Under the pieces are notes generated by a model. It ran no database searches. It was not told where the DNA came from and was given only the letters and a program-made list of their open reading frames with translations. A stretch of 64,000 nucleotides of DNA, taken from the NCBI RefSeq assembly GCF_008000815.1, contig NZ_CP042806.1, forward strand, positions 4,774,001 to 4,838,000, in the 5' to 3' direction. This document shows positions 1 through 64,000 of the stretch, one piece after another (within the stretch, counting starts at the first letter, position 1; each line of letters begins with the position of its first letter). This DNA comes from Terriglobus albidus. Its GTDB lineage: Bacteria; Acidobacteriota; Terriglobia; Terriglobales; Acidobacteriaceae. The position numbers and the translations under genes are program-made.

Positions 1-565
1 GATGACCGAGACCGCCGCCATCCTGAACACCGCCACCGAACGTTCGCTCGTCCTGCTGGACGAGATGGGCCGCGGTACCGCAACCTACGATGGCCTCTCG
101 CTCGCCTGGGCGACGGTCGAGCACCTCCACAACCGCATCGGCGCACGCACACTCTTCGCCACGCACTACCATGAGCTCACATTGTTGAGCGATCAGCTAT
201 CGAAGCTCGAGAACCTGAGGGTCGCCTGCAAGGAAACCTCTACCGGCATCGTCTTTCTCCACGCCGTGGAACGCGGCCCGGCAAACAAGAGCTACGGTAT
301 CGACGTTGCCCGGCTCGCCGGTCTGCCGCAGACAGTCATCGATCGCGCGCGTGATGTGCTGCGCCTGCACGAGAAGGCAGAGAACGCCTCGGTTCGCGGA
401 GCCATTCCGGCTCCGCCGCAGCCTGCACTGCAGATGACCATCTTCACGCCGCTCTCGCAGAAGATCGTGGACCGCCTGCAGGAGACCGATATCAACTCAC
501 TTACGCCGATGCAGGCACTTCAACTTCTGGACGAGCTGAAGCGCGAGCTGGAGGGACAGGCATGA
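1..565 (+). CDS. mutS: DNA mismatch repair protein MutS, C-terminal part (cut by window edge)
   Basis: Only the last 188 or so codons are present; the reading frame is open at the left edge. They hold the end of the MutS ATPase domain: the TETA(x)ILN segment, the Walker B stretch [10 protein letters not shown], the [11 protein letters not shown] signature and THYHEL. The C-terminal helix-turn-helix region and a closing [11 protein letters not shown] helix, usual for MutS1, follow. MutS binds mismatches as a dimer and recruits MutL. The gene ends in a 4-base ATGA overlap with anmK, so the two are probably co-translated. MutS2 is unlikely because no Smr domain follows the ATPase. Confidence 0.96.
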
Positions 566-1764
566 GCAAGCAGCAGCCCGGACGTGAGCCTGCGGCGATG
601 ACCATCGCCGGAGTGATGTCTGGCACCTCCGCCGACGGCGTCGATGTTGCCATCGTTCGCATCGCTCCCGGCAAGCACGTACCGAAGCTGAAGCTGCTGG
701 AACACCGTGCCTTCTCGTATCCCAAGGCGCTGCGTAATGTTGTATTGGCAGCAATGGATGCGCAATCGATCTCCGCGGCGGAGATGGCGCGACTGCACTG
801 GCGGCTTGGTGAGGTCTATGCCGACTGCATTGCACAGACGCTCGCCGCCTCTAAACTCAGGGCATCGCTGGTTGGTGTTCACGGACAGACGATCTATCAC
901 CAGGGTGCGGCATCACCCTATCTTGGTAAACCGCTGAAGTGCACCTGGCAGTTAGGAGAAGCAAGCTGCATCGCTGAGCGTCTTCGCATTCCGGTCATCA
1001 GCGACTTCCGCCCCGCTGACATGGCCGCCGGCGGACACGCGGCTCCTCTGGTGCCGATGCTGGACTACACCGTCTTCGCGCACGCCAAACGCAATCGCGT
1101 GCTGCAGAACCTTGGCGGCATCGCCAACCTCTCCGCGATTCCCGCCAACACGAGCGCAGACAAGCTGCTCGCCTTCGACACCGGTCCGGCAAACATGGTG
1201 GTCGATGCACTGATGCAGCGTTTCTTTCAAAAGCCGTATGACCGCAATGGCGCCACGGCAAAACGCGGCATTGTTCTTCAGCCGGTGTTAGACACGCTGA
1301 TGCGCGATCCCTACTTTGTCGCAGCTCCACCGAAATCTACCGGGCGCGAGCAATACGGCGCAGCCTTCGTCGACAAGCTGCTGAAGCTCTGCGGTAAAGC
1401 GCGCGGCGAAGACATCATCGCCACTGCTACGGCGCTTACCGCTGAAAGCATCGCTCACGCCTACCGCACATTTGTCTGGCCGCATCTCGGAATGAACGCT
1501 CCCCTGGCTGCAGCTACGGACTTCATTCCAGCAGGCGGCGGAGCGAAGAACGCCACGCTGATGCGAATGCTGCGGGAACGTCTCGAGCCCTTAGGCATTA
1601 CGTTCGTCCCCATTGAGACCTTCGGCTTACCTGCCGAGGCCAAGGAGGCCGCAGCCTTTGCTCTGCTGGCGTGGCTCACATGGCACGGCCTGCCGGGAAA
1701 TGTTCCTTCCGCCACCGGAGCCTCGCGGCCTGTCGTCCTTGGAAGGATCACGGATGCGCGTTAG
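562..1764 (+). CDS. anmK: anhydro-N-acetylmuramic acid kinase AnmK
   Basis: 400 residues, the usual family length. AnmK hydrolyses and phosphorylates 1,6-anhydro-MurNAc to MurNAc-6-phosphate during recycling of cell-wall turnover products in the cytoplasm. Visible motifs are [11 protein letters not shown] near residue 20 (ATP and sugar binding), [41 protein letters not shown] and the C-terminal IPAGGGAKN. The ATG at 562 overlaps the mutS stop (ATGA) and has a strong GGAGGG ribosome site at 550-555 with a 6-base spacer. The 3' end overlaps the next gene by 11 bases. The likely downstream enzyme MurQ is not in the window. Confidence 0.95.
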
Positions 1765-3283
1765 ACGACTCGCCGCCTTACCTCTCCTCTTACTTGGGCT
1801 CGCCACAGGCTGCCGTACAAAGCCCGAAGGCAACATGGTGGTGATGGTCATTGAGTCGAGCCCGAACAACCTCGACCTCCGTATTGGCACCGACGCGCAA
1901 TCAGAGCGTATCGGTGGCCTGATCTTCGATCCCCTGGTCCATAAGGACGAGCATTACAACCCGCAGCCATGGATCGCGGAACGCTGGGAGCAGCCTGAGC
2001 CCACGCGCATGGTCTTCCACATCCGTCATGGGGTCACCTTCCATGATGGACGCCCACTCACTGCTGAAGACGTGGCCTACACTATCCATTCCTTGCAGGA
2101 TGGTTCCATCGTCACCAGCAAGGGTGCGAGTCTCTCTGCCATCAAGCAGGTCGAGACACCCGATCCCTATACCCTGGTGCTGCACCTCGATAAGCCCGAC
2201 GCTTCTCTGCTCTTCAATCTCTCCGACGGTCTCTTTGGCATCGTCCCGCGTGGCAGCGGCAAAGAGCTTGGAGCAGCGCCCATCGGCAGCGGCCCCTTCC
2301 GTTTTGTCTCGCAGGTCGTCGACAAAGAGGTCGTCGTCGAGCGCAATCCGCAGAGCTGGTCAGGTGTTCCGAAGATCGAGCGTGTACGCTTCGCCGTGAT
2401 TCCCGATGCTGTCACAACAGCTCTGGAGTTGCGCAAAGGCTCCGCTGACATTGCCTCGAACGTCATCACACAGGACATGGTCTGGGCCATGCGTAACGAG
2501 AAAGAGATCGTTACCGACGTAGGCCCCGGCTCCATCCTGAACTACATCAATTTCAACTGTAACGACCCTCTGCTGAGGCATCGCGAGGTGCGGCAGGCGA
2601 TTGCGCTCGCCATTAATCGTCAGCCCATTATTCACGCACTCTTCCGCAATCATGCTCGTCCCGCTGCATCGCTGCTGCCGAACGGCCACTGGGCACAGGC
2701 ATCGGCGGCTGAGCTACCCGACTTCTCCTTCAACCCCGAACGCGCCCGGAAACTTCTCGATGCCGCTGGCTTTCCAATGCGTCCGAATCGGTCGCGCTTT
2801 CAGTTGACAATGAAGACCTCGACCGATGAGACCACGCGTCTGCTCGCGGCGATACTGCAACAGCAACTGCGCGCTGTTGGGATTGATCTGCAGATCCGGT
2901 CGAACGAGTTCGGCACCTTCTACGCGGACGTCACCAAAGGAGCCTTCCAGATCTACGGCCTTCGCTGGATCGGATCAAACGAAGACCCGGACATCTTCCG
3001 CTACACCGTCTCTTCTAAGAGCTTCCCGCCTAAGGGAGCGAACCGCGGGCATTACAGCAACCCAGACGTGGACAAGCTGGTCGCAGAAGCCACCATTGAG
3101 CCCGACCAGGCAAAGCGCCGTCCCATCTACGTTCACATTCAACAGTTGTTGGCAGAAGACGCAGCCGGCGTAAATCTCTGGTACCTGGACAACACGGTCG
3201 TCCACTCCCGCCGCGTCACCAACATCCATCCCAATCCCTCGGCTAGTTATGACTTCCTACGCGAAGCCGAGGTCGTGCATTAA
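1754..3283 (+). CDS. peptide/nickel-type ABC transporter substrate-binding lipoprotein (SBP_bac_5)
   Basis: 509 residues. The N-terminus is a lipoprotein signal with lipobox LATGC, so Cys20 would be lipidated. The body is a family 5 solute-binding protein (DppA/OppA/MppA type): LIFDPLVHKD, WEQPEPTRMVFHIRHGVTFHDGRPLTAEDV, IGSGPFRF, LRHREVRQAIALAINR and a C-terminal DxxxRRPIYxxIQQ segment. Start chosen at ATG 1754, in front of a real signal peptide and behind GGAAGG at 1741-1746; an upstream in-frame extension lies wholly inside anmK. No permease or ATPase gene is nearby, so it must work with components encoded elsewhere. The overlap with anmK suggests, but does not prove, a role in muropeptide uptake. 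Confidence 0.9.
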   Translation: MRVRRLAALPLLLLGLATGCRTKPEGNMVVMVIESSPNNLDLRIGTDAQSERIGGLIFDPLVHKDEHYNPQPWIAERWEQPEPTRMVFHIRHGVTFHDGRPLTAEDVAYTIHSLQDGSIVTSKGASLSAIKQVETPDPYTLVLHLDKPDASLLFNLSDGLFGIVPRGSGKELGAAPIGSGPFRFVSQVVDKEVVVERNPQSWSGVPKIERVRFAVIPDAVTTALELRKGSADIASNVITQDMVWAMRNEKEIVTDVGPGSILNYINFNCNDPLLRHREVRQAIALAINRQPIIHALFRNHARPAASLLPNGHWAQASAAELPDFSFNPERARKLLDAAGFPMRPNRSRFQLTMKTSTDETTRLLAAILQQQLRAVGIDLQIRSNEFGTFYADVTKGAFQIYGLRWIGSNEDPDIFRYTVSSKSFPPKGANRGHYSNPDVDKLVAEATIEPDQAKRRPIYVHIQQLLAEDAAGVNLWYLDNTVVHSRRVTNIHPNPSASYDFLREAEVVH

Positions 3284-3293
3284 ACCCATACAC

Positions 3294-3475
3294 CGGGTGC
3301 CCCACATACGCGAAGCTTATGTGGGTGTATCGAGCGAAGCTCGATCCGCTTTTCCGCTTGAGGGAAAACATGGGGGAAGAAGCAGATTTCTCCGCTGCGC
3401 TACGAAATGACAAACAAAAAACAGTTCGAGCTCCGCTCGAATGCCCACATAAGCTTCGCGAATGTGGGGCACCCG
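3294..3475. repeat. family A palindromic intergenic repeat, copy 1
   Basis: Two 32-base arms, 3294-3325 and 3444-3475, are inverted copies differing at one base. Each begins or ends with CGGGTGCCCCACAT or its complement, and each arm can itself fold (CCACAT...ATGTGG). The interior carries a core running from GCAGATTTCTCCGCT to GAAATGACAAACAAAAA (about 3391-3420) and smaller palindromes such as TTCGAGCTCCGCTCGAA. Related sequence occurs at about 48690-48900, 60328-60375 and 63540-63674. It fills the gap between two convergent genes. No ORF is present. The form is that of a REP/MITE-like non-coding element. Confidence 0.85.
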
Positions 3476-3502
3476 GTCTACGAAATCCCTATCCGTCTCG
3501 CT

Positions 3503-4069
3503 CTACTCCTCCGACATCATCGACTTACCCTGCCATAAGCGGAAGGTAATGCCCGTCGAGATCCCATATGGATGTATCGCTCCATACGAGAACTGCGGCC
3601 ACATCTGGTACTCCACATCCACCACCTTCACGGCAAAGCGCTTGTGATACCACTCCACCCCGCCGCCAGGAGCGGCAACGAAGTAGTTGCCGTTCGCATA
3701 ACCAAAGGGAAAGTTGAAGTGTCCGACGCCGGCCAAGCCCTTCACATAGGGCCGCACGCTGCGGGTCATGAGGTTGAAGCGTGGACCGGCGAGATACGTT
3801 GACTGGTTGCTTCCATTGGGATCGTTATGGAGCCGCAACCAGCGAGCTTCTCCTTCTATGCCCCAGCGGTGACTGATATTAGCGTCACCCCACAGGGTGA
3901 CGCCACCAAGCTGGCGCTGACCATAGTCCGACTGGAAGATGCTGAGTCCGCCGCCGGCCATCACATGCGGACCCGGACCTCTTCCCGCTGCAACGGCCTG
4001 CGCTTCCGCCGATACACTGCATCCCAAAGCCATCGATAGAGCCGCGATCGCGGCGAACCACAGCCGCAT
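3503..4069 (-). CDS. small outer-membrane beta-barrel-like protein
   Basis: 188 residues with a signal peptide (MRLWFAAIAALSMALGCSVSAEAQA). The mature part alternates aromatic and small residues as in 8-stranded OmpA/OmpX-like barrels: GGGLSIFQSDYGQ, NISHRWGIEGEARWLRL, YLAGPRFNLMTRSVRPYVKGLAGVGHF and a closing GISTGITFRLW strand. Start taken at 4069 because it gives the signal peptide; the longer ORF to 4195 runs into the neighbouring gene. The ATG lies two bases after the stop of the giant NHL/Ig gene, so translation is probably coupled to it. Function unknown; it may be a structural porin-like protein. Confidence 0.75.
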   Translation of the reverse strand: MRLWFAAIAALSMALGCSVSAEAQAVAAGRGPGPHVMAGGGLSIFQSDYGQRQLGGVTLWGDANISHRWGIEGEARWLRLHNDPNGSNQSTYLAGPRFNLMTRSVRPYVKGLAGVGHFNFPFGYANGNYFVAAPGGGVEWYHKRFAVKVVDVEYQMWPQFSYGAIHPYGISTGITFRLWQGKSMMSEE

Positions 4070-4071
4070 GA

Positions 4072-7000
4072 TTACTGCCCCACCGTAAGAGTGACGTCGA
4101 TCGCCTGTTTCGCTCCGCTGGCCGCTCCCACTCCAGAGACCTGGAAGGTATAGGAACCGGCCGGCGTTGTGTTGGTATGCAGAGCGCCGGTACAACCGGT
4201 CGTTCCGCCGGCGATACCGATCATTGCCAGGGCCATCAGCAGGCTTCCCAGCCAGCGGCGGCGCTTACGCATGCCCATACCCAATAGACCAAGCATGGTT
4301 GCGCCAGGCCACAGGATCGTCGCCAGAATCGGCGTGTCCGTGCTGCGTACACTCGCGGAGGCTCCCGCACCCAGCGGATTGCCGGTATCGATCTGGAGCT
4401 GTACCTGCTGTGTAACGTTCGCGCTCAGCTTCAGCGAATTCGGCGAGAACGTGCAGGTTGCAGCGAACGGCAGACCATTACATCCGAGATTCAGCGTGTC
4501 GGCAAAGCTGTTCAGCGACGAGATCGAGAGCGTCACCGTGGCATGATCGCCGCTGGTCAGATTGATCTTTGATGGGGACAAGGCGAGAGTAAACACTTGC
4601 GCCTGCGAGACCACCACATCGATCGATGAAGAGGCCGAACCGGCATACAGAAAGTCTCCGCTGTATGTCGCCACCACATGGTACGTTGCCGCTGACGGCG
4701 ATACCGTCAGAGTTGCAAGACCGTTCGTATCCACAGTGGCAGTGCCGATCGTTGTCGTACCGGAAGTGAAGAGGACAGCACCGGTCGGCATCGCCGGTCC
4801 CGTGCCCCGTACTACTGCGACCAGCGTAACGGTCTGACCCGTCTGCAACGAAGTGGCTGAGACGCTCAGGCCAGTCGTTGTGGGCCGTAGATCCATCTCC
4901 TGCATCAGCGTTGCGGAGCTTGTCAGATTGAGCGTATCGCCGCTGTATTGAGCCGTGATGACGTGCTTTCCGGCAACCAGCGTAGCGCTCGAGAAGCTGG
5001 CATTGCCATTGGCATCCAGCGTGGCCTGTCCAAGCAAAGAGCCACCATCGAGGAACGTGATCGATCCCGTCGGCTTGCCGTCAACGTTGGTGACCTTCGC
5101 CGTCAGAACTACGGTCTCGCCCGTAAGCGCGGGGTTCAGGCTCGATACCAGCGCGACCTGACTGTTCTGTCGCACCAGTATCTGAATTGGTCCTGAGTCA
5201 GCCGCCGTATTCTTCGCATCACCGGCGTAATAAACAATGAGCGTATGCGGCCCGATCGTGAGCGAAGACGTGATCAGGGTCGCCGTACCGTTGGCGCCCA
5301 GTGTCCCAGACGCCACGGAGGTTGCACCGTCAAGCAGCGTCACCTGCCCAGTCACATCGCCGCCATTACCCGTCACCTGGACCTGCACCGTGAGTGCCGC
5401 GCCATAGATCAGGGTTGTCGTGCCGGGAGTCGCTCGCACGGTCGTCGTCGCGGAAGTAATCTGTTGCGACCACACTGCAGAGCTGGCCGAAGCATTGGTG
5501 CTATCGCCACTGTAGGTTGCCGTAATGGAATGCGTGCCTACTGCAAGGTTCGCGGTGGAGAAAGTAGCCACGCCGTTCTGCAGCGAAACTGTTCCGAGAG
5601 ACGCCGCGCCGTCCCTGAAGGTCACTGTTCCGGTGAGGTTGCTGCCTCCGGTGACAGTCGCTGTAAACTGCACGTTGCGGCCGGCAATCGAGGGATTGGT
5701 ATCGGACACGACTGCGACCGTGATCGCCTGCAGCACGGTCAGGGACAGCGCATTCGACGTTGCCGGTTTATACGTTGCGTCCCCTGCATACACCGCGGTG
5801 ATGGTGTGAATACCCGGCGTCAAAGACGACGTCTGCAGACTCGCAACTCCGCTGCCATTAAGAGTTCCCGTCCCAATCTGCACACCACCATCCAGGAACT
5901 GAACCTGGCCTGGGGGAACGCCGCCATTACTCGTCGCCGTAGCCACGAGTGAAACCGGCTGACCGCTTACAGTCGGGTTCGCACTTGCAGCCACCCGTAG
6001 CGTGGTCGTCGCTTGCACGATCTCCTGCGAGATAGGAAGTGAGCTCGATCCGTTGTTTCTTGCATCGCCCGCATAATCCGCGGTGATGACATGGGTGCCA
6101 ACACTGAGCGTCGAAGTCGCAATGGTCGCTTTTCCAGCTCCATTCAGCGTGACAGCACTAATTTGAGCGCCATTGTCTTTAACACTTACCGTTCCCGCCG
6201 GGATTCCGCCAGAACCAGTAACAGTAATCGAGAAAGTTACGACACTTCCTGCAATCGCCGGCGATCCGCTGCTTCCGATCACCGTCTGTGTCGTCGCCTG
6301 CCGAACCGTCACTGCTGCGATGTTGGAGGTACTGGTTGTGTAGTTGGTGCTGCCGCTATAAGTCGCAGTCAGCGTGTGCGATCCAACCGTCAGTGACGTC
6401 GTTGGGAACAGTGCCACACCATTGACGGGAACGGTCGTCGTCCCAAGTACGATCGATCCGTCATAAAACGTAACGGTGCCAGCCACCTGCCCGCCGGTGG
6501 TCTGCGATGGAGTCACTGTTGCAGATAGCTGCAATTGAGCTCCGGCATCTATCGTGGGCACATTGGAAGACAATAACGTGGTCGTGGAGATGGTATCGAC
6601 GGTAAAGTTCAGTGCCGAAGTGCTGGTGGAGTTGTTCGTATCGCCGCTGTAAACGGCAGTGAAGGAATGTGTGCCGCCGCCCAGGCCCGTAGCTGTCCAT
6701 GTAGCAATGCCACTGCCATTCAGGTTCGCAGTGCCCAGAGTATTCGAGCCATCTTTGAAGGTCACCGAGCCGGTCACCGCAACCAATCCGCTGTTGCTCA
6801 CAGTAGCCGTCAACGTTAAGGGTTCACCCGCTTTGATCGACGAGGGCGCCGCCCCGAGGGTCGTCGCACTCGTGTCCCTATTGACCGTTTGCGTCCACAC
6901 GCTGGAAACAGCACTGATGGTATTGGTGTCTCCGCTGTAGGTCGCTGTAATGCTGTGAGCGCCGACGCTAAGGGTATTGATCGTTATCGTTGCAACCCCG

Positions 7001-9216
7001 GAGCCGTTGATCGGTATCGCCCCAAGTGTGGCCGAGCCGTCCTGAAAGGTGATCGTCCCTGTAGGAGAACCGGCAGCCATTACGGTAGCCGTAAACGTCA
7101 CCTGCTGCTTGATAACCGATGGGCTCAGGCTGGAGCCGAGACTTACCGTTGCTGCCTGCTTAACCACCTGGATCAGTGCCGAAGAGGTACTGGGGTTATT
7201 CGATACATCGCCCTCATAGCTGGCGGTGATGGAATGGCTACCCAACATGAGCGAACCGGTCGTCAGCGTTGCGACGCCTGACGCGAGGTTGACCGCCCCA
7301 AGAGAGGTCGAGCCGTCATAGAAGGTGACTTTTCCGGTGGGGACATTGGTCCCACTGGTCAGCACCTGAGCTGTAAACGTCACCGCAGCACCAAGCGCGG
7401 AAGGATTGGCACTGGAGGAGAGGTTTACCGTCGTCGGGTCGAGCGTAAGCACTTCGCCGCTCAGCTGAAGGACTGCCGGGGCATTGATGGCGGCGGACTG
7501 CACCTCAATACTGCCATTGACTGGGTTTCCGATTACCTGAGGATTGAATTGCGCACCAACCACACAGCTTGCGGAGCTCGCCAGAGGAGTATTGGCGCCA
7601 CAGGTAGTCAATGAACTGTCCAGCGAGGCATTCGATACAGCCACGACATTGGTACTCGCCATCGACGCGTTGCCGGCGTTCTCGAGGGTAATCGTCTGCG
7701 TCGGCGAGGTACGGCCCACACGGATCGCGGCAAAGGTCATCTTTGCGATGTTCGTCGTGATCTTGCGGACACGGTTATGGAACATATCCGAGATGTAGAG
7801 ATTGCCGTAACCATCCAACGCCATCGAGTACGGCCCGTAAACCATGGCGGCATTGGCCGGTCCATCATCACCCTGGAAAGACTGTCCTCCAGTACCTGTA
7901 ATCGTTTCGATCAGCCCGGAGACTGCATTGATCCGCCGCACCCGATTGTTGCTGGTATCCGCGATCAGGAGGTTTCCGGCGGTATCGAAGAGCAGCGCTC
8001 CGGGATACTTCAGCTCCGCCCCCAAGGCCGCACTGCCATCACCGGAGAAATCGGGAGTCCCGGTACCGGCAACATGCTGGATCACGCCCGCAGTGACGCA
8101 CCGCACCCTGTGGTTGCCTTGGTCGGCGATGCATACATGGCCGTCGGCCGCGACCGCTACTCCCCAGGGAAGATTGAGCTGCGCAGAAACGGCAGTGCCT
8201 CCATCGCCGCTATACCCTGCCACGCCGGTTCCGGCAAAGGCATTGATGGTCCCAGTTACCAGGTCCAGCTTGCGTACCGCGCTGTTGCCGGTATCGGCAA
8301 TGTAAAGAACCCCAGTTGCCGGATCGACAGCAAGTCCATTCGGTCCATCCAGACGGGCAGAGGTCGCTGCGCCTCCGTCTCCGGAGTAGCCGGCGGTGCC
8401 TGTTCCGGCGACGGTACGGATGATATTCGTACCAAGGTCCACCGCGCGCACCACGTGGTTGTAATTGTCGGCGATGTAGAGCTTGCCAAGGCCATCCAGC
8501 GCCAAGCCGGTGGGATTGCTCACAGAAGCCAACGTCGCCGCACCGCCGTCCCCGGTGTATCCGGGGTTACCGTCACCGGCAATCGTGGTAATCACCTGGG
8601 TCTGAGCATCGATGCGCCGGACGCGATTGCTGCTGGAGTCAGTGACGTAGAGGTTTCCCGCAGCGTCCACCACGACGCCCTGAGGTAGAAACAGGGTTGA
8701 CGCTGTAGCCTGCATACCGTCGCCGCGATAGATCCAGGTTCCATCGCCCACTACCGTGGACATCGTGCCGGGCAACCAGCCAACCAGGGGACCGGAACCG
8801 GTTCCGCTCAGCAGAACCCAGCCCATCACAGTGCCGCTGCCACTCTTCAGGACGATGCCACCGGAGCGCAGGCCCGGCGATTGCGGCGCGAACTGCACAG
8901 CGACCGTACAACTCTGACCGACGAAATAGCCCGTGTTGATACCGCAGGTTCCGCCGCTGACCTTGGAGAAGTCGTATCCCGTAAGTCCCTGCGTGCCCAC
9001 CGCAATCGAACCGAGCGATCCGGCGGAGGTCACCTGAACCGTGACAGTCTGAGTGCTATTGCCCCCGACTGCAACCGACGATGGGAACTGGAACACCTGC
9101 GCCGCGGCAGGAACCGTCGCGAAGACGGTAGCAGCGAGAATGAGCGGAAGGACGGGCAGAAACGCGCACACACGTTTCCACAAGGTGGAGAGAGAACCAA
9201 GACGGCAAGACTGCAC
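4072..9216 (-). CDS. giant secreted NHL beta-propeller and Ig-like repeat protein
   Basis: 1,714 residues, GTG start at 9216. Order: signal peptide (1-40, ending VPAAAQ); a HYDIN/ASPM-like beta domain (about 41-140); a six-bladed NHL propeller (about 145-490) with recurrent GDGGAAT and NLYIADTxNxRVR motifs; a second HYDIN-like domain; ten Ig-like repeats of about 94 residues (about 600-1540), each with a TGxVTFxDGxxxLG strand and an HxITAxYSGD strand; then a tail with two hydrophobic helices around an RKRRR cluster and a final GSYTFQVSG...VTLTVGQ strand. The repeats have diverged in sequence, so they are not a recent tandem amplification. Probably a surface adhesin or scaffold; ligand unknown. 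The following barrel gene starts 2 bases after its stop. Confidence 0.85.
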   Translation of the reverse strand: MQSCRLGSLSTLWKRVCAFLPVLPLILAATVFATVPAAAQVFQFPSSVAVGGNSTQTVTVQVTSAGSLGSIAVGTQGLTGYDFSKVSGGTCGINTGYFVGQSCTVAVQFAPQSPGLRSGGIVLKSGSGTVMGWVLLSGTGSGPLVGWLPGTMSTVVGDGTWIYRGDGMQATASTLFLPQGVVVDAAGNLYVTDSSSNRVRRIDAQTQVITTIAGDGNPGYTGDGGAATLASVSNPTGLALDGLGKLYIADNYNHVVRAVDLGTNIIRTVAGTGTAGYSGDGGAATSARLDGPNGLAVDPATGVLYIADTGNSAVRKLDLVTGTINAFAGTGVAGYSGDGGTAVSAQLNLPWGVAVAADGHVCIADQGNHRVRCVTAGVIQHVAGTGTPDFSGDGSAALGAELKYPGALLFDTAGNLLIADTSNNRVRRINAVSGLIETITGTGGQSFQGDDGPANAAMVYGPYSMALDGYGNLYISDMFHNRVRKITTNIAKMTFAAIRVGRTSPTQTITLENAGNASMASTNVVAVSNASLDSSLTTCGANTPLASSASCVVGAQFNPQVIGNPVNGSIEVQSAAINAPAVLQLSGEVLTLDPTTVNLSSSANPSALGAAVTFTAQVLTSGTNVPTGKVTFYDGSTSLGAVNLASGVATLTTGSLMLGSHSITASYEGDVSNNPSTSSALIQVVKQAATVSLGSSLSPSVIKQQVTFTATVMAAGSPTGTITFQDGSATLGAIPINGSGVATITINTLSVGAHSITATYSGDTNTISAVSSVWTQTVNRDTSATTLGAAPSSIKAGEPLTLTATVSNSGLVAVTGSVTFKDGSNTLGTANLNGSGIATWTATGLGGGTHSFTAVYSGDTNNSTSTSALNFTVDTISTTTLLSSNVPTIDAGAQLQLSATVTPSQTTGGQVAGTVTFYDGSIVLGTTTVPVNGVALFPTTSLTVGSHTLTATYSGSTNYTTSTSNIAAVTVRQATTQTVIGSSGSPAIAGSVVTFSITVTGSGGIPAGTVSVKDNGAQISAVTLNGAGKATIATSTLSVGTHVITADYAGDARNNGSSSLPISQEIVQATTTLRVAASANPTVSGQPVSLVATATSNGGVPPGQVQFLDGGVQIGTGTLNGSGVASLQTSSLTPGIHTITAVYAGDATYKPATSNALSLTVLQAITVAVVSDTNPSIAGRNVQFTATVTGGSNLTGTVTFRDGAASLGTVSLQNGVATFSTANLAVGTHSITATYSGDSTNASASSAVWSQQITSATTTVRATPGTTTLIYGAALTVQVQVTGNGGDVTGQVTLLDGATSVASGTLGANGTATLITSSLTIGPHTLIVYYAGDAKNTAADSGPIQILVRQNSQVALVSSLNPALTGETVVLTAKVTNVDGKPTGSITFLDGGSLLGQATLDANGNASFSSATLVAGKHVITAQYSGDTLNLTSSATLMQEMDLRPTTTGLSVSATSLQTGQTVTLVAVVRGTGPAMPTGAVLFTSGTTTIGTATVDTNGLATLTVSPSAATYHVVATYSGDFLYAGSASSSIDVVVSQAQVFTLALSPSKINLTSGDHATVTLSISSLNSFADTLNLGCNGLPFAATCTFSPNSLKLSANVTQQVQLQIDTGNPLGAGASASVRSTDTPILATILWPGATMLGLLGMGMRKRRRWLGSLLMALAMIGIAGGTTGCTGALHTNTTPAGSYTFQVSGVGAASGAKQAIDVTLTVGQ

Positions 9217-9431
9217 GGAAGCCGGACCTCGAAACAGATAGCTCCAGCAGTGTTTTAAACCGGCGAATATTCCTCGTACGTGGGCGGTCTATCGGGCCAC
9301 GATACGTCGGTGACATAGCATCCGAAATTCGTGCTCAGGGGGGATGGCATAGGTCGTCGGGGGAGAACCTGCGGAAGTGTTAACCAGGAAAGTACCACCC
9401 GTAACATTATTCCCGTCACCTATTTTCGGGG

Positions 9432-10742
9432 TTACTGAGTATGCAGTCCCGATTTGGTAATTGCGAGGCGGATCTCGTCTGCCTGCATAAATGTGGCCCA
9501 GATCATCTCGGTACGCAGGTTCTCAGCCATCAGCACGCCGATTCCCTGGTCGATCCCCAGAACATCATCGTTAAACCAGCGAGCCGAGGGCCGCAAGGCG
9601 TCGGTAAACCCGTATCTCCCCCAGGCATCCTTGCCGTAGCGCTCCCGCAGTGACATCAGCACCCGCAGGCATTCCTGGGGTAGAAAGGCCACTGAACCCG
9701 CCGTAGCACACGGCACCACGCTGCCATCGATGTGGCCAAGCGCCGGCGGGCCTCCCCAGGCCTGGTATCCGCGCTGCGAGTCTGAGGCAGTTACACCCCA
9801 GTAGTCGTCGTTGTACCACTGCTTCATCGAAAGACAGAACGCCCTGTGCGCCCTCGTCGCGGAGATGGAGTTATCGAAGTAGTTTGCAAACTTATCGCGC
9901 AGATTGCGGAAGTCGAACCACGCATGCGAGAACTGGTGCGTAAACAGCGGATCAGGCCCACTGATATAGCGAATTCCGGAATAACTCGCAATCGGCCGCC
10001 GAAAATACTGCCAGTAAATGCCATCGATCGGATGGGTGTTCGACCCGATGGCTAACAACACCAGCATCATCAGTTCGCAGTAATGCTGCCAGCGGACAGC
10101 CAGAAAACCGAACTCCGGCGTCCATCCCATGCTGAACTGTGTTTCCTTGTTCAGCATCCAGGGAAAATCCACGCGGTCGTAGATCTTCGTTGCCAGCTCG
10201 GCGATCTGCGGCCCCAGGCCTGATGTGTTCTTGAAGTACTCCCGCGCCATCAGAGCGCCGCACAGAAAGATGCAGGTGTCGATGGAAGAAAGCTCGCATT
10301 TGAAGGCGCGCACTCCCGTCTCCATATCGTTGTAGTGGTAAAAGAAGCCGTGCTCCTGCGGCATCTGCTCCCAGTGGTACTGAAGTGTGTGCAGCACACG
10401 CAGACGAATATCGTTGCGTGGCAGGTAACCGCGCCAGTCAGCGATACACAGTGCCGTCAGACCGAAACCGGTTGCAGCGATGCTGGAGACACGCCGACTC
10501 TCTTTGCCATGAGACGAGGGGATCTGGGCCATGGCGCGATCACGCACCTGACCGGTTTTGTCGCTTGCCTCTTCCCAGAAGTAGCGGCAACCTGCCTGGG
10601 TTAGATCCTCAAGGAACGCATCCTCAGGCGGAGTAAGCTCCCGCTTTTTGGTACTGCCAAATGGGAAGGCTAACGCTGTTTCATTCAGACCCAGTCCTGC
10701 CGCGCCAGCGGCCACCAGTTTCAGCGCATCTCTCCGGTTCAA
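9432..10742 (-). CDS. glucoamylase-family / GH144-like glycoside hydrolase, Tat-exported
   Basis: 436 residues. The N-terminus MNRRDALKLVAAGAAGLG has a twin-arginine motif and a short hydrophobic stretch, so export folded by Tat is likely. The rest matches the glucoamylase/GH144 family ((alpha/alpha)6 barrel, known members act on beta-1,2-glucan): QAGCRYFWEE, SIAATGFGLTALCIA, GFFYHYNDMETG, SSIDTCIFLCGAL, FSMGWTPEFGF, LFTHQFSHAWFDFR, YQAWGGPP and a C-terminal GYDQGIGVLMAEN-like block (here GIDQGIGVLMAEN). Start is TTG at 10742, forming a TTGA overlap with the stop of the GH39 gene. Exact substrate cannot be read from the sequence. Confidence 0.8.
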   Translation of the reverse strand: MNRRDALKLVAAGAAGLGLNETALAFPFGSTKKRELTPPEDAFLEDLTQAGCRYFWEEASDKTGQVRDRAMAQIPSSHGKESRRVSSIAATGFGLTALCIADWRGYLPRNDIRLRVLHTLQYHWEQMPQEHGFFYHYNDMETGVRAFKCELSSIDTCIFLCGALMAREYFKNTSGLGPQIAELATKIYDRVDFPWMLNKETQFSMGWTPEFGFLAVRWQHYCELMMLVLLAIGSNTHPIDGIYWQYFRRPIASYSGIRYISGPDPLFTHQFSHAWFDFRNLRDKFANYFDNSISATRAHRAFCLSMKQWYNDDYWGVTASDSQRGYQAWGGPPALGHIDGSVVPCATAGSVAFLPQECLRVLMSLRERYGKDAWGRYGFTDALRPSARWFNDDVLGIDQGIGVLMAENLRTEMIWATFMQADEIRLAITKSGLHTQ

Positions 10743-12265
10743 CGAATCTCCACCAGCGCCAGGCCCTGCGCCGGAACATGCACCGTCAGCTTGCCGCCAC
10801 GAAGCGCAAGCCTCTCCGGCGGGGCCAGGGCGCCGGCTTTCTTCAGTGCTACGATCTGTGCCTGGGTCGGCGTTGCAGGCCGCCCCATGTCGTCATATGC
10901 CTTCACTACATTGCCGTGGTTAACATCCACACGCCATACTGTCGCGGAGGTCGCCCCCCTGCCCTTCACCACCACCTCGAAGGTTTTTTCGGGGACACCG
11001 TCATAAGTCTCCTGTGTATACGATGCTCCGGTTCCGGCCGGGGGTGCGTAGTTCCACACGGCAATCGCCAGCCCGCCCGATTTCGTTTTTGTCGCCAATA
11101 CATCATCGCTATCCAGTTCCAGGCGGCGATCACCCAGCTTATGCAGCAAAACGAACGCGTTGAAGGCCGGCTTGGGGATTCCACGCTCCGCAAGCAAGCC
11201 AAATCCGCCATAGAACGGCGTCTTCACAACACCTTGCTCCTCAAAGACATCGGAGAAGGTCCAATAGCTCATCACATCGACCAGGCCGTCGCATTGCCGT
11301 ATCGTGTCAGCCAGCCACGGCCCCATGAAGATCGAGTCAGTCACATTCGGCTCGTTGGCGTAACTTGCGTTGTACTCACTCAAGATGAATGGAATATCCG
11401 GATAAGCCGATGCCGCAATCTCGTTGTGCACTTTGCTGACTGCACGACACACCATGCTGTCCCGTGGGATACGCTCCTCTGTCTTGAACACGTCTTTCGC
11501 TGTGTCGTTGGCATAGACATGGCTGGAGACAAAATCCACGGGAACGTTGGCCTGCTTGCAGTGCGCCAGAAACTCGCCGGCGTAAGCGGCCTGTGCCGTG
11601 GACGGACCACCGACGCGGATACGATCGTTCACGCCCTTCAGAGCGCGGGCGGTGTGGTCATAGAGCTCGTAGTAGGTCGGCATGGAAGGCTTGCCACCCC
11701 AGAAGTCGAGGTTCGGCTCGTTCCACACCTCGAAGTACCAGGTCGCCACCTCATCGATGCCGTAGCGCGCGACAAGATGCCTGGCGAAGGCGCGGATCAT
11801 GTCGTCCCACAACGTATAGTCTTTCGGCGGAGAGATGTTCTGCTTGTACCAGAAGGCGTGCAGTTGATTCGGATCAGCCGCCAGCTTCTTCGGCATAAAG
11901 CTCAGCTCCACGAACGGCTTTACTCCGTTCTCCAGCAGACCGTCGTAGATCTGGTCGATGTAGGAGAAGTTGTAGACGGGCTTGCCCTGTGCATCCAGGT
12001 CGAAAAGACCAATCTCATCCATAAAGATGCCGTGCGGACGCACGTAGGTGAAGCCAGTTGCCTTCTTCACCGTCCTCAGGTCTTCGCGATAACTGTCGCG
12101 CAGCGTAAGAATGGCGCGACCGGAGCCGAACATCTCCTCCCAGAAGTGAGGCAGGGGCGTTCCCTGATCTCGGGCATTGATTACGACTTGTTCAAAATCC
12201 TGCGCCGGCATGGACGCGGCAATAGCTAGTACGAGCACCGACAGAGATTGAATCCAGCGACGCAT
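10739..12265 (-). CDS. glycoside hydrolase family 39 (beta-xylosidase-like), secreted
   Basis: 508 residues. A signal peptide (about 1-21, ending SMPA) precedes a (beta/alpha)8 barrel. The family acid/base glutamate is E183 in YFEVWNEPN and the nucleophile E297 in ILSEYNAS; SSHVYAND, SYWTFSDVFEE and the C-terminal beta-sandwich PAQGLALVEI also fit GH39. Start taken at ATG 12265 behind GGGAGG; the ORF to 12337 would add 24 residues with no signal sense and cross the upstream terminator. The stop overlaps the GH144 start (TTGA), so both enzymes are probably made together and act on one exported glycan. Known GH39 substrates are xylosides or iduronides; this one is not determined. Confidence 0.87.
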   Translation of the reverse strand: MRRWIQSLSVLVLAIAASMPAQDFEQVVINARDQGTPLPHFWEEMFGSGRAILTLRDSYREDLRTVKKATGFTYVRPHGIFMDEIGLFDLDAQGKPVYNFSYIDQIYDGLLENGVKPFVELSFMPKKLAADPNQLHAFWYKQNISPPKDYTLWDDMIRAFARHLVARYGIDEVATWYFEVWNEPNLDFWGGKPSMPTYYELYDHTARALKGVNDRIRVGGPSTAQAAYAGEFLAHCKQANVPVDFVSSHVYANDTAKDVFKTEERIPRDSMVCRAVSKVHNEIAASAYPDIPFILSEYNASYANEPNVTDSIFMGPWLADTIRQCDGLVDVMSYWTFSDVFEEQGVVKTPFYGGFGLLAERGIPKPAFNAFVLLHKLGDRRLELDSDDVLATKTKSGGLAIAVWNYAPPAGTGASYTQETYDGVPEKTFEVVVKGRGATSATVWRVDVNHGNVVKAYDDMGRPATPTQAQIVALKKAGALAPPERLALRGGKLTVHVPAQGLALVEIR

Positions 12266-12299
12266 GGTCCTCCCCTTACTTTCTTGGACGCAAAATAAC

Positions 12300-12325
12300 G
12301 CCGCGACGGCAGAAACCGTCGCGGC
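12300..12325 (-). terminator. hairpin terminator after the TonB receptor gene
   Basis: A perfect 10-bp stem (GCCGCGACGG with CCGTCGCGGC) and a 6-base loop lie 20 bases past the stop of the TonB-receptor gene. On the minus strand it is followed by GTTATTTTG, a weak T-rich run. It separates the receptor gene from the GH39-GH144 pair. Confidence 0.65.
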
Positions 12326-12344
12326 ATTGGTTTTCAAAGGTTGG

Positions 12345-15300
12345 CTAGAAGTTGAACCGGCCGGTGAATTCGATTACGCGGGCGCCAAGAGCCCGCTGCG
12401 CGATGCCGAACTGTGGGTTGGAGGTAACTCCATCGGAGCTGATGACATTGGTGATGCTCGCCGGATCGAGGTTGAGCTTGTTGAAGATATTGAAGAAGTC
12501 CGCACGAACGACGAACTTTGCACTGTCCCCAAGAAAGCCCCAATTCGGCAGACCGAAGCCTTTCTGAGCCGACATATCGAGGTTGAAGTATCCAGGACCG
12601 CGGAGGCTGTTGCGCCCAACACCGGGCGCCGGAGGAATTCCCGAGCCTGCGGTGTAATTAGGAATTGTGAAGTAGTTCAGCGCCCCACCACTGTAGTTGC
12701 TGCCGGTCTTGAAGGCGTCGTTGCTTTGGCTGGCGCCTGCTCCGCCCCGATAGCCGCCTGCGCGCAGCGAACTGTAGCCGCTGCCGCTATACACGATATT
12801 GCCGCCATAGTTGGAGTAAAGAGGCTGCCACGGATAACCCGAGTGCCAGTTCATAATGCCGCTGAATTCCCATTTGCCGGCGACCTTCTCCTTCCAGTCA
12901 TTCCCGCGGAAGATAACCGGACGAAAGGTGCCATAGAGCTTGACGTTGTGTTTCACGTCATAGTCCGAGGGGCCGGTGGCAAAACGGATGTCATACGGGT
13001 ACTCGCCGATGTAGTAGTCATTCGATCCGTTATCCATCGACTTCGCATAGCGATACTGCGCATCGATATCGAACATGCGCGAGAAGCGATGATTCAACTC
13101 CACCCATCCTGCATTGAAGTTCGCATTGGCGTCATTCACGTAGAAGTACATGTTCTGGATGCGGGAATCCCGAATGTTTGGGTAATTCCAATTGAGATTC
13201 AACTGGCGTGTGTAGTGCCGGGTAGAGCTTCCCTGGTATCCAACGGTTGCCACCCAGTTCCCGCCAAGCTCCTGACTTGCCGTCAAAGAATAGCCATAGG
13301 TCACAGGAGTCGGCAAAGAGAGTGGGAAGCCAGTCAATGAAAGCGCCGTACCTCCAACAGGCAATCCCTTGGAGTCGAAGGTCTGCCTTGCCGCGGGATT
13401 GGATGGATATCCATCGAAAGACGTCGGACTGCTTGGTGTCTGATACAAGATGCTGCCGCATCCTGTGCGAGCGTTCACATCAGTACACTGCAACGTAAGG
13501 TTTGTAACCAGCGGAGGATTTGCGCGTCCATTCAACGTGATGGCTTCCTGCATACGGTTGTAGCCAATGCCAAAACCACCACGGATGACAAACGGCTTAC
13601 TCCAGGCCATCTTTGGCGTGAAAGCAAAACCAACCTGGGGACCCCAATTGTTCTTGGAGGCTCCGTAAAGATCACCACCAACTCGAATGGAAGCTCCGGT
13701 CAGAAGCGCATTCCCCTGACCAAGAACAACATTGCTGAGGTTGTTGTACTTCTCACGCACCGGCGTGAAGTACTCCCAACGCAGACCGAAGTTGAGCGTT
13801 AGATTCGGCAACGCCTTCCAATCGTCCTGGATAAAGCCCGCCCAGATATTGGAGCGGATGTATTTTTTGTTCGACGTCGGGGAACCGGTTCGAGGATCGA
13901 AATTGCCGCTTTCTTTGTACGGCACGTCGTTCGCGACATCCCAAAGATTGCGGAAGAAGTACTGCGGCCGAGCTGCGCCCGCCTGCACATCGTTGTCCTG
14001 CTCCCAGTAAAGATCTGCCCCCGCCTTGATAGTGTGAGAGCTAATCGTTTTTGTTACGACGTCGCGGAAGTTGTAGGTCGTCTGATAAAAGACTCCAGGC
14101 CCGGGTGCTCCTGCAGGCTGAAGTCCTGTCGCGATGGTTCCCGGCGTATCGGTGGTAAGCGTTGGCAATCCCCATGGTTCCTGCGGGTTCGAGGTTACTT
14201 CGTTGAAGTACCAGCGACTGACATTTCCACGGACTTCATTCACCAGTGTCGGGCTGAAGATATGGTTCCAGAGCAGAGATGCAGAATAGTTCAAACGGCT
14301 CGAATGCCAAAGATTTGCGGAACGAATCGGGCCGTTATAGAAAGTTGAATTGCTGGGGACCCAATATGTCGTATAGGTCAGCAGGTCATGTTGCGTAATC
14401 TGCGCGTCCGCTCTTCCCTGGAACTGCTGAAATGTATTCTGAACCGGGTTTGCGGTTGTGACATTGAAGATATCAGGGGCCCCATCGAATCCACCTCCTA
14501 CACCAGGTGTTCCGCTGCTGACATAGGTTGGATCGGGAGTTCCAAGAGCAGTTGACGTTGGGGAACCTAGATCGAGCCCACCATTCACATTACGGCAGCT
14601 CGCAGATGTAAGACCAATGTCACTGCAGGTTCTCCCATTGATCCCGGTATAGGAGACCCCCATCCCTTTGTAGTTGTACAAGCGCGAACCAATGCCATTT
14701 GCTTTACGGCTGGCGAGGGTCTGGATGTATTGCGGAGTCTCATACCAGTCGTTTCCGTAACTGATGCTGTTATTTCGTAGCGTCTCATAGGAAAAGAAGA
14801 AGAAGAGCTTGTCCTTCCAGATGGGTCCACCGACACTGCCGCCAAATTGATTGAACTTATTGGAGTCGCGCAATGTCTTCGTGTTCGGTCCGTTGTACCG
14901 TTGATAGGCATTCAACCCAGGCCGGTGAAATTTGAAAAAACCGCTACCGTGCCAGCTATTCGAGCCGGCCTTCGACACGACCAGCACCTGCCCACCGCTG
15001 TTGTGTCCGCTCTCGGCATCGTAAGGATTCGCCGAGACACGAACCTCTTTGACGCTCTCTTCGTTCGGTGTGATTACGGCTGCGCCGCCCCACGCGAGGC
15101 TGTTAACCGATACACCATCAACCTGCATGTTATTGGAGATATTGCGGGTGCCATTCGCGCTTACCTGCGCCTGGTTTTCTGTCTGAAAGATGCTGCTCGT
15201 CGTACTCGCTCCGCCTGGACCGGCATTCCCTGGAAGGTTATTGGCGCCGCCAGAGCCGGAACGAGACGAATCGCCATACATGCCGGGAGCAAGCTGCAGT

Positions 15301-15776
15301 AATTGGAACGGATCGCGACCGGTTGATGGCAGCGACTGTATCTGCTCTGTCGAAATTGTTCCACCCACCTGTGCGTTCTGCGTGTTAATCAGTGGCGTCG
15401 CATCGGTCACTTGCACGGTTTCTGTTACAGCGCCGACATGGAGCTTCACATCCAGTCCCGTCGTCACCTCGCCCTGTACCGTAACATTTGAAAGCTGCTC
15501 CTTCACAAACCCCGTTGCTTCCACCGTCAGCATGTAGTTCGAAGGAGCGAGGCGCGAGAAAGAATATGTTCCATCCGCGTTGGAAGTGGTTTGCAGTGTC
15601 CGGTTCGTCGCCTTATCGACCAGTGTGATCTTTGCATTGGGAATCACTGCCCCATCCGGATCAGTCACCGAACCCTGCAGTCCGGCACGATACTGCGCCA
15701 GCACAACGACCGGCACTAACAGCACGAGGGCCACGAGCATGGCCGCGCGCATCATGCATTTCCTGTTGTTCTTCAT
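12345..15776 (-). CDS. Oar-like TonB-dependent outer-membrane receptor with CarboxypepD_reg domain
   Basis: 1,143 residues. A signal peptide (1-27) is followed by a carboxypeptidase regulatory-like beta-sandwich (about 30-115: LQGSVTDPDGAVIPNAKITL, NADGTYSFSRLAPSNYML), a plug domain (about 125-270: IQSLPSTGRDPFQLLQLAPG, NNMQVDGVSVN, SGHNSGGQVLVVSKAGSN) and a barrel that ends ...ARVIEFTGRFNF with a C-terminal phenylalanine. This is the acidobacterial Oar/SusC-like type that takes up oligosaccharides or exports adhesins using TonB. ATG 15776 has GGAGG in front. Its position upstream of the GH39 and GH144 genes suggests the same glycan as substrate; that is inference. Confidence 0.93.
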   Translation of the reverse strand: MKNNRKCMMRAAMLVALVLLVPVVVLAQYRAGLQGSVTDPDGAVIPNAKITLVDKATNRTLQTTSNADGTYSFSRLAPSNYMLTVEATGFVKEQLSNVTVQGEVTTGLDVKLHVGAVTETVQVTDATPLINTQNAQVGGTISTEQIQSLPSTGRDPFQLLQLAPGMYGDSSRSGSGGANNLPGNAGPGGASTTSSIFQTENQAQVSANGTRNISNNMQVDGVSVNSLAWGGAAVITPNEESVKEVRVSANPYDAESGHNSGGQVLVVSKAGSNSWHGSGFFKFHRPGLNAYQRYNGPNTKTLRDSNKFNQFGGSVGGPIWKDKLFFFFSYETLRNNSISYGNDWYETPQYIQTLASRKANGIGSRLYNYKGMGVSYTGINGRTCSDIGLTSASCRNVNGGLDLGSPTSTALGTPDPTYVSSGTPGVGGGFDGAPDIFNVTTANPVQNTFQQFQGRADAQITQHDLLTYTTYWVPSNSTFYNGPIRSANLWHSSRLNYSASLLWNHIFSPTLVNEVRGNVSRWYFNEVTSNPQEPWGLPTLTTDTPGTIATGLQPAGAPGPGVFYQTTYNFRDVVTKTISSHTIKAGADLYWEQDNDVQAGAARPQYFFRNLWDVANDVPYKESGNFDPRTGSPTSNKKYIRSNIWAGFIQDDWKALPNLTLNFGLRWEYFTPVREKYNNLSNVVLGQGNALLTGASIRVGGDLYGASKNNWGPQVGFAFTPKMAWSKPFVIRGGFGIGYNRMQEAITLNGRANPPLVTNLTLQCTDVNARTGCGSILYQTPSSPTSFDGYPSNPAARQTFDSKGLPVGGTALSLTGFPLSLPTPVTYGYSLTASQELGGNWVATVGYQGSSTRHYTRQLNLNWNYPNIRDSRIQNMYFYVNDANANFNAGWVELNHRFSRMFDIDAQYRYAKSMDNGSNDYYIGEYPYDIRFATGPSDYDVKHNVKLYGTFRPVIFRGNDWKEKVAGKWEFSGIMNWHSGYPWQPLYSNYGGNIVYSGSGYSSLRAGGYRGGAGASQSNDAFKTGSNYSGGALNYFTIPNYTAGSGIPPAPGVGRNSLRGPGYFNLDMSAQKGFGLPNWGFLGDSAKFVVRADFFNIFNKLNLDPASITNVISSDGVTSNPQFGIAQRALGARVIEFTGRFNF

Positions 15777-16053
15777 CCTGCCTCCAAAGAAGCGCGTCAG
15801 GAGCCGTCACATTCAGGAGCCGTCCATATTTATGGGGGAGACGGCAAACTTTTCGGTACCTGGCCCGCATTGGTCACACGCCTGGACACACGTCATGTAT
15901 CCGCAGTCCATAGCCGCGCACGTCATCACGCGGTTTCCAATCTGGAAAACCGGCTGGCAGGAAGATGCGAGTCTTGTTAGAAAGGGTTGTCTTTTAAGGG
16001 GATGACTTCAGGGAGAACAGCGGTTAACTACAAGGGAACGCGCTGTCAGCAAT
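15777..16053. promoter_or_regulatory. upstream region of the TonB receptor gene, with direct repeats and a near-palindrome
   Basis: No gene is seen in this stretch. Close to the receptor start are two 12-base direct repeats, TCAGGAGCCGTC, at 15797-15808 and 15813-15824, one and a half helical turns apart. Further out, at 15931-15953, is a near-palindrome CGGTTTCCAATCTGGAAAACCGG with half-sites like those of LacI-type operators. Both could bind a regulator of the receptor gene. I could not place a clear -35/-10 pair. Confidence 0.3.
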
Positions 16054-16169
16054 TAGAGCATTTTCCCTGTTACTGGGTATCCCAGAGGGGCTTGCAGCGG
16101 CGTTTTCATTGCGGAAAACGCCCATCAGATGCGGAAGCCCTACACTGCACCTACAGGAAAAATACTCTA
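16054..16169. repeat. family B palindromic repeat, copy 1, ending in the lepB stop codon
   Basis: 116 bases with terminal inverted repeats: left TAGAGCATTTTCCCTGT, right ACAGGAAAAATACTCTA. Internal hairpins include GGGTATCCC and GCGTTTTC-ATTGC-GGAAAACGC. A nearly identical copy lies at 34781-34891 and a deleted copy beside it. The right-hand CTA (16167-16169) is, on the minus strand, the TAG stop codon of lepB. The element has no ORF and looks like a short non-autonomous palindromic element. Confidence 0.85.
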
Positions 16170-16715
16170 GCGCACTACGCCCATCTGGTCGAAGGGCCAG
16201 AAGACGAGCACAGCTTTACCGTAGATATATTTCCGGCCCACAGCTCCGAAGTCACGGCTGTCGCTCGATACCGAGCGGTGGTCACCCATGACCCAGTAAC
16301 TCTCCGGACCAACGGTCTGCAGCACCACGGAACGCTCATCGCGGAAACGCCCAGGCACATATGGCTCCGGCACGAGATTGCCATTGACATACACGCGGCC
16401 ATGACGAATCTCCAGCGTGTCGCCGGGTAACGCAATGACGCGTTTGATGTAACTCTTCGAAGGATCACGCGGATAGTTGAATACCACCACATCGCCGCGA
16501 TGAATATCACCGACGCGATATGCGACCTTGTTGATGAACAGGCGGTCCTGATCTTCGAGCCGCGGCAGCATTGATGTTCCTTCCACCACGACCGGCTGGT
16601 AAAGGAAGATGATGATAAACGCCGAGATTGCGATGGAGATGACGAAGTCGCGAATCCATCCCGTCACCTGACGGGCGGGCTGCTGCGCTTGGCTCGGTTT
16701 TAGCTCGTCGTGCAT
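16167..16715 (-). CDS. lepB: signal peptidase I
   Basis: 182 residues. A short cytoplasmic N-terminus, one membrane helix (about 23-40, FVISIAISAFIIIFLYQ), then the peptidase S26 fold. The catalytic serine is S48 in EGTSMLPRL and the lysine is K91 in YIKRVIALPGD; box D GRVYVNGNLV and box E MGDHRSVSSDSRDFG are clear. It removes signal peptides from exported proteins at the outer face of the inner membrane. Start taken at ATG 16715, behind AGGTGG; the ORF to 16748 adds only 11 residues. The TAG stop coincides with the edge of a family B repeat. It lies 40 bases after the beta-lactamase-like gene and is probably co-transcribed. Confidence 0.95.
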   Translation of the reverse strand: MHDELKPSQAQQPARQVTGWIRDFVISIAISAFIIIFLYQPVVVEGTSMLPRLEDQDRLFINKVAYRVGDIHRGDVVVFNYPRDPSKSYIKRVIALPGDTLEIRHGRVYVNGNLVPEPYVPGRFRDERSVVLQTVGPESYWVMGDHRSVSSDSRDFGAVGRKYIYGKAVLVFWPFDQMGVVR

Positions 16716-16755
16716 GACCACCTGAAATATTAGACGGGGTGATACCACTAATCTA

Positions 16756-17718
16756 CTACTTCAGGCCCAGTCCCGGTTTCATTTGCCGGGCGTCCAGACC
16801 CTCCGGGGACCATTCCTGCACAATCTCCCGGGCAATTCTGGCAATGGTTCCTTCTCCTTCGTTATCCGTCGTCCAGCTCGTGTCCTTGTTCTGCCAGGTG
16901 AAGATGCTGATCACGATTGGCCCGGATTTAGCCGCCACGATTGCCACATCATTCCGTACAGCATTCAAGGAGCCGGTCTTGCTGGCGATCGCTGACCCGG
17001 CCTCGCTGGAGTCCAGCGTCTCCAGATAACGCGGGATGGTATTGCGGTAGAACTGGTTCCGGAGCATGTTCAGTGCGGTCTGGCAGATAGCCTCGTCCTG
17101 GGGCTGCGACGGTCCCCCGAGGTCGCAGCGGCCGATCTTCTCCATAACCGTCGCCATCTCGTGTGCAGTGGTCTTTCCCAGGCCAAACTTTGGCTGATCC
17201 TCGGGCATGGGCTCCGTTGCAGGCTTCATCACTTTCTTATAGAAGTGCGTGTCTTTCACGCCGAGCGCGTGAATGCGATCATTCACCGCCTTCACGCCGA
17301 AGCGGTCGATCGCCAGGTTGGTGGCCGTGTTGTCACTGAGAATGACCATCAGGGTGAGAACGTCCTTCAGCGTCAATTCCTTGGGCGGATCCATAAAGGT
17401 CAGCACGCCCGAGCCGCTGACAGCATCGCCAGGTTTCAGCACGATCTTTTCGTCCCATTTCGCCTTGCCGTCACGGATCTGCTCCATGGCTTCATACAGC
17501 ATCGTCAGCTTGATAACAGATGCCGTCTGGACAGGTACATCCTCGTCTACTGCAATGACTTTGCCGGTATTGAGCTGCCGCGCGTAAACAGCAACTTTGC
17601 CATGATGAGCCGCGACTAACCCGCGGATGGCTCCGGGGACGTGGTCCTGTGCGTGGGTCAGGGATGTCGTCGCGAGACAGAGGCAGGTCTGAAACCAAAA
17701 TTTCCGGAAGTGAAACAT
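16756..17718 (-). CDS. class A beta-lactamase-like serine hydrolase, exported
   Basis: 320 residues, with a signal peptide (about 1-24, ending LTHAQ). Three catalytic motifs of the family are in order: S67-V-I-K70, S128-D-N130 and K247-T-G249. The omega-loop motif ExxLN that supplies the general base Glu166 in class A enzymes is not evident. The matching stretch reads KKVMKPATEPMPEDQP, so the base may be displaced or missing. It could be a beta-lactamase or a penicillin-binding-type hydrolase. Start taken at 17718 because it gives the signal peptide and follows AAGGTG; the ORF to 17907 runs across the divergent gene's promoter. Divergent from the lipoprotein gene, upstream of lepB. Confidence 0.82.
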   Translation of the reverse strand: MFHFRKFWFQTCLCLATTSLTHAQDHVPGAIRGLVAAHHGKVAVYARQLNTGKVIAVDEDVPVQTASVIKLTMLYEAMEQIRDGKAKWDEKIVLKPGDAVSGSGVLTFMDPPKELTLKDVLTLMVILSDNTATNLAIDRFGVKAVNDRIHALGVKDTHFYKKVMKPATEPMPEDQPKFGLGKTTAHEMATVMEKIGRCDLGGPSQPQDEAICQTALNMLRNQFYRNTIPRYLETLDSSEAGSAIASKTGSLNAVRNDVAIVAAKSGPIVISIFTWQNKDTSWTTDNEGEGTIARIAREIVQEWSPEGLDARQMKPGLGLK

Positions 17719-17827
17719 AAATGGCACCTTAACATAACAAAGGATCAACCAACACTTTCGGGTACTTAGCCATCCAAGCAAAAGTATCGTTCCTTCCAAC
17801 ATGCACGATCGTAAGAAAGGACTTCGT

Positions 17828-18568
17828 ATGTCTCGTTCGTTTTCTCTCGTAGCCACCCTTATTTTGGCCACGGTCGGTTTCACCGGATGCAAGAGCTCAC
17901 AGCCCACGACACCTCCAGGGCAGTCGCCTGACAGCGCCAGCCAGCCCGCAAACAGTCAGCCGGCACCCGCCGGAACAGCAACGGCGCCTTCGGGCACCGC
18001 TGGCAGTTCAGCAGCCCCGCGTGAGGCGCGTGCTCCTCGCCCTGCTGCTCCTGCCGCCCCGGTCGTCACCACGGTGACGGTTCCGGATGGCACCCGGGTT
18101 GGAGTCCGCGTAAACCAGACCATATCCGCCAAAACCTCGAATGTGGGTGACGGATGGAGCGGTGTGCTGAATGCCCCAATCGTCGTCGGTGAGACCACCG
18201 TCTTCCCGCGTGGCACCGAAGTGAGCGGCACTGTGATCGCGGCCAAGGGACAAGGACGTTTCAAGGGCGCGGGCGCTCTCGGAATCGAGCTGAGCGAGAT
18301 CGGTGGAATGCGTGTGTCGTCCTCTCCCTACGAGGTAGCGGTAAAGGGTAAGGGCAAGCGTACTACCGGATTCATCGCCGGCGGCGCCGGTCTGGGCGCC
18401 TTGATCGGTGGCCTGGCGGGCGGCGGTAAAGGAGCCGCGATCGGTGCCGCCTCCGGCGCCGGCGCCGGCACGGCTGGCGCGGCCTTCACCGGAAACAAGG
18501 ATGTAACGATCCCCGCGGAGACCCTTATCAACTTCACCCTTACGGCTCCTCTGACGGTTCGTAAGTAA
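17828..18568 (+). CDS. glycine-zipper lipoprotein
   Basis: 246 residues. Signal MSRSFSLVATLILATVGFTGC with a lipobox-like FTGC, so Cys21 is probably lipidated. Then a Pro/Ala/Ser/Thr-rich linker (about 25-85), a beta-rich domain (TVTVPDGTRVGVRVNQTISA, FPRGTEVSGTVIAAKGQGRF) resembling periplasmic proteins that begin with a DGTxVxVRL strand, and a glycine zipper near the C-terminus (GFIAGGAGLGALIGGLAGGG and onward) able to insert in a membrane. ATG 17828 follows AAGGA with a 6-base spacer. Function unknown; an envelope-structural role is reasonable. Confidence 0.75.
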   Translation: MSRSFSLVATLILATVGFTGCKSSQPTTPPGQSPDSASQPANSQPAPAGTATAPSGTAGSSAAPREARAPRPAAPAAPVVTTVTVPDGTRVGVRVNQTISAKTSNVGDGWSGVLNAPIVVGETTVFPRGTEVSGTVIAAKGQGRFKGAGALGIELSEIGGMRVSSSPYEVAVKGKGKRTTGFIAGGAGLGALIGGLAGGGKGAAIGAASGAGAGTAGAAFTGNKDVTIPAETLINFTLTAPLTVRK

Positions 18569-18590
18569 GTAGTCAGGACTGGAAACCAAT

Positions 18591-18621
18591 AGCGGGCGCT
18601 GAGAATCTCTCCGCGCCCGCT
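18591..18621. terminator. 9-bp hairpin between the lipoprotein gene and engB
   Basis: AGCGGGCGC and GCGCCCGCT form a perfect stem around a 13-base loop, 22 bases after the lipoprotein stop. No T-run follows, so it may be a weak terminator or a structure in the engB leader. Confidence 0.4.
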
Positions 18622-18633
18622 ACACTTAACAGC

Positions 18634-19224
18634 GTGAAGGTTTCCGTAAAGTTCCTGCTCTCGGCCACCAGTCCGTCGCATTTCCCTGCCCCCACGGTGC
18701 CTGAGGTCGCGTTTCTGGGCCGCTCCAACGTCGGTAAGTCCAGCCTGATCAACGCGTTACTGGGAACTACCGTCGCCCGGGTCTCGTCCACGCCCGGCCG
18801 CACACGGGCCATCAATTTCTTTGCCCTGTCCACCTCGCCGAATGCGCCCGCGAAGATGATCTTTGCCGACCTGCCGGGATACGGCTACGCCAAGATCTCG
18901 AAGTCCATCTCCGCGGAATGGCCCTCGTTCATTGAGCCATACCTTACCGATCGCGAGTCACTGGCGCTCTCAGTCTGCCTGGTCGATACCAATATCCCGC
19001 CGCAGGCCAGCGACCGCATGCTGATCGACTTCCTGCAACAGCACCAGAGGCCGTATCTGGTTGTCGGAACTAAGGCAGACCGGCTCTCCAACAATACGCT
19101 GTCGAAGTCGATTGCACTGTTGAAACGGGAGCATCAGATCGACGATCTGGTTCCGTGCTCGGTTAAGAAGCCGGATGGGACAAAGGCTCTATGGTCACGC
19201 CTGCTGGCAGCACTGCCGTCATAG
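18634..19224 (+). CDS. engB: ribosome biogenesis GTP-binding protein EngB/YsxC
   Basis: 196 residues, the usual length. The GTPase motifs are G1 GRSNVGKSS (29-37), the G2 threonine region STPGRTRAINFF, G3 DLPGYGYA and G4 TKAD; the Ser of G5 appears as CSVKKPDG. EngB assists late assembly of the large ribosomal subunit. Start is GTG at 18634. The 3' end overlaps the 3' end of the convergent urocanase-like gene by 62 bases. Confidence 0.94.
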   Translation: MKVSVKFLLSATSPSHFPAPTVPEVAFLGRSNVGKSSLINALLGTTVARVSSTPGRTRAINFFALSTSPNAPAKMIFADLPGYGYAKISKSISAEWPSFIEPYLTDRESLALSVCLVDTNIPPQASDRMLIDFLQQHQRPYLVVGTKADRLSNNTLSKSIALLKREHQIDDLVPCSVKKPDGTKALWSRLLAALPS

Positions 19225-19855
19225 CATCCCGTTCCTGCTCCGTCAGCCATAGATAACGCCGTGGCGGCTGCTCGCGGCGAAAGAACTTCGGAGCACCGAC
19301 AACCCAACCGCGGCGCGCATCACCGTCCGTAATCAGACCTGCGGTTGCCTGCTCGGCGAAGCGCAAATCTGCATTCGACCCCGCCGTAAGCCTGCACGGA
19401 ATCCAGCCCGGCTGCGCTGCAACGGTCTCTCCGGACTCCAGCAAGTGAACCAGGTTCTCTGTCCGCTCGGCGGGAATCGCATCTTCCGCAGAACGAGTTA
19501 CCAGCAACTGAGGGTAGACGCCGCGCTCACCGATCTCCTTCAGGATGGCAGAGGTATTCCCCTCCAGCACGACGGTCAATGGGCGGCGTTTGCGAACCTC
19601 ATTTTTCATGGTCCTCAACGCTTCATCCAGCGTGTTCACCAGGAAATCGCAGTAGCCGCCACGCATCGCAACACGCGCCTGTGCCGGATCCGCTTCCACG
19701 CTCAGGCAGACAGCTCCGCAGAGATTGGCGGCAACTGCCAGGGCTGAACCGAGGTCATCTACGCCGCGATGTATCAGGATGCTTCCACCCCAATCTGAGC
19801 GATGCGCCCGAAGAGCCCCGTAGAGCCTCCAAGCGGAGAGCTGGCGGTCTACCAT
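19163..19855 (-). CDS. urocanase-like Rossmann-domain protein at the end of the secretin operon
   Basis: 230 residues, no signal peptide. The first two thirds resemble the central NAD-binding domain of urocanase (HutU): GSALAVAANLCGAVCLSVEAD, GGYCDFLVNTLDEALRTMK, a PLTVVLEGNTSAILKEIGERG segment, then VYPQLLVTRSAEDAIP. Full urocanase is about 550 residues; the flanking domains are absent. The C-terminal third (YLWLTEQERDAMTAVL) is unfamiliar. No other histidine-degradation gene is nearby. It starts 7 bases inside the preceding pseudopilin gene, so it belongs to that operon, and its 3' end overlaps engB by 62 bases on the other strand. The urocanase resemblance is my reading by eye. Confidence 0.6.
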   Translation of the reverse strand: MVDRQLSAWRLYGALRAHRSDWGGSILIHRGVDDLGSALAVAANLCGAVCLSVEADPAQARVAMRGGYCDFLVNTLDEALRTMKNEVRKRRPLTVVLEGNTSAILKEIGERGVYPQLLVTRSAEDAIPAERTENLVHLLESGETVAAQPGWIPCRLTAGSNADLRFAEQATAGLITDGDARRGWVVGAPKFFRREQPPRRYLWLTEQERDAMTAVLPAGVTIEPLSHPAS

Positions 19856-20250
19856 GTCGAATACATGCTGCCGTCGGTGCCGATCTCCTGCGATCCGCTA
19901 TGGACATCCTGAATGCCCGTGTCCGTCTGATCGACGGAGCTGTAGGTACCGTCGGAGCTGGTCTGCCAGGTATCGCTGCGATGGGTAAAGGGATCGATCG
20001 GCATCGCTTTCAGATACCCCGCCTGTACCAGGTCTTCCAGGGACTGAGGACCTTTCTCCTTATCGACAGTGTAAGAGTCGATCGCCTGCCGCATGGTTTG
20101 CAGGTCTTCCTTCAGGACAGCCTCTTTGGCTTTCTTGACCGCATTCTGATATGCAGGGATAGCCATTGCCATCAAAAGAAGAATGATGGTCATCACAATG
20201 ATGAGTTCAATCAGAGTGAAGCCGCGTTCGGGGTTCCGCTTCCTTACCAT
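19849..20250 (-). CDS. type II secretion GspG-like major pseudopilin
   Basis: 133 residues. A prepilin leader MVRKRNPERG is cleaved before FTLIELIIV, whose Glu5 is the conserved pilin residue, followed by a hydrophobic helix (to about residue 33). The LPxDP-type segment MPIDPFTHRSDTWQ and a C-terminal region with spaced Asp residues (SSVDQTDTGIQDVHSGS) match GspG calcium-site architecture. It overlaps the upstream pseudopilin gene by 7 bases and the downstream urocanase-like gene by 7 bases, so all are one transcript. Confidence 0.85.
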   Translation of the reverse strand: MVRKRNPERGFTLIELIIVMTIILLLMAMAIPAYQNAVKKAKEAVLKEDLQTMRQAIDSYTVDKEKGPQSLEDLVQAGYLKAMPIDPFTHRSDTWQTSSDGTYSSVDQTDTGIQDVHSGSQEIGTDGSMYSTW

Positions 20251-20711
20251 TCGGAGTACCTCGATCCGTCAAGTCCTGTGCCTGTGCTGCGGGTGTGCAC
20301 ATCGAAGACATTCTGTCCGCCCCAGCTATCGCTGCTTGGGTCATCCTGCATGGAGCGCAGCCCCCAGTCAGTATTTCCGGTCATTGGATCTTTAGGAATC
20401 TGCCTCAGGAAACGCACCTTGTGCCCCTGTACATCTACACCGTTGACCAGGGTCTCCAGGTCGGGCGGATAGTTCATGCTCTCGAGCTTGGTCTGAAAGG
20501 CGCCGCGATCGGCAGCGTCTTTATAACGGTCAATCGCCGCACGCATCTCCCACAAATCTCGCCGGAGCTCCCGTTCTCTTTGACGCTTGAGCTGGAACCG
20601 CGCAATCGGAAGCACCGCGGACGCAAGGATGGCGATGATCGCTGTCGCTACGATCAGTTCCACCAGGGTGACGCCCGCCTCCCCCCTTCGGTTTGGAGCA
20701 TGCTTCGGCAT
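20244..20711 (-). CDS. type II secretion-type pseudopilin (second)
   Basis: 155 residues. The prepilin cleavage site lies at EAG with VTLVELIVATAIIAILASAVLP as the N-terminal helix (Glu5 present, first residue Val rather than Phe). An IPKDPMTGNTDWGLR segment and a closing GLDGSRYSEW mirror the partner pseudopilin (GTDGSMYSTW), so the two are likely paralogues. The stop overlaps the next start by 7 bases; the start is 3 bases from the secretin stop. No prepilin peptidase or assembly ATPase gene is in the window. Confidence 0.82.
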   Translation of the reverse strand: MPKHAPNRRGEAGVTLVELIVATAIIAILASAVLPIARFQLKRQRERELRRDLWEMRAAIDRYKDAADRGAFQTKLESMNYPPDLETLVNGVDVQGHKVRFLRQIPKDPMTGNTDWGLRSMQDDPSSDSWGGQNVFDVHTRSTGTGLDGSRYSEW

Positions 20712-20714
20712 GGC

Positions 20715-23066
20715 TTACTTCACGTGCACAATGGCCTGAGAACCGACAGCCGGCAGATTCACCTGCACCGAGTTCTGAGCGCCCACCTTCGTCAGCATGA
20801 GGTTGGAATCACCCGCGGCAGTGGCCTTGAAGGTCAGCACGCAGATGCTCCCCTGTCCATCGACACCCTTTGTCGAAGGCGGACGCGAGGCAGAGATCGT
20901 GACCATTCCATTGCCCTCATCGCGATGCGCCAGAGCCACAGCCTGACCGTCACGGCCCAGCATCTCCCCGCTGTCCACGTTCACCAGTTGCAGGACCTGC
21001 GGATTGAACTGCATTTGCAGCGGCACCGAGTACAGGTCGCGAGCATTCGAAGCCATGACTGCCACCTGGAAGGTGCTGCCAACGGCCTGGGTCGCATTGC
21101 CCGGCGTAATCGCAAAACTGACAGGCGCGGCCACCGGAGCCGAGGTCCTAGCCGTACCGTCCTGCTGAAGCTGCTGAAGAGCAGCATTTGCTGCGGCGGC
21201 AGCCGTCGTACGCTGTGCAGGCGGAACAAGCGGCCCGCCGGGACCGTCAGCCCCCGTCGTCCTGGTTGACGCAGAATCCTGCCCTGCTTCGCGGCGCAAC
21301 TCAATCGACTGGCTGGTGCCCGTATCAATGGCGCGCGTGTTCATGCGGCTCAACAAGCTCTCTCGCACCAGGTGCGGAATCAGTAGGAAGACAACCTCAT
21401 CCTGCGACTGGGTCTTTGACCTGGAACCAAAGACATACTTCAGAATCGGGAGTTCTCCCAGACCGGGAGTTCCGCTCACACCTAATGAATCCTGCCGCTG
21501 GAGAATGCCCGCAAGAATGCTAGGCTCCCCCTCTTTCAGTTGGATCGTATGTTCAACGGAGCGCTGACTGATGATCGGTTGCGTAACCGAACTGATGGTC
21601 ACCGAACCGCTCTGGGAGGTGACCTCGATCTTCATCTTCAGCGTAATATCCCGATCCGTGTGCACGGTCGGCGTCATATCGATGTTGACACCAACATCGA
21701 TATAGGTGAACTGGGTGTTCACAAGCGCGCTGACGGCGGTCGTCGTACCGGAAGCGAATGATCCGGTTGCGATAGGAATCTTGGAACCGATCTTCAGTGT
21801 CGCCTTTTGTCCATCGGTTGCGCGAATCCGGGGATTCTGCAGAATGCGCGTGTCGCTGTCCGTAAGCAGCGCATTCACCGTGCCGGTTCCGATGGCCACG
21901 TTGAAGTTGTTTCCATTGAGGTGGGCCAACTGATTGAGTGTCAGAGCGCTGTTGTTGTTCGAAGAAGACGAACTGGAGCTCGAACTCGAGCTGGAGCTGG
22001 ACGAACTGGTACTGGAAGTACTCGACGTAACAGGAGTGACCGCAAAGGACTGCGGAAGCGTAATACCCAGATTACGAACCTTCTCGCGGTTTACTTCGAG
22101 AACGGCTACATCGACCACGACCTCCGGCTTGGTGCGATCGAGATCGTTCAGAAGTTTCTGCGCCAATAGAAGCTGGTCAGGTGTGGCCCGCATCACGACC
22201 GCGTTCTGGCTGGGAATGGCAAAGACGCCGACGTTCTGCCCGGTACCGAAGACGTTGCGCAGCGCAGTGACAATTTCGTTGGTGTCAGCGGTCTGGGTGG
22301 CATTGGTCAGATAAAAGGTCTGGACCGCCATCTCGTCCAGGTCTTGACGCTTATTACGGGTGTTCTGCGCTACCAGGATGGTGTTTTCTGTCACCGGCTT
22401 CCAGAAGGTACCGGAGATGGCGCCCACAATGCGCAGGGCGTCATACAGTGACACATTATTCAATTCCACCGGGATACGCGTGGAGGTATACGCCGGATCA
22501 AACAGAACATTCAGGCCCGCGGCCTTGCCGATGGCCTGATAGATATTCTTCGTGTCTTCCACCATGCGAAGCGTGATGGGGTCATTCGAGATGGGCTTGA
22601 GAGAGACCGGTCCGCCCAGCCCGGAAATTTCGGCCTGAGTGGCCAGAATTCCGCTCTCCAACGACTGCAGTTGTGGTGATGGGGGAGCGGCCGCCATCTT
22701 CTGGGTGAGATCCAACTCCTGCTGTGCGGTCTGGTTCGCGGGATCGATCTGCAACGCACGAGTGAACTCCGTAAGAGCTCCGCCGAGGTCGCCTCCCTGC
22801 CGCAAAAGGCGTCCACGATCTACATGTGCCGTTGCCGCCTCAAAACGCAGGCGCTCCGTCTTCACCTTGTAGCGAATATCTCTTGGCTTTTTTGCGAGGG
22901 CCTGGCGATATGCCTCATACGCCGCGTCGTAGTCTTGCCGTTCTTCGGCTTGCTGCCCCCGTTTATAAAACGAGCCGGCAGACTGGGCATGCGCTGCCCC
23001 TCCGGTGAGGGCCAGAACGGTGACGACGAAGGCTGCATTGCGAAGGGACGTGAAGCTGCGATCCAT
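20715..23066 (-). CDS. GspD/PilQ-type secretin with TPR, poly-Ser loop and C-terminal cohesin domain
   Basis: 783 residues. Order: signal peptide (1-28); two to three TPR-like helices (32-130); an N0/STN domain (about 155-250, LNVLFDPAYTSTRIPVELNNVSLYDALRIV); an N1 domain (about 258-330); an insertion with about 16 consecutive serines (348-370); the secretin core (about 385-590, with the typical LxEGxPSxLAGILQRQD and GELPILKYVFGSR); a Gln/Ala/Pro linker; and a cohesin-like beta domain (about 655-783, FAITPGNATQAVGSTFQVAV, FNPQVLQLVNVDSGEML). It forms the outer-membrane pore for a type II-like export system. Start 23066 gives the signal peptide. Followed at 3 bases by two pseudopilin genes. 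Confidence 0.88.
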   Translation of the reverse strand: MDRSFTSLRNAAFVVTVLALTGGAAHAQSAGSFYKRGQQAEERQDYDAAYEAYRQALAKKPRDIRYKVKTERLRFEAATAHVDRGRLLRQGGDLGGALTEFTRALQIDPANQTAQQELDLTQKMAAAPPSPQLQSLESGILATQAEISGLGGPVSLKPISNDPITLRMVEDTKNIYQAIGKAAGLNVLFDPAYTSTRIPVELNNVSLYDALRIVGAISGTFWKPVTENTILVAQNTRNKRQDLDEMAVQTFYLTNATQTADTNEIVTALRNVFGTGQNVGVFAIPSQNAVVMRATPDQLLLAQKLLNDLDRTKPEVVVDVAVLEVNREKVRNLGITLPQSFAVTPVTSSTSSTSSSSSSSSSSSSSSSSNNNSALTLNQLAHLNGNNFNVAIGTGTVNALLTDSDTRILQNPRIRATDGQKATLKIGSKIPIATGSFASGTTTAVSALVNTQFTYIDVGVNIDMTPTVHTDRDITLKMKIEVTSQSGSVTISSVTQPIISQRSVEHTIQLKEGEPSILAGILQRQDSLGVSGTPGLGELPILKYVFGSRSKTQSQDEVVFLLIPHLVRESLLSRMNTRAIDTGTSQSIELRREAGQDSASTRTTGADGPGGPLVPPAQRTTAAAAANAALQQLQQDGTARTSAPVAAPVSFAITPGNATQAVGSTFQVAVMASNARDLYSVPLQMQFNPQVLQLVNVDSGEMLGRDGQAVALAHRDEGNGMVTISASRPPSTKGVDGQGSICVLTFKATAAGDSNLMLTKVGAQNSVQVNLPAVGSQAIVHVK

Positions 23067-23128
23067 GTTTCTATAGAGGCTCAAATATGTGGGTGAAATC
23101 GGACCGCTCCCCGCTTGCTGATGGCGAA

Positions 23129-23137
23129 AGTATAGCA
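23129..23137 (-). promoter_or_regulatory. extended -10 promoter candidate for the secretin operon
   Basis: On the minus strand the sequence reads TGCTATACT, an extended -10 (TGnTATAAT-like) box about 62 bases before the secretin ATG. No good -35 is seen, as is common for extended -10 promoters. Confidence 0.35.
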
Positions 23138-23236
23138 TTCCGTTTCTCTTAGACGCCGACCCTGCCCTTGAGGCTGGCCGCCGAAGACATGGCCAGAGTT
23201 GGAATCTTTTGCCGCGTGTTAACATCAAACGTCCAG

Positions 23237-23770
23237 ATGGCCCGTTCTGTAAGCCAACCCGTTCCCGGAGCTGTTAAGGCGCGCCCCACGCGCCCGCGTG
23301 ATCCCGTGGCGACGGGAGAGCGGGACGCCGCGCAGAATCGCGCTGCCAGCCACAATTATTTCCTGACCGACCGTTTTGAGGCCGGCGTCGCCCTGCGCGG
23401 TACTGAGGTCAAATCCGTCCGCGAAGGCAAAGCCAACCTGAAAGACGCCTACGGTCTGGTAAAAGACGGAGAAATCTACCTCCTTAACGCGCACATCGGT
23501 CCCTTCTCTCATGGCAATGCCATGAATCATGATTCGCTGCGGACCCGCAAGCTGCTGCTGCACAAGGAGGAGATTCGCAAGCTAGTAAGTAAGACGACAC
23601 AGAAGGGCTTTACGCTTGTTCCGACGCGCCTTTATTTCAGGCACGGCCGCGTGAAATGCGAGCTGGCCCTGGCCAGAGGCAAGCAGGATTGGGATAAGCG
23701 CGAGACCGAGCGGCGTCGGGAAGCCGACAAAGAAGCTCGCGCTGCCGTGGCACGTGGTCAGCGGCGCTGA
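23237..23770 (+). CDS. smpB: SsrA-binding protein SmpB
   Basis: 177 residues with this start. SmpB binds tmRNA and brings it to stalled ribosomes in trans-translation. Motifs: NRAASHNYFLTDRFEAGVALRGTEVKSVREGKANLKDAY, LLNAHIGPF, RTRKLLLHKEEIRKL, LVPTRLYF and a basic tail with GKQDWDKRETERRREADKE. The N-terminus before NRAASHNYF is longer than usual; a GTG at 23306 would give a more typical 154-residue protein, and neither start has a strong ribosome site. Divergent from the secretin operon. Confidence 0.93.
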   Translation: MARSVSQPVPGAVKARPTRPRDPVATGERDAAQNRAASHNYFLTDRFEAGVALRGTEVKSVREGKANLKDAYGLVKDGEIYLLNAHIGPFSHGNAMNHDSLRTRKLLLHKEEIRKLVSKTTQKGFTLVPTRLYFRHGRVKCELALARGKQDWDKRETERRREADKEARAAVARGQRR

Positions 23771-23832
23771 TTGTCGAATTGCCGACATTCCGTCTACGAT
23801 GGACTTTCTTCTCCACCGTTACCATCGTTACC

Positions 23833-25356
23833 ATGAGGAATATGCAGACCAAGCTTGTTTTTGAGGATGCCGCATCCTCCGCCTCCCCCCTGCTTACCGT
23901 TTTCGCCCTCGACCAGAACACGGAAAAGGAAGGCGATCCGAAAATCGCCCTGCTCTCTGTGTCTGCCGCCGTACAGTCGGCAGCCGCCGCCGTGCTGACC
24001 TCCGGAGAGTTCAAGGGAGGAGTTGCGGAGACTCTGCTGCTGCATAACCCCGCTGGGTTGAAGGCTGCCCGGCTCCTGATTGTCGGCCTGGGCAAAGCAA
24101 AGTCCCTTTCCACCGCTGAGCTGCGGAAGGCCGGCGGCACGGCAGTCCGCTTTGCCAAACCTCGCGGGATCCGCGAGGTCGCAATCATCTTCCCTGAGGG
24201 GCAGGACCTTGCTATCGAAGCTGCCCGTTCAGCGCAGGCCATCGTTGAGGGCGCGGTGATCGCCGACTTCGATCCGGACACCTATAAGTCTGACCGCAAG
24301 GACCAGAGCATTTCCACCCTTGCCCTGTTTGCCCCCTCTGGGGCACGTGCGGCCGTTGAAACCGGCGCCGCTGAGGGCGAGCTCATCGCCTCTGCACAGA
24401 ACTTTGCCCGCTCGCTGGTCAACGAACCGGGGAACAAACTTACTCCCACCGTTCTGGGGCTGCGTGCCGCGGAGATGGCCCGGACGTCCGGTCTCGCCGC
24501 CGAAGTGTACTCCACCGAAAAGATGAAAGAGCTGGGCATGGGCGCCTTCCTCGGCGTGGCCCAGGGCAGCTATGAACCGCCCGCGCTCATCGTGCTGACC
24601 TATACGCCTCCGTCGGCTCCCACAGCCGATGCTCCGGTGTTTGGCCTGGTCGGTAAAGGCATTACATTCGACACCGGCGGCATCTCCATCAAGCCGGCTG
24701 ACGGCATGGAAAAGATGAAGTACGACATGGCCGGCGCGGCCGCCATGCTGGGCGCCATGCAGGCAATTGCCGCGCTGAAGCCGCCGTTCAAGGTTATCTC
24801 CGTCATCTGCTCTTGCGAGAACATGCCCTCCGGCCGCAGCTACAAGCCGGGCGACATTCTCACCTCAGCCAGTGGAAAGACGATTGAGATCAACAATACC
24901 GATGCCGAAGGCCGCCTGGTGCTGGCCGATGGCCTTTGGTACGCCAAGCAGCTTGGCGCAACCAAACTCGTCAATGCAGCCACCCTTACCGGGGCCTGCG
25001 CCGTCGCCCTGGGACTGATCAACGCCGGCCTGTTCACTAACGATGAGGCCACCAGCACAGCGTTTACCGGTGCGGCCAAGATCGCCGGAGAAGGTTTCTG
25101 GGCACTTCCCAGCTCCGACGAGTATCTGCAACTGATGAAGTCTTCCATCGCCGATCTGATGAACACCTCCAACACACGCTGGGGTGGAGCCTCCACTGCA
25201 GCGGCCTTCCTGAAAGAGTTCGTCGGTGAAACCCCCTGGATCCACCTCGATATTGCCGGTCTGGCCTGGCAGGACGCAGACAAACCCTGGATGCCGAAAG
25301 GCCCGTCGGGTTTCGCCGTGCGCTCCATCGTGGAGTGGGTTCGTTCTGCCCAGTAG
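23833..25356 (+). CDS. pepA: cytosol leucyl aminopeptidase (M17)
   Basis: 507 residues. The N-terminal macro-like domain (1-170) precedes the M17 catalytic domain. Metal and catalytic residues lie in GLVGKGITFDTGGISIKP and INNTDAEGRLVLAD; the hexamer-forming LVNEPGN(x)LTPT and ATLTGAC blocks are also present. PepA removes N-terminal residues from peptides, often leucine, and in some bacteria binds DNA. Start is uncertain between ATG 23833 and ATG 23842; neither has a clear ribosome site. A weak promoter (TTGTCG at 23771, TACGAT at 23795, spacer 18) lies just upstream. The receiver gene follows after 26 bases. Confidence 0.94.
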   Translation: MRNMQTKLVFEDAASSASPLLTVFALDQNTEKEGDPKIALLSVSAAVQSAAAAVLTSGEFKGGVAETLLLHNPAGLKAARLLIVGLGKAKSLSTAELRKAGGTAVRFAKPRGIREVAIIFPEGQDLAIEAARSAQAIVEGAVIADFDPDTYKSDRKDQSISTLALFAPSGARAAVETGAAEGELIASAQNFARSLVNEPGNKLTPTVLGLRAAEMARTSGLAAEVYSTEKMKELGMGAFLGVAQGSYEPPALIVLTYTPPSAPTADAPVFGLVGKGITFDTGGISIKPADGMEKMKYDMAGAAAMLGAMQAIAALKPPFKVISVICSCENMPSGRSYKPGDILTSASGKTIEINNTDAEGRLVLADGLWYAKQLGATKLVNAATLTGACAVALGLINAGLFTNDEATSTAFTGAAKIAGEGFWALPSSDEYLQLMKSSIADLMNTSNTRWGGASTAAAFLKEFVGETPWIHLDIAGLAWQDADKPWMPKGPSGFAVRSIVEWVRSAQ

Positions 25357-25382
25357 AAATAAAGAAGTAAACGTGCTTCAGA

Positions 25383-25742
25383 ATGCAGCAACAACCAACG
25401 ATTCTTTTCGTCGATGACGAACCCGTCCTGCGCGAGCTTCTCCCCCTGTGGCTCGCGCAGCATGGATACCGCGTGCTAACGGCCTCGAGCGGAGAAGAGG
25501 CCTTAGCGATTCTGCAAAGAGAGACCGTCGATGTTCTGCTGACCGATTACAACCTTCCTGGTATCAGCGGAGCGCAATTGATCGAACAGGTTCCGGACAA
25601 GCCCGCGCTCGTCCTGTATTCCGATGCAGCCGACTTTCCAGAGAAGGAAAAGCACCGCCTCAAAATTAGAGCGGTGCTCTCCAAGCCCATTCGGCGCGAG
25701 ATCCTACTCTCCGCGCTCAAAGACATCACGCTCCGAAGCTAG
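25383..25742 (+). CDS. stand-alone response-regulator receiver domain
   Basis: 119 residues: one CheY-like receiver and nothing else. The acidic pair is D11-D12 (FVDDEP), the phospho-acceptor is D55 in LLTDYNLPG, and the Lys is in VLSKPI. The switch Thr/Ser is probably the Ser in LVLYSDA. With no output domain it would signal by binding a partner. No kinase gene is adjacent, so the partner is unknown. It follows pepA and ends at a strong hairpin shared with argS. Confidence 0.88.
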   Translation: MQQQPTILFVDDEPVLRELLPLWLAQHGYRVLTASSGEEALAILQRETVDVLLTDYNLPGISGAQLIEQVPDKPALVLYSDAADFPEKEKHRLKIRAVLSKPIRREILLSALKDITLRS

Positions 25743-25743
25743 A

Positions 25744-25771
25744 GCTGGACGGCGGACCTCCGCCGTCCAGC
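25744..25771. terminator. 13-bp hairpin between convergent receiver and argS genes
   Basis: GCTGGACGGCGGA and TCCGCCGTCCAGC form a perfect 13-bp stem with a 2-base loop, right after the receiver stop and 19 bases from the argS stop. T-runs are missing on both sides, but position and stability suit a two-way transcription stop. Confidence 0.5.
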
Positions 25772-25789
25772 CCGGGCGATCATGTTGGT

Positions 25790-27766
25790 CTACATCACGT
25801 CGGGAGCTTCAATACCCAGCAGCGACAAGGCGCGCATCATCTCGCGTTTAGCGACTGCTGCCGTAGCCAGAAGCAGTTTCTTCTTCGCCATATCCGTCTC
25901 AGTCAGGATGTGGTGCTTGTGGTAGAAGTTGTTGAATTGCTGAGCCAGCTGGAAGACATACTTTGCCAGGATCGCCGGTTCTGCATTCTGGATGGCCTGC
26001 TCGATTACCATCGTCAGCTTCGAGGCCGTGAGCCATACCTCCCAGATGCTGACGCCACTCTCCCCTTCCAGCAGATCCCCTGCTGCGAGGTCAGACACTG
26101 CGTCCCGCTCATCGACACCGGCTTTACGGAAGATATTTGCGGCCCGCACGATAGCGTACTGCACGTACGGCCCGGTCTCCCCCTCAAAGCTCAATGCATC
26201 ACGGAAGTCGAATGCGATGACGGTATTCCGTGAGTACTTCAGCATGAAGTAACGCAGAGCGCCAACAGCGATTTTGCGCGCAGTTTCAAAGCGGTCGGCC
26301 TCGTCCAGTTCAGGATGACGCGTATCCACTTCGACCTTCGCCGCGGCGATCAGCTTATCCAGCAGGTCGTCGGCTTTAACGCCGAATCCCTTGCGCCCGC
26401 TTACCTCGATGTAGGCTCGCTGCTGATCTTCCTCGCTGACGGTGTAGCCCAGCTCGATCGCACAACGCGGCGTCAACGCTACCATCTCGTAGTTCACGTG
26501 GGTATAACGATCTGCCGCATCCTCGTATCCCATACCGCGCAGAGCCTGGATGACGTTGTTCTGCGGATCGTTCTGACGCGAGTCGATGACGTTGTAGATG
26601 GCATCCGCGCGGCCGAAATATGGATGCTGCTCTTCGCCATGTTCGGTCGAGATCCAGCACATATGGTTTGGGTATTGATGGAACGGCTTATAGCCGAAGT
26701 CCTTGCCCAGCAGACCGAACTTCCACAGATGATAGGCAATATCCTTACCGACGTAGGTCACCGTGCCGTTAGACCGTACGATCACCTTCGCATCCTCGTC
26801 CGGCCCCTCGTTAGGAACCTCCGAGCCGGCGCGACGCATCACCCAGCAACCTTTGTTTTTGCCCTCGGTCTCCTGGTAGAGCACTCCCTTCTCAATCATC
26901 AGTGCCCGTGCCGCATCCCAGAACTTCAGATGAAGGATCTCGCTCTCTCTGGGCAGGAAGTCATACTCGATGGCGAGCCGCTCCATGGTCTCGAGATGCC
27001 GGCGCAGAACGGCCGTTGCAATCAGGTCAGCAACCTCGGCAGTCTCATTACCGCCATGCTCGATGGCGTGCAGCGTGTCGAGACGCAGCGTCTTCCGCGC
27101 TTCCTTCTCTGCCTCATCGGCGGTGTACCACTGCGAGACACGCGCATACAGGTCCCACATGTAGTAGTCGACTCGTTGGTTACTGGCCGCGAGTTCTTCA
27201 AGCAACGACTTCACGCCGGCCAGCGAGCGACCTTCCAGGGCAACGAGGCCCACCACCACATCGGCTACCTGCACTCCGGTGTTGTCGATGTAGTTCTGAA
27301 CTCCGACGTCATAACCGCTCTTATATTCGTCTTTGCGCAACAGCCGCTGAAAGGTATCTCCCAGAATGGCATTGCGCAGGTGACCGATGTGGGCAGCTTT
27401 GTTCGGATTGATGCTGGTGTGCTCCACCAGCCGGAACCCTGGACCGCCAACGTCGGCATGTTCACCCGTTGCGATACGGCTGGCAACCACGCCGCGATCG
27501 AGCTTGATGTTCAGGTAGCCCGGACCGGCAATCTCCACCGAGGCGACGCCATCGATCGATTCGAGCTCGGAACGAAGCTCCTCGGCGACAGCTCGCGGCG
27601 CCTTTTTCACCCGCTTTGCCAGTTGCAGCGCTACAGGCAGCGCATATTCGCCGAACTCAATCTTCGGCGGCTGCTCCACGGCAACCTGGGGCAGTTCGAT
27701 TCCGTATTTTTTCTCGACGACAGCGGCAATCTGCCGCAGAAGATCTAATTGAATCTTGCGATACAT
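25790..27766 (-). CDS. argS: arginyl-tRNA synthetase
   Basis: 658 residues. Class I synthetase joining arginine to tRNA-Arg. The N-terminal Add1 domain (FGEYALPVALQLAKRVKKAPRAVA) is followed by HIGH at 126-129 in NPNKAAHIGHLRNAILGD. The KMSKS-loop position appears to read VSGRKGFGVKADDLL, a variant without the usual first Lys that is seen in other ArgRS enzymes. The helical anticodon domain ends with RALSLLGIEAPDVM. ATG 27766 lies 12 bases after the flippase-like gene, so they are likely co-transcribed. Confidence 0.95.
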   Translation of the reverse strand: MYRKIQLDLLRQIAAVVEKKYGIELPQVAVEQPPKIEFGEYALPVALQLAKRVKKAPRAVAEELRSELESIDGVASVEIAGPGYLNIKLDRGVVASRIATGEHADVGGPGFRLVEHTSINPNKAAHIGHLRNAILGDTFQRLLRKDEYKSGYDVGVQNYIDNTGVQVADVVVGLVALEGRSLAGVKSLLEELAASNQRVDYYMWDLYARVSQWYTADEAEKEARKTLRLDTLHAIEHGGNETAEVADLIATAVLRRHLETMERLAIEYDFLPRESEILHLKFWDAARALMIEKGVLYQETEGKNKGCWVMRRAGSEVPNEGPDEDAKVIVRSNGTVTYVGKDIAYHLWKFGLLGKDFGYKPFHQYPNHMCWISTEHGEEQHPYFGRADAIYNVIDSRQNDPQNNVIQALRGMGYEDAADRYTHVNYEMVALTPRCAIELGYTVSEEDQQRAYIEVSGRKGFGVKADDLLDKLIAAAKVEVDTRHPELDEADRFETARKIAVGALRYFMLKYSRNTVIAFDFRDALSFEGETGPYVQYAIVRAANIFRKAGVDERDAVSDLAAGDLLEGESGVSIWEVWLTASKLTMVIEQAIQNAEPAILAKYVFQLAQQFNNFYHKHHILTETDMAKKKLLLATAAVAKREMMRALSLLGIEAPDVM

Positions 27767-27778
27767 ACACTCTCTACT

Positions 27779-28795
27779 TTACGGAAGCTCAACAGGAAGC
27801 TCTTGGACTTCCTGGGACAACGAAGGGTGCGGGCCGCGCCGCGCCCGATGTAACAGGAACATGACACCGCCAGCAGCGGTTACCGTGAACAGGATAAAGA
27901 CATGGACCACCAGGGCGAAGACCACAGCAGGTGTCTCCGCCGCTCCATGCGAGACCATAGCCAGTTTGGCGGTGAATTCGAAGGTCCCCACGGCTCCCGG
28001 CGAGCTCGGGATGAGATAAGAAAGGTTGCTGAAGGCCAGAGCCCCCCAAGGCCCGATCCAGTCACTCACAATTCCCAAGGCACGCGTCATCGCGACGAAA
28101 ATCATTCCCTCACACGCCCATAAGACAAAAGACTCCAGCAGAAGAGCCAGCCGCACCGGGAGAGAGATGATGGCAATTGCATCCAGCGCCGAGACCAAAC
28201 GAGCCTCAATCTTGCCGACCAGCCCGGGATGCGGTAACAGGTTCAAGAGCTTCCTGAAAGGCGATTTAAGCTTTCCCGCAGCCAGCAGAAGCACCAGCAC
28301 CGCACCGCTCACTCCCAGCAACAGCACACGCGCCACGATCTGAGTTTTGTGCGAAATCAGCGTCGAATTGCGCCCCATGGTAGCCACAAATAGAAGCAGC
28401 AGCGTGAAGACGTCCAGAACGCGTTCCAGAACCACGGTGCTCAAAATCACAGGAGCGGTTGAGTCCAGATCACCGGCATAGCTGAAGACACGGAGAAAAT
28501 CTCCAATGCGGAGCGGCATGATGTTATTCGCCGCAAAGCTGGTCATCAGTACGCGGGCACAGGCGGAGAACTTCGCGCGGCTGGAAGCACGCATCATCAG
28601 CCACCAGCGATGTGACCGCAATGTATAACCGGCAACAAGAAAGATCACGGCCACCAGCATCCACGCGGGTTCCACCAGCCGTACCTGGCGCAGACCGGCA
28701 TAGTTCACCTTGCGGAAGGTGAACCAAAGAAAAAAACCGCTGATCAGAAAACCGGGGACTGTTTTCAGCAAATTGCGGCGCTGCTGCGGCGTCAT
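27779..28795 (-). CDS. lysylphosphatidylglycerol synthase-type TM protein (UPF0104 flippase-like)
   Basis: 338 residues with about eight membrane helices. Family signatures: ANNIMPLRIGDFLRVF, LERVLDVFTLLLL and YLIPSSPGAVGTFEF. This integral domain (PF03706) is the flippase half of MprF; stand-alone members are thought to move or modify lipids or lipid-linked glycans. The catalytic aminoacyl-transferase half is absent, so lysyl transfer is unlikely. The neighbouring argS may be chance. Confidence 0.85.
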   Translation of the reverse strand: MTPQQRRNLLKTVPGFLISGFFLWFTFRKVNYAGLRQVRLVEPAWMLVAVIFLVAGYTLRSHRWWLMMRASSRAKFSACARVLMTSFAANNIMPLRIGDFLRVFSYAGDLDSTAPVILSTVVLERVLDVFTLLLLFVATMGRNSTLISHKTQIVARVLLLGVSGAVLVLLLAAGKLKSPFRKLLNLLPHPGLVGKIEARLVSALDAIAIISLPVRLALLLESFVLWACEGMIFVAMTRALGIVSDWIGPWGALAFSNLSYLIPSSPGAVGTFEFTAKLAMVSHGAAETPAVVFALVVHVFILFTVTAAGGVMFLLHRARRGPHPSLSQEVQELPVELP

Positions 28796-28862
28796 GCGGT
28801 TATCCTTGGACGGGCCTTGGGAGCGGGCACGGGCAACAGTTCATGGGTGCGGAGCATCGTCC

Positions 28863-28868
28863 TTATTA
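28863..28868 (-). promoter_or_regulatory. -10 box candidate for the flippase-argS unit
   Basis: A perfect TATAAT on the minus strand lies 68 bases before ATG 28795. The -35 region at the usual spacing is poor. This is the only consensus hexamer in the 176-base divergent gap. Confidence 0.35.
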
Positions 28869-28971
28869 TAGTGAGGACGACGAGCTGGCCCATTTTCTTC
28901 CCGCGATTGAGCGACATCGAAACTTTTTCCACAATGCTGTTCGTCTAAATATCTCGGAGCCCTTCTAACCA

Positions 28972-30498
28972 TTGGCCACGTTCGTAGTAACGCAACCGCG
29001 ACCGGTAGAGCGCACTGTTCGCCAGTTCACCGCCTCCCGCAGCGGACAGGCCCTGGTTCTGGCTGTTCTCACTCTTGCGGCACTGGTCATTCATGGCTAC
29101 CACCCCTATAGCGAAGATGGCGGTATTTATATCGCCGCTGCCCAACACGCGCTGCAGCCCCAGCTCTTCCCCCATCTCAGCCAGTTTGCGAATGCACACG
29201 TCTCCTGCCTCTTCTTTTCGCGGATGATGACCGGCATTGTGACGCTGACGCATCTGAGCCTGACCTGGGTCTTTTTTCTCGGCTATCTGGCCTCCGTCTA
29301 TCTCACTCTGAGCGGGCTGCACAGCATTCTGCAAACGTGCCTGCACAGCGAGGCAGCCAGGTGGTTCGCTCTGTTTCTCTTCACTGCGATCATGTCGATG
29401 CCCGTCGCAGGGACATCGATCATCATGGCGGATCCCTATCTCACCTCGCGTTCGCTTGGTCTTCCGATGGTGCTCTTTGCCATCGCCGAAGCCCTGCAGG
29501 ACCAGCCACGCTGGATGCGCATCGTGATCTTCCTTATACCCGGCAGCCTGCTCCACCCACTGATCGCGGCCTGCGGGGTCTACTTGATCGCTCTGATTGT
29601 TGCCCTTCGTAGCGGAAGCCGCGCCATGGTATATGGCGTCATTGCATTTGCCCTGACGACATCGACGGCCGTCCATTGGCTTGCGCCTGTCGAATCCCCT
29701 GCATATCGCGAAGCCGCCGTCTCCCGAACCTACTGGTTCCTGACCCGATGGAGCTGGGATGAGATCGTAGGTGTGATCGCCCCGATTCTGTTGCTGTGGG
29801 CGCTGGACCGCTTTCGTCCCACAACTTTCACCGACACCTTTTCGACCTTTCTACGGGCTCTCTGTCTTGGCGGGATCGTCACCATCGTGGTCAACCTGTT
29901 GTTTGCACATCCCGGGAGCAGCAATCACCTGGTTGCCAGCCTGCAGCCTCTGCGTTTTTTCACATTTCTTTATCTGGCGATGGTCCTGGCGCTCGGCTCA
30001 CTGCTCGCTCTGCTGCCTCGCAGAATTGTTGGCGGATTCATCATTGCCGCGCTCGCAGCATATCTCTTCCTCGTCCAGCGCAATATCTATCCGAACACAG
30101 CCCACCTGGAGCTCCCCTGGCGAGGCTTGTCGAATGAGTGGGAACGCGCCTTCCTCTGGGTACGGGAACACACGCCGCAGGACGCAGTGTTCGCGATGGA
30201 CTCCGACTACCACAATCTTCCGGGTGAGGACACACATGTCTTCCGCGCCATTGCGCTGCGCGATGCATTGCCGGACTACTCCAAAGATGGAGGGATCGCT
30301 GCTGTAAAACCATCCATCGCCAGCGACTGGGTCAGTGGCGTCGCCCTACAGCGTGATCTCGATGACCTGGATGACACGACACGTATCGCCAGAATGAAAT
30401 TGGCGGGCGTGACCTGGGTCATACTTCGCCCTTCAGCCAACACCCGCCTTGATTGTCCCTACATCGATCACGATATCCGAGTCTGCCGGATTCCGTAG
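28972..30498 (+). CDS. polytopic membrane protein, GT-C-like topology
   Basis: 508 residues, not recognised by name. About ten to eleven hydrophobic helices span residues 25-390, followed by a soluble C-terminal domain (about 400-508). The first loop after helix 1 carries acidic residues (GYHPYSEDGGIYIAAAQ), the place where GT-C glycosyltransferases keep a catalytic acid. The tail has WVREHTPQDAVFAMDSDYHNLPGEDTHVFRA, similar to C-terminal domains of membrane glycosyltransferase-like proteins. Start given as TTG 28972; a GGAG lies 12 bases upstream, so the true start may be a little later. Convergent with the DUF3857 gene (18 bases apart). Confidence 0.6.
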   Translation: MATFVVTQPRPVERTVRQFTASRSGQALVLAVLTLAALVIHGYHPYSEDGGIYIAAAQHALQPQLFPHLSQFANAHVSCLFFSRMMTGIVTLTHLSLTWVFFLGYLASVYLTLSGLHSILQTCLHSEAARWFALFLFTAIMSMPVAGTSIIMADPYLTSRSLGLPMVLFAIAEALQDQPRWMRIVIFLIPGSLLHPLIAACGVYLIALIVALRSGSRAMVYGVIAFALTTSTAVHWLAPVESPAYREAAVSRTYWFLTRWSWDEIVGVIAPILLLWALDRFRPTTFTDTFSTFLRALCLGGIVTIVVNLLFAHPGSSNHLVASLQPLRFFTFLYLAMVLALGSLLALLPRRIVGGFIIAALAAYLFLVQRNIYPNTAHLELPWRGLSNEWERAFLWVREHTPQDAVFAMDSDYHNLPGEDTHVFRAIALRDALPDYSKDGGIAAVKPSIASDWVSGVALQRDLDDLDDTTRIARMKLAGVTWVILRPSANTRLDCPYIDHDIRVCRIP

Positions 30499-30516
30499 TT
30501 CATTATTACTGCCGCC

Positions 30517-32535
30517 TTAGTTGCTCGCCCCCGTGGTCGTAGCCGCCGGTGCAGGCTGTAACACGACGTTCTCCTGATCCTTGGCCTGCAGCTTGTTATA
30601 GAAGGTCCGGATTGTCGGATAGTCGGTGACTGGATAAATCAGGCCGTTGCGCGCCAGGTTACGCCGAACCGTGATCGTGTTCGTCACCTGCTGGCTGCTG
30701 ATGTCATACAGCATGCTGTCGAGGATCTTATCCTGCGCTGTCGCGGGAGCCGACTCAACCTTCATCCCAGCCGGAAGAACATACCGCACGGCATCGCGCT
30801 CCCATACCTCATAGTTGAAGTAGATCGGAAGCTCGCGCTTGTCATGCGGGAACGCCGCCTTGGCGCGCGACTCGTAGATGTCACCCGGAAGGATCATGCG
30901 CTTGGAGGTTGTAGCGCCTACCGGCCCACTTACCTTCAGCGTCACTCTCAAGGGCTTTTCGTAGTCATAGAGCTGTTCGATCTTCGTGACTTCCGCTTCC
31001 ATGCCATTGGGCAGCATGGCTTCTACAGCGTCCTTCAGATCCCGATTCAACTCCGTTTCGTCCGTGCGGGATGCACGTTGACGCCAGCGTACGGCAGGAG
31101 CTCCCATAAACGTAACCACACCAACACCAGTTGCCTTACCCGTTTCATCGAGTTTCAGGTCGGCCACTCGTTGCACCTGGGAGTATTTATAGCTCTCACC
31201 CGGCAGCTCTGCGACCTTAACGCCCTGGTCGCTCTGACGAATGCCGCCGGCATACGTATGCTTCCAGTCCAGATGGCCGTAGGGGACGTACTTCATACCT
31301 GGATCAAAGAACTGCTCCTTACCGTCCACTACAACAATGGCGATCAGATCGTCCAACTGGACAAGGTCAAGCCATCCAGGAAGAAAAACACGATCATCAC
31401 GCCGCACAACCGCCATACCGTAGGCTTTCATGCCGGCCGCGCGCGCCATTGCGAGAAAGAGCTTCGTCAAATCGTCCCCGCTGCCGCGCTTGCGCGTGAG
31501 GATATCATCCGCTGTCTTGACCGTTTTTAGACCATTGGCCTTATCTTCGGAGGCACTTCGCGCGCGGGTGAAGTCGGTGTTGTCCATTGCCATCACAGCG
31601 GCATAGATCTTCTTCAGCTTGTCTTCCTGCGTCGTGGCCCCGCCAGTACTTTCCGTGGTGAAGGTCCGCACGGCCGAGGAGGGCTCGGCAAACTTATCGA
31701 TGTCCTTTGACCATTTCTTGCCTTCCGACTGCCAGAACTCATCCGCCGTCCGATAGCTCAGGTAATAGAACATCACCCGGTAGCTATTGCTCTTCATGGG
31801 AGGCATATAGTCCTCCTCAACCACAGCCGGAATATCCTTCGCGTTCAACTCGAAGATGATCTGTCCGTTGTTTCCATTCACAGCAGGCAATTGGGTCTGC
31901 TTGATTTCCGTACCTTTGGGAAGAATCGGTGTCCAGGAGATTCGTGTATTGTTCTTTCCGTCAGAGAAATACAGATCCTTGGTGCTGGGCTTCCATACGT
32001 AATGCGCCTTCTGCATGTATAGATCTCCCTGAACGTCCCAGCGAGGGAAGGTGTAGTAGTTATCATCCCAGCGTCTCTTATAACGGAGTTCGATAATGCT
32101 GCCTACTGTGACGTCGGGAAGAGTAACGACTTTTGCCGTGTACTTATTCCCCTTGGTCTTTTCCATGACCTTTTCATAGGGCTTTCCGGTGTACGGGATA
32201 ATTGTGCCGTCTGGATGAATCGTGCGACCCTGAACATCGTCGATATTCCAGTACCAGCCATCATTGCCGCGATACTGCACTAGTTCGTAGTTGGCTCTGT
32301 CTCTACCCTCTTCGCTAAGCACCTTGATGCGAACGTAGACACTGTGCATGTGCAAGGCATCCTCGGTCAGCTCGTCATAGTTCAAGATCACGGCTGAAGC
32401 TCCCGGCGCCTGCGGGAAACTCATCATCTTCAGTTCTTCCGGTGTTGGCGTAATCCACTGATCAGCAGCGTGCGCCACACTGCTTCCTACGACCAACGCC
32501 GCTGCCAGATATGCGGCTCTTACGATACGAAACAT
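30517..32535 (-). CDS. DUF3857/transglutaminase-like exported protein with degenerate active site
   Basis: 672 residues, signal peptide ending SVAHA. The N-terminal DUF3857 beta domain (about 40-270) is followed by a transglutaminase-like core (about 300-430) and a C-terminal beta domain (DUF2569-type layout not seen). At the catalytic Cys position the motif reads GSGDDLTKLFLAMARAAG: Asp355 (codon 31471-31473) replaces Cys. The His position also looks lost (QLDDLIAI), while the final FFDPGMKYVPYGHL is kept. It is therefore probably not a working transglutaminase or protease. It follows its equal-length paralogue by 25 bases, with GGAGGG before its ATG. Confidence 0.83.
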   Translation of the reverse strand: MFRIVRAAYLAAALVVGSSVAHAADQWITPTPEELKMMSFPQAPGASAVILNYDELTEDALHMHSVYVRIKVLSEEGRDRANYELVQYRGNDGWYWNIDDVQGRTIHPDGTIIPYTGKPYEKVMEKTKGNKYTAKVVTLPDVTVGSIIELRYKRRWDDNYYTFPRWDVQGDLYMQKAHYVWKPSTKDLYFSDGKNNTRISWTPILPKGTEIKQTQLPAVNGNNGQIIFELNAKDIPAVVEEDYMPPMKSNSYRVMFYYLSYRTADEFWQSEGKKWSKDIDKFAEPSSAVRTFTTESTGGATTQEDKLKKIYAAVMAMDNTDFTRARSASEDKANGLKTVKTADDILTRKRGSGDDLTKLFLAMARAAGMKAYGMAVVRRDDRVFLPGWLDLVQLDDLIAIVVVDGKEQFFDPGMKYVPYGHLDWKHTYAGGIRQSDQGVKVAELPGESYKYSQVQRVADLKLDETGKATGVGVVTFMGAPAVRWRQRASRTDETELNRDLKDAVEAMLPNGMEAEVTKIEQLYDYEKPLRVTLKVSGPVGATTSKRMILPGDIYESRAKAAFPHDKRELPIYFNYEVWERDAVRYVLPAGMKVESAPATAQDKILDSMLYDISSQQVTNTITVRRNLARNGLIYPVTDYPTIRTFYNKLQAKDQENVVLQPAPAATTTGASN

Positions 32536-32560
32536 CTCAACCCTCCGAAACCACCCGTCG

Positions 32561-34579
32561 TTACTTCTTTTTCAGAACGACATTGCTTTGCTCGTCGTAA
32601 CCGATCACACCCGCGAGCTTCTGCACTTCTTCGTATTTCTCCGCGGGTAACTCCACCTGCCGGACCACATACGTCCGTGTGTAATGCAACTTGTTCCCTT
32701 CAACCTTGCTGGCGCTCTCATAGGAAGCCCAACCCATGTCGATCTTCACCGGATCGGGCAACTCATCGGCCACGTAGCCATCTGGAAGTTCGATCTCGTA
32801 GTCGTCTTTCACTTCGCGCGCTGCGCCGAGATCAATGGGATACACACGTACTTTCTTGTCCGTGTCCAAGGTGTCTGTTCCAAGCACACGGGGGCGCATC
32901 ATAAGCAACGAGCCCGCCGGCCTGGCGAAGCTTGATGCTTTGAGTGCATAAGACATCTTCAAATCCTTCGTGAGCTCCATCGCATTTTCGACTTTGAGCC
33001 CGTCGTAGCTAAAATTCACCAGGTCGCGCCCGAGCATGCGATCAAAAATCTCGCGTTGCTCTTTTTCCGTTCCGGTACGGAAAAGCCGACGATGCCAATC
33101 GGCAATGTCACCGAATCGGCTTTCTAACATCTGACCATTCAGTGAACCATCTTCCGCCAGCTTGAATTGTCCCGTACGGTGGATGGAGTTCACATTAGGA
33201 CTGAGTATGGGGAATTCAATGACCTGACTGTCCTTGCCGTCTATCAGCACACCATAACCGCCCTGCAGATTGAACTCCAGGTGTCCGAAGGGGGTGTACT
33301 CCCATGTAGGGTCGAAGATCAAAAACCGTTTGCCGCTGTTCGCTTTCACAACAGCATGGAGCTTCGGAGACTCATATCCTGCCGGAAGCTCGATCGCGGC
33401 TACCATATGATTTGAGGCAATCGATGGAGCATTCGGATCCACTACACCTCGCTCGGTATCGACTCGCACCCATGTCGAGCGGATACCGATACTAGCAAGC
33501 ATGGCGGAGAGTAGTGTCGCTTTGTCTTTGCAGTCACCAGATTTGTTCTTGTAAATCAACTGCGCCGGATGAGGCTGGTTCCCACCTATGCCGATCTCGA
33601 TAGCGACATAGCGAATCTGACTCTGCACATATTCCCCAATTGCCTGGGCTCTATCTGCAAAGTCTGTTTTTCCAGCTATCAGTTCCTGCGCTTTGGCGGT
33701 GATTTCTGGTGTTGCATCGTTCCGTCCCTTAGCCAGAACCTCATACCATTCACCGATACTCTCCCAGGTTCCGTTCGTCGCATAGGGAGCCGCGGCACCA
33801 AAATAATGGACAGACATGCGCTTCATTTGTCCTCGCCGCTCCGGAGCCATATTGACATCCCGCAGGTCGAGTGGCGGTTCGTTGGAGACCTCCCACAAAT
33901 ATTTCCCTTTTTCAAGATCGACTGGGGTTGTTTCCTTCTTTCCCTTCCAGACCTCTTTGTAGTCCATCCCTGGCGGCAGTTCGACCTTCAGGCGCTCTTT
34001 CAGGACGGGTATTTCCTTCTGAACGCCCCAAATATATTCGGTGTAATAGGGTCTTGCTTCCTGTTCGTACTCCATGGCAACAATTGCGCCGGGATCTCCG
34101 GCCGGCGCAGTGCCTCCGCGATGGCGGTCATCGTTGTAGATCGAGTAACCATCATAGACAGCCTGATCGGTAATCTCGTTATCCTTCAATTCATACTCAT
34201 GACCATCCGGCCCAATGCTCCATATCTTCAATGACCGGATTTTCGAATCGCCATCATAGTACGTACCAAGATGGGCATACCCTCTTCCCTGCGGTCTAAG
34301 GATCTTGATCGCCCGTCGATGATGCTCCACCGCCCGCAAGTCGCCACCCACGGTATAGGTAGTGTCCGAAAGCAGGACAACGGCATTGGTATTTGCTGGA
34401 TATGAGGGCAAGGGCTGCTTCGCAGCCTCTTTCAGCCAGTCAGGCAGGACCGGTTTCTTTTCCGCTAATGCGGAAGGGCTAAGCAGCGCGAAGAAATATG
34501 CACATGCGAGGAGACGAACCGAGGAAGGAAAGGCAAGAGAACGATTCAGTAACACAGCTACAAACCCTTTGCAGATCAA
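32561..34579 (-). CDS. DUF3857/transglutaminase-like exported protein with intact triad
   Basis: 672 residues. The hydrophobic stretch LLACAYFFALLSPSALA is the signal peptide. DUF3857 (about 55-270) is followed by a transglutaminase-like core with Cys350 in KSGDCKDKATLLSAML, His in SNHMVAAIEL and Asp in FLIFDPTWEYTPFGHL, so the Cys-His-Asp triad is complete. Such proteins sit in the periplasm or outer membrane of acidobacteria and Bacteroidetes; substrates are unknown. The first codon is TTG 34579 with no clear ribosome site; GTG 34555 is an alternative. Lies downstream of the cellulose genes, separated by the two family B repeats. Confidence 0.83.
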   Translation of the reverse strand: MICKGFVAVLLNRSLAFPSSVRLLACAYFFALLSPSALAEKKPVLPDWLKEAAKQPLPSYPANTNAVVLLSDTTYTVGGDLRAVEHHRRAIKILRPQGRGYAHLGTYYDGDSKIRSLKIWSIGPDGHEYELKDNEITDQAVYDGYSIYNDDRHRGGTAPAGDPGAIVAMEYEQEARPYYTEYIWGVQKEIPVLKERLKVELPPGMDYKEVWKGKKETTPVDLEKGKYLWEVSNEPPLDLRDVNMAPERRGQMKRMSVHYFGAAAPYATNGTWESIGEWYEVLAKGRNDATPEITAKAQELIAGKTDFADRAQAIGEYVQSQIRYVAIEIGIGGNQPHPAQLIYKNKSGDCKDKATLLSAMLASIGIRSTWVRVDTERGVVDPNAPSIASNHMVAAIELPAGYESPKLHAVVKANSGKRFLIFDPTWEYTPFGHLEFNLQGGYGVLIDGKDSQVIEFPILSPNVNSIHRTGQFKLAEDGSLNGQMLESRFGDIADWHRRLFRTGTEKEQREIFDRMLGRDLVNFSYDGLKVENAMELTKDLKMSYALKASSFARPAGSLLMMRPRVLGTDTLDTDKKVRVYPIDLGAAREVKDDYEIELPDGYVADELPDPVKIDMGWASYESASKVEGNKLHYTRTYVVRQVELPAEKYEEVQKLAGVIGYDEQSNVVLKKK

Positions 34580-34707
34580 GCCAACGAGCGGGCCAAGGAA
34601 TGACGGGCAGAGAAGAGTTTCTTCCCCGCCTGACGTACCAAATTTGGTAATGTAGCTGCTTTATATCCTGCACAGTGAGGCGTGGCAAGAGAATTTGCAC
34701 AAGCTTT

Positions 34708-34782
34708 TAGAAGCATTTTCCCTTTTCTGAAAACGCCCATAGATGCGGAAGCCCTACTCTACGCCCCCGGGGAAATGCTTTA
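34708..34782. repeat. family B repeat, internally deleted copy
   Basis: The left end TAGAAGCATTTTCCCTTTT and the right end CCGGGGAAATGCTTTA match the family B termini. The GAAAACGCCCATAGATGCGGAAGCCCTAC interior half is kept, but the GGGTATCCC hairpin and neighbouring bases are gone. It abuts the full copy at 34781. With that copy it fills most of the 309-base gap 34580-34888, where no gene is seen. Confidence 0.75.
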
Positions 34783-34891
34783 GAGCATTTTCCCTGTTGC
34801 TGGGTATCCCGGAAGGGCGTGCAGCGCGTTTTCATTGCGGAACGCCCGTAGATGGGGAAACCCTACACCACACCTACAGGGAAATGTTCTA
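34781..34891. repeat. family B palindromic repeat, full copy, ending in the bcsC-like stop codon
   Basis: 111 bases, closely matching the copy at 16054-16169 along its whole length. Terminal inverted repeats are TAGAGCATTTTCCCTGT and ACAGGGAAATGTTCTA. The last CTA (34889-34891) is the TAG stop codon of the bcsC-like gene on the minus strand, the same arrangement as at lepB. Confidence 0.85.
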
Positions 34892-37800
34892 GGGTACACG
34901 CAACGGACGGAAACCGTCGTACGGGAACAGGCCCGTCGGGTAATCCTCCGTCGGCACCTGCGGCTTGAACAGGTAGCGGAAGAAGAATCCGGCCGTAATG
35001 GTGTTGTAGTTATTCGTATTGTTACCGTTCAGGATGCCGCCAACGTACCAGTGGTCGGCGATGCGGTAGCTCATCTCTGAGTTAAGCGAGTAATTCAACC
35101 CGGTGCTGGTGTTGACCGGATACTCTCCGCAGGTATGCGCCGCGATAGAGGGCAATGTGCAACCCGAGTACGCCCCGGTCTGCTGCGACGTATCCAGCGG
35201 ATAGTACTTGGCGTAGGCTTCCTGGAAGCTCTGTACGCCGACGGCGCCGGCAACCGTATAGTGCCAGTTCGTGCCGTAGAAGCCGTTGAAGGTGACCGGC
35301 ACAGCGCCCAGGAAGTAAGCGTTAGGGCTGAAGTATCCGCCCATGCCGTACGTCATGCCGCGCTGGTTGTTGTCATAGTGCATGCCAAAGAAGCTGGCGC
35401 CGAGATTCAGGCTGCCATAGCCCGGGAACTGCTTAACGCGCCAGTAGGACCCGACCGTGCCTTCGAATTTTCTGTTATCCAGAACGTGATATCCGGTCAG
35501 AGTGGCGCCTGCCGCACTAACGTAGAAGCCCGAGCGCTCATTGCCAAAATCGAGACGCATACCGCCGCCGGTGGAGACGACGCCGCCCCAGATGTTGCCC
35601 GGAAAGACCGGTGTGGCGGAGCCCGGATCGCGCATACCGGAATAGGACAGCTGCGTGTCCTTCACATTGTCACGGTCAGCGAACAGCAGGAAGTGGCCAC
35701 CGAAGGGGCGCCAGCGCCCGTGGCCAATGACATTGGTTACGAGAAACTCGTAGGGGGTAAAGCCAACCGACAACGCCATGTTCGTGGTTACCAGTTGCGC
35801 CTCGCCACCGAGGCCAGCCGTCAGCTGCTGCGAGGGCTGATTGATGGCATTCAAAGGAAGTGTGCCCAGAATCGGTACCGTACCGCTGGCGTTCTGGTAC
35901 GACGCAAGATCGAGTGTGCCAGCATTCAGGAAGACAGCCCGGGGAATGATGCTGAGCCGCAGTGTCTTATTCGCAACCAGCGTCGCCTCAAAGGGCGATT
36001 CCAGATCGAACAGCCGGTTCATGCCGGAGATGCCGCTGCGATAACGAGCAAGAGCCGTCGCGCCGATCCATGAGGAATAGCTTGCCTCCAGCGAGGCCAG
36101 GTCCAGTTCCGTCTGCTGCCGCTCGCTTAGCGGAGGTCCCGGAGTCAGAGCTGCGGCGCGATCCCAACCGCCACGCAATGGCGGAACGTTCTTTGCCACC
36201 AGCATGGGATCGGTCGGAGGATTCCCCAACGGATAGCTCGGTCCCAGATCGGGATACGGTTGACCGCTCAGCGCCACAGGAACGCCGGGATAGAACAGCG
36301 GAGCCTGCTGCGGTCCGGTGGAGGCTCCTTCGACCGAGCGGCTACGCACCGTCCGGCGACCGGTCGTAGCGGGGCGACGTGCCGGCTGCGGATACTGCTG
36401 TCCGTAGGTCTCTGTCGCGGCAGCCGCGCCGGTATTCTGCGCCAGGTCGCCACGGTACTGATAGTTCGACTGCGTCTGGGGAGCCTGAACGGTCGAGCCC
36501 ATCCCGCCCTGCGGCTGCGGAATCTGGGTCTGCGCGGCGTTGTACGGCTGACCGTTGTACTGAGTCTGCGTCAGGGGAGCAACATCGATCGGATCCTGCG
36601 GAGGATGGCTGGCGCCAACCAACGGTCTGGGGTCGGACTGTCTGCGGCGCGTGGCAGTTGCCTCGGCGGCCGCGATATCCGGATGCGAGGATGACGACGG
36701 CACCCGTCCCGTGCGCTTGGAGTTCGGCACATACTTCGCCGTCGGGACAACGTCTGTAGGCTGCTGCACCGTCGGCTGGATGGGCTGGAGGTCCGAACCA
36801 AGATTTACCGGGGACTCCTGCGCCATATAGGCGGCATTCTGGTTCACAGCATTTTGCGGGTTGTACGGAACGTATGGACCGTACATATCAGAGCGCGCCT
36901 GCTGCTGCGCCGGAGGACCATAGGCAGAGAGAGGGCCTGCACCATTGACTGCACGCTCTGTCAGCCGCCGGATCTGCTCCCGCTGATACGCCATATAGTC
37001 ATTGGCATTGACGGCATTGCCGTTGGTATCCGTCTGCGGAAAGGCCGGAAGAGCACTCTGCGCGGTGACATCGGGTTGCTGCTGCCCCAGAGGAGCAAGC
37101 GCCGGATTTGCCTCAGCCTGCGGGATATAGTCCTTCAGCCGCGTGGTCGTTCCAGGACGAGCCGGTGTGCGCTGCTGCTGATAGGCCGGGTTCGTCATAT
37201 ATGACGGAACAAGACTGCTATTCGGGGAGGCGGCGCCGTTTCCCTGTAGCTGTACTGGCGCGGTTCCGTACTGGTTCGAGTAGCTGGGAAGATACGGTGG
37301 AGGCGCTGGAGCTGCAAACTGTCCGGCCGCAACGGCTGAGTCCGATCCCGGGGCCATCAACTGCGCCAGGTCCAGAGCCTGAGTTGCATTCGGCAGACGG
37401 CCACCATTCTGGGCCGCAAGACTCATCTCGGCAGCGAGCTCCGCACCTGGATCTCCCGGAGGCATCGCACTGAGACTTGCCTTGTAGTAATCCGCCGCAC
37501 GTCCGCTGTCGCCGCGAGCCTGCTCAAACTTCGCCGCCAGGATCAGCATCTGCGCATCTTTCGGATACTGATCGAGGCCATAACGCAGCCACAGTTCGGC
37601 ATTCTTGGTATCGTTCGCCGCCAGAGCGGCTCCGACGGCGGCCTTGTAGTCCGTCGCCGAAGCTGTCGTCATGTCCTGCGAACGGAAGATCGCGACGGCC
37701 TGCTTCGGTTGACCTGCACGCGCATAGCCGGTCGCCAGGGCGCGAATCACTGCTGGATTATCGGGAAAAGCCTTTGCCGCGGCGTTCAGAATCGCCAACG

Positions 37801-40216
37801 CACGACGGATATTATTGGCCGCCACTGCCTGATTGGCGCGGCGCACTGCCCAGTTCGCCCAGATGGTCTGCACCGTACGGCGCTGCTCTTCGTTCAGGTC
37901 GTTGCGGCTGCCAATCATCATTAACTGGCGATAAAGACCGGAATCATTCTGGGAGTTATAGAGCAGCCAGGCGTCCTGGATATCGATATCCGCGGGAGGC
38001 GCCATGTTCTGCTTGGCATAGTGCTGCTGCACGCGCTGCAGAAAGACCATCGCCTGCTGCGGCTGTCCCAGGCCTCCGTAGATACCACCTACGGTCTGCA
38101 GATACTCCGGATCCAGTTCGAGCTGCTTGCGTGTCTGCTGCGGAATCTGCTGAACCTGTGCCAGCGCCTCCTGGTCATGGCCGCTTGCATGCAGAGCCGT
38201 CAACAAACCCTTCCAGCTATCGAGCCGGTCAGGGTTCTCTGTCAGGACCTGGCGATAGATGGCATAGGCCTGCTGGGCGTTGCCGCGCTTCATGTAGATG
38301 CCCGCCAGTTCGCTCTGCATGGCGATCGACGGCTTCTGCCCTGCCATGCTTGCCTGCGAGACAGCCTTCTCCAGCATGTCCTGCGCGACATCGAGCTTGT
38401 TCTGTGCGTCGTAGACCGCTGCTACCGTGCTGACAAAGCCAGGATCGCGGAGCGCCTGGTCATACGCGGAGGGCGGCATGCTCTCCAGCGTCTGCTCGGC
38501 AAGCGCGTCATTCTTCATAGCGTGCTCAACACGCACCAGCCCCTGCCAGGCAGCAACATTCGCAGCATCTTCACTCAGGACCTGGCGATAGAGCCCGGCG
38601 GCCTGATCCATGTGATTGCCGGCCAACAGAAGGCCTGCGTACTGCAACTGCGTCTCGATCTTGATACCGCGCCCATCAGCGGGAAAAGGGAGCTCAAGGG
38701 CTCCCTTCAACACTCGCTGCGCATCTGCGTCTCGACCTACGGCCGAGTAGGCCGAGGCCAAGGTTCGCAGGAAGTCCGGGTCCCTCATGAGCTGAGCTCG
38801 CACCCCCGCCGGCATCTTCCGTTCCGTTGCCAATGCAAGAGCTGCGTTCCCTGACTGATACTGCGCGGTGAACAAACCTCTCCAGCCGGTAATTCCGCTG
38901 GCTCTCAGCCTGATGTACTGCTCGTAGTATGGAGCCGCAGCTTCAGGCTGTTGTGCCTTCATCAAAGTTCCAGCCAGACCTTCAAGAGCTTCCGGGCTGC
39001 CGGTCTTCATGTCCAGCGCCGCACGGAAATGCTTCTCTGCCGTCGTCAGATCATTCTCATTCAGGGCTGAGGTACCTTCGCCCATCGTGTACCAGAACCG
39101 CGAGGTCGAGAGAGCATTTTCCAGACCAGCATCGCGCGCGCCGTCCTGCTTGGCCTGCTCCAGGAAGCTGATGGCTCCACCGAAATTCGACTGCTGCATG
39201 CGGATATAGCCCATGCCGGCCAGCGCGCGAGGGTTATCCGGATTCTTGCCCAAGAGCGCCTTGAAGCGCTCTTCTGCTTCCGTCAGCCGCTTTCCATTCA
39301 GTGCCGCATAGGCTGCCTGCTCTTCCTGGCTTACCTGACGGTTTGCAACGATCTCCGCCTGCTCTTCAGGAGTCATCGCCGGCCCCTGCGCCGCAGTGCG
39401 CGCTCCCGTGCGGACCGATGCAGCGACGCGAGCCTGCGTGCTCTTCATCGCCATCTCCAGAGCGGGATCCTTGTGCTTTGCGAGATAGGAGCGAATGTCA
39501 GAAAGAGCCGCCGGATTCTGTGCATCCCAGGTCAGCGACTGACGCAGTGCTTCCATGGCTCCCGGATCACTGGGATGGCGCTCAAGATAACGCCGGCCTT
39601 CGGCGCGGGTGGCTGGGTTGTAGGTCAGAATGCGTCCCAGAGCAATCTGGTAACGCGAGTCCTGCGGATATTTATCGATGAGCGAACGCAGGCCGGCGAC
39701 GGCATGAGGACGGCCATCTTCCGTGGCCGATTCTGTCTCGTAGTAGGCCAGCGCCCAATCGCCCGGAGGCGGCGTTCCGCCGAAGACCTGGCGATAGATA
39801 TTCATCGCCTGCGCGTATTGCCCGCCCTGCGCCAGCTTGCCAGCCTGCTGCAACTGCTGCAGTTGGTTCTGCTGGGTCATCATGTTCTCGGCCCGCTCAA
39901 TATTCGGGTCGTTTGGACTGACCGCCCGCAGACGATCCAGATATTGCTTTGCCTGCTGTTGATTTCCCGCCAGCTTGGCGGCGCGGGCCAAACCGCCCAG
40001 CGCCTCAGGATTGTTCGGGTCAGCCAGCAGAACCTGTTGCCAAGTCTGGGCTGCCATATCCATACGCCCTTTTACTTCAAGAGAGTGCGCCTTATCCAGC
40101 AGAGCCGCTGTCGTAGACGCATTTCCCTGCGCCCAGAACATGGCAGGCGTGCCCATCATGCCGGCGTATAGCGCCAGGGTGGCCGTGAGCATTCGCATTG
40201 GTGGCAGATTCTTCAT
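34889..40216 (-). CDS. bcsC: BcsC-like cellulose export protein: TPR array and outer-membrane barrel
   Basis: 1,775 residues. Signal peptide (ending MFWAQG), then a long TPR superhelix (about 30-960) with canonical units such as LLDKAHSLEVKGRMDMAAQTW and ALGGLARAAKLAGNQQQAKQYL. Next comes a Pro/Gln/Asn-rich linker (about 970-1370), and a C-terminal barrel (about 1400-1775: SYSSWIGATALARYRSG, GYGSLNLGASFFGMHYDNNQRGMTYGMGGYFSP) as in BcsC. It guides cellulose across the periplasm and outer membrane. The linker is longer than in E. coli BcsC (about 1,160 residues in all). Start uncertain: ATG 40216 is given; TTG 40228 is in frame. The stop TAG is the edge of a family B repeat. Confidence 0.88.
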   Translation of the reverse strand: MKNLPPMRMLTATLALYAGMMGTPAMFWAQGNASTTAALLDKAHSLEVKGRMDMAAQTWQQVLLADPNNPEALGGLARAAKLAGNQQQAKQYLDRLRAVSPNDPNIERAENMMTQQNQLQQLQQAGKLAQGGQYAQAMNIYRQVFGGTPPPGDWALAYYETESATEDGRPHAVAGLRSLIDKYPQDSRYQIALGRILTYNPATRAEGRRYLERHPSDPGAMEALRQSLTWDAQNPAALSDIRSYLAKHKDPALEMAMKSTQARVAASVRTGARTAAQGPAMTPEEQAEIVANRQVSQEEQAAYAALNGKRLTEAEERFKALLGKNPDNPRALAGMGYIRMQQSNFGGAISFLEQAKQDGARDAGLENALSTSRFWYTMGEGTSALNENDLTTAEKHFRAALDMKTGSPEALEGLAGTLMKAQQPEAAAPYYEQYIRLRASGITGWRGLFTAQYQSGNAALALATERKMPAGVRAQLMRDPDFLRTLASAYSAVGRDADAQRVLKGALELPFPADGRGIKIETQLQYAGLLLAGNHMDQAAGLYRQVLSEDAANVAAWQGLVRVEHAMKNDALAEQTLESMPPSAYDQALRDPGFVSTVAAVYDAQNKLDVAQDMLEKAVSQASMAGQKPSIAMQSELAGIYMKRGNAQQAYAIYRQVLTENPDRLDSWKGLLTALHASGHDQEALAQVQQIPQQTRKQLELDPEYLQTVGGIYGGLGQPQQAMVFLQRVQQHYAKQNMAPPADIDIQDAWLLYNSQNDSGLYRQLMMIGSRNDLNEEQRRTVQTIWANWAVRRANQAVAANNIRRALAILNAAAKAFPDNPAVIRALATGYARAGQPKQAVAIFRSQDMTTASATDYKAAVGAALAANDTKNAELWLRYGLDQYPKDAQMLILAAKFEQARGDSGRAADYYKASLSAMPPGDPGAELAAEMSLAAQNGGRLPNATQALDLAQLMAPGSDSAVAAGQFAAPAPPPYLPSYSNQYGTAPVQLQGNGAASPNSSLVPSYMTNPAYQQQRTPARPGTTTRLKDYIPQAEANPALAPLGQQQPDVTAQSALPAFPQTDTNGNAVNANDYMAYQREQIRRLTERAVNGAGPLSAYGPPAQQQARSDMYGPYVPYNPQNAVNQNAAYMAQESPVNLGSDLQPIQPTVQQPTDVVPTAKYVPNSKRTGRVPSSSSHPDIAAAEATATRRRQSDPRPLVGASHPPQDPIDVAPLTQTQYNGQPYNAAQTQIPQPQGGMGSTVQAPQTQSNYQYRGDLAQNTGAAAATETYGQQYPQPARRPATTGRRTVRSRSVEGASTGPQQAPLFYPGVPVALSGQPYPDLGPSYPLGNPPTDPMLVAKNVPPLRGGWDRAAALTPGPPLSERQQTELDLASLEASYSSWIGATALARYRSGISGMNRLFDLESPFEATLVANKTLRLSIIPRAVFLNAGTLDLASYQNASGTVPILGTLPLNAINQPSQQLTAGLGGEAQLVTTNMALSVGFTPYEFLVTNVIGHGRWRPFGGHFLLFADRDNVKDTQLSYSGMRDPGSATPVFPGNIWGGVVSTGGGMRLDFGNERSGFYVSAAGATLTGYHVLDNRKFEGTVGSYWRVKQFPGYGSLNLGASFFGMHYDNNQRGMTYGMGGYFSPNAYFLGAVPVTFNGFYGTNWHYTVAGAVGVQSFQEAYAKYYPLDTSQQTGAYSGCTLPSIAAHTCGEYPVNTSTGLNYSLNSEMSYRIADHWYVGGILNGNNTNNYNTITAGFFFRYLFKPQVPTEDYPTGLFPYDGFRPLRVP

Positions 40217-40358
40217 TCCTACTCGCAAAATCGTTAGGCGGCGCGAGGGGGTATCTAGAGAGACACCGCGTCGCAGCTTAGCTTACCGCTTTCTTAGGGT
40301 TTTGTCCCTGTTTTTTTCCGCTATTAACTGCGGAATCACTAGTTTACGGCGTGAGTTG

Positions 40359-41534
40359 TTACTTCCACTTCAGCTTCAATCGTCCTTCTTTGTCAATGCG
40401 AAACCGCTGGTCCTGCCAACCGGTGGCAAACATTACCAGGTTCTGGTCGTAATAGTCGCCATTCCTGCCATAGAGTCCCGTCGATGGATCTTTAAGGGCC
40501 GCCAGACGATCCATCTGTGTTTTGAACTGCTGTTTCAAGCCCATCATCTGCAGATAGGGGGCAAGAGCCGCGGAAAAACCAACGGGAGCATCGGCATTCA
40601 ACACCTTGCCGGCGGAGTCCACCTGCAGCGGCGGCAGCAGGTTGGTCCGCATGTAGTTCGTCATGCCGCCGAGCGGCGCCGCCATCTCTCGAAGTCCAGG
40701 AGTTCCCGGGTCGCTGATCCCCAGCCACAGATAGATGCGAATAGCCTCGTAGGCGCCCACCGGGACACCTTCATTCTTCCCGGTAGCCAACTGCGCCGGA
40801 GTCAGAGAAGGACGCACACCGCCTGGACCAGCCAGGACCCAGTCCATGGCAAAACCGCCACCACTTCCCTGCGCCAGCAACTGAGGCATGGAGTCCAGAA
40901 CCGTCGACCACGGTCCCTGCGGGTTCTCCTTCGCCAGCCGCACAAGGATGAAGGGAGGCAGATAGCTGGGATTCAAGATGTAGGCCGTGGGTTCGGGATG
41001 GAATCCCTGTGGCCCCGGAAGAATTGTCGTCCCCAGCCCCGGCGCGAGAATAACTTCGCTCTGCGCGATGCGGCTGGCCATCACCGTCCCCAGCTTCGCG
41101 TAACGATCGTCGCGCCAGATGCGTCCAGCTTCCAGAAGCGTGTAGGTCATCCAGAGATCGGCGTCTGAAGCTGCGTGATCATCCAGCACCTTCCATTGGC
41201 CTTCAGGAGACTTGCCCCAGTTCCAGGCGGGCAAACGCAGCGTCATGTCACCGCCCGCAAGATTCTCCTCTGTCCACTTCAGCAGCTTGTCAAAGCGGCC
41301 GCGGTCCCCGGCGACCAGTGCGAAGAACATGGCATAGGCCTGTCCTTCGCTGGTCGTGCGATCCTGCGCCGTGCGATCGATGACGCGACCCTGCGGGTCA
41401 ACGAACTTCGCGGCATACTTCTCCCACAGGTCCCAGGATTGTTCCGCCCGGCACCCCTGGCCGAGCCAGGCCACAAGTGTCATCAACAACGCAACGCATG
41501 TGCTCACGCGTGCACGGTTTGTTCTGCTCCGCAT
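40359..41534 (-). CDS. bcsZ: cellulose synthase-associated endoglucanase (GH8)
   Basis: 391 residues, signal peptide about 1-30. GH8 (alpha/alpha)6 barrel. The likely acid E63 lies in TTSEGQAYAMFFAL and the base-side acids D124/D126 in AASDADLWMTYTLL; WNWGKSPEGQWKV and NPSYLPPF also fit BcsZ. It trims cellulose in the periplasm and affects fibre formation. It lies 13 bases after bcsAB and is translated from ATG 41534. The 142-base gap before the bcsC-like gene has no clear terminator on the coding strand. Confidence 0.92.
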   Translation of the reverse strand: MRSRTNRARVSTCVALLMTLVAWLGQGCRAEQSWDLWEKYAAKFVDPQGRVIDRTAQDRTTSEGQAYAMFFALVAGDRGRFDKLLKWTEENLAGGDMTLRLPAWNWGKSPEGQWKVLDDHAASDADLWMTYTLLEAGRIWRDDRYAKLGTVMASRIAQSEVILAPGLGTTILPGPQGFHPEPTAYILNPSYLPPFILVRLAKENPQGPWSTVLDSMPQLLAQGSGGGFAMDWVLAGPGGVRPSLTPAQLATGKNEGVPVGAYEAIRIYLWLGISDPGTPGLREMAAPLGGMTNYMRTNLLPPLQVDSAGKVLNADAPVGFSAALAPYLQMMGLKQQFKTQMDRLAALKDPSTGLYGRNGDYYDQNLVMFATGWQDQRFRIDKEGRLKLKWK

Positions 41535-41547
41535 CTCCGTCTCTCTT

Positions 41548-44500
41548 TTATTCGCCCTGCAGGCGGACTCTGGCCCGGTGCCGTAACCATACGCGGACGA
41601 GACCGGCCATCAGGAAGGAGAAGCCCATGACCAGGATCACTACCGTCCAGGAGAACTGGGTGAAGAACATCTTCAGCCGAGCCCAAAGCGACAGATAACC
41701 CACATGGTAGACATAGTTGCCGATGCGATACGACGAAAACTTCTCGCCGTGCAGCACGCTAACAGACTGAGCAATATCCGACGACTGAGAGTCTCGAAGG
41801 AAGGTGGACAGGAACTGCGGGATCACGGAATGATCCCGTGCTGCGATTACCACGACAGACCTGCCCGAGTTGTTCGGCCACTCGATGCCTTCGAGGATCG
41901 TATCCGGCAGACCGCCGGCCATCGTCAGCTCACCGGTCTGTACATGATCGCTGGAACGCACCTTCCACCATGCGTTCTGCAGAGGCGTGAAGAAACCCTG
42001 CGTGTCCTGCACATGCAGGCCGCCTCCGTCGATGCGCACGGGAAGGTCGTTCTTCAGAATGCTCAGAGCCGGCTGATCCTCAACCGTTCCAAGAACGATG
42101 TAGTCCTTCTTGGAGTCGCGCTTCATCCCGTCGGCCGTCACGACCGTAACGTCGGTGACCGGATAGCCGGTCTGCGCTCCGAAGTGACCCATCAGCGTCA
42201 GGTACTCTTCGATCTCGTCCGTCTGCGCGTTGTCAGGAATGACGACGGCGGTCTCTGACAGATCCTTCATGCGGGTGAAGGGATATCCGGCATTGGCGAA
42301 GAGCTCGAGATTCGGCAGCACCGCCCAGTGGGGAATATCGCGGATATCGAGATAGGAACCTTTCAGGATGGCGCCCTGCAGGTTCAGCGGAGCCGTGTCC
42401 TGACACTTACCCTTCTTCGCGATCTGGAAGACGAACTTCAGCATCAGCGAATTGGAGAAGGGCCGCATGTTGACGACCGGCACCGGAATGGGGGTCTGCA
42501 GAACAGCGCTGGCATTCTCCTGATGCGGCATCGGCGTCGAGCTGACATAGGCGCCATTCATATAGACCTGCAGCGTGCTCTCATTGGCCAGGGGTACCGG
42601 GTTGTAGCGGTACTCCATGTGGAACTCGAGATTCGGCTTCGTCACGCAGTCGTAGCAAAGATCCGGAGGTACGCGCATGTAGACGCCCAGGGGGACGCTG
42701 CCGTCGCCCTGCAGCTCGGCCTGCCGTGTGATATCACCCAGCGTGCGGAGCTGATCGGTCGGCAACCAGCGTGGAGCATCATCAGGCTGGCTGGCGGCCG
42801 GATGTTTCACCTGCACGCTCACCTGGCTCCCCTGCCACATCGAACGCTGCAGGGACAATCCCATCGCAGCCTTCACCGTGTCTTCCGCGCTGTCGCCGGT
42901 AAGAATCAGCACCTTCGAGTAAGGATCGCTCGGGTTTGTTCGCATGGCCACTGTGGCCCCACTACTTCCCGTGACACTTAAAGCTGCCGGCAACTCAGAC
43001 GCATTCTCACTGATGATGATTGCGTTCCCCTGAGGAATGGTGCCGTAGGAGACGGGGAAACGTACCGGGTGGTAGTCGGTAAGAATGCCGAAGTACGAAG
43101 CGACGATACCGGCGGCCTGCAAACCTTTCGGCGTGGGCTGCGAGAGAAAGACGATGGGGATCGACGGATGCAGATTCACCGCAGCGTCATAGAACGGCAG
43201 CGGCAACAGCTTGAGGTCATCCTGCAGAGGCAGCAGATTGCCGGCCAGCTCGATCGTCGTAGTGGTATCCACATGGCTCCACAGCGTGGAGTGCGAAGGG
43301 TCTTCGCACTGCAGCGTGTAGTGGCCGACAAACTCAAAGGTGATCTGGTTGTCATGCACCAGCATCTCCGCCGGCATGGTAAGCGTTGCTTCCAGCAGAG
43401 CATTGTTCTCGAAAGAACGTGCATTGCTCAGGCTGTTCTGCGCCGCAATCTTCTGCTCGGGAGTCAGATCGGCAGGCTCACCTACAAAGTTCGGCTGAGT
43501 CGTCACCGGCAGGGTCGCAAACAATGTGCCGTTCACGCTTACCTTCAGGTGGCTGATCGCCGGCAACAGGCCGGGCGAAAAGTGATACCTCAGGTGCATC
43601 GTCGCCGACTTTACGACCTGGTTCTGCGGAATCGAAAAGTAGGTGGAGTGATAGGCATCCACACCGCGCAGCACGATCGTGTCGGGAACGCCAACATCCG
43701 AGAGAGTAAAGATATTGTCAAACTGTCCGGGCGGAACGGGACGCGCCTGCACACCGCCGTCATGTCCCGGTAACTGGGACTGGGGAGCGCCTGTGGGCGC
43801 AACTCCTCCTCCGTTTGCATTCGGAGAGGTTGCCGGCAGCATCGGCCGGGCCTGCGCCTGAGCCTTACCCGCGCCCATCAGCATTGCTGCCAGAATCAGC
43901 ACAGGAGCAACACTGGCTGCCATCTTCTCTGTCGTCTTCTTCTTCATCAGGCCCTTGACTGTCTGCTGCAACCCAAATATCGCCAGCCGGAAAATTCTCA
44001 TCAGGCTCACCAGCGGCTTATCAATTTCACGAGATTCACCCCAGCCAAGCCAGGTATCGGCGCGGGAGTACAACACCATCGTCAGCGCCTCTTCTTCCTC
44101 AATCGTCAGTGAATCGAACTGCGCGCGCAGCTGCACACCGTCATACCAAACAACTGTGGCGGGAAGCTCGGCATCACCATCCAGTACCGGGAAGACTACC
44201 TTGATGTTGTCGCCGGCATGGAGCGCTGCATTGCCCTCCACGTTCATCTGCAGACCACCGCTGGAGATATCCGCGGTAAGGCCGGAGATCACCGAGCCGT
44301 CCGGAGCGATGACGTCCGCCGGCACACTCATCGTGATACGCACAGTCTGACGCCGCTGCTGGCTTTCCCAGGCCACGGCCGTAGCCACGCCCAGGATCAT
44401 GATCGAGAAGAACGTCCAGATCACGTTCATCCAGATGGTGCCTGGATGTGTGCCGTCATACAGTCCGCTCAGATAGTTGAACGGGAACGGAAGCGTGGGC

Positions 44501-46116
44501 GAGAAGTAGAAGTAGCGCGGAATCGCCATCAGCAGACCGATAACGTTCAGCACCAGCATCACCAGGAAGGGTTGCGCAATGCGAGAGTCGAAGAACCTGC
44601 GGTTGACCACACCACCCTTTGCCGTCACGTTGAACGAACCCAACTTCGGGTTGATCAACGCCATCATGGTCGGAAGGAAGATATACGGCGCCAGAACGGT
44701 CTCATAGATCTCATTCCAAAATGAATGCCGATGCTGTCCCTGGATACGCGAGTTGGTAATGCTTGAGAGCACCAGGTGGGGGAAGGCGTACGCCAGAATC
44801 GCAGCCCAGTAACCGGGGATATTCGTGTGACCAAGGATCAGGTAGATCAGAGGGGCCGTCAAGAAGATCAGACGCGGCAGGCCATATAGAAAGTGCGACA
44901 TCGCGTTGAAGTAGCAGAGGCGCTGCGCCGGCTTCAGTCCCTTGGCAAAGAGAGGGTTGTCCGTACGCATGACCTGGATCATGCCGCGCGCCCATCGGAT
45001 ACGCTGCTTGACGTGACCGCTCAACCGCTCGGTCGCCAGACCTGCCGCCTGAGGAATGTTGATGTAGGCCGTATTCCAGCCATTGATCTGCATGCGCAAC
45101 GACGTGTGCGCGTCTTCTGTAACCGTCTCGACGGCGATGCCGCCGATCTCATCCAGAGCTTCGCGCCGCAGCACTGCGCAGCTTCCGCAGAAGAAGGTAG
45201 CGTTCCAGAAGTCGTTGCCGTCCTGCACGATGCCGTAGAACAGTTCGCCTTCGTTCGGAATGATGCGGAACTGTCCCAGGTTGCGCTCGAACGGATCAGG
45301 TGAATAGAAGTGGTGCGGCGTCTGCAGCATCGCGAGCTTGCGATCGCGCAGGAACCAGCCCACGGTCACCTGCAGGAAGCTGCGCGTCGGCACGTGATCG
45401 CAATCGAAGATCGCAACCAACGGCGCGCTCAACCGCTTCAGAGCGCGATTGATATTGCCGGCCTTCGCATGCGCGTTATCGTCACGCGTCATGTAGCCAA
45501 TACCAGCCTCTTCGCAGAATGAGCGAAACTCTTCGCGTTTTCCGTCGTCAAGAATGTAGACGTTCAGCTTGTCCGCCGGCCAGTCGATGTTCATGGCCGC
45601 AAGCGCGGTGTAACGCACTACGCTGAGCGGCTCGTTGTAAGTCGGGATCAGCAGGTCGACCTCGGGCCACTCGTTCGGATCCTCCGGCAGAGGCACGGGG
45701 GTGCGGCGCAAAGGCCAGATGGTCTGCAGATAGCCAAGGTAGAGGATCAGGAAGGCGTAGGTCTCTGCAAAGCAGAGCGTCAGGATAAAGAAGGCATCCA
45801 GCGGTCCCCACTTCGTTCCGGGATCCTGAAAGAACTCCACCACCGTTGCGATACGCCAGTAGCCATACCGGAAGGTCGAGAACATTGACGCCAGCATCAG
45901 CGTCAGCGTGACCAGATAGCTGCGAGAGCTGCGGTCCATCCAAACACCGATCAGCACGGTCAGCAGACCAAGCACAGCCTGCTGCGGCCAGGATAACCGG
46001 AGCATGCCCGTGGTTCCCAGGACGAAGAAACCGCCCAGGATCACCAGCACCCTTACCAGCTTCATCACCAGACTGTCGCCAGTCTCAAACTCACGCCACG
46101 CCGTGGTATGCGTCAT
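41548..46116 (-). CDS. bcsAB: cellulose synthase, fused BcsA-BcsB
   Basis: 1,522 residues. Residues 1-740 are BcsA: membrane helices, then a GT2 domain with DDG (190-192), DCD (238-240), FFCGS (308-312), TED (333-335) and QRIRW (371-375), further helices, and a PilZ domain with R589xxxR593 and D616xSxxG621 that should bind c-di-GMP. A hydrophobic segment near 745-770 leads into BcsB (to 1522), a periplasmic carbohydrate-binding/flavodoxin-like protein with a final membrane anchor (FSWTVVILVMGFSFLMAGLV). It polymerises UDP-glucose and starts export. Fusions of this kind are known in Komagataeibacter AcsAB. ATG 46116 overlaps the bcsQ stop (ATGA); the ORF to 46179 would extend into that gene. 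Confidence 0.95.
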   Translation of the reverse strand: MTHTTAWREFETGDSLVMKLVRVLVILGGFFVLGTTGMLRLSWPQQAVLGLLTVLIGVWMDRSSRSYLVTLTLMLASMFSTFRYGYWRIATVVEFFQDPGTKWGPLDAFFILTLCFAETYAFLILYLGYLQTIWPLRRTPVPLPEDPNEWPEVDLLIPTYNEPLSVVRYTALAAMNIDWPADKLNVYILDDGKREEFRSFCEEAGIGYMTRDDNAHAKAGNINRALKRLSAPLVAIFDCDHVPTRSFLQVTVGWFLRDRKLAMLQTPHHFYSPDPFERNLGQFRIIPNEGELFYGIVQDGNDFWNATFFCGSCAVLRREALDEIGGIAVETVTEDAHTSLRMQINGWNTAYINIPQAAGLATERLSGHVKQRIRWARGMIQVMRTDNPLFAKGLKPAQRLCYFNAMSHFLYGLPRLIFLTAPLIYLILGHTNIPGYWAAILAYAFPHLVLSSITNSRIQGQHRHSFWNEIYETVLAPYIFLPTMMALINPKLGSFNVTAKGGVVNRRFFDSRIAQPFLVMLVLNVIGLLMAIPRYFYFSPTLPFPFNYLSGLYDGTHPGTIWMNVIWTFFSIMILGVATAVAWESQQRRQTVRITMSVPADVIAPDGSVISGLTADISSGGLQMNVEGNAALHAGDNIKVVFPVLDGDAELPATVVWYDGVQLRAQFDSLTIEEEEALTMVLYSRADTWLGWGESREIDKPLVSLMRIFRLAIFGLQQTVKGLMKKKTTEKMAASVAPVLILAAMLMGAGKAQAQARPMLPATSPNANGGGVAPTGAPQSQLPGHDGGVQARPVPPGQFDNIFTLSDVGVPDTIVLRGVDAYHSTYFSIPQNQVVKSATMHLRYHFSPGLLPAISHLKVSVNGTLFATLPVTTQPNFVGEPADLTPEQKIAAQNSLSNARSFENNALLEATLTMPAEMLVHDNQITFEFVGHYTLQCEDPSHSTLWSHVDTTTTIELAGNLLPLQDDLKLLPLPFYDAAVNLHPSIPIVFLSQPTPKGLQAAGIVASYFGILTDYHPVRFPVSYGTIPQGNAIIISENASELPAALSVTGSSGATVAMRTNPSDPYSKVLILTGDSAEDTVKAAMGLSLQRSMWQGSQVSVQVKHPAASQPDDAPRWLPTDQLRTLGDITRQAELQGDGSVPLGVYMRVPPDLCYDCVTKPNLEFHMEYRYNPVPLANESTLQVYMNGAYVSSTPMPHQENASAVLQTPIPVPVVNMRPFSNSLMLKFVFQIAKKGKCQDTAPLNLQGAILKGSYLDIRDIPHWAVLPNLELFANAGYPFTRMKDLSETAVVIPDNAQTDEIEEYLTLMGHFGAQTGYPVTDVTVVTADGMKRDSKKDYIVLGTVEDQPALSILKNDLPVRIDGGGLHVQDTQGFFTPLQNAWWKVRSSDHVQTGELTMAGGLPDTILEGIEWPNNSGRSVVVIAARDHSVIPQFLSTFLRDSQSSDIAQSVSVLHGEKFSSYRIGNYVYHVGYLSLWARLKMFFTQFSWTVVILVMGFSFLMAGLVRVWLRHRARVRLQGE

Positions 46117-48203
46117 CGTTCCGTCCACCTTGCTCCGCGGAATCCGGCTGTTGCCGGCGCGGTAGCCGCGCGTACCCACGTTGCCACGTTCATAAAGTCT
46201 TCAGAGACAGGGCTCGACGGAGCATAGTCGATCACCGTCATTCCCTCTGCCAGCGCCTCACTTACCGCCGGGTTCCGGCGGATGGTAAAGGGCAGAAGAC
46301 GATCGCCAACCAACTGCCGCATCACCTCACGTACATCCAGGTGCAGCGGCAGTGAAGAATCGAACTGATTCAGAACATAGCTCGGCCGTACTGGACGTCC
46401 ATCGGCATCCGTGACTCCGTGGAAGAACTTCTCCACGGCCTGCAGGCTGATGACCGAGTTCATATCGGGAGCCAGAGGCACAATCACTGTGGGATTCAAG
46501 CGTCCCAGGCGGCGCAGCAACCAGCTCGAACCGGAGCTAAGGTCCACGATCATGCGATGCGCGCCCTGACCGTTGCGGGCGACCTCATCCATCACCCACT
46601 CCTGGGTTGCCTGATCGTTGCCCTTCTGATCGAGCTCGTAGTTCACCAGGTAGATGGGCGCGTCGGTGCTTCCAGGCGGCGGCGAGAAGGTCCGCACCAC
46701 GCTCGGACGCAGTTCACGCGCACCGAAGTAGAACGGCAGCAGACCATGTGATGTGGTATCGGTCAGCAGTACCTTTTCACCCATGCTGGACATGGCGCGG
46801 CCCAGCGTAGCCACCATGCTGGTCTTACCGACACCTCCGGCGAGCGAAAAGATCACCAGGGTTGGAACGCGATACTCCGGCTTGCGTGCAGGCTGCGGCT
46901 CGGCCTGTTCCTGCGAGTGATCGAAGACACCCTTCAGAGCAAACCAGCGCGAAGCAACACGCTCACGCGAGTGCTGCAGCGTATCAGGAACCTGCGGCGG
47001 CTCCTGCTGCTGCACAGGCTGAGGCTGCGGACGCTGCTGGCGATCTTCACCATACAGCCATGCCGGACGCACCGGACTCTGCTCTCGCTGAGCCGCCGGC
47101 ACCATACCGCTCTGCCGCACCGGCGCAGGGCGATACATCGGCTGAACCGGTTCGCGCTTCTCCGGCATCGTCTCAACTCGTTCCTGCGGAGGATAGTTCT
47201 TAAGCGGCGTCTCGTGGACGGGCGGCAATGTGACCTCGTGAGGCTGTGGCTCCTGCCGAGGCATCGGAGGAGCAGGAATAAAGTTACGGACCGGTTCGAC
47301 AGGTGGCTCCACGACATCCGGACGCCGCGGCATGGTTGCCGGGCGGTCTTCAAAGTGCGGCTGGGGAGGCTCCGGAGCCGGAATGAAGCTGCGCTGAGGC
47401 GCCTGATAACGCGGCTCTTCCCGATATGCGTCCATCTGTGCTGTTGGAACATCCGGACGATAGCCGCGCCGCAACTGCTGCTCCTGCTGTGCTGCCGGCT
47501 GTTCGACAACACGCTCAGGCTGCTTCGGTGTGACGGGGTCAACGATAGGAACCTTCTTCATGCCCGATGAGAATCCGGGCTGTACGCGCACCGCCGCGCG
47601 GATTGCAGAGCTCTGCCGCAAAGCAGCGGCACGTTCGGCAGAAGAGGTATGCGGGCGATGGATATGGTGTTCGATCTCGACATCGTGCGTAGGCTTGCTG
47701 TACGGATCGCTGATCTCGCCCGGGACGGCGGGCTGAAGCTGTTCGTTCGGCCAGCGGCGCTGCTGCATCTCGGCATGAGCGTGGGCTTCAGCGGCTTCGC
47801 GCTCGGCACGGCGGGCCGCGGCCTCTGCCGCAGCGGCAGCTTCGGCATGACGCGCTGCCTCCAGACGATCCTGTGCAGCCTTCTGCGCCTGCCGCGCACT
47901 CTCAGCGGCGGCAGCAGCCCTTTGCGTCTCTTCCGCATCAGCCGCTTCCTGAGAGAGCTTCTCGGCGACTGCCTCTTCGTGGCGCGCAGCCTCTTCGGCT
48001 TCCGTCTTCGCCTTCTCTTCCGCTTCACGCGCTGCTTCCGCGGCGCGATGCTTCATCTGGGCGCGGAACTCACGCCGCGACGCCGAAAAGTCACGATACT
48101 TAGCGCCCTGCAGATTCGCCCACGAATACAGTACGGCGACGTCTTCAGGGGTCTCGTCCGCAGCTTTCTGCTCTCCACTCCGCTCCGGATTATTGCTGTC
48201 CAT
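46113..48203 (-). CDS. bcsQ: BcsP/R-like N-terminus fused to BcsQ-type ParA/MinD ATPase
   Basis: 696 residues. The N-terminus (about 20-50) has EDVAVLYSWANLQG and KYRDFSASRRE, the short motif typical of BcsP/BcsR. An Ala/Glu-rich coiled coil follows (about 55-155), then a Pro/Gln-rich disordered stretch to about 430, then a MinD/ParA ATPase with deviant Walker A LAGGVGKTSM (near 453) and switch segments MIVDLSSGSS and PTVIVPLAPD. BcsQ places the cellulose machinery at the pole or controls its assembly. ATG 48203 follows AAGGAG. First gene of the cellulose operon. Confidence 0.87.
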   Translation of the reverse strand: MDSNNPERSGEQKAADETPEDVAVLYSWANLQGAKYRDFSASRREFRAQMKHRAAEAAREAEEKAKTEAEEAARHEEAVAEKLSQEAADAEETQRAAAAAESARQAQKAAQDRLEAARHAEAAAAAEAAARRAEREAAEAHAHAEMQQRRWPNEQLQPAVPGEISDPYSKPTHDVEIEHHIHRPHTSSAERAAALRQSSAIRAAVRVQPGFSSGMKKVPIVDPVTPKQPERVVEQPAAQQEQQLRRGYRPDVPTAQMDAYREEPRYQAPQRSFIPAPEPPQPHFEDRPATMPRRPDVVEPPVEPVRNFIPAPPMPRQEPQPHEVTLPPVHETPLKNYPPQERVETMPEKREPVQPMYRPAPVRQSGMVPAAQREQSPVRPAWLYGEDRQQRPQPQPVQQQEPPQVPDTLQHSRERVASRWFALKGVFDHSQEQAEPQPARKPEYRVPTLVIFSLAGGVGKTSMVATLGRAMSSMGEKVLLTDTTSHGLLPFYFGARELRPSVVRTFSPPPGSTDAPIYLVNYELDQKGNDQATQEWVMDEVARNGQGAHRMIVDLSSGSSWLLRRLGRLNPTVIVPLAPDMNSVISLQAVEKFFHGVTDADGRPVRPSYVLNQFDSSLPLHLDVREVMRQLVGDRLLPFTIRRNPAVSEALAEGMTVIDYAPSSPVSEDFMNVATWVRAATAPATAGFRGARWTER

Positions 48204-48447
48204 AACTGCTCCTTGAGCCTGGTGTGTCGTCAAACCGTCAGCCAGTTACTGTCCGGAAAAGACACACTTTTTCCGCAATTGTTCGATCCAATGCCCTGAG
48301 CGTACTGGCCTTAGGAACTCAAGTCAATCACCAGCAGATGCTACTTAAGTGTCAGAAATCATGCATTTTGAGCCTTATGGAAACAGCCTTTCCATAGGGC
48401 CGGGCACCACTGCACATGCCTCATTTGTGCTACCTTGAAGAAAGTGC

Positions 48448-48523
48448 GAGAGCGTAGCTCAGTTGGTAGAGCATCGCCCTTTTAAGGCGCTGGTCCTGGG
48501 TTCGAGCCCCAGCGCTCTCACCA
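48448..48523 (+). tRNA. tRNA-Lys(UUU)
   Basis: 76 nt with CCA encoded (48521-48523). The acceptor stem is GAGAGCG with CGCTCTC, the D arm GCTC-AGTTGGTA-GAGC, the anticodon loop CTTTTAA with anticodon TTT at 48481-48483, and the T arm CTGGG-TTCGAGC-CCCAG. It is transcribed away from the cellulose operon. Confidence 0.97.
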
Positions 48524-48976
48524 CTCTTCCTTCCCTTTTCTTCTCAACTCAGGGCGATTCTACCCACTCGATGGGCAACCTGAACCACACAGTAGTACCC
48601 TTCTGGGCACGAATCCTGAACGTTACCTGTCGGGCACGGGTCTGTCCGGAAGTATCGCGCTATCGCCAGCCTCAAGAGTATCGGTAGAGAAGCTGCAGAT
48701 TTCTCCGCTATGTTTCACCCCAGCCACCAACGCTGGCCGGGGACACGAGCGTGGGAAAGTTCCCGAACCAACTTGTTGAGAGTTTTTGTTGGTCATCCCG
48801 AAGGGATCTGCTATCCGATTTTGCCTTCGTTTGAGAAGCAGATTTCTCCGCTCCCTTCGGTCGCTACGAAATGACAAACAAAAAGACGATTCGAGCTTCG
48901 CTCGAATCGTTCCCCCTGCGAACAAGTTCGCCTGGACCCCGAATATCCCATCCAGTGCGTGGATTACGTTCCTGCT
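48524..48976. repeat. gene-free stretch with rearranged family A repeat
   Basis: No credible gene in these 450 bases; an ORF reaching in from the tRNA is spurious. A family A core, GCAGATTTCTCCGCT to GAAATGACAAACAAAAA, lies at 48837-48885, followed by the ATTCGAGCTTCGCTCGAAT palindrome. A second partial core begins at 48695. GTTGGTCATCCCGAAGGGAT (about 48789-48808) is another fragment typical of these repeats. The terminal GGGTGCCCCA arms are missing. Confidence 0.65.
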
Positions 48977-50182
48977 CTAGCCTACGGGCCTGTCGGGAAC
49001 GGGAGCCGTGGCGCAGAAACGCTCCAGGAACTCCGCCGAATACTGCTGCACCAGCGTGTTCACCCGTTCCGCGCTCTCGGAGGCAACGATCAGCCCGGCG
49101 TGGTGATGACGTTTCAGCGTCTCGACCACCTCCGGAGCATCGAACGGGGAGAGGTCAGGCTCCGCCATCTTTGCCAGGCAGAGCACGCTGCCGGCATAGA
49201 GGCTCTTCGGGCGAGGCAGGTCGTACTCAACTCCGGACATCGATGCGACCTCGATCTTCGCCCATTCCCGCCAGAGATTGATCCCGGTCGAGTGCTCGAT
49301 GACATCGGCGATATACGCTCCACCAACGCGGGCGGCTGATTCGAGGAAGTAGAACTCTCCATCCTCATCTGCCTTGATGAACTCGGTATGGGTCACGCCG
49401 CTCACCATCCCTAGCGCAGGGATCACAACTCCGTGAGCCTCGACGAGCATGCGGGCATCCAGGCTCTCCCGGTGGATGGCGCGCGTGGTGAACACGCCGC
49501 CTTCATGCATCACCTTCATCGGTGGAGCACCGTACTGATGCACGGCGCTGAAAAGGATGCGCTGCTTCCAGGTCACACCATCGACGTGGAAGACCTCACC
49601 GGGCACAAAGCGTTCCAGCAGATAGTGGCTCTGCTTGTCACCGAGCTCATCCAGCAGCGGCCAGAGATGCTGTGGTTGATGAATCTTCTGAATCCCAATT
49701 GCTGAGGCGCTGGAACGCGGCTTCAGCAGCCACGGCCCCGGAACGCTCTGCATGAACTCCCGCAGATCGTCGTAGTTCAGAATTGGCGTGAACTCCGGCA
49801 CAAGCACGCCCGCTCTCTGGGCGCGCTGCCGCATCGCCAGCTTGTCGCGAAAGAAGCGCGTGGTCGACTGCCCCATGCCCGGCAGGCGCATATGCTCCCG
49901 GATCAGCGCCGCCGATTCGAGTTCGAACTCGTCCAGAGCCACGATGCGATCAATGCGCTGGTGCCGTGCCCGATAGGTCACCGTATTCAGCACCTGTTCC
50001 GGGGTAAGCCCCTCAGGCATCGTCATCAAGTCGGCCAGGGCTTCGCGCGGCCACGATGCATCCTTGAGCTTTTCGACCGTGAGCAGCAGGACATTGCAGC
50101 CGAGCCCTGCGGCCTCGCTGAGAAACGCCTTGCCCTTCTCATAGCTGGTGATGCACAGAATCGTCTCTTTGCCGTCGCTCAT
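48977..50182 (-). CDS. ATP-grasp family ligase at the end of the heptose operon
   Basis: 401 residues, cytoplasmic. ATP-grasp signs: FFRDKLAMRQRAQRAGVLVP, WLLKPRSSASAIGIQKI (ATP-binding Lys), LLERFVPGEVFHVDGV and a metal-binding FYFLESAARVGGAYIADVIEH near the C-terminus. The fold resembles carbamoyl-phosphate/biotin-carboxylase-type ATP-grasp ligases that join a carboxylate to an amine. The substrate cannot be told. It lies 50 bases after hldD and has GAGAGGA before ATG 50182, so a role in envelope sugar or amino-acid modification is possible but unproven. Confidence 0.8.
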   Translation of the reverse strand: MSDGKETILCITSYEKGKAFLSEAAGLGCNVLLLTVEKLKDASWPREALADLMTMPEGLTPEQVLNTVTYRARHQRIDRIVALDEFELESAALIREHMRLPGMGQSTTRFFRDKLAMRQRAQRAGVLVPEFTPILNYDDLREFMQSVPGPWLLKPRSSASAIGIQKIHQPQHLWPLLDELGDKQSHYLLERFVPGEVFHVDGVTWKQRILFSAVHQYGAPPMKVMHEGGVFTTRAIHRESLDARMLVEAHGVVIPALGMVSGVTHTEFIKADEDGEFYFLESAARVGGAYIADVIEHSTGINLWREWAKIEVASMSGVEYDLPRPKSLYAGSVLCLAKMAEPDLSPFDAPEVVETLKRHHHAGLIVASESAERVNTLVQQYSAEFLERFCATAPVPDRPVG

Positions 50183-50232
50183 AGCATCCTCTCGCCAGTC
50201 GGTCTACCGCCAGGGCATGTCATCAAAACTCC

Positions 50233-51216
50233 TTAGAGCTGCAGCGGCTCCTCGGCGAATGTCTGACGTACACCCTCTTCTACATCGGTCATCGGATCCG
50301 CATATCCAGCCTGGCGCAGACCAGTGACATCAGCCTGGGTAAAGTGCTGGTACCGTCCGTGCAGGTCCGCGGGGAACGGAATAAACGTAATCTTGCCCTC
50401 ACCATGGACGCTCATCAAGGCCTTGGCAACGTCCTTGAAAGTCCGGGCCTTACCGGTGCCTGCGTTCACAACGGCCTTCACCGGCTGCTTCGGGCTCTCC
50501 AGGAGCAGACCTCCGAAGAACATGTTGATGCGCGCAAGATCCTTCACAAAGACGAAGTCGCGCAGCTGCTCACCGCTGCCGTACCCGCCTGTTCCCTCGA
50601 ACATGCGGATCTCGCCCTGCGTCTTCAACTGCTTAGAGAAGTGCTGCATCACGCTCGCCATGCGGCCCTTGTGACGTTCACGCGGACCGTAGACATTGAA
50701 GTAACGCAGACCGATCACAGTGGACTCAAAGCTGTTCATCCGGCGGCGCACATAGTTATCGAAGACCAGCTTGGAGTAGCCGTAGATGTTCAGCGGCTTC
50801 TCGTTTTCCTTGGTCGGCGTGAAGTTCTCGCTCAGGCCGTAGACGGCCGCGGTCGAGGCATAGACCAGCGGGATCTTGCGGTTGGTGGCGAAGTGCAGGA
50901 GCTCCTTCGAGTACGTGAAGTTGTTGTCCATCATGTACTGCCCATCATCTTCCAGCGTGTTGGAGCAGGCGCCCTGATGCAGGATCGCGCGAATCTTCAC
51001 GCTGTCGAAATCGCCGGCGTTGAGTGCTTCGCGGAACTCATGCTTGTCCATGTAATCGGAGTAGTCCGCGCCCAAAAGGTTAACGAACTTCGGTCCGGTC
51101 CAATTCGCAGCAGGCGCGAAGTTATCCACCAGCAGAATATCCTTCTCCCCGGCACGGTTCAGTTCATGAATCAGATTGCTTCCGATAAACCCGGCGCCAC
51201 CTGTGACAATGATCAA
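50233..51216 (-). CDS. hldD: ADP-L-glycero-D-manno-heptose 6-epimerase
   Basis: 327 residues. Extended SDR with an NAD(P)-binding TGGAGFIGSNLI at the N-terminus, the active-site YGYSK and YASTAAVYG, and the HldD signatures LHQGACSNT, GLRYFNVYGPRERHKGRMASV and EQLRDFVFVKD. It turns ADP-D,D-heptose into ADP-L,D-heptose for the LPS inner core. Start is TTG 51216 behind AAGGAG. It follows hldE by 49 bases. Confidence 0.94.
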   Translation of the reverse strand: MIIVTGGAGFIGSNLIHELNRAGEKDILLVDNFAPAANWTGPKFVNLLGADYSDYMDKHEFREALNAGDFDSVKIRAILHQGACSNTLEDDGQYMMDNNFTYSKELLHFATNRKIPLVYASTAAVYGLSENFTPTKENEKPLNIYGYSKLVFDNYVRRRMNSFESTVIGLRYFNVYGPRERHKGRMASVMQHFSKQLKTQGEIRMFEGTGGYGSGEQLRDFVFVKDLARINMFFGGLLLESPKQPVKAVVNAGTGKARTFKDVAKALMSVHGEGKITFIPFPADLHGRYQHFTQADVTGLRQAGYADPMTDVEEGVRQTFAEEPLQL

Positions 51217-51265
51217 CGCACTTTCTCCTTCAAGTTGCTATCGCGGTAGGGAACCTGGGCGGACT

Positions 51266-52735
51266 TCAGCAGACGCCCGTAAGCTTCTTTACGATGTTGG
51301 TCGTTGAGAACCCGGCTACGATAGGCACAATCTCGACACGGCCTCCGGAGGCAATGACGATTTCATGGCCTACAACCGTTTCTATGGTGTAGTCGCCACC
51401 CTTCACCAGAACGCTCGGCTTCAGGTCACGGATCAGTTCCAGGGGCGTGTCCTCATCAAACAACACAACCGCATCGACCGCCGCCAGCGCCGCCATTACC
51501 CGGGCGCGTTCGTTCTCTCCCACAACCGGACGCATTGGCCCCTTCAGCCGCTGCACGCTGGCATCGGTATTCAGGCCCACAACCAGCTTGCTGCCGAACC
51601 GGCGGCAGTCTTCCAGCAGCGTGATGTGTCCGACATGCAACAGGTCAAAACATCCGTTGGTGAAGACGATGGTTTCGCCCGCAGCACGCCACTCCTCGAC
51701 ACGGCGCTTCACGCGCTCCCGGTCGAGCACACGCTCATCCGATCGCAGGTCCTGGCTCGGCGTCAGCAGCTCAACCAGCTCGCCGGAAGTGATGGGCACA
51801 GTACCAACCTTACCGACGACGATACCGGCAGCCAGATTCGCCAACTCGATCGCCGTCTCAACCTTCAGACCACCAGCCAGGCTGGCGGCAAGTGTGGCAA
51901 TTACCGTATCGCCCGCACCGGAGACATCGAAGACCTCACGTGCCCGGGCGGGCGAGTGATAGGTGTATCCAGGCCGTACGATCCGGATTCCCTTCTCGCT
52001 CATCGTGACCGTCAGGTATTCGAACTCGTGCTCCACCACCTGCTTTTCTGCGGCATGCAGCAGGGCGTCCACCTCATAGGAGGGGACTCCCGTTGCCTGC
52101 GACAGCTCATTCAGGTTTGGGCAGACGGTCGTTGCTCCGGAGTACTTGCCCAGATCACGCGTCTTTGGGTCCACCAGTACCGGAATCGCGCGGGCGCGTG
52201 CGGCGCGGATCACCGCCGAGCATAATTCGTCGGAAAGCGCGCCTTTGGCGTAGTCACTCAGGATGACTGCATCAGCATGAGCGACTGCTGCCACTGAGGC
52301 GTCGATCAGCCGCTGCAGATCGTCAGGGGAAGGCTTCTTCTGGCTTTCGATATCCAGCCGCAACATCTGCTGGGTGCGCGCCACGATACGTGTCTTCGAG
52401 ATAGTAGGCAGGCTGCCAGTAACGACCGGGGCATAGTTCACGCCATCCTGGTCCAGCAGCGCCGCCAGTTCTTCTTTTTCACGGTCAGCGCCCCAGAACC
52501 CTGCGAGCGTGGCCCGTACCCCCAGTCCGGCCAGATTCATGGCCACATTTGCGGCGCCGCCGGCGCGCTCATACCGCTGCGCATGGCGCAGCACCGGTAC
52601 GGGGGCTTCGGGCGAGATGCGCTCCACCTCGCCATGAATGTAACGATCCAGCATGATGTCGCCCACAACCAGAACGCGGAGGTTGGAAAACCCTCCCTCC
52701 AGCAACCCGAGCACCTCATGAACCTGCGGAAGCAT
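51266..52735 (-). CDS. hldE: bifunctional heptose-7-phosphate kinase / heptose-1-phosphate adenylyltransferase
   Basis: 489 residues. The N-terminal ribokinase-like domain (about 1-325) has GDIMLDRYIHGEVERISPEAPVPV, GGAANVAMNLAGLG and the catalytic base in DVSGAGDTVIA. The C-terminal nucleotidyltransferase domain (about 350-489) has FTNGCFDLLHVGHI with the HxGH site and VVGLNTDASVQRLKGPMRPV. Together they supply ADP-D,D-heptose for HldD. The two activities are fused as in E. coli. ATG 52735 follows AAGGAG. Confidence 0.95.
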   Translation of the reverse strand: MLPQVHEVLGLLEGGFSNLRVLVVGDIMLDRYIHGEVERISPEAPVPVLRHAQRYERAGGAANVAMNLAGLGVRATLAGFWGADREKEELAALLDQDGVNYAPVVTGSLPTISKTRIVARTQQMLRLDIESQKKPSPDDLQRLIDASVAAVAHADAVILSDYAKGALSDELCSAVIRAARARAIPVLVDPKTRDLGKYSGATTVCPNLNELSQATGVPSYEVDALLHAAEKQVVEHEFEYLTVTMSEKGIRIVRPGYTYHSPARAREVFDVSGAGDTVIATLAASLAGGLKVETAIELANLAAGIVVGKVGTVPITSGELVELLTPSQDLRSDERVLDRERVKRRVEEWRAAGETIVFTNGCFDLLHVGHITLLEDCRRFGSKLVVGLNTDASVQRLKGPMRPVVGENERARVMAALAAVDAVVLFDEDTPLELIRDLKPSVLVKGGDYTIETVVGHEIVIASGGRVEIVPIVAGFSTTNIVKKLTGVC

Positions 52736-52777
52736 CGTCTCTCCTTCTTCCCATCATCGCATCACGCGAACAATCCA

Positions 52778-53860
52778 TCATTTCGCCACTGTTGACAGAG
52801 CCGCACGGACCTCGTGCATCACCTCATCCACGGTGATTGACATCAGGCACTTCTTTTTCTCAACGATGCAGGTCTCCAGGCCGCATCCCCAGCAGTCAAC
52901 CTTGTGATATATCACTCTGTGCCCAGGGCCGTATGGGAACCAGACCGCCGGCTTGTTGCGAGCGGCGAAGATGGCCACGCATGGCGTTTGTACCGCTGCC
53001 GCAAGATGCATCGGACCGGAGTCGTGGCCTACAAACAACCTGGCATGGGCAAAGGCCGCGGCACTCTCACGCGGGGTTAGTTTGCCGCAGAGATTCACCA
53101 CCGGCCCTCCGCCGGCTGCGCGCCAACCATCGGCTGCTGCTTCGCTCACCGAGCTCTCTTCCGGAGCTCCGGCAAGAGCAAGACCGAACTCCGGATAAGC
53201 CGCACCCATCTGCGCCAGCAGGCCGCGCCAGTTCTCTACACCCCAGTCCTTTGCCTGTACTTTCGTGCCAACACTGACAGCGATCACCGGGCGGTCGCCC
53301 AGCGGCTTCAGCAGAGCCGCTGCCTTGTCCTTCTCCGCAGGAACCAGCTCCAGATCCCAGCTTGCGGCGTCGTCCAGACGTACATCTCCCAGCTCGGCGA
53401 TATTCCTCGCATGCTTTGCGGCTTCCTGCTCGTAGATGCCGTTCTCATCCAGCCGGTTCTGCTGCATGTCTTGCGTCAGAGGGATGCCTACAAATTTCTT
53501 CACTCCAGCGAGGCGAAAGAACGCGGCATCACGCTTCGCATTGGCCAGGCCGCGGCCTGCCGCCAGATAGACAAGAACATCGGGCTTGAACCGCCGTATC
53601 TCCCAGGCCAGCTTCGCTAAAGCCAAAGGATTTCGCATTCCTACCTGATAGCGCATGTATCCATGGATCAGCCCGGTAGGGCCCAGAACCGCTGCCGCGG
53701 CAGGAGCCTTGCTACTCACAGGCCAATTCGTCAACATACGCCGCTCGGCGTTTGGAAAAGCCCGCGCAATCAGGCGCAGGCTAGGAAGAACAATCAGCGT
53801 ATCCCCAAGACTTCCCAGACGGTAGACCAGTACTCGCTTCGCATCGAGATTTGGAGTCAT
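52778..53860 (-). CDS. glycosyltransferase family 9 (LPS heptosyltransferase-like)
   Basis: 360 residues, GT-B fold. The N-terminal LVYRLGSLGDTLIVLPSLR is the family opening. The C-terminal half has VSVGTKVQAKDWGVENW and the donor-binding FVGHDSGPMHLAAA. Four cysteines in CWGCGLETCIVEKKKC match the Cys pattern seen in many GT9 proteins. It probably adds heptose to the LPS core in the cytoplasm, using the ADP-heptose made by the next two genes. Its start is 23 bases from that of the divergent DUF4254 gene. Confidence 0.9.
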   Translation of the reverse strand: MTPNLDAKRVLVYRLGSLGDTLIVLPSLRLIARAFPNAERRMLTNWPVSSKAPAAAAVLGPTGLIHGYMRYQVGMRNPLALAKLAWEIRRFKPDVLVYLAAGRGLANAKRDAAFFRLAGVKKFVGIPLTQDMQQNRLDENGIYEQEAAKHARNIAELGDVRLDDAASWDLELVPAEKDKAAALLKPLGDRPVIAVSVGTKVQAKDWGVENWRGLLAQMGAAYPEFGLALAGAPEESSVSEAAADGWRAAGGGPVVNLCGKLTPRESAAAFAHARLFVGHDSGPMHLAAAVQTPCVAIFAARNKPAVWFPYGPGHRVIYHKVDCWGCGLETCIVEKKKCLMSITVDEVMHEVRAALSTVAK

Positions 53861-53883
53861 TGCACATAGAATATCCGCTGAGC

Positions 53884-54495
53884 ATGTCTGTTCCGTTACT
53901 CGACGCCTTCGCCATCACCGCGGTCCAGGATCTGCAGACCAAAAACTGGCATCTGCCCGAGCCTCCACGCACCACGCCGGCAGACCCTTTTGAGCGCCTG
54001 CTCAGTCAGCTCCATCGAGCCAACTTCGACCTGTGGCACGAGGAGGACCGGGCCCGTGACCCCAACGCCAGTTCTGATCAGATCGCGATTACCAAACGAG
54101 CGATCGACATTTTGAATCAGCGCCGCAACGATGTGGTCGAACAGCTCGACCGCGCACTGCTTGATGCCCTGACACCTCTCTCATTACCCAACGCGGACGC
54201 GGCGCTGCACTCCGAAACGCCAGGACTGATCCTTGACCGGCTCTCTATCCTTGCGCTCAAGATCTTTCACACCCAGGAACAGATTGACCGCACCGACATC
54301 ACCGAAGAGCATCGCTCCAGGAACCAGGCTCGCCTCGCGATGCTCACGGAACAACGCAACGATCTTGCCGGTTGTCTGGACGCTCTTTGGAGCGATGTCA
54401 CAGGCGGCAGGCGCCGCTTCAAGCTGTACCGGCAGTTGAAGATGTACAACGATCCGACACTGAATCCTGTGCTCTATGCTCGGAGGAACATCTAA
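53884..54495 (+). CDS. DUF4254 protein
   Basis: 203 residues, almost all alpha-helix: LLSQLHRANFDLWHEEDRARDP, KRAIDILNQRRNDVVEQLDRAL, LILDRLSILALKIFH and YRQLKMYNDPTLNPVLYA. This is a DUF4254 protein; the family often lies next to LPS glycosyltransferase genes, as here. The function is not known. Start ATG 53884; the ORF from 53851 would enter the GT9 gene. Confidence 0.82.
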   Translation: MSVPLLDAFAITAVQDLQTKNWHLPEPPRTTPADPFERLLSQLHRANFDLWHEEDRARDPNASSDQIAITKRAIDILNQRRNDVVEQLDRALLDALTPLSLPNADAALHSETPGLILDRLSILALKIFHTQEQIDRTDITEEHRSRNQARLAMLTEQRNDLAGCLDALWSDVTGGRRRFKLYRQLKMYNDPTLNPVLYARRNI

Positions 54496-54512
54496 GCGAA
54501 GTTTGGCGTTTC

Positions 54513-54541
54513 TTGACCTGTGCGCGTATCCTGCGTATAAA
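54513..54541 (+). promoter_or_regulatory. sigma-70-type promoter for the TPR gene
   Basis: TTGACC at 54513-54518, a 17-base spacer, and TATAAA at 54536-54541: one mismatch to consensus in each box. The TPR gene starts 70 bases downstream. This is the best sigma-70 promoter I can see in the window. Confidence 0.7.
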
Positions 54542-54611
54542 TCACCAACGACCTTTTTAGACGCTACCCCTTGCACATAACCCTGCGTCTGAATCAACTG
54601 GAACCGCAACC

Positions 54612-55169
54612 ATGGCCACGACCAAAGCCAAAACAGCAAACAATATACGTCGCATGCCTCGCACCATCGCTGCCCAGCCCGCCCCCGATGCTGCTCGTCA
54701 GCAGGCCCTCGAACAGTTTTCCGCTGCCGTCCAGTTGATGCAGTCCGGCAAGTTCGATAAGGCTCTCGTCGCTTTTGAAAAGCTCCTTCCCGATGCTCCC
54801 TTCGAGCTCGCAGATCGCATCCGCACCTTCCGTACTGCCTGTGCCAAACAGACAGAGAAGGTCGCTGCGAAGTTTACGTCAGAAGAAGAGCGTTGCGACT
54901 ATGCCGTTGTTCTGTTGAACGACGGTAACTACGCCGACGCACGCGAACATTTCGATGAAATTCTAAAGAAGAACCCGCAGAGCGACTTCGCTCTTTACGG
55001 ACTGGCAGTGCTGTCGTCGATGACAGGAGACTTTACTGCCTGCCTGGAGCACCTGACCGCCGCCATCAGCATGAATCCGCAGCGCCGTATCCAGGCACGT
55101 TCCGACTCTGACTTTCAGGACATGGCCGATGATCCGCGGTTCACGGAACTGCTCTATCCGGAGACCTAA
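54612..55169 (+). CDS. TPR-containing protein
   Basis: 185 residues, soluble, no signal peptide. A basic N-terminus (1-25) is followed by three or four TPR-like helical pairs: AVQLMQSGKFDKALVAFEKLL, VVLLNDGNYADAREHFDEIL and VLSSMTGDFTACLEHLTAAI. The last segment (SDFQDMADDPRFTELL) is of the kind that ends many TPR proteins. Partner unknown. Single gene with its own promoter and a good terminator. Confidence 0.78.
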   Translation: MATTKAKTANNIRRMPRTIAAQPAPDAARQQALEQFSAAVQLMQSGKFDKALVAFEKLLPDAPFELADRIRTFRTACAKQTEKVAAKFTSEEERCDYAVVLLNDGNYADAREHFDEILKKNPQSDFALYGLAVLSSMTGDFTACLEHLTAAISMNPQRRIQARSDSDFQDMADDPRFTELLYPET

Positions 55170-55193
55170 ACCACTACGCATGCAAGAGAAAGG

Positions 55194-55223
55194 GCGTGGC
55201 CCGCGGCCACGCCTTCTTGTTTG
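55194..55223. terminator. bidirectional hairpin terminator
   Basis: GGCGTGGCC and GGCCACGCC form a 9-bp stem with a CGC loop, then TTCTTGTTT on the plus strand. On the minus strand the hairpin is followed by CTTTCTCTTG. It can stop both the TPR gene and the convergent NarL-type gene. Confidence 0.8.
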
Positions 55224-55240
55224 ACCCAATAGATAAACGG

Positions 55241-56017
55241 TTAGTTCGGCAGTGAAATCTCGGTGGTGTTGGCCGGTCCGGAAGCGCCACTGTTTTCTCC
55301 ATCCTGCATGTAGCGCTTGAGCAACTGATGATGCAGGCAGTAGAGGGCCAACTCCAGGCGATCGCTTACGCCCAGCTTGTCGTAGATCTTACGCAGGTAA
55401 TTCTTGATCACCTGTTCGGTAGTGCCTAGCTGGAAGGCGATCTCCTTGTTACGCATGCCGCGCGTAATGCAGGAGATAATCGAGATCTCCTTGGGTGACA
55501 GGCGTGGCTGCACCTTCGGGTTGGTGAGAGTCGTCGCCTGAGCTCGGTAGGCCTCGATGACCCAGTTGATCGACTGATTGTCGATCCAGGTCTCACCGGC
55601 TGCGATCTTGCGGACGCACTTCACCAGCAGATCGGGAGAGATGGATCGGGCTACGACACCACGCACGCCGCGGCGATACAGTTCCACGGTATTCGCCTCA
55701 TCAGTCTCCACCACCTGGACAATGATCTTGGCGTCCGGAGCTCGCTTGACCAGCTCGGGAATAGCGTCGATGGTGCCGGCGATCATCTGCCCTTCAAGCA
55801 ACACCACATCGGTCGGATAGCGCTGCAGCGCCTGATAGAGATTGGGAAGATTCTCCGCCTGAGCGACGACACGGATATCGTCTTCAACGGCAAAAATCTT
55901 TCGCATGCCCACACGGTAGATGGCCTGGGAGTCAGCCAAAATCACACGAATGGCGCTACCTGCACCGGTTTGTCCTTCAGTTACATCCACGTCCTGGATC
56001 GGTTCGTTCCCACTCAT
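55241..56017 (-). CDS. NarL/LuxR-family regulator with a pseudo-receiver
   Basis: 258 residues. A receiver-like domain (about 22-140) is joined to a LuxR helix-turn-helix (about 168-230: LSPKEISIISCITRGMRNKEIAFQL, VIKNYLRKIYDKLGVSDRLEL). The phospho-acceptor Asp is replaced by Glu75 (VVLLEGQM, codon 55793-55795), and the usual KxxP near residue 125 reads ARSISP, so Lys is lost too. It should not be controlled by ordinary phosphorylation and may be always active or bind a ligand. It starts 2 bases after the PilZ gene and is probably co-translated with it. Confidence 0.87.
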   Translation of the reverse strand: MSGNEPIQDVDVTEGQTGAGSAIRVILADSQAIYRVGMRKIFAVEDDIRVVAQAENLPNLYQALQRYPTDVVLLEGQMIAGTIDAIPELVKRAPDAKIIVQVVETDEANTVELYRRGVRGVVARSISPDLLVKCVRKIAAGETWIDNQSINWVIEAYRAQATTLTNPKVQPRLSPKEISIISCITRGMRNKEIAFQLGTTEQVIKNYLRKIYDKLGVSDRLELALYCLHHQLLKRYMQDGENSGASGPANTTEISLPN

Positions 56018-56019
56018 AC

Positions 56020-56355
56020 TCAGCTTGCCTCAAGAGAATACTCATCGATCACCACAGCCGCTTTTTGTTCTGTTTCAGACTGCTGATGACGTACAACCCT
56101 GCCCACACAATGCACCTTGACATCCGTAGACGTACCCATAATGGCGGACGGCATGGCCATCGTAAATTCCACCTTTGTGTCTACCCCCGGCAACTTACGG
56201 GCTACAAGCAGCAGACCACTGGCGGAAACATTCTCCGTCATTGCCTCGAGAATGCCTTCGGGGGTCTGTAGACTCACTTGCAGCCGTAGGGGAAATCGCA
56301 CGGCGGTGCGTACAGGGTCTTTCGTCAGAGCGAAGCTGGGAGGCAGATAGGACAT
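56020..56355 (-). CDS. stand-alone PilZ domain, c-di-GMP-binding
   Basis: 111 residues. The PilZ c-di-GMP motifs are both present: RFPLR (RxxxR) and NVSASG (NxSxxG), about 30 residues apart, then the beta-barrel strands KVEFTMAMP and KVHCVGRVVRH. Start taken at ATG 56355, behind GGGAG; the ORF to 56436 would add 27 residues of no family resemblance. The TGA stop is 2 bases before the NarL-type gene, suggesting that the two act together. Confidence 0.88.
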   Translation of the reverse strand: MSYLPPSFALTKDPVRTAVRFPLRLQVSLQTPEGILEAMTENVSASGLLLVARKLPGVDTKVEFTMAMPSAIMGTSTDVKVHCVGRVVRHQQSETEQKAAVVIDEYSLEAS

Positions 56356-56473
56356 ACGATTTCTCCCGCGGAATTGGGGCCCTTGTAACCTCTTACCCTC
56401 TTCTTGGTTACCACGGTGGACCCCAGTGTAACTCATTTACAAATACCCGCTACCTCAAATTTGAAACAAGAAG

Positions 56474-57685
56474 TTACCGTTTTGGGAAGAATCCAGCGGA
56501 TCCGCCGACCCAGGTTTTATCGCGGTTATGGTCGACTCCCATCATGAGCCCACGTCCCATCCTGGCCAGGCTGATCATCGGCCGCATCCGTTTTCCCTCC
56601 GGCCAGAGATAGAGAATCCGCACCTCAACCTGGGTTGCTCCCTCAGGTGTTTGGATGACCGGCTCAAACTGAACCCGCTCCTGTAACAGGTAGTTCCGGC
56701 GCTCCGCTTCCGGGATCGAGCGTAGCACCGCCTCCTCCGGGGCGAACGTAATTCCTTTTCCTGCAAAGGAATACAGGGGCTTCAAAATCCATTGCTCGCG
56801 TTTTTCTGGAAGCCGGTCGCGGCCTATGCCAGCCATCCAGTCGTCCAGAAAGACCGCGGCCGGTACCGTTCTGTGACGCAGATATGGAAGCGAAAACTTG
56901 CTGATACGGAAGTACCAGTTCGGGTGGCCGGCCCACTCAACCTCAAGCTCCTCGCGATAGTCGAAGCCCGGAACGACTCCCTTCCGCTCCATCTCATCGA
57001 CGATCGCCCGGTTATAGATCCTCTTGACCGGAATCTCACGACCATCGGATTCATACACCAGCCCCCGGCCACACCGCTTCAGAGCGGTTACGTCCACGAT
57101 CCGGAGGCCCAGGCGGTCAGCATGCACATGAAAGTCCGGCAGTGTCTTCTGCTCGGTGGGAGTCACCTCGGCGAGAACGACCTGTTCCGGGTCATGAGCG
57201 CCGACAATCTCCTGCCGCAGCAACTCCCAGTAGCCGGCCTCGTCCAACCCGCCGAGAAACCAGGAGCAGTCGTCGATCCCGAAGATCTCCGCATAGGCAC
57301 TCGACAGGGCCGCCTGATAGCCAAAGATCGAAGGGAATGCCTGCATCTCGACCAGGCGAGGCCGTAGTGTGCCGTCCGGCTCACGAACCAGCCCGAAATC
57401 GATGGCCAGAAAGAGTGGCCGGCGGCTCTCCTGGGGCACACGGTAGCGCTCCGGCACGGTTGCCGCTGAATCCCGCATGTACTCCGGATTTTCGGTCAGT
57501 TGCAGGGTAAGCTCTTCCCCAGCCTGTACCATCTCCTCGAGCGTCTCCGGGGCGAAGAAGCATGGCGTCTCCGCCATACGGAACTGGACGCTGGCACGTG
57601 TGCGTTCGTCCATCAGCCGCTGCAACCGGCCGTACTTTTCCGAGCTAAACCCCGCGTTGAAACGTTCCCGCCGGTCTGCCAGCAT
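56474..57685 (-). CDS. ATP-grasp-like protein of unknown function
   Basis: 403 residues, cytoplasmic, not recognised by name. The C-terminal half has ATP-grasp-like features: QWILKPLYSFAGKGITF (ATP-binding Lys and glycine loop), LLQERVQFEPVIQ, and VEVRILYLWPEG with MGRGLMMGVDHNRDKTW as a possible metal/ATP end. The N-terminal half has PLFLAIDFGLVREPDGTLRPRLVEMQAFPS. Start set at ATG 57685; the ORF to 57721 adds 12 residues across a hairpin. It might join amino acids or peptides, but no substrate can be given. Confidence 0.6.
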   Translation of the reverse strand: MLADRRERFNAGFSSEKYGRLQRLMDERTRASVQFRMAETPCFFAPETLEEMVQAGEELTLQLTENPEYMRDSAATVPERYRVPQESRRPLFLAIDFGLVREPDGTLRPRLVEMQAFPSIFGYQAALSSAYAEIFGIDDCSWFLGGLDEAGYWELLRQEIVGAHDPEQVVLAEVTPTEQKTLPDFHVHADRLGLRIVDVTALKRCGRGLVYESDGREIPVKRIYNRAIVDEMERKGVVPGFDYREELEVEWAGHPNWYFRISKFSLPYLRHRTVPAAVFLDDWMAGIGRDRLPEKREQWILKPLYSFAGKGITFAPEEAVLRSIPEAERRNYLLQERVQFEPVIQTPEGATQVEVRILYLWPEGKRMRPMISLARMGRGLMMGVDHNRDKTWVGGSAGFFPKR

Positions 57686-57711
57686 TCGATCTCTTCTCCC
57701 GCAGACGCCAA

Positions 57712-57732
57712 CGCCCCGCACGAGGCGGGGCG
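57712..57732 (-). terminator. 8-bp hairpin after the DUF1080 gene
   Basis: CGCCCCGC and GCGGGGCG pair around ACGAG, 28 bases past the DUF1080 stop and before the ATP-grasp-like gene. No T-run follows. Confidence 0.45.
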
Positions 57733-57760
57733 ATGCTGGCGCCTTGATGGCTAGCTTAGG

Positions 57761-58717
57761 TTACTTCAGTTCCTTGAGGTACACATTCTTTACCGAATAC
57801 TCGCCGGTTGATTCCACTTCGATACCGAGTTTGCCGCTGGCGCGGAAGTACTTCGGGTCGAGATCGACAAACGAGGTGATGAGGTGACCGTTCATGAAGA
57901 TCTGGGTGGTGTTGCCCTTGGCAATGATCATGAACGAGTTCCAGTCGTCCTTCTTAAACCACTGATTCAACTGTTCCTTCTCCGCGATGGTCGCCGTCGT
58001 CAGGGTTGGCTTGCCAGGCTCGGCGAGGATGGCGTGTCCCGGGGGCGAGATGATGGAGCGGCCCCCCTGCTCGTAGAACATGCCCGACCACATGTTGCCG
58101 GCGTCGAAGTCGGCCTGCGGTCCAAAGAGATCCCATTTGGCCTGCGATTCCTTGCTCGGCGGCGTTCCAGGGTTCGCGCATGCCGGCTGACGCGGCGGCG
58201 CACCGGCTGGACGAGCTGCTCCCTGACCGGCAGCGGCGCCGGCACCTGCAGCAGCCCCTGCAGGACGAGGAGCTCCGCCGCCGCCCATTCGCTGACGCGG
58301 CGGATAAACCGTGCCTGTCGGCTTCTCCGAGAGATAGCTGCGGAACTGCATACCGCCGTTCACGCGCTCTGTACCCTTGAAGTCGTACTTGAGGATGAAG
58401 TCGGCAGGTTCTCCTCCCTGCCAGATCAGATACACCGTACCGGTGGGGTGTTCGCAGCTCGGATGGATGTAGATAGCGCCGTCTTTGACAGACCACAGCG
58501 AGGTATCGCCGTCCCAGCCCTTCAGGCTGCTGCCATCGAAAAGAGGCATGAAGCCGGTGTTGTCAATGTAGTCATACGGCGCGGAACCACGCGGATTGAA
58601 CCCTGGCGGAAACGCAGGGGCGGCCTGCCCGGCCGGAGCCTGTGAGACGGCCATCGGAGCCGCCAGCATAAGGGCAGCGGCGCCAAGGTGCAGTGGAATC
58701 GAAAACAGCTTCTTCAT
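57761..58717 (-). CDS. DUF1080 (3-keto-disaccharide hydrolase-like) secreted protein
   Basis: 318 residues, signal peptide ending PMAVSQA. The concanavalin-like DUF1080 fold is seen in FMPLFDGSSLKGWDGDTSLWSVKDGAIY, ADFILKYDFKGTERVNGGMQFRS, WFKKDDWNSFMIIAKGNTTQIFMNGHLITSFVD and a final LGIEVESTGEYSVKNVYLKEL. Between about residues 145 and 195 an Ala/Gly/Pro-rich low-complexity loop (GGGGAPRPAGAAAGAGAAAG and on) breaks the domain. Members split 3-keto-disaccharides or bind sugars outside the cell. The upstream Gfo/Idh gene fits such a pathway. Confidence 0.85.
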   Translation of the reverse strand: MKKLFSIPLHLGAAALMLAAPMAVSQAPAGQAAPAFPPGFNPRGSAPYDYIDNTGFMPLFDGSSLKGWDGDTSLWSVKDGAIYIHPSCEHPTGTVYLIWQGGEPADFILKYDFKGTERVNGGMQFRSYLSEKPTGTVYPPRQRMGGGGAPRPAGAAAGAGAAAGQGAARPAGAPPRQPACANPGTPPSKESQAKWDLFGPQADFDAGNMWSGMFYEQGGRSIISPPGHAILAEPGKPTLTTATIAEKEQLNQWFKKDDWNSFMIIAKGNTTQIFMNGHLITSFVDLDPKYFRASGKLGIEVESTGEYSVKNVYLKELK

Positions 58718-58838
58718 CGGTGTATAGCCTCCAGAGCTTACAAAATGAGTCGTCTCAGGTACGGACCCGAAATTTCCCTCTTCAAGACTGCGAACGGAAT
58801 CCTACCCGAACCGAGTCACTTTCGCCTAGGGGAGAGTT

Positions 58839-58868
58839 GCCGGTGCGTGCAGAGACGCACGCACCGGC
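58839..58868 (-). terminator. 12-bp hairpin after the Gfo/Idh gene
   Basis: GCCGGTGCGTGC and GCACGCACCGGC make a perfect stem with loop AGAGAC, 10 bases past the Gfo/Idh/MocA stop. It stands between that gene and DUF1080. There is no T-run. Confidence 0.5.
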
Positions 58869-58878
58869 CCCGGAAGTC

Positions 58879-60210
58879 TCAACCGAGCGTCATCTTGACC
58901 GGGTCCCAGTGAATGATGGAGCCCTTCTCAGCACTGCGGTTCGCCAGCAGAGCTGCACCTGCCGCACGGAAGCCGAAGGTAGCATCTTCGACCGGCTGTT
59001 TGCGGGTTCGTACTGAGTTAAAGAAGTTCCGGAAGTGATCGTAGTTGTCCGCGTAGCCCTTTTCGGCAGAGAACTTCTGGATCGTCTGCAGAGGCGCACC
59101 CTCGGGATGGGGGACGGGATACTTCTTGCGATACTCTGCCGTCGCCTCCTTCTGCATGGCTTCGGTGAAGGTGCCCACGGTCAAACCGGGTTCCTTCTCA
59201 TGCGGAACGCGGGTTACGGTCACGGTGCTACCGGCGATCTCCATCGTGCCCTCGTCGCCCGTAAAGAGGAATCCTTCGCTCTCTTCGCCACCGTTCACGA
59301 AGTTCACGCGCAGGCTGAGGTTGAAGCCCTCGGGATAGTCGAACAGCGCCAGCAGCACGTCGTTGGCGTCCCGGCCATCGTTCCAGTAACGGATTGCGCC
59401 GGTCGCCATCGCCCGTGTAGGTCCGTTCGATCCTGTAATGAAGTGCGTTCCGCTGAAGAGATGGACAAACAGATCGCCGGCAACGCCCGAGCCGTAGTCG
59501 CTCCACTTGCGCCACTGGAAGAAGCGCTCCGGGCTCCACTCATGTTTCGGAGCAGAACCGAGGAAGCGCGGCCAGTCGCAGGTCTGCGGGCTGGCATCCG
59601 CAGGAACGGTGTAGTTCCAGGCGCCGATCGATGAGTTGCGGTCCCAGCGGGCGTTGATGGTATTCAGCTTGCCGATAGCGCCTGCGGCGAGCAGTTCCTT
59701 GGCCTTGGCATAGACGACGGAGCTGACGCGCTGGCTGCCGACCTGCAGGATGCAGCCGGTCTCCTTTGCCGTGCGGACGATCTCCGGACCATCCTCGTAT
59801 ACGTGGATCATCGGCTTTTCGAGATAGACGTCCTTGCCTGCCTTCATGGCGTCCACGGCGGCCTGCTTGTGCCAGTGATCGGGCGTAGCGATAAGCACCG
59901 CATCGACATCGGGACGGGCAAGAATCTCCTTGTAGTCGCGGGTGGTAAAGACATCGCTGCCCCAGAGTTCTTTGCTGTGCGCCAGACGGCCGTCGTAGCA
60001 GTCGGCAACAGCAACCAGCTTGACTCCAGGAACCTGTACGGCCCAGCGCGCGTCGCCCTGCCCCTGGATGCCGGCGCCGATCAGCGCGAGCTGGATGGTG
60101 TCATTCGGCGACTTTACGCGCGGTCCCTGAGCGTGCAGGGAACGCAAGGTGACTGCTCCGGCAGCAGCCATAGCCGAAGAACGAAGAAACAACCGGCGAT
60201 CCATATCCAT
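58879..60210 (-). CDS. Gfo/Idh/MocA-family oxidoreductase with Tat signal
   Basis: 443 residues. The twin-arginine start MDMDRRLFLRSSAMAAAGAVTL predicts folded export. The Rossmann loop is LIGAGIQGQGDARWAV, the family EKP is in VYLEKPMIHVYED, and IATPDHWHKQAAVDAMKAGK is characteristic. The C-terminal alpha/beta domain has NSVRTRKQPVEDATFGFRAAGAALLAN. It should oxidise or reduce a sugar with tightly bound NAD(P) in the periplasm. Start set at ATG 60210, 9 bases after GGAGG; a GTG at 60225 is in frame but swallows that site. It precedes the DUF1080 gene; both may serve sugar breakdown. Confidence 0.88.
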   Translation of the reverse strand: MDMDRRLFLRSSAMAAAGAVTLRSLHAQGPRVKSPNDTIQLALIGAGIQGQGDARWAVQVPGVKLVAVADCYDGRLAHSKELWGSDVFTTRDYKEILARPDVDAVLIATPDHWHKQAAVDAMKAGKDVYLEKPMIHVYEDGPEIVRTAKETGCILQVGSQRVSSVVYAKAKELLAAGAIGKLNTINARWDRNSSIGAWNYTVPADASPQTCDWPRFLGSAPKHEWSPERFFQWRKWSDYGSGVAGDLFVHLFSGTHFITGSNGPTRAMATGAIRYWNDGRDANDVLLALFDYPEGFNLSLRVNFVNGGEESEGFLFTGDEGTMEIAGSTVTVTRVPHEKEPGLTVGTFTEAMQKEATAEYRKKYPVPHPEGAPLQTIQKFSAEKGYADNYDHFRNFFNSVRTRKQPVEDATFGFRAAGAALLANRSAEKGSIIHWDPVKMTLG

Positions 60211-60529
60211 CCTGTAAGCCTCCACTTTGTGAGTCCAGACAGGTATACGGGGAAGGGGGTGCGCTCGGCAACTGGGCGGGATGTCCTACGGTTAACTTGT
60301 TCTTGTCTCAGGCATCGCAGACAGCATGCATTTTTTGTTTGTCATTTCGCAGCGTAGCGAAGAAATCCGCTTCTCTAGCCTGTCCTGCTTGAGCTTCCTA
60401 CAAAATAAAAGGCGGTCGCGCAGAGCGCGATACCCACCCCTTGTTACCCCAGCAAACGAATTTGCCTGGGGGACCCCACTCTTTCGCGCTGCGAAAGAAT
60501 GGGGCAACGAAGGTATGGGCACCTTTAGC
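60211..60529. repeat. gene-free gap with an inverted family A repeat
   Basis: No credible gene. On the minus strand 60328-60375 reads as the family A core (GCGGATTTCTTCGCTACG to GAAATGACAAACAAAAAATG). Further on, GTTACCCCAGCAAACGAA at about 60444-60461 resembles other repeat fragments in the window. Terminal GGGTGCCCCA arms are absent. A plus-strand ORF here (60326-60667) covers the repeat and part of the toxin gene, and is not real. Confidence 0.6.
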
Positions 60530-60955
60530 TTAGAGCGGAGCGGTTGTGAAATCGCTGATGAACTGAATTCCAGGAATATGGAGCTTTTGCAGCTTCTTAT
60601 CCCCAGTGAGAAAGAGATCTACTTTTTCCACTGCGGCCGCAGCAAGATGAATCGTATCCGCCGCTGATGTTCGGTGGTCCGCCCGGATTCTTGCGAAGAT
60701 ATCGACCGCACGCTCGTCGAAGCTCAATAGCCGAATTCCAGCAACTCGCATCCCTTCGCGAATCGCTCGGGCTGTCTCTTCATCCTTGTCGCGATAGGCA
60801 CCTGCCAGAATTTCACCTAATGCAAGATGGCTGGTGCATAGCTCATCTCCCCGCTCCATAGAGCGCTTACGCAGATAAGCCACGCGATCGCCGAACTCTG
60901 CGTCGTCCTGAAAGAGATAGATGAACAGCATCGAGTCCCAGTAAATGCGGCTCAT
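60530..60955 (-). CDS. PIN-domain toxin, VapC-like
   Basis: 141 residues. The PIN acidic residues are in place: D7 in YWDSMLFIYLF, E48 in ALGEILAG, D100 in SAADTIHLAAA and D119 in FLTGDKKL. Such proteins are Mg-dependent ribonucleases, mostly of tRNA, kept silent by a partner. ATG 60955 overlaps the stop of the upstream gene by ATGA, the usual toxin-antitoxin coupling. Confidence 0.85.
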   Translation of the reverse strand: MSRIYWDSMLFIYLFQDDAEFGDRVAYLRKRSMERGDELCTSHLALGEILAGAYRDKDEETARAIREGMRVAGIRLLSFDERAVDIFARIRADHRTSAADTIHLAAAAVEKVDLFLTGDKKLQKLHIPGIQFISDFTTAPL

Positions 60956-61356
60956 TGAGACTCCTTACTGTCACGTCGGATCTCTTCGAGGAAGGCCTTT
61001 GCTCCTTCGCGAATAGCACCTCGCAGCGAACCGCGTAATCCAAGAAGTGAGTCCTTGGCTGGAGTCACGCCTGGCGTCTGCGTCTCCGGCTTATTTGCAG
61101 GCCGAAATTCATATCGTGTCGTTACGCGATAGTCGTCACCTAAAACCCGGACAGAAACACCTTGGGCCTGTCGTAATTTTTTAGATTTGAGCGCCTCGCA
61201 TATCTGCCGAACATGGCTCGGAGGAAAACCCTCCTGGAAGAGCTTTTCTTGTAACTCCCCCACCTCGATGACAACCGCACCATCTCTCGAATCCTTTTTG
61301 GAAAGATAGTCGCGAATAGCTACGTCGCGTACCAATTGACTGCTCCCTTTGCCCAT
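60952..61356 (-). CDS. putative antitoxin partner, not of a standard VapB family
   Basis: 134 residues, longer than most VapB antitoxins (70-90). I recognise no AbrB, Phd or RHH motif. The first half (VGELQEKLFQEGFPPSHVRQICEALKSKKL) looks like a helical, possibly winged-helix DNA-binding domain. The second half has a Pro/Thr linker and a charged helix (GAIREGAKAFLEEIRRD) that could wrap the toxin. The assignment as antitoxin rests on position and the ATGA overlap with the PIN gene. Confidence 0.6.
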   Translation of the reverse strand: MGKGSSQLVRDVAIRDYLSKKDSRDGAVVIEVGELQEKLFQEGFPPSHVRQICEALKSKKLRQAQGVSVRVLGDDYRVTTRYEFRPANKPETQTPGVTPAKDSLLGLRGSLRGAIREGAKAFLEEIRRDSKESQ

Positions 61357-61378
61357 CTCCCCTCCCAGGCTGCCGGAC

Positions 61379-61470
61379 TATAGAACGGGCCTTCAGCCCT
61401 TCACCCATAAACGCGCCAAGAAACCTGGGGCGCTGCCCCAGGCTGGTATAGAACGCACCTTCAGTGCTTT
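61379..61470. repeat. family C repeat: paired TATAGAAC motifs around a palindrome
   Basis: TATAGAACGGGCCTTCAGCCC at 61379 and TATAGAACGCACCTTCAGTGC at 61447 are imperfect direct repeats. Each ends in a small hairpin (GGGCCTTCAGCCC; GCACCTTCAGTGC), with compensating base changes in the stem. Between them is CCTGGGGCGCTGCCCCAGG (61424-61442). The form is that of REP sequences. It sits in the divergent gap between the toxin pair and the ABC-F gene. Confidence 0.7.
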
Positions 61471-61500
61471 GTCCCGATCTCACAAAGCCTTATCCAATAA

Positions 61501-61513
61501 AATACAGTATTTC
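61501..61513. promoter_or_regulatory. 13-base palindrome in the ABC-F leader
   Basis: AAATACAGTATTT is a perfect palindrome about one central base, in an A+T-rich leader 53 bases before the ABC-F start. A half-site-like AAACAGTAT follows at 61523. It may be an operator. Confidence 0.35.
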
Positions 61514-61565
61514 CATTATTAAAACAGTATGAAGGACTTTGTCGGGAATTTATCCTAGAGGAGTA

Positions 61566-63374
61566 ATGCCTCCGATTCTGAATGCACGCACCATCAGTAA
61601 GGCCTTTGGGGCCTTGCCGCTCTTTCGCGATATCTCGCTCACCATCTCGGATGGCGACCGCATCGGTCTGATCGGCCCGAATGGGGCCGGCAAGTCGACG
61701 CTGCTCTCGATCCTGGGTGGGCAGCAGGAGCCGGACTCCGGCGAGGTTGCAAGCCGCAAGCGTGCCCGCGTCGCCTATGTGGCACAGGACTCGGAGTTTG
61801 CACCTGGACGCACCGTTCGCCGGGTGCTGGAAGATGCCCTCGCCAATGCACGGGTCTCCGAGGACGAGCACGATGGGCGCCTACATGAGACGGTGGGCCG
61901 AGCCGGATTCCCTTCATTCGATTCCGAGGCCGCTTCCCTCTCCGGAGGCTGGCGCAAGCGCCTCGCCATCGCCGAGGCCACCATTACTCATCCCGATGTG
62001 CTAATGCTGGACGAACCGACGAACCACCTGGATCTCGAAGGCATTGAGTGGCTGGAAGACCTGGTGCAGCAGGCGCCCTATGCCGTCGTGACCATCTCGC
62101 ACGACCGCTACTTCCTGGAAAACGTCGTCACCGACATCATCGAGCTGAACCGCGTCTACGCCGAAGGTCTGCTGCGCGTCCGAGGTTCCTACTCGCGCTT
62201 TCTGGAAGAGAAACAAAGCTATCTTGCCTCTCAGTCGCGGGAGCAGGAGGCGCTCCGGAACCGCGTCCGCACCGAGATCGACTGGCTGCGCCGCGGCCCC
62301 AAGGCACGCACCACCAAGAGCAAAGCGCGTATCGATAAGGCAAATGAACTGATCGGGCAGCTTGCGGACGTGAACTCACGCACCAACACTCGCACTACCG
62401 ATATTGATTTCAGCGCCTCCGACCGCAAGACCAAGCGGCTGATCGAACTGGAAAATCTCGGCTATGAGATCGGCGGCAAGACCATCTTCCGCGACCTGAG
62501 CTTCACCTTCACCGCCGGGACCCGCGTGGGGCTGGTCGGCCCTAACGGCAGCGGCAAGACCACCCTGCTGCGTCTGCTGCGGAATGAGATTCAGCCGACC
62601 TCAGGCGCCATCAAGCGAGCCGAGTTCCTGCGCACGGTTTACTTCTCCCAGCTTCGCGAGATCGACCCTTCCCTGACCTTGAAGCAGGCGCTGACGCCGG
62701 ACGGCGGAGACTCCGTCACGTTCAACGGTCGCCAGATCCATGTTGCGAGCTGGGCCAACCGCTTTCTCTTCACCGGCGAACAGCTCAACCAACCGGTGGA
62801 TCGCCTCTCGGGCGGCGAGCGCGCCCGTGTACTGATCGCGCGGCTGATGCTGGAACCGGCTGACCTGCTGCTTCTGGACGAACCGACGAACGACCTCGAC
62901 ATTCCGACGCTCGAGATCCTGGAAGAGTCGTTGCTTGAGTTTCCGGGAGCCCTGGTGCTGGTCACACACGATCGTTATCTGCTCGACCGCGTATCCACGA
63001 CGGTGCTCGGCCTGGATGGCGAAGGTGACGCTGCCCAGTTCGCGGATTACAGCCAATGGGAGGAGTGGAAGAACCAGAAAGAGGAGCCCAGCAACGCCGC
63101 CCCTGTCCGCGAAGAGAGCGCATCACCTCCAACCGAAGTCCGCGCGCAGAAGAAAAAACTCTCCTACCTGGAAGCCCGGGAGTTTGCCACGATCGAGCAG
63201 CGCGTGGAGGAGGCAGACGAACGAGTCTCCGCACTGAAAGCGAAGCTGGAAGACCATGCCGTGGCCACAAACGCCAACGAGCTGCAAGCCACGCTGGCGG
63301 AGCTGGAGACAGCGCAGACCGAAATGGAAACGCTCTATGCACGCTGGGCGGAGTTGACCGAAAAGGCCGGCTGA
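61566..63374 (+). CDS. uup: ABC-F family ATPase, Uup type
   Basis: 602 residues, two ATPase domains and no membrane part. Domain 1: Walker A GPNGAGKST, signature LSGGWRKRLAIAEA, Walker B VLMLDEPTNHLDL. Domain 2: GPNGSGKTT, LSGGERARVLIARLM, LLLLDEPTNDLDI. The linker is rich in charge (LRRGPKARTTKSKARIDKA) and the C-terminus is a coiled coil (EFATIEQRVEEADERVSALKAK), as in Uup. ABC-F proteins act on ribosomes; Uup also binds DNA. Start set at ATG 61566 behind AGAGGAG; a longer in-frame TTG at 61539 has no support. Confidence 0.93.
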   Translation: MPPILNARTISKAFGALPLFRDISLTISDGDRIGLIGPNGAGKSTLLSILGGQQEPDSGEVASRKRARVAYVAQDSEFAPGRTVRRVLEDALANARVSEDEHDGRLHETVGRAGFPSFDSEAASLSGGWRKRLAIAEATITHPDVLMLDEPTNHLDLEGIEWLEDLVQQAPYAVVTISHDRYFLENVVTDIIELNRVYAEGLLRVRGSYSRFLEEKQSYLASQSREQEALRNRVRTEIDWLRRGPKARTTKSKARIDKANELIGQLADVNSRTNTRTTDIDFSASDRKTKRLIELENLGYEIGGKTIFRDLSFTFTAGTRVGLVGPNGSGKTTLLRLLRNEIQPTSGAIKRAEFLRTVYFSQLREIDPSLTLKQALTPDGGDSVTFNGRQIHVASWANRFLFTGEQLNQPVDRLSGGERARVLIARLMLEPADLLLLDEPTNDLDIPTLEILEESLLEFPGALVLVTHDRYLLDRVSTTVLGLDGEGDAAQFADYSQWEEWKNQKEEPSNAAPVREESASPPTEVRAQKKKLSYLEAREFATIEQRVEEADERVSALKAKLEDHAVATNANELQATLAELETAQTEMETLYARWAELTEKAG

Positions 63375-63396
63375 GCGGGTGTTATCCTCGTACAAA

Positions 63397-63522
63397 ATGC
63401 ACATGAGTCCAGAGTTTCATCAGAAGGCCCGCCGCCTTGCCTGGCGCATTCTGCTCGCCGCTGTTGTGCTGGCGGTGATGCATCACGGCTACACCTTTGG
63501 ACAGTGGCTGCAGAAACATTAG
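63397..63522 (+). CDS. 41-residue single-pass membrane peptide
   Basis: A short ORF, 22 bases after the ABC-F stop: basic N-terminus (HQKARRLAWR), one hydrophobic helix (ILLAAVVLAVM), then HHGYTFGQWLQKH. The positive-inside layout is that of a true membrane peptide. No ribosome site is obvious (CGGGTGTTATCC upstream). Function unknown. Confidence 0.5.
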   Translation: MHMSPEFHQKARRLAWRILLAAVVLAVMHHGYTFGQWLQKH

Positions 63523-63539
63523 AAGTATCACCCATACGC

Positions 63540-63674
63540 TGGGTGCCCCATCCATTGCACAGTAATATTCGAGCGCAGCTCGAACCCGTTTCAAAGTTTG
63601 AATACCGGTATAAGTAAGGCTGTTCGAGCACAGCTCGAATATCCCACTCACGCTTCGCGTGAATGGGGCACCCA
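63540..63674. repeat. family A palindromic repeat, copy 4
   Basis: Ends TGGGTGCCCCAT (63540-63551) and ATGGGGCACCCA (63663-63674) are perfect inverted repeats. A second inner pair lies at 63567-63585 (ATTCGAGCGCAGCTCGAAC) and 63622-63640 (GTTCGAGCACAGCTCGAAT). It is shorter than copy 1 and lacks the GCAGATTTCTCC core. No ORF. Confidence 0.8.
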
Positions 63675-63756
63675 GATCATCGACTGCTTGGGATTGCGAT
63701 ACAACCCGACACTTTTCGCTGGTAAAGATGGGCTCGTGGTCTGAAACTGTCTTCGT

Positions 63757-64000
63757 ATGAAGACGATACTGGCGACGCTTCTTCTTTCCTCTTCCCTTCT
63801 TCTCGCACAGCAAAAGCAAACGGTTCTGCATGCAGCCAGGCTGTATGAGGCCGAGACCGGCCGCATCCTCTCCCCGGGGGAGATCCTCGTCGAAGGCGAT
63901 CACATTGTCTCCTCCGGCTCTCATGTCGATCATCCGGCAGGAGCGGAGGTCATCGATCTCGGCGACCGAACGCTGATGCCGGGCCTGATCGATGCGCATA
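63757..64000 (+). CDS. exported amidohydrolase, N-terminal part (cut by window edge)
   Basis: 81 codons are visible. Signal peptide MKTILATLLLSSSLLLAQQ, then the small beta-sandwich typical of imidazolonepropionase/aryldialkylphosphatase-like amidohydrolases: VLHAARLYEAETGRILSPGE, ILVEGDHIV and DLGDRTLMPGLIDAH, whose last His begins the metal-binding HxH. The window ends there. Substrate cannot be told. Confidence 0.85.
   Translation, partial: MKTILATLLLSSSLLLAQQKQTVLHAARLYEAETGRILSPGEILVEGDHIVSSGSHVDHPAGAEVIDLGDRTLMPGLIDAH

Follow-up and report, generated by a model that had tools for sequence, protein, structure and literature searches.

Two genes in the 64-kb stretch of Terriglobus albidus DNA analysed here (hereafter the window) end in a TAG stop codon that is at the same time the edge of a palindromic repeat, and a wider survey confirmed that this contact is right and general for the element family: the edge TAG was the stop of a called gene in 30 of the 77 copies found in 1.264 Mb of the genome. 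The element is very probably a non-autonomous mobile palindrome of the MITE or REPIN kind, which inserts at TA and rebuilds TAG stops and whose surviving copies gather at stop codons.

Structure of the element and its copies in the window

The repeat is a palindrome of about 112 bp with the core GAGCATTTTCCCTGT…ACAGGGAAAATGCTC, flanked on either side by TA, which gives TAG at both edges. From TA to TA it measures 111-116 bp; its inverted ends are 17 bp long, and a hairpin of 9 bp lies inside. On the plus strand of the window, copy 1 (16054-16169) is full length from TA to TA with its core at 16056-16167, copy 2 (34781-34891) is full length with small internal deletions, and copy 3 (34708-34782, edges set by eye from the sequence) is internally deleted; copies 2 and 3 have the terminal TA at 34781-34782 in common, and copies 1 and 2 are 91% identical across their first 47 nt. 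The right edge of copy 1 is the TAG stop (16167-16169, minus strand) of edge gene e18, which encodes a LepB-like signal peptidase (16167-16748, minus strand, 193 aa as listed, family match to Peptidase_S26, PF10502), and the right edge of copy 2 is the TAG stop (34889-34891, minus strand) of edge gene e19, a BcsC-like gene (34889-40228, minus strand, 1779 aa as listed, matching TPR repeats and BCSC_C, PF05420). Both contacts and the deleted copy adjoining the second element were thus as an earlier note on this DNA had described them. CTAC motifs were also present near the right end of the element.

Compared with dinucleotide shuffles, copy 1 folded better, with z-scores of -4.5 and -4.7 on the two strands and copy 2 with -4.3 and -2.6, the minus-strand value of the latter being equalled by 1 of 200 shuffles. 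Among the 26 pairs of the stem and hairpin, eight were altered on both sides across the copies (1.8 in shuffles, 2-7 in slid controls), lending modest support to continued pairing with compensatory changes. At the Rfam gathering score the element had no match in the window, where only a tRNA and Acido-Lenti-1 were detected, both outside the element; the Acido-Lenti-1 RNA (61424-61468) scored barely over the gathering cut-off. The element has the attributes of a MITE, being short, non-coding, bounded by terminal inverted repeats and dispersed in many copies (77 per 1.264 Mb), and its unit of 111-116 bp lies outside the definition of GTAG REPs as palindromes of 20-40 bp with a GTAG foot. The window also holds a second repeat family, a 44-nt inverted pair (3378-3421 and 60331-60374) that is 91% complementary and 57 kb apart.

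Family size and distribution

A profile built from 30 copies and run over three stretches of the T. albidus genome (G000; 1.264 Mb in total, with the window inside one of them) retrieved the 77 copies, 66 of them near full length, which extrapolates to about 390 copies per 6.4-Mb genome. The 15-nt end of the element matched 307 times in the whole genome at no more than one mismatch. Of the order's 298 genomes, 39, from 13 of 70 genera, contain this end extended by TA, and a control with the sequence reversed gave no match. Within the genus, copies are numerous in G000, G008, G012 and G015; in G010 the profile had two weak, partial hits, and in the remaining 14 members none. G017, used below for comparison, is one of the element-free genomes of this genus. 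Over loci L304, L317, L318, L320, L330 and L333 the genome analysed here is close to that of Terriglobus albidus DSM 26559, at about 86-91%. A Granulicella genome (G165) holds four identical copies (L261, L262, L264 and L266), whose identity is a sign of recent movement. Three head-to-tail copies with a 115-bp period and terminal TAs in common, like the adjoining pair of the window, lie at L330:4162-4507. Among the more unusual forms, the copy at L078:13744-14118 (G000 353744-354118) has a different palindromic repeat nested inside it, and a very short derivative at L111:10305 (G000 5048305) has as its edge the TAG stop of an ORF, as does a lone element end 1 kb away at L111:11284 (G000 5049284), which is not among the 77.

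Contact with stop codons and target sequence

Genes were called by our own simple codon-usage script, and for the count of 30 in 77 the edge of one deleted copy was set by hand. Full copies are entered by 28 genes, and all but one of these have their stop at the edge (27 vs 1, p = 2.5e-12 against one third). A looser ORF test placed the edge at a stop in 12 of 34 copies from other genera (some of them partial, and two, L254 and L267, from the same locus) and in 41 of 123 full copies in named-genome loci, some of whose insertions are shared. The two-of-two contacts reported in the earlier note were a small sample, with which the 30 of 77 agree.

The 66 full copies, read in element orientation, had a pyrimidine at position -1 in 57 cases, C at +2 in 36 and G at +3 in 43. 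The 39 copies away from stops had the same preferences when compared with the mirror positions (Y, 32 vs 21, p = 0.014; C at +2, 19 vs 10; G at +3, 24 vs 10, p = 0.003). In the T. albidus genome the target therefore lacks symmetry: it reads YTA|NCG along the element and CGN|TAR on the opposite strand. The 141 copies of the named-genome loci gave Y in 122 (mirror R at +1, 93), C at +2 in 77 (mirror 28) and G at +3 in 68 (mirror 37). The 25 copies of other genera were near-symmetric at the TA, with Y at -1 in 22 and R at +1 in 21, and among C at +2 (16, mirror 6) and G at +3 (8, mirror 5) only the former stayed one-sided. A one-sided YTA|NCG target is accordingly evident within the Terriglobus clade, and in other genera just in part.

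CGN|TAR corresponds to an arginine codon followed by a stop codon. CGN was the last codon of 9 of the 30 edge genes, compared with 53 of the 489 genes that end in TAR in G017 (p = 0.005). The TAG stops of the window are each composed of the TA of the target and the first G of the element. With regard to a target-site duplication, TA is found on both sides of the element and a single TA in an empty site; one of the two could be the element's own, and the target is asymmetric in G000. The earlier suggestion that TAG or CTAG is targeted was supported as to insertion at stop codons; CTAG as such is not the target, which in this genome is YTA|NCG, and both window stops are TAA in G017.

Share of copies at stop codons

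Stop-codon TAs make up 16% of the stop and intergenic TAs of G017, from which the observed 30 of 77 copies departs with p = 8e-7; computed from the TAs of the element's own genome, the chance share is 8%. Weighting by the target sequence, with weights derived from the very copies being explained, raised the expectation to 21-24% vs the 39% observed (p = 3e-4 to 2e-3). When divergent intergenic regions were left out, 30-33% was expected vs 30 of 68 copies (44%), with p = 0.008-0.04 in this mildest comparison. The copies are thus not placed at random relative to stop codons, in line with the earlier note. Divergent regions held 9 of the 77 copies vs 28-31% expected, and 16 of the 77 lay within 30 nt after a stop (12-13% expected), so that 46 of the 77 were at a stop or within 30 nt after it, vs 29-36% expected (p = 1e-6 at 33%). 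Preference for the YTA|NCG target, together with the loss of harmful insertions from genes and promoters, accounts for most but not all of the stop enrichment, leaving a modest excess (21-33% expected vs 39-44% observed) that may be due to the harmlessness of 3' ends, to function or to errors of the model.

Retention by function, in which copies at gene ends would persist for their hairpin's effect as a transcription terminator or as a shield for mRNA 3' ends, is an improbable account of the stop contacts. The gathering of copies at or shortly after stops, the strong folds and the partial covariation are consistent with it, but the gene-end excess may equally reflect absence of harm. A scan of the two window sites for intrinsic terminators (a G+C hairpin with a run of T after it) detected no such site made by the elements alone, and the one weak match, which straddled the end of lepB, compares with 0.4 expected. 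The right end of the element made 22 of the 30 contacts, close to the 63-68% predicted from target asymmetry, and orientation bias was rejected as a sign of function. The role as terminator or mRNA 3' end proposed in the earlier note accordingly received no direct support. By eye, orientation relative to replication was uneven between the genome stretches.

Stop codons before insertion

The 30 edge genes were compared with 0.8 Mb of G017, in which 14 had no match, five matched at only 21-32% identity and 11 had orthologues of more than 70% identity. In nine of these 11 pairs the two proteins have the same final residue, the stop in G017 being TAA in seven cases, TAG in one and TGA in one; of the other two orthologues, one ends one residue earlier and one 11 residues later. 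The LepB-like and BcsC-like genes both have a TAA stop in G017. Across 19 genomes of the genus, the LepB alignment reached the final residue or the one before it in 17, the others being one cut by a contig end and one devoid of an orthologue, and the BcsC-like protein aligned to its last residue in 16 of 19, with no match in the other three. The third base of the ancestral stop, rebuilt from both flanks, was A or G (that is, TAA or TAG) in 24 of the 25 copies with TA at both edges, five of the 30 edge copies being unreadable; at one edge copy, 4936741, the third base is T, and the G017 gene stops with TGA. Within the clade, two loci, L318 and L399, are occupied where G000 is empty, and the called genes of G000 end in TAG exactly there; the empty site matching L318 has a single TA.

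Since orthologues share the same end residue and the reconstructed sites read TAA or TAG, the contacts do not appear to be truncations, and the stops are most likely older than the insertions. That the coding sequence is spared, as the earlier note had supposed, was upheld by the 77-copy sample, the empty sites and the orthologue ends. Truncation by random insertion at TAs within genes, with the TAG edge creating premature stops, is hardly credible and was rejected: either edge supplies TAG, so that one third of in-gene insertions would end there by frame alone, and edge gene e21, whose orthologue continues for 11 residues, was possibly shortened, but 27 of 28 entering genes rather than a third stop at the edge, and both the orthologue ends and the third bases speak against it.

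Proposed mechanism and related repeats

We propose that a non-autonomous, MITE- or REPIN-like element inserts at TA within the site 5'-YTA|NCG-3' on its own strand, 5'-CGN|TAR-3' on the opposite one. After insertion, TA on each side of the GAGC...GCTC core would form TAG at each edge on the strand that enters the element, and where the TA hit belongs to a stop codon, TAA or TAG, an in-frame TAG stop would be rebuilt and the protein left unchanged. Insertions in genes would be purged by selection and those on the promoter side depleted, so that survivors would accumulate at or just after stop codons. The copies, their edges, the empty sites, the unchanged protein ends and the target bias were observed directly, and we infer from them purifying selection as the filter. 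A more specific and rather doubtful version is that of an acidobacterial mobile element whose recombinase, probably strand-asymmetric, recognises CGN|TAR and whose edges regenerate TAG, making stops a safe landing; selection for harmlessness may have shaped such an element.

As far as our searches show, the phenomenon is known, and what is new is the element family, its stop-like target and the evidence from empty sites. Neither this acidobacterial element nor a CGN-TAR target was the subject of any paper among the results of the literature searches, which covered few subscription papers. The accessible part of the work on the BOX repeats of Streptococcus pneumoniae reports that they encode the stop codons of 36 genes and that evidence for truncation of these genes is not strong; like the present element they are dispersed palindromic repeats that supply gene stops without clear truncation, but they are modular (boxA-B-C), belong to an unrelated host and have no stop-like target motif named in that part (PMC3049150). 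The termini of GTAG REPs are said, in the portion available, to 'often provide' a TAG stop to flanking ORFs, and these repeats resemble the element in their TAG-supplying termini, their location near gene 3' ends and their high copy number, whereas their units of 20-40 bp are often tied to RAYT genes and the element, of about 112 bp with 17-bp inverted ends, has no linked RAYT family (PMC3733652). The TIRtrons or TIRYT of Acidobacteria, described in the same portion, likewise have terminal inverted repeats, occur in the same phylum and include some repeat families, but their repeats flank a tyrosine transposase that was not found here, a distinction drawn from the description only (PMC3733652). 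REPINs are similar as inverted doublets with a predicted hairpin in single-stranded DNA or mRNA and hundreds of copies, and differ in their RAYT association, which was not found for the element; 'stop codon' does not occur in the main text as available (PMC3116915). The ERIC, Correia/NEMIS and RUP MITEs share with the element a size below 200 bp, inverted ends and TA at both termini, but RUP, according to the excerpt at hand, shares its ends with an IS630, and for the present element, with its asymmetric target in this genome, no such partner was found (PMC2229807).

For BOX and GTAG REPs, the supply of stops was thus noted before and its cause was not measured in the parts available; for the present element, the target motif, the empty sites and a quantified null together explain most of the stop-codon contact. 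They show a route by which mobile DNA can multiply to hundreds of copies within a compact genome with the proteins left whole. Annotators should be aware that a repeat supplies many of the TAG stops in these genomes.

Search for the mobilising enzyme

The combination of target asymmetry, hairpins and no autonomous copy would suit a trans-acting enzyme of the HUH/Y1 type that works on single strands, and the motif offers a defined target sequence as a guide in the search for that enzyme. A transposase with matching ends, DDE or Y1/RAYT, such as the earlier note had proposed to look for, was not found in the loci searched, nor was an autonomous partner with the same terminal repeats detected in 422 loci (3.5 Mb, overlaps included) or at L121.

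That a Y1 transposase (RAYT or TIRYT) acts in trans on single-stranded DNA, the element then being a REPIN, is a tentative but serious possibility. It would fit the asymmetric target in G000, the hairpins, the tandem copies and the hundreds of short copies with no autonomous version; Y1 genes were present in all 14 element-bearing genomes searched and absent from G017, but they are common throughout the family, with 106 of its 120 genomes carrying them. The Y1 gene at L239 (G008) has an element copy about 70 nt upstream, but its relatives at L231, L233 and L237 are without it. Overall, copies were found in 5 of 22 Y1 loci of 3.3 kb, where about four are expected from density, and in 0 of 30 in a second set; each of these loci was scanned whole, with 14 further Y1 places outside the scan, using a profile from G000 copies that may miss diverged ones. 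In some of the loci the script had picked an open frame other than that of the Y1 gene, which leaves these whole-locus scans unaffected. End-like matches with up to three mismatches in six further Y1 loci were taken as chance, by estimate. RAYT/Y1 was set aside as the demonstrated driver, there being no family-wide flanking link in the 52 loci and Y1 genes being too common for co-occurrence to tell.

An IS630/Tc1-type enzyme, with the element an IS-derived MITE that has a symmetric TA target, a true TA duplication and an IS with the same terminal repeats, is also possible, if somewhat less than probable. It would agree with the 17-bp inverted ends, the TA on both sides and the single TA of the empty site, and known MITEs such as RUP behave likewise in the part of the source available (PMC2229807). 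An asymmetric target such as that of G000 would be unusual if the enzyme were a symmetric DDE transposase, but this argument is weakened by the near-symmetric YTAR of the 25 copies in other genera, which moved weight toward DDE and away from Y1; L239 was also counted against Y1. Against an IS630-type enzyme, two DDE_3 genes, L121 and L122, score equally in the genome, and L121, the one whose ends were read, differs there from the element; IS630 was likewise set aside as the demonstrated driver.

Also against an IS partner, the 422 loci contain five pairs of otherwise unpaired ends at an IS-like spacing, none of them with an evident transposase: three are the same copy with the nested palindrome, one spans 260 bp and one, at L111, 980 bp. 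The 980-bp pair opens with a short degenerate copy and contains an ordinary-looking frame of 151 aa. Double copies in Granulicella were rejected as flanks of a transposase, the genes between them giving the impression, from their translations, of a cytochrome P450, a regulator and others. Several Y1 (RAYT-like) genes of this clade are flanked, by eye, by different palindromes of their own, unlike the element studied here (L220, L221 and L226; L222, L228 and L236; L224 and L232), an observation that weighs against Y1 as its enzyme.
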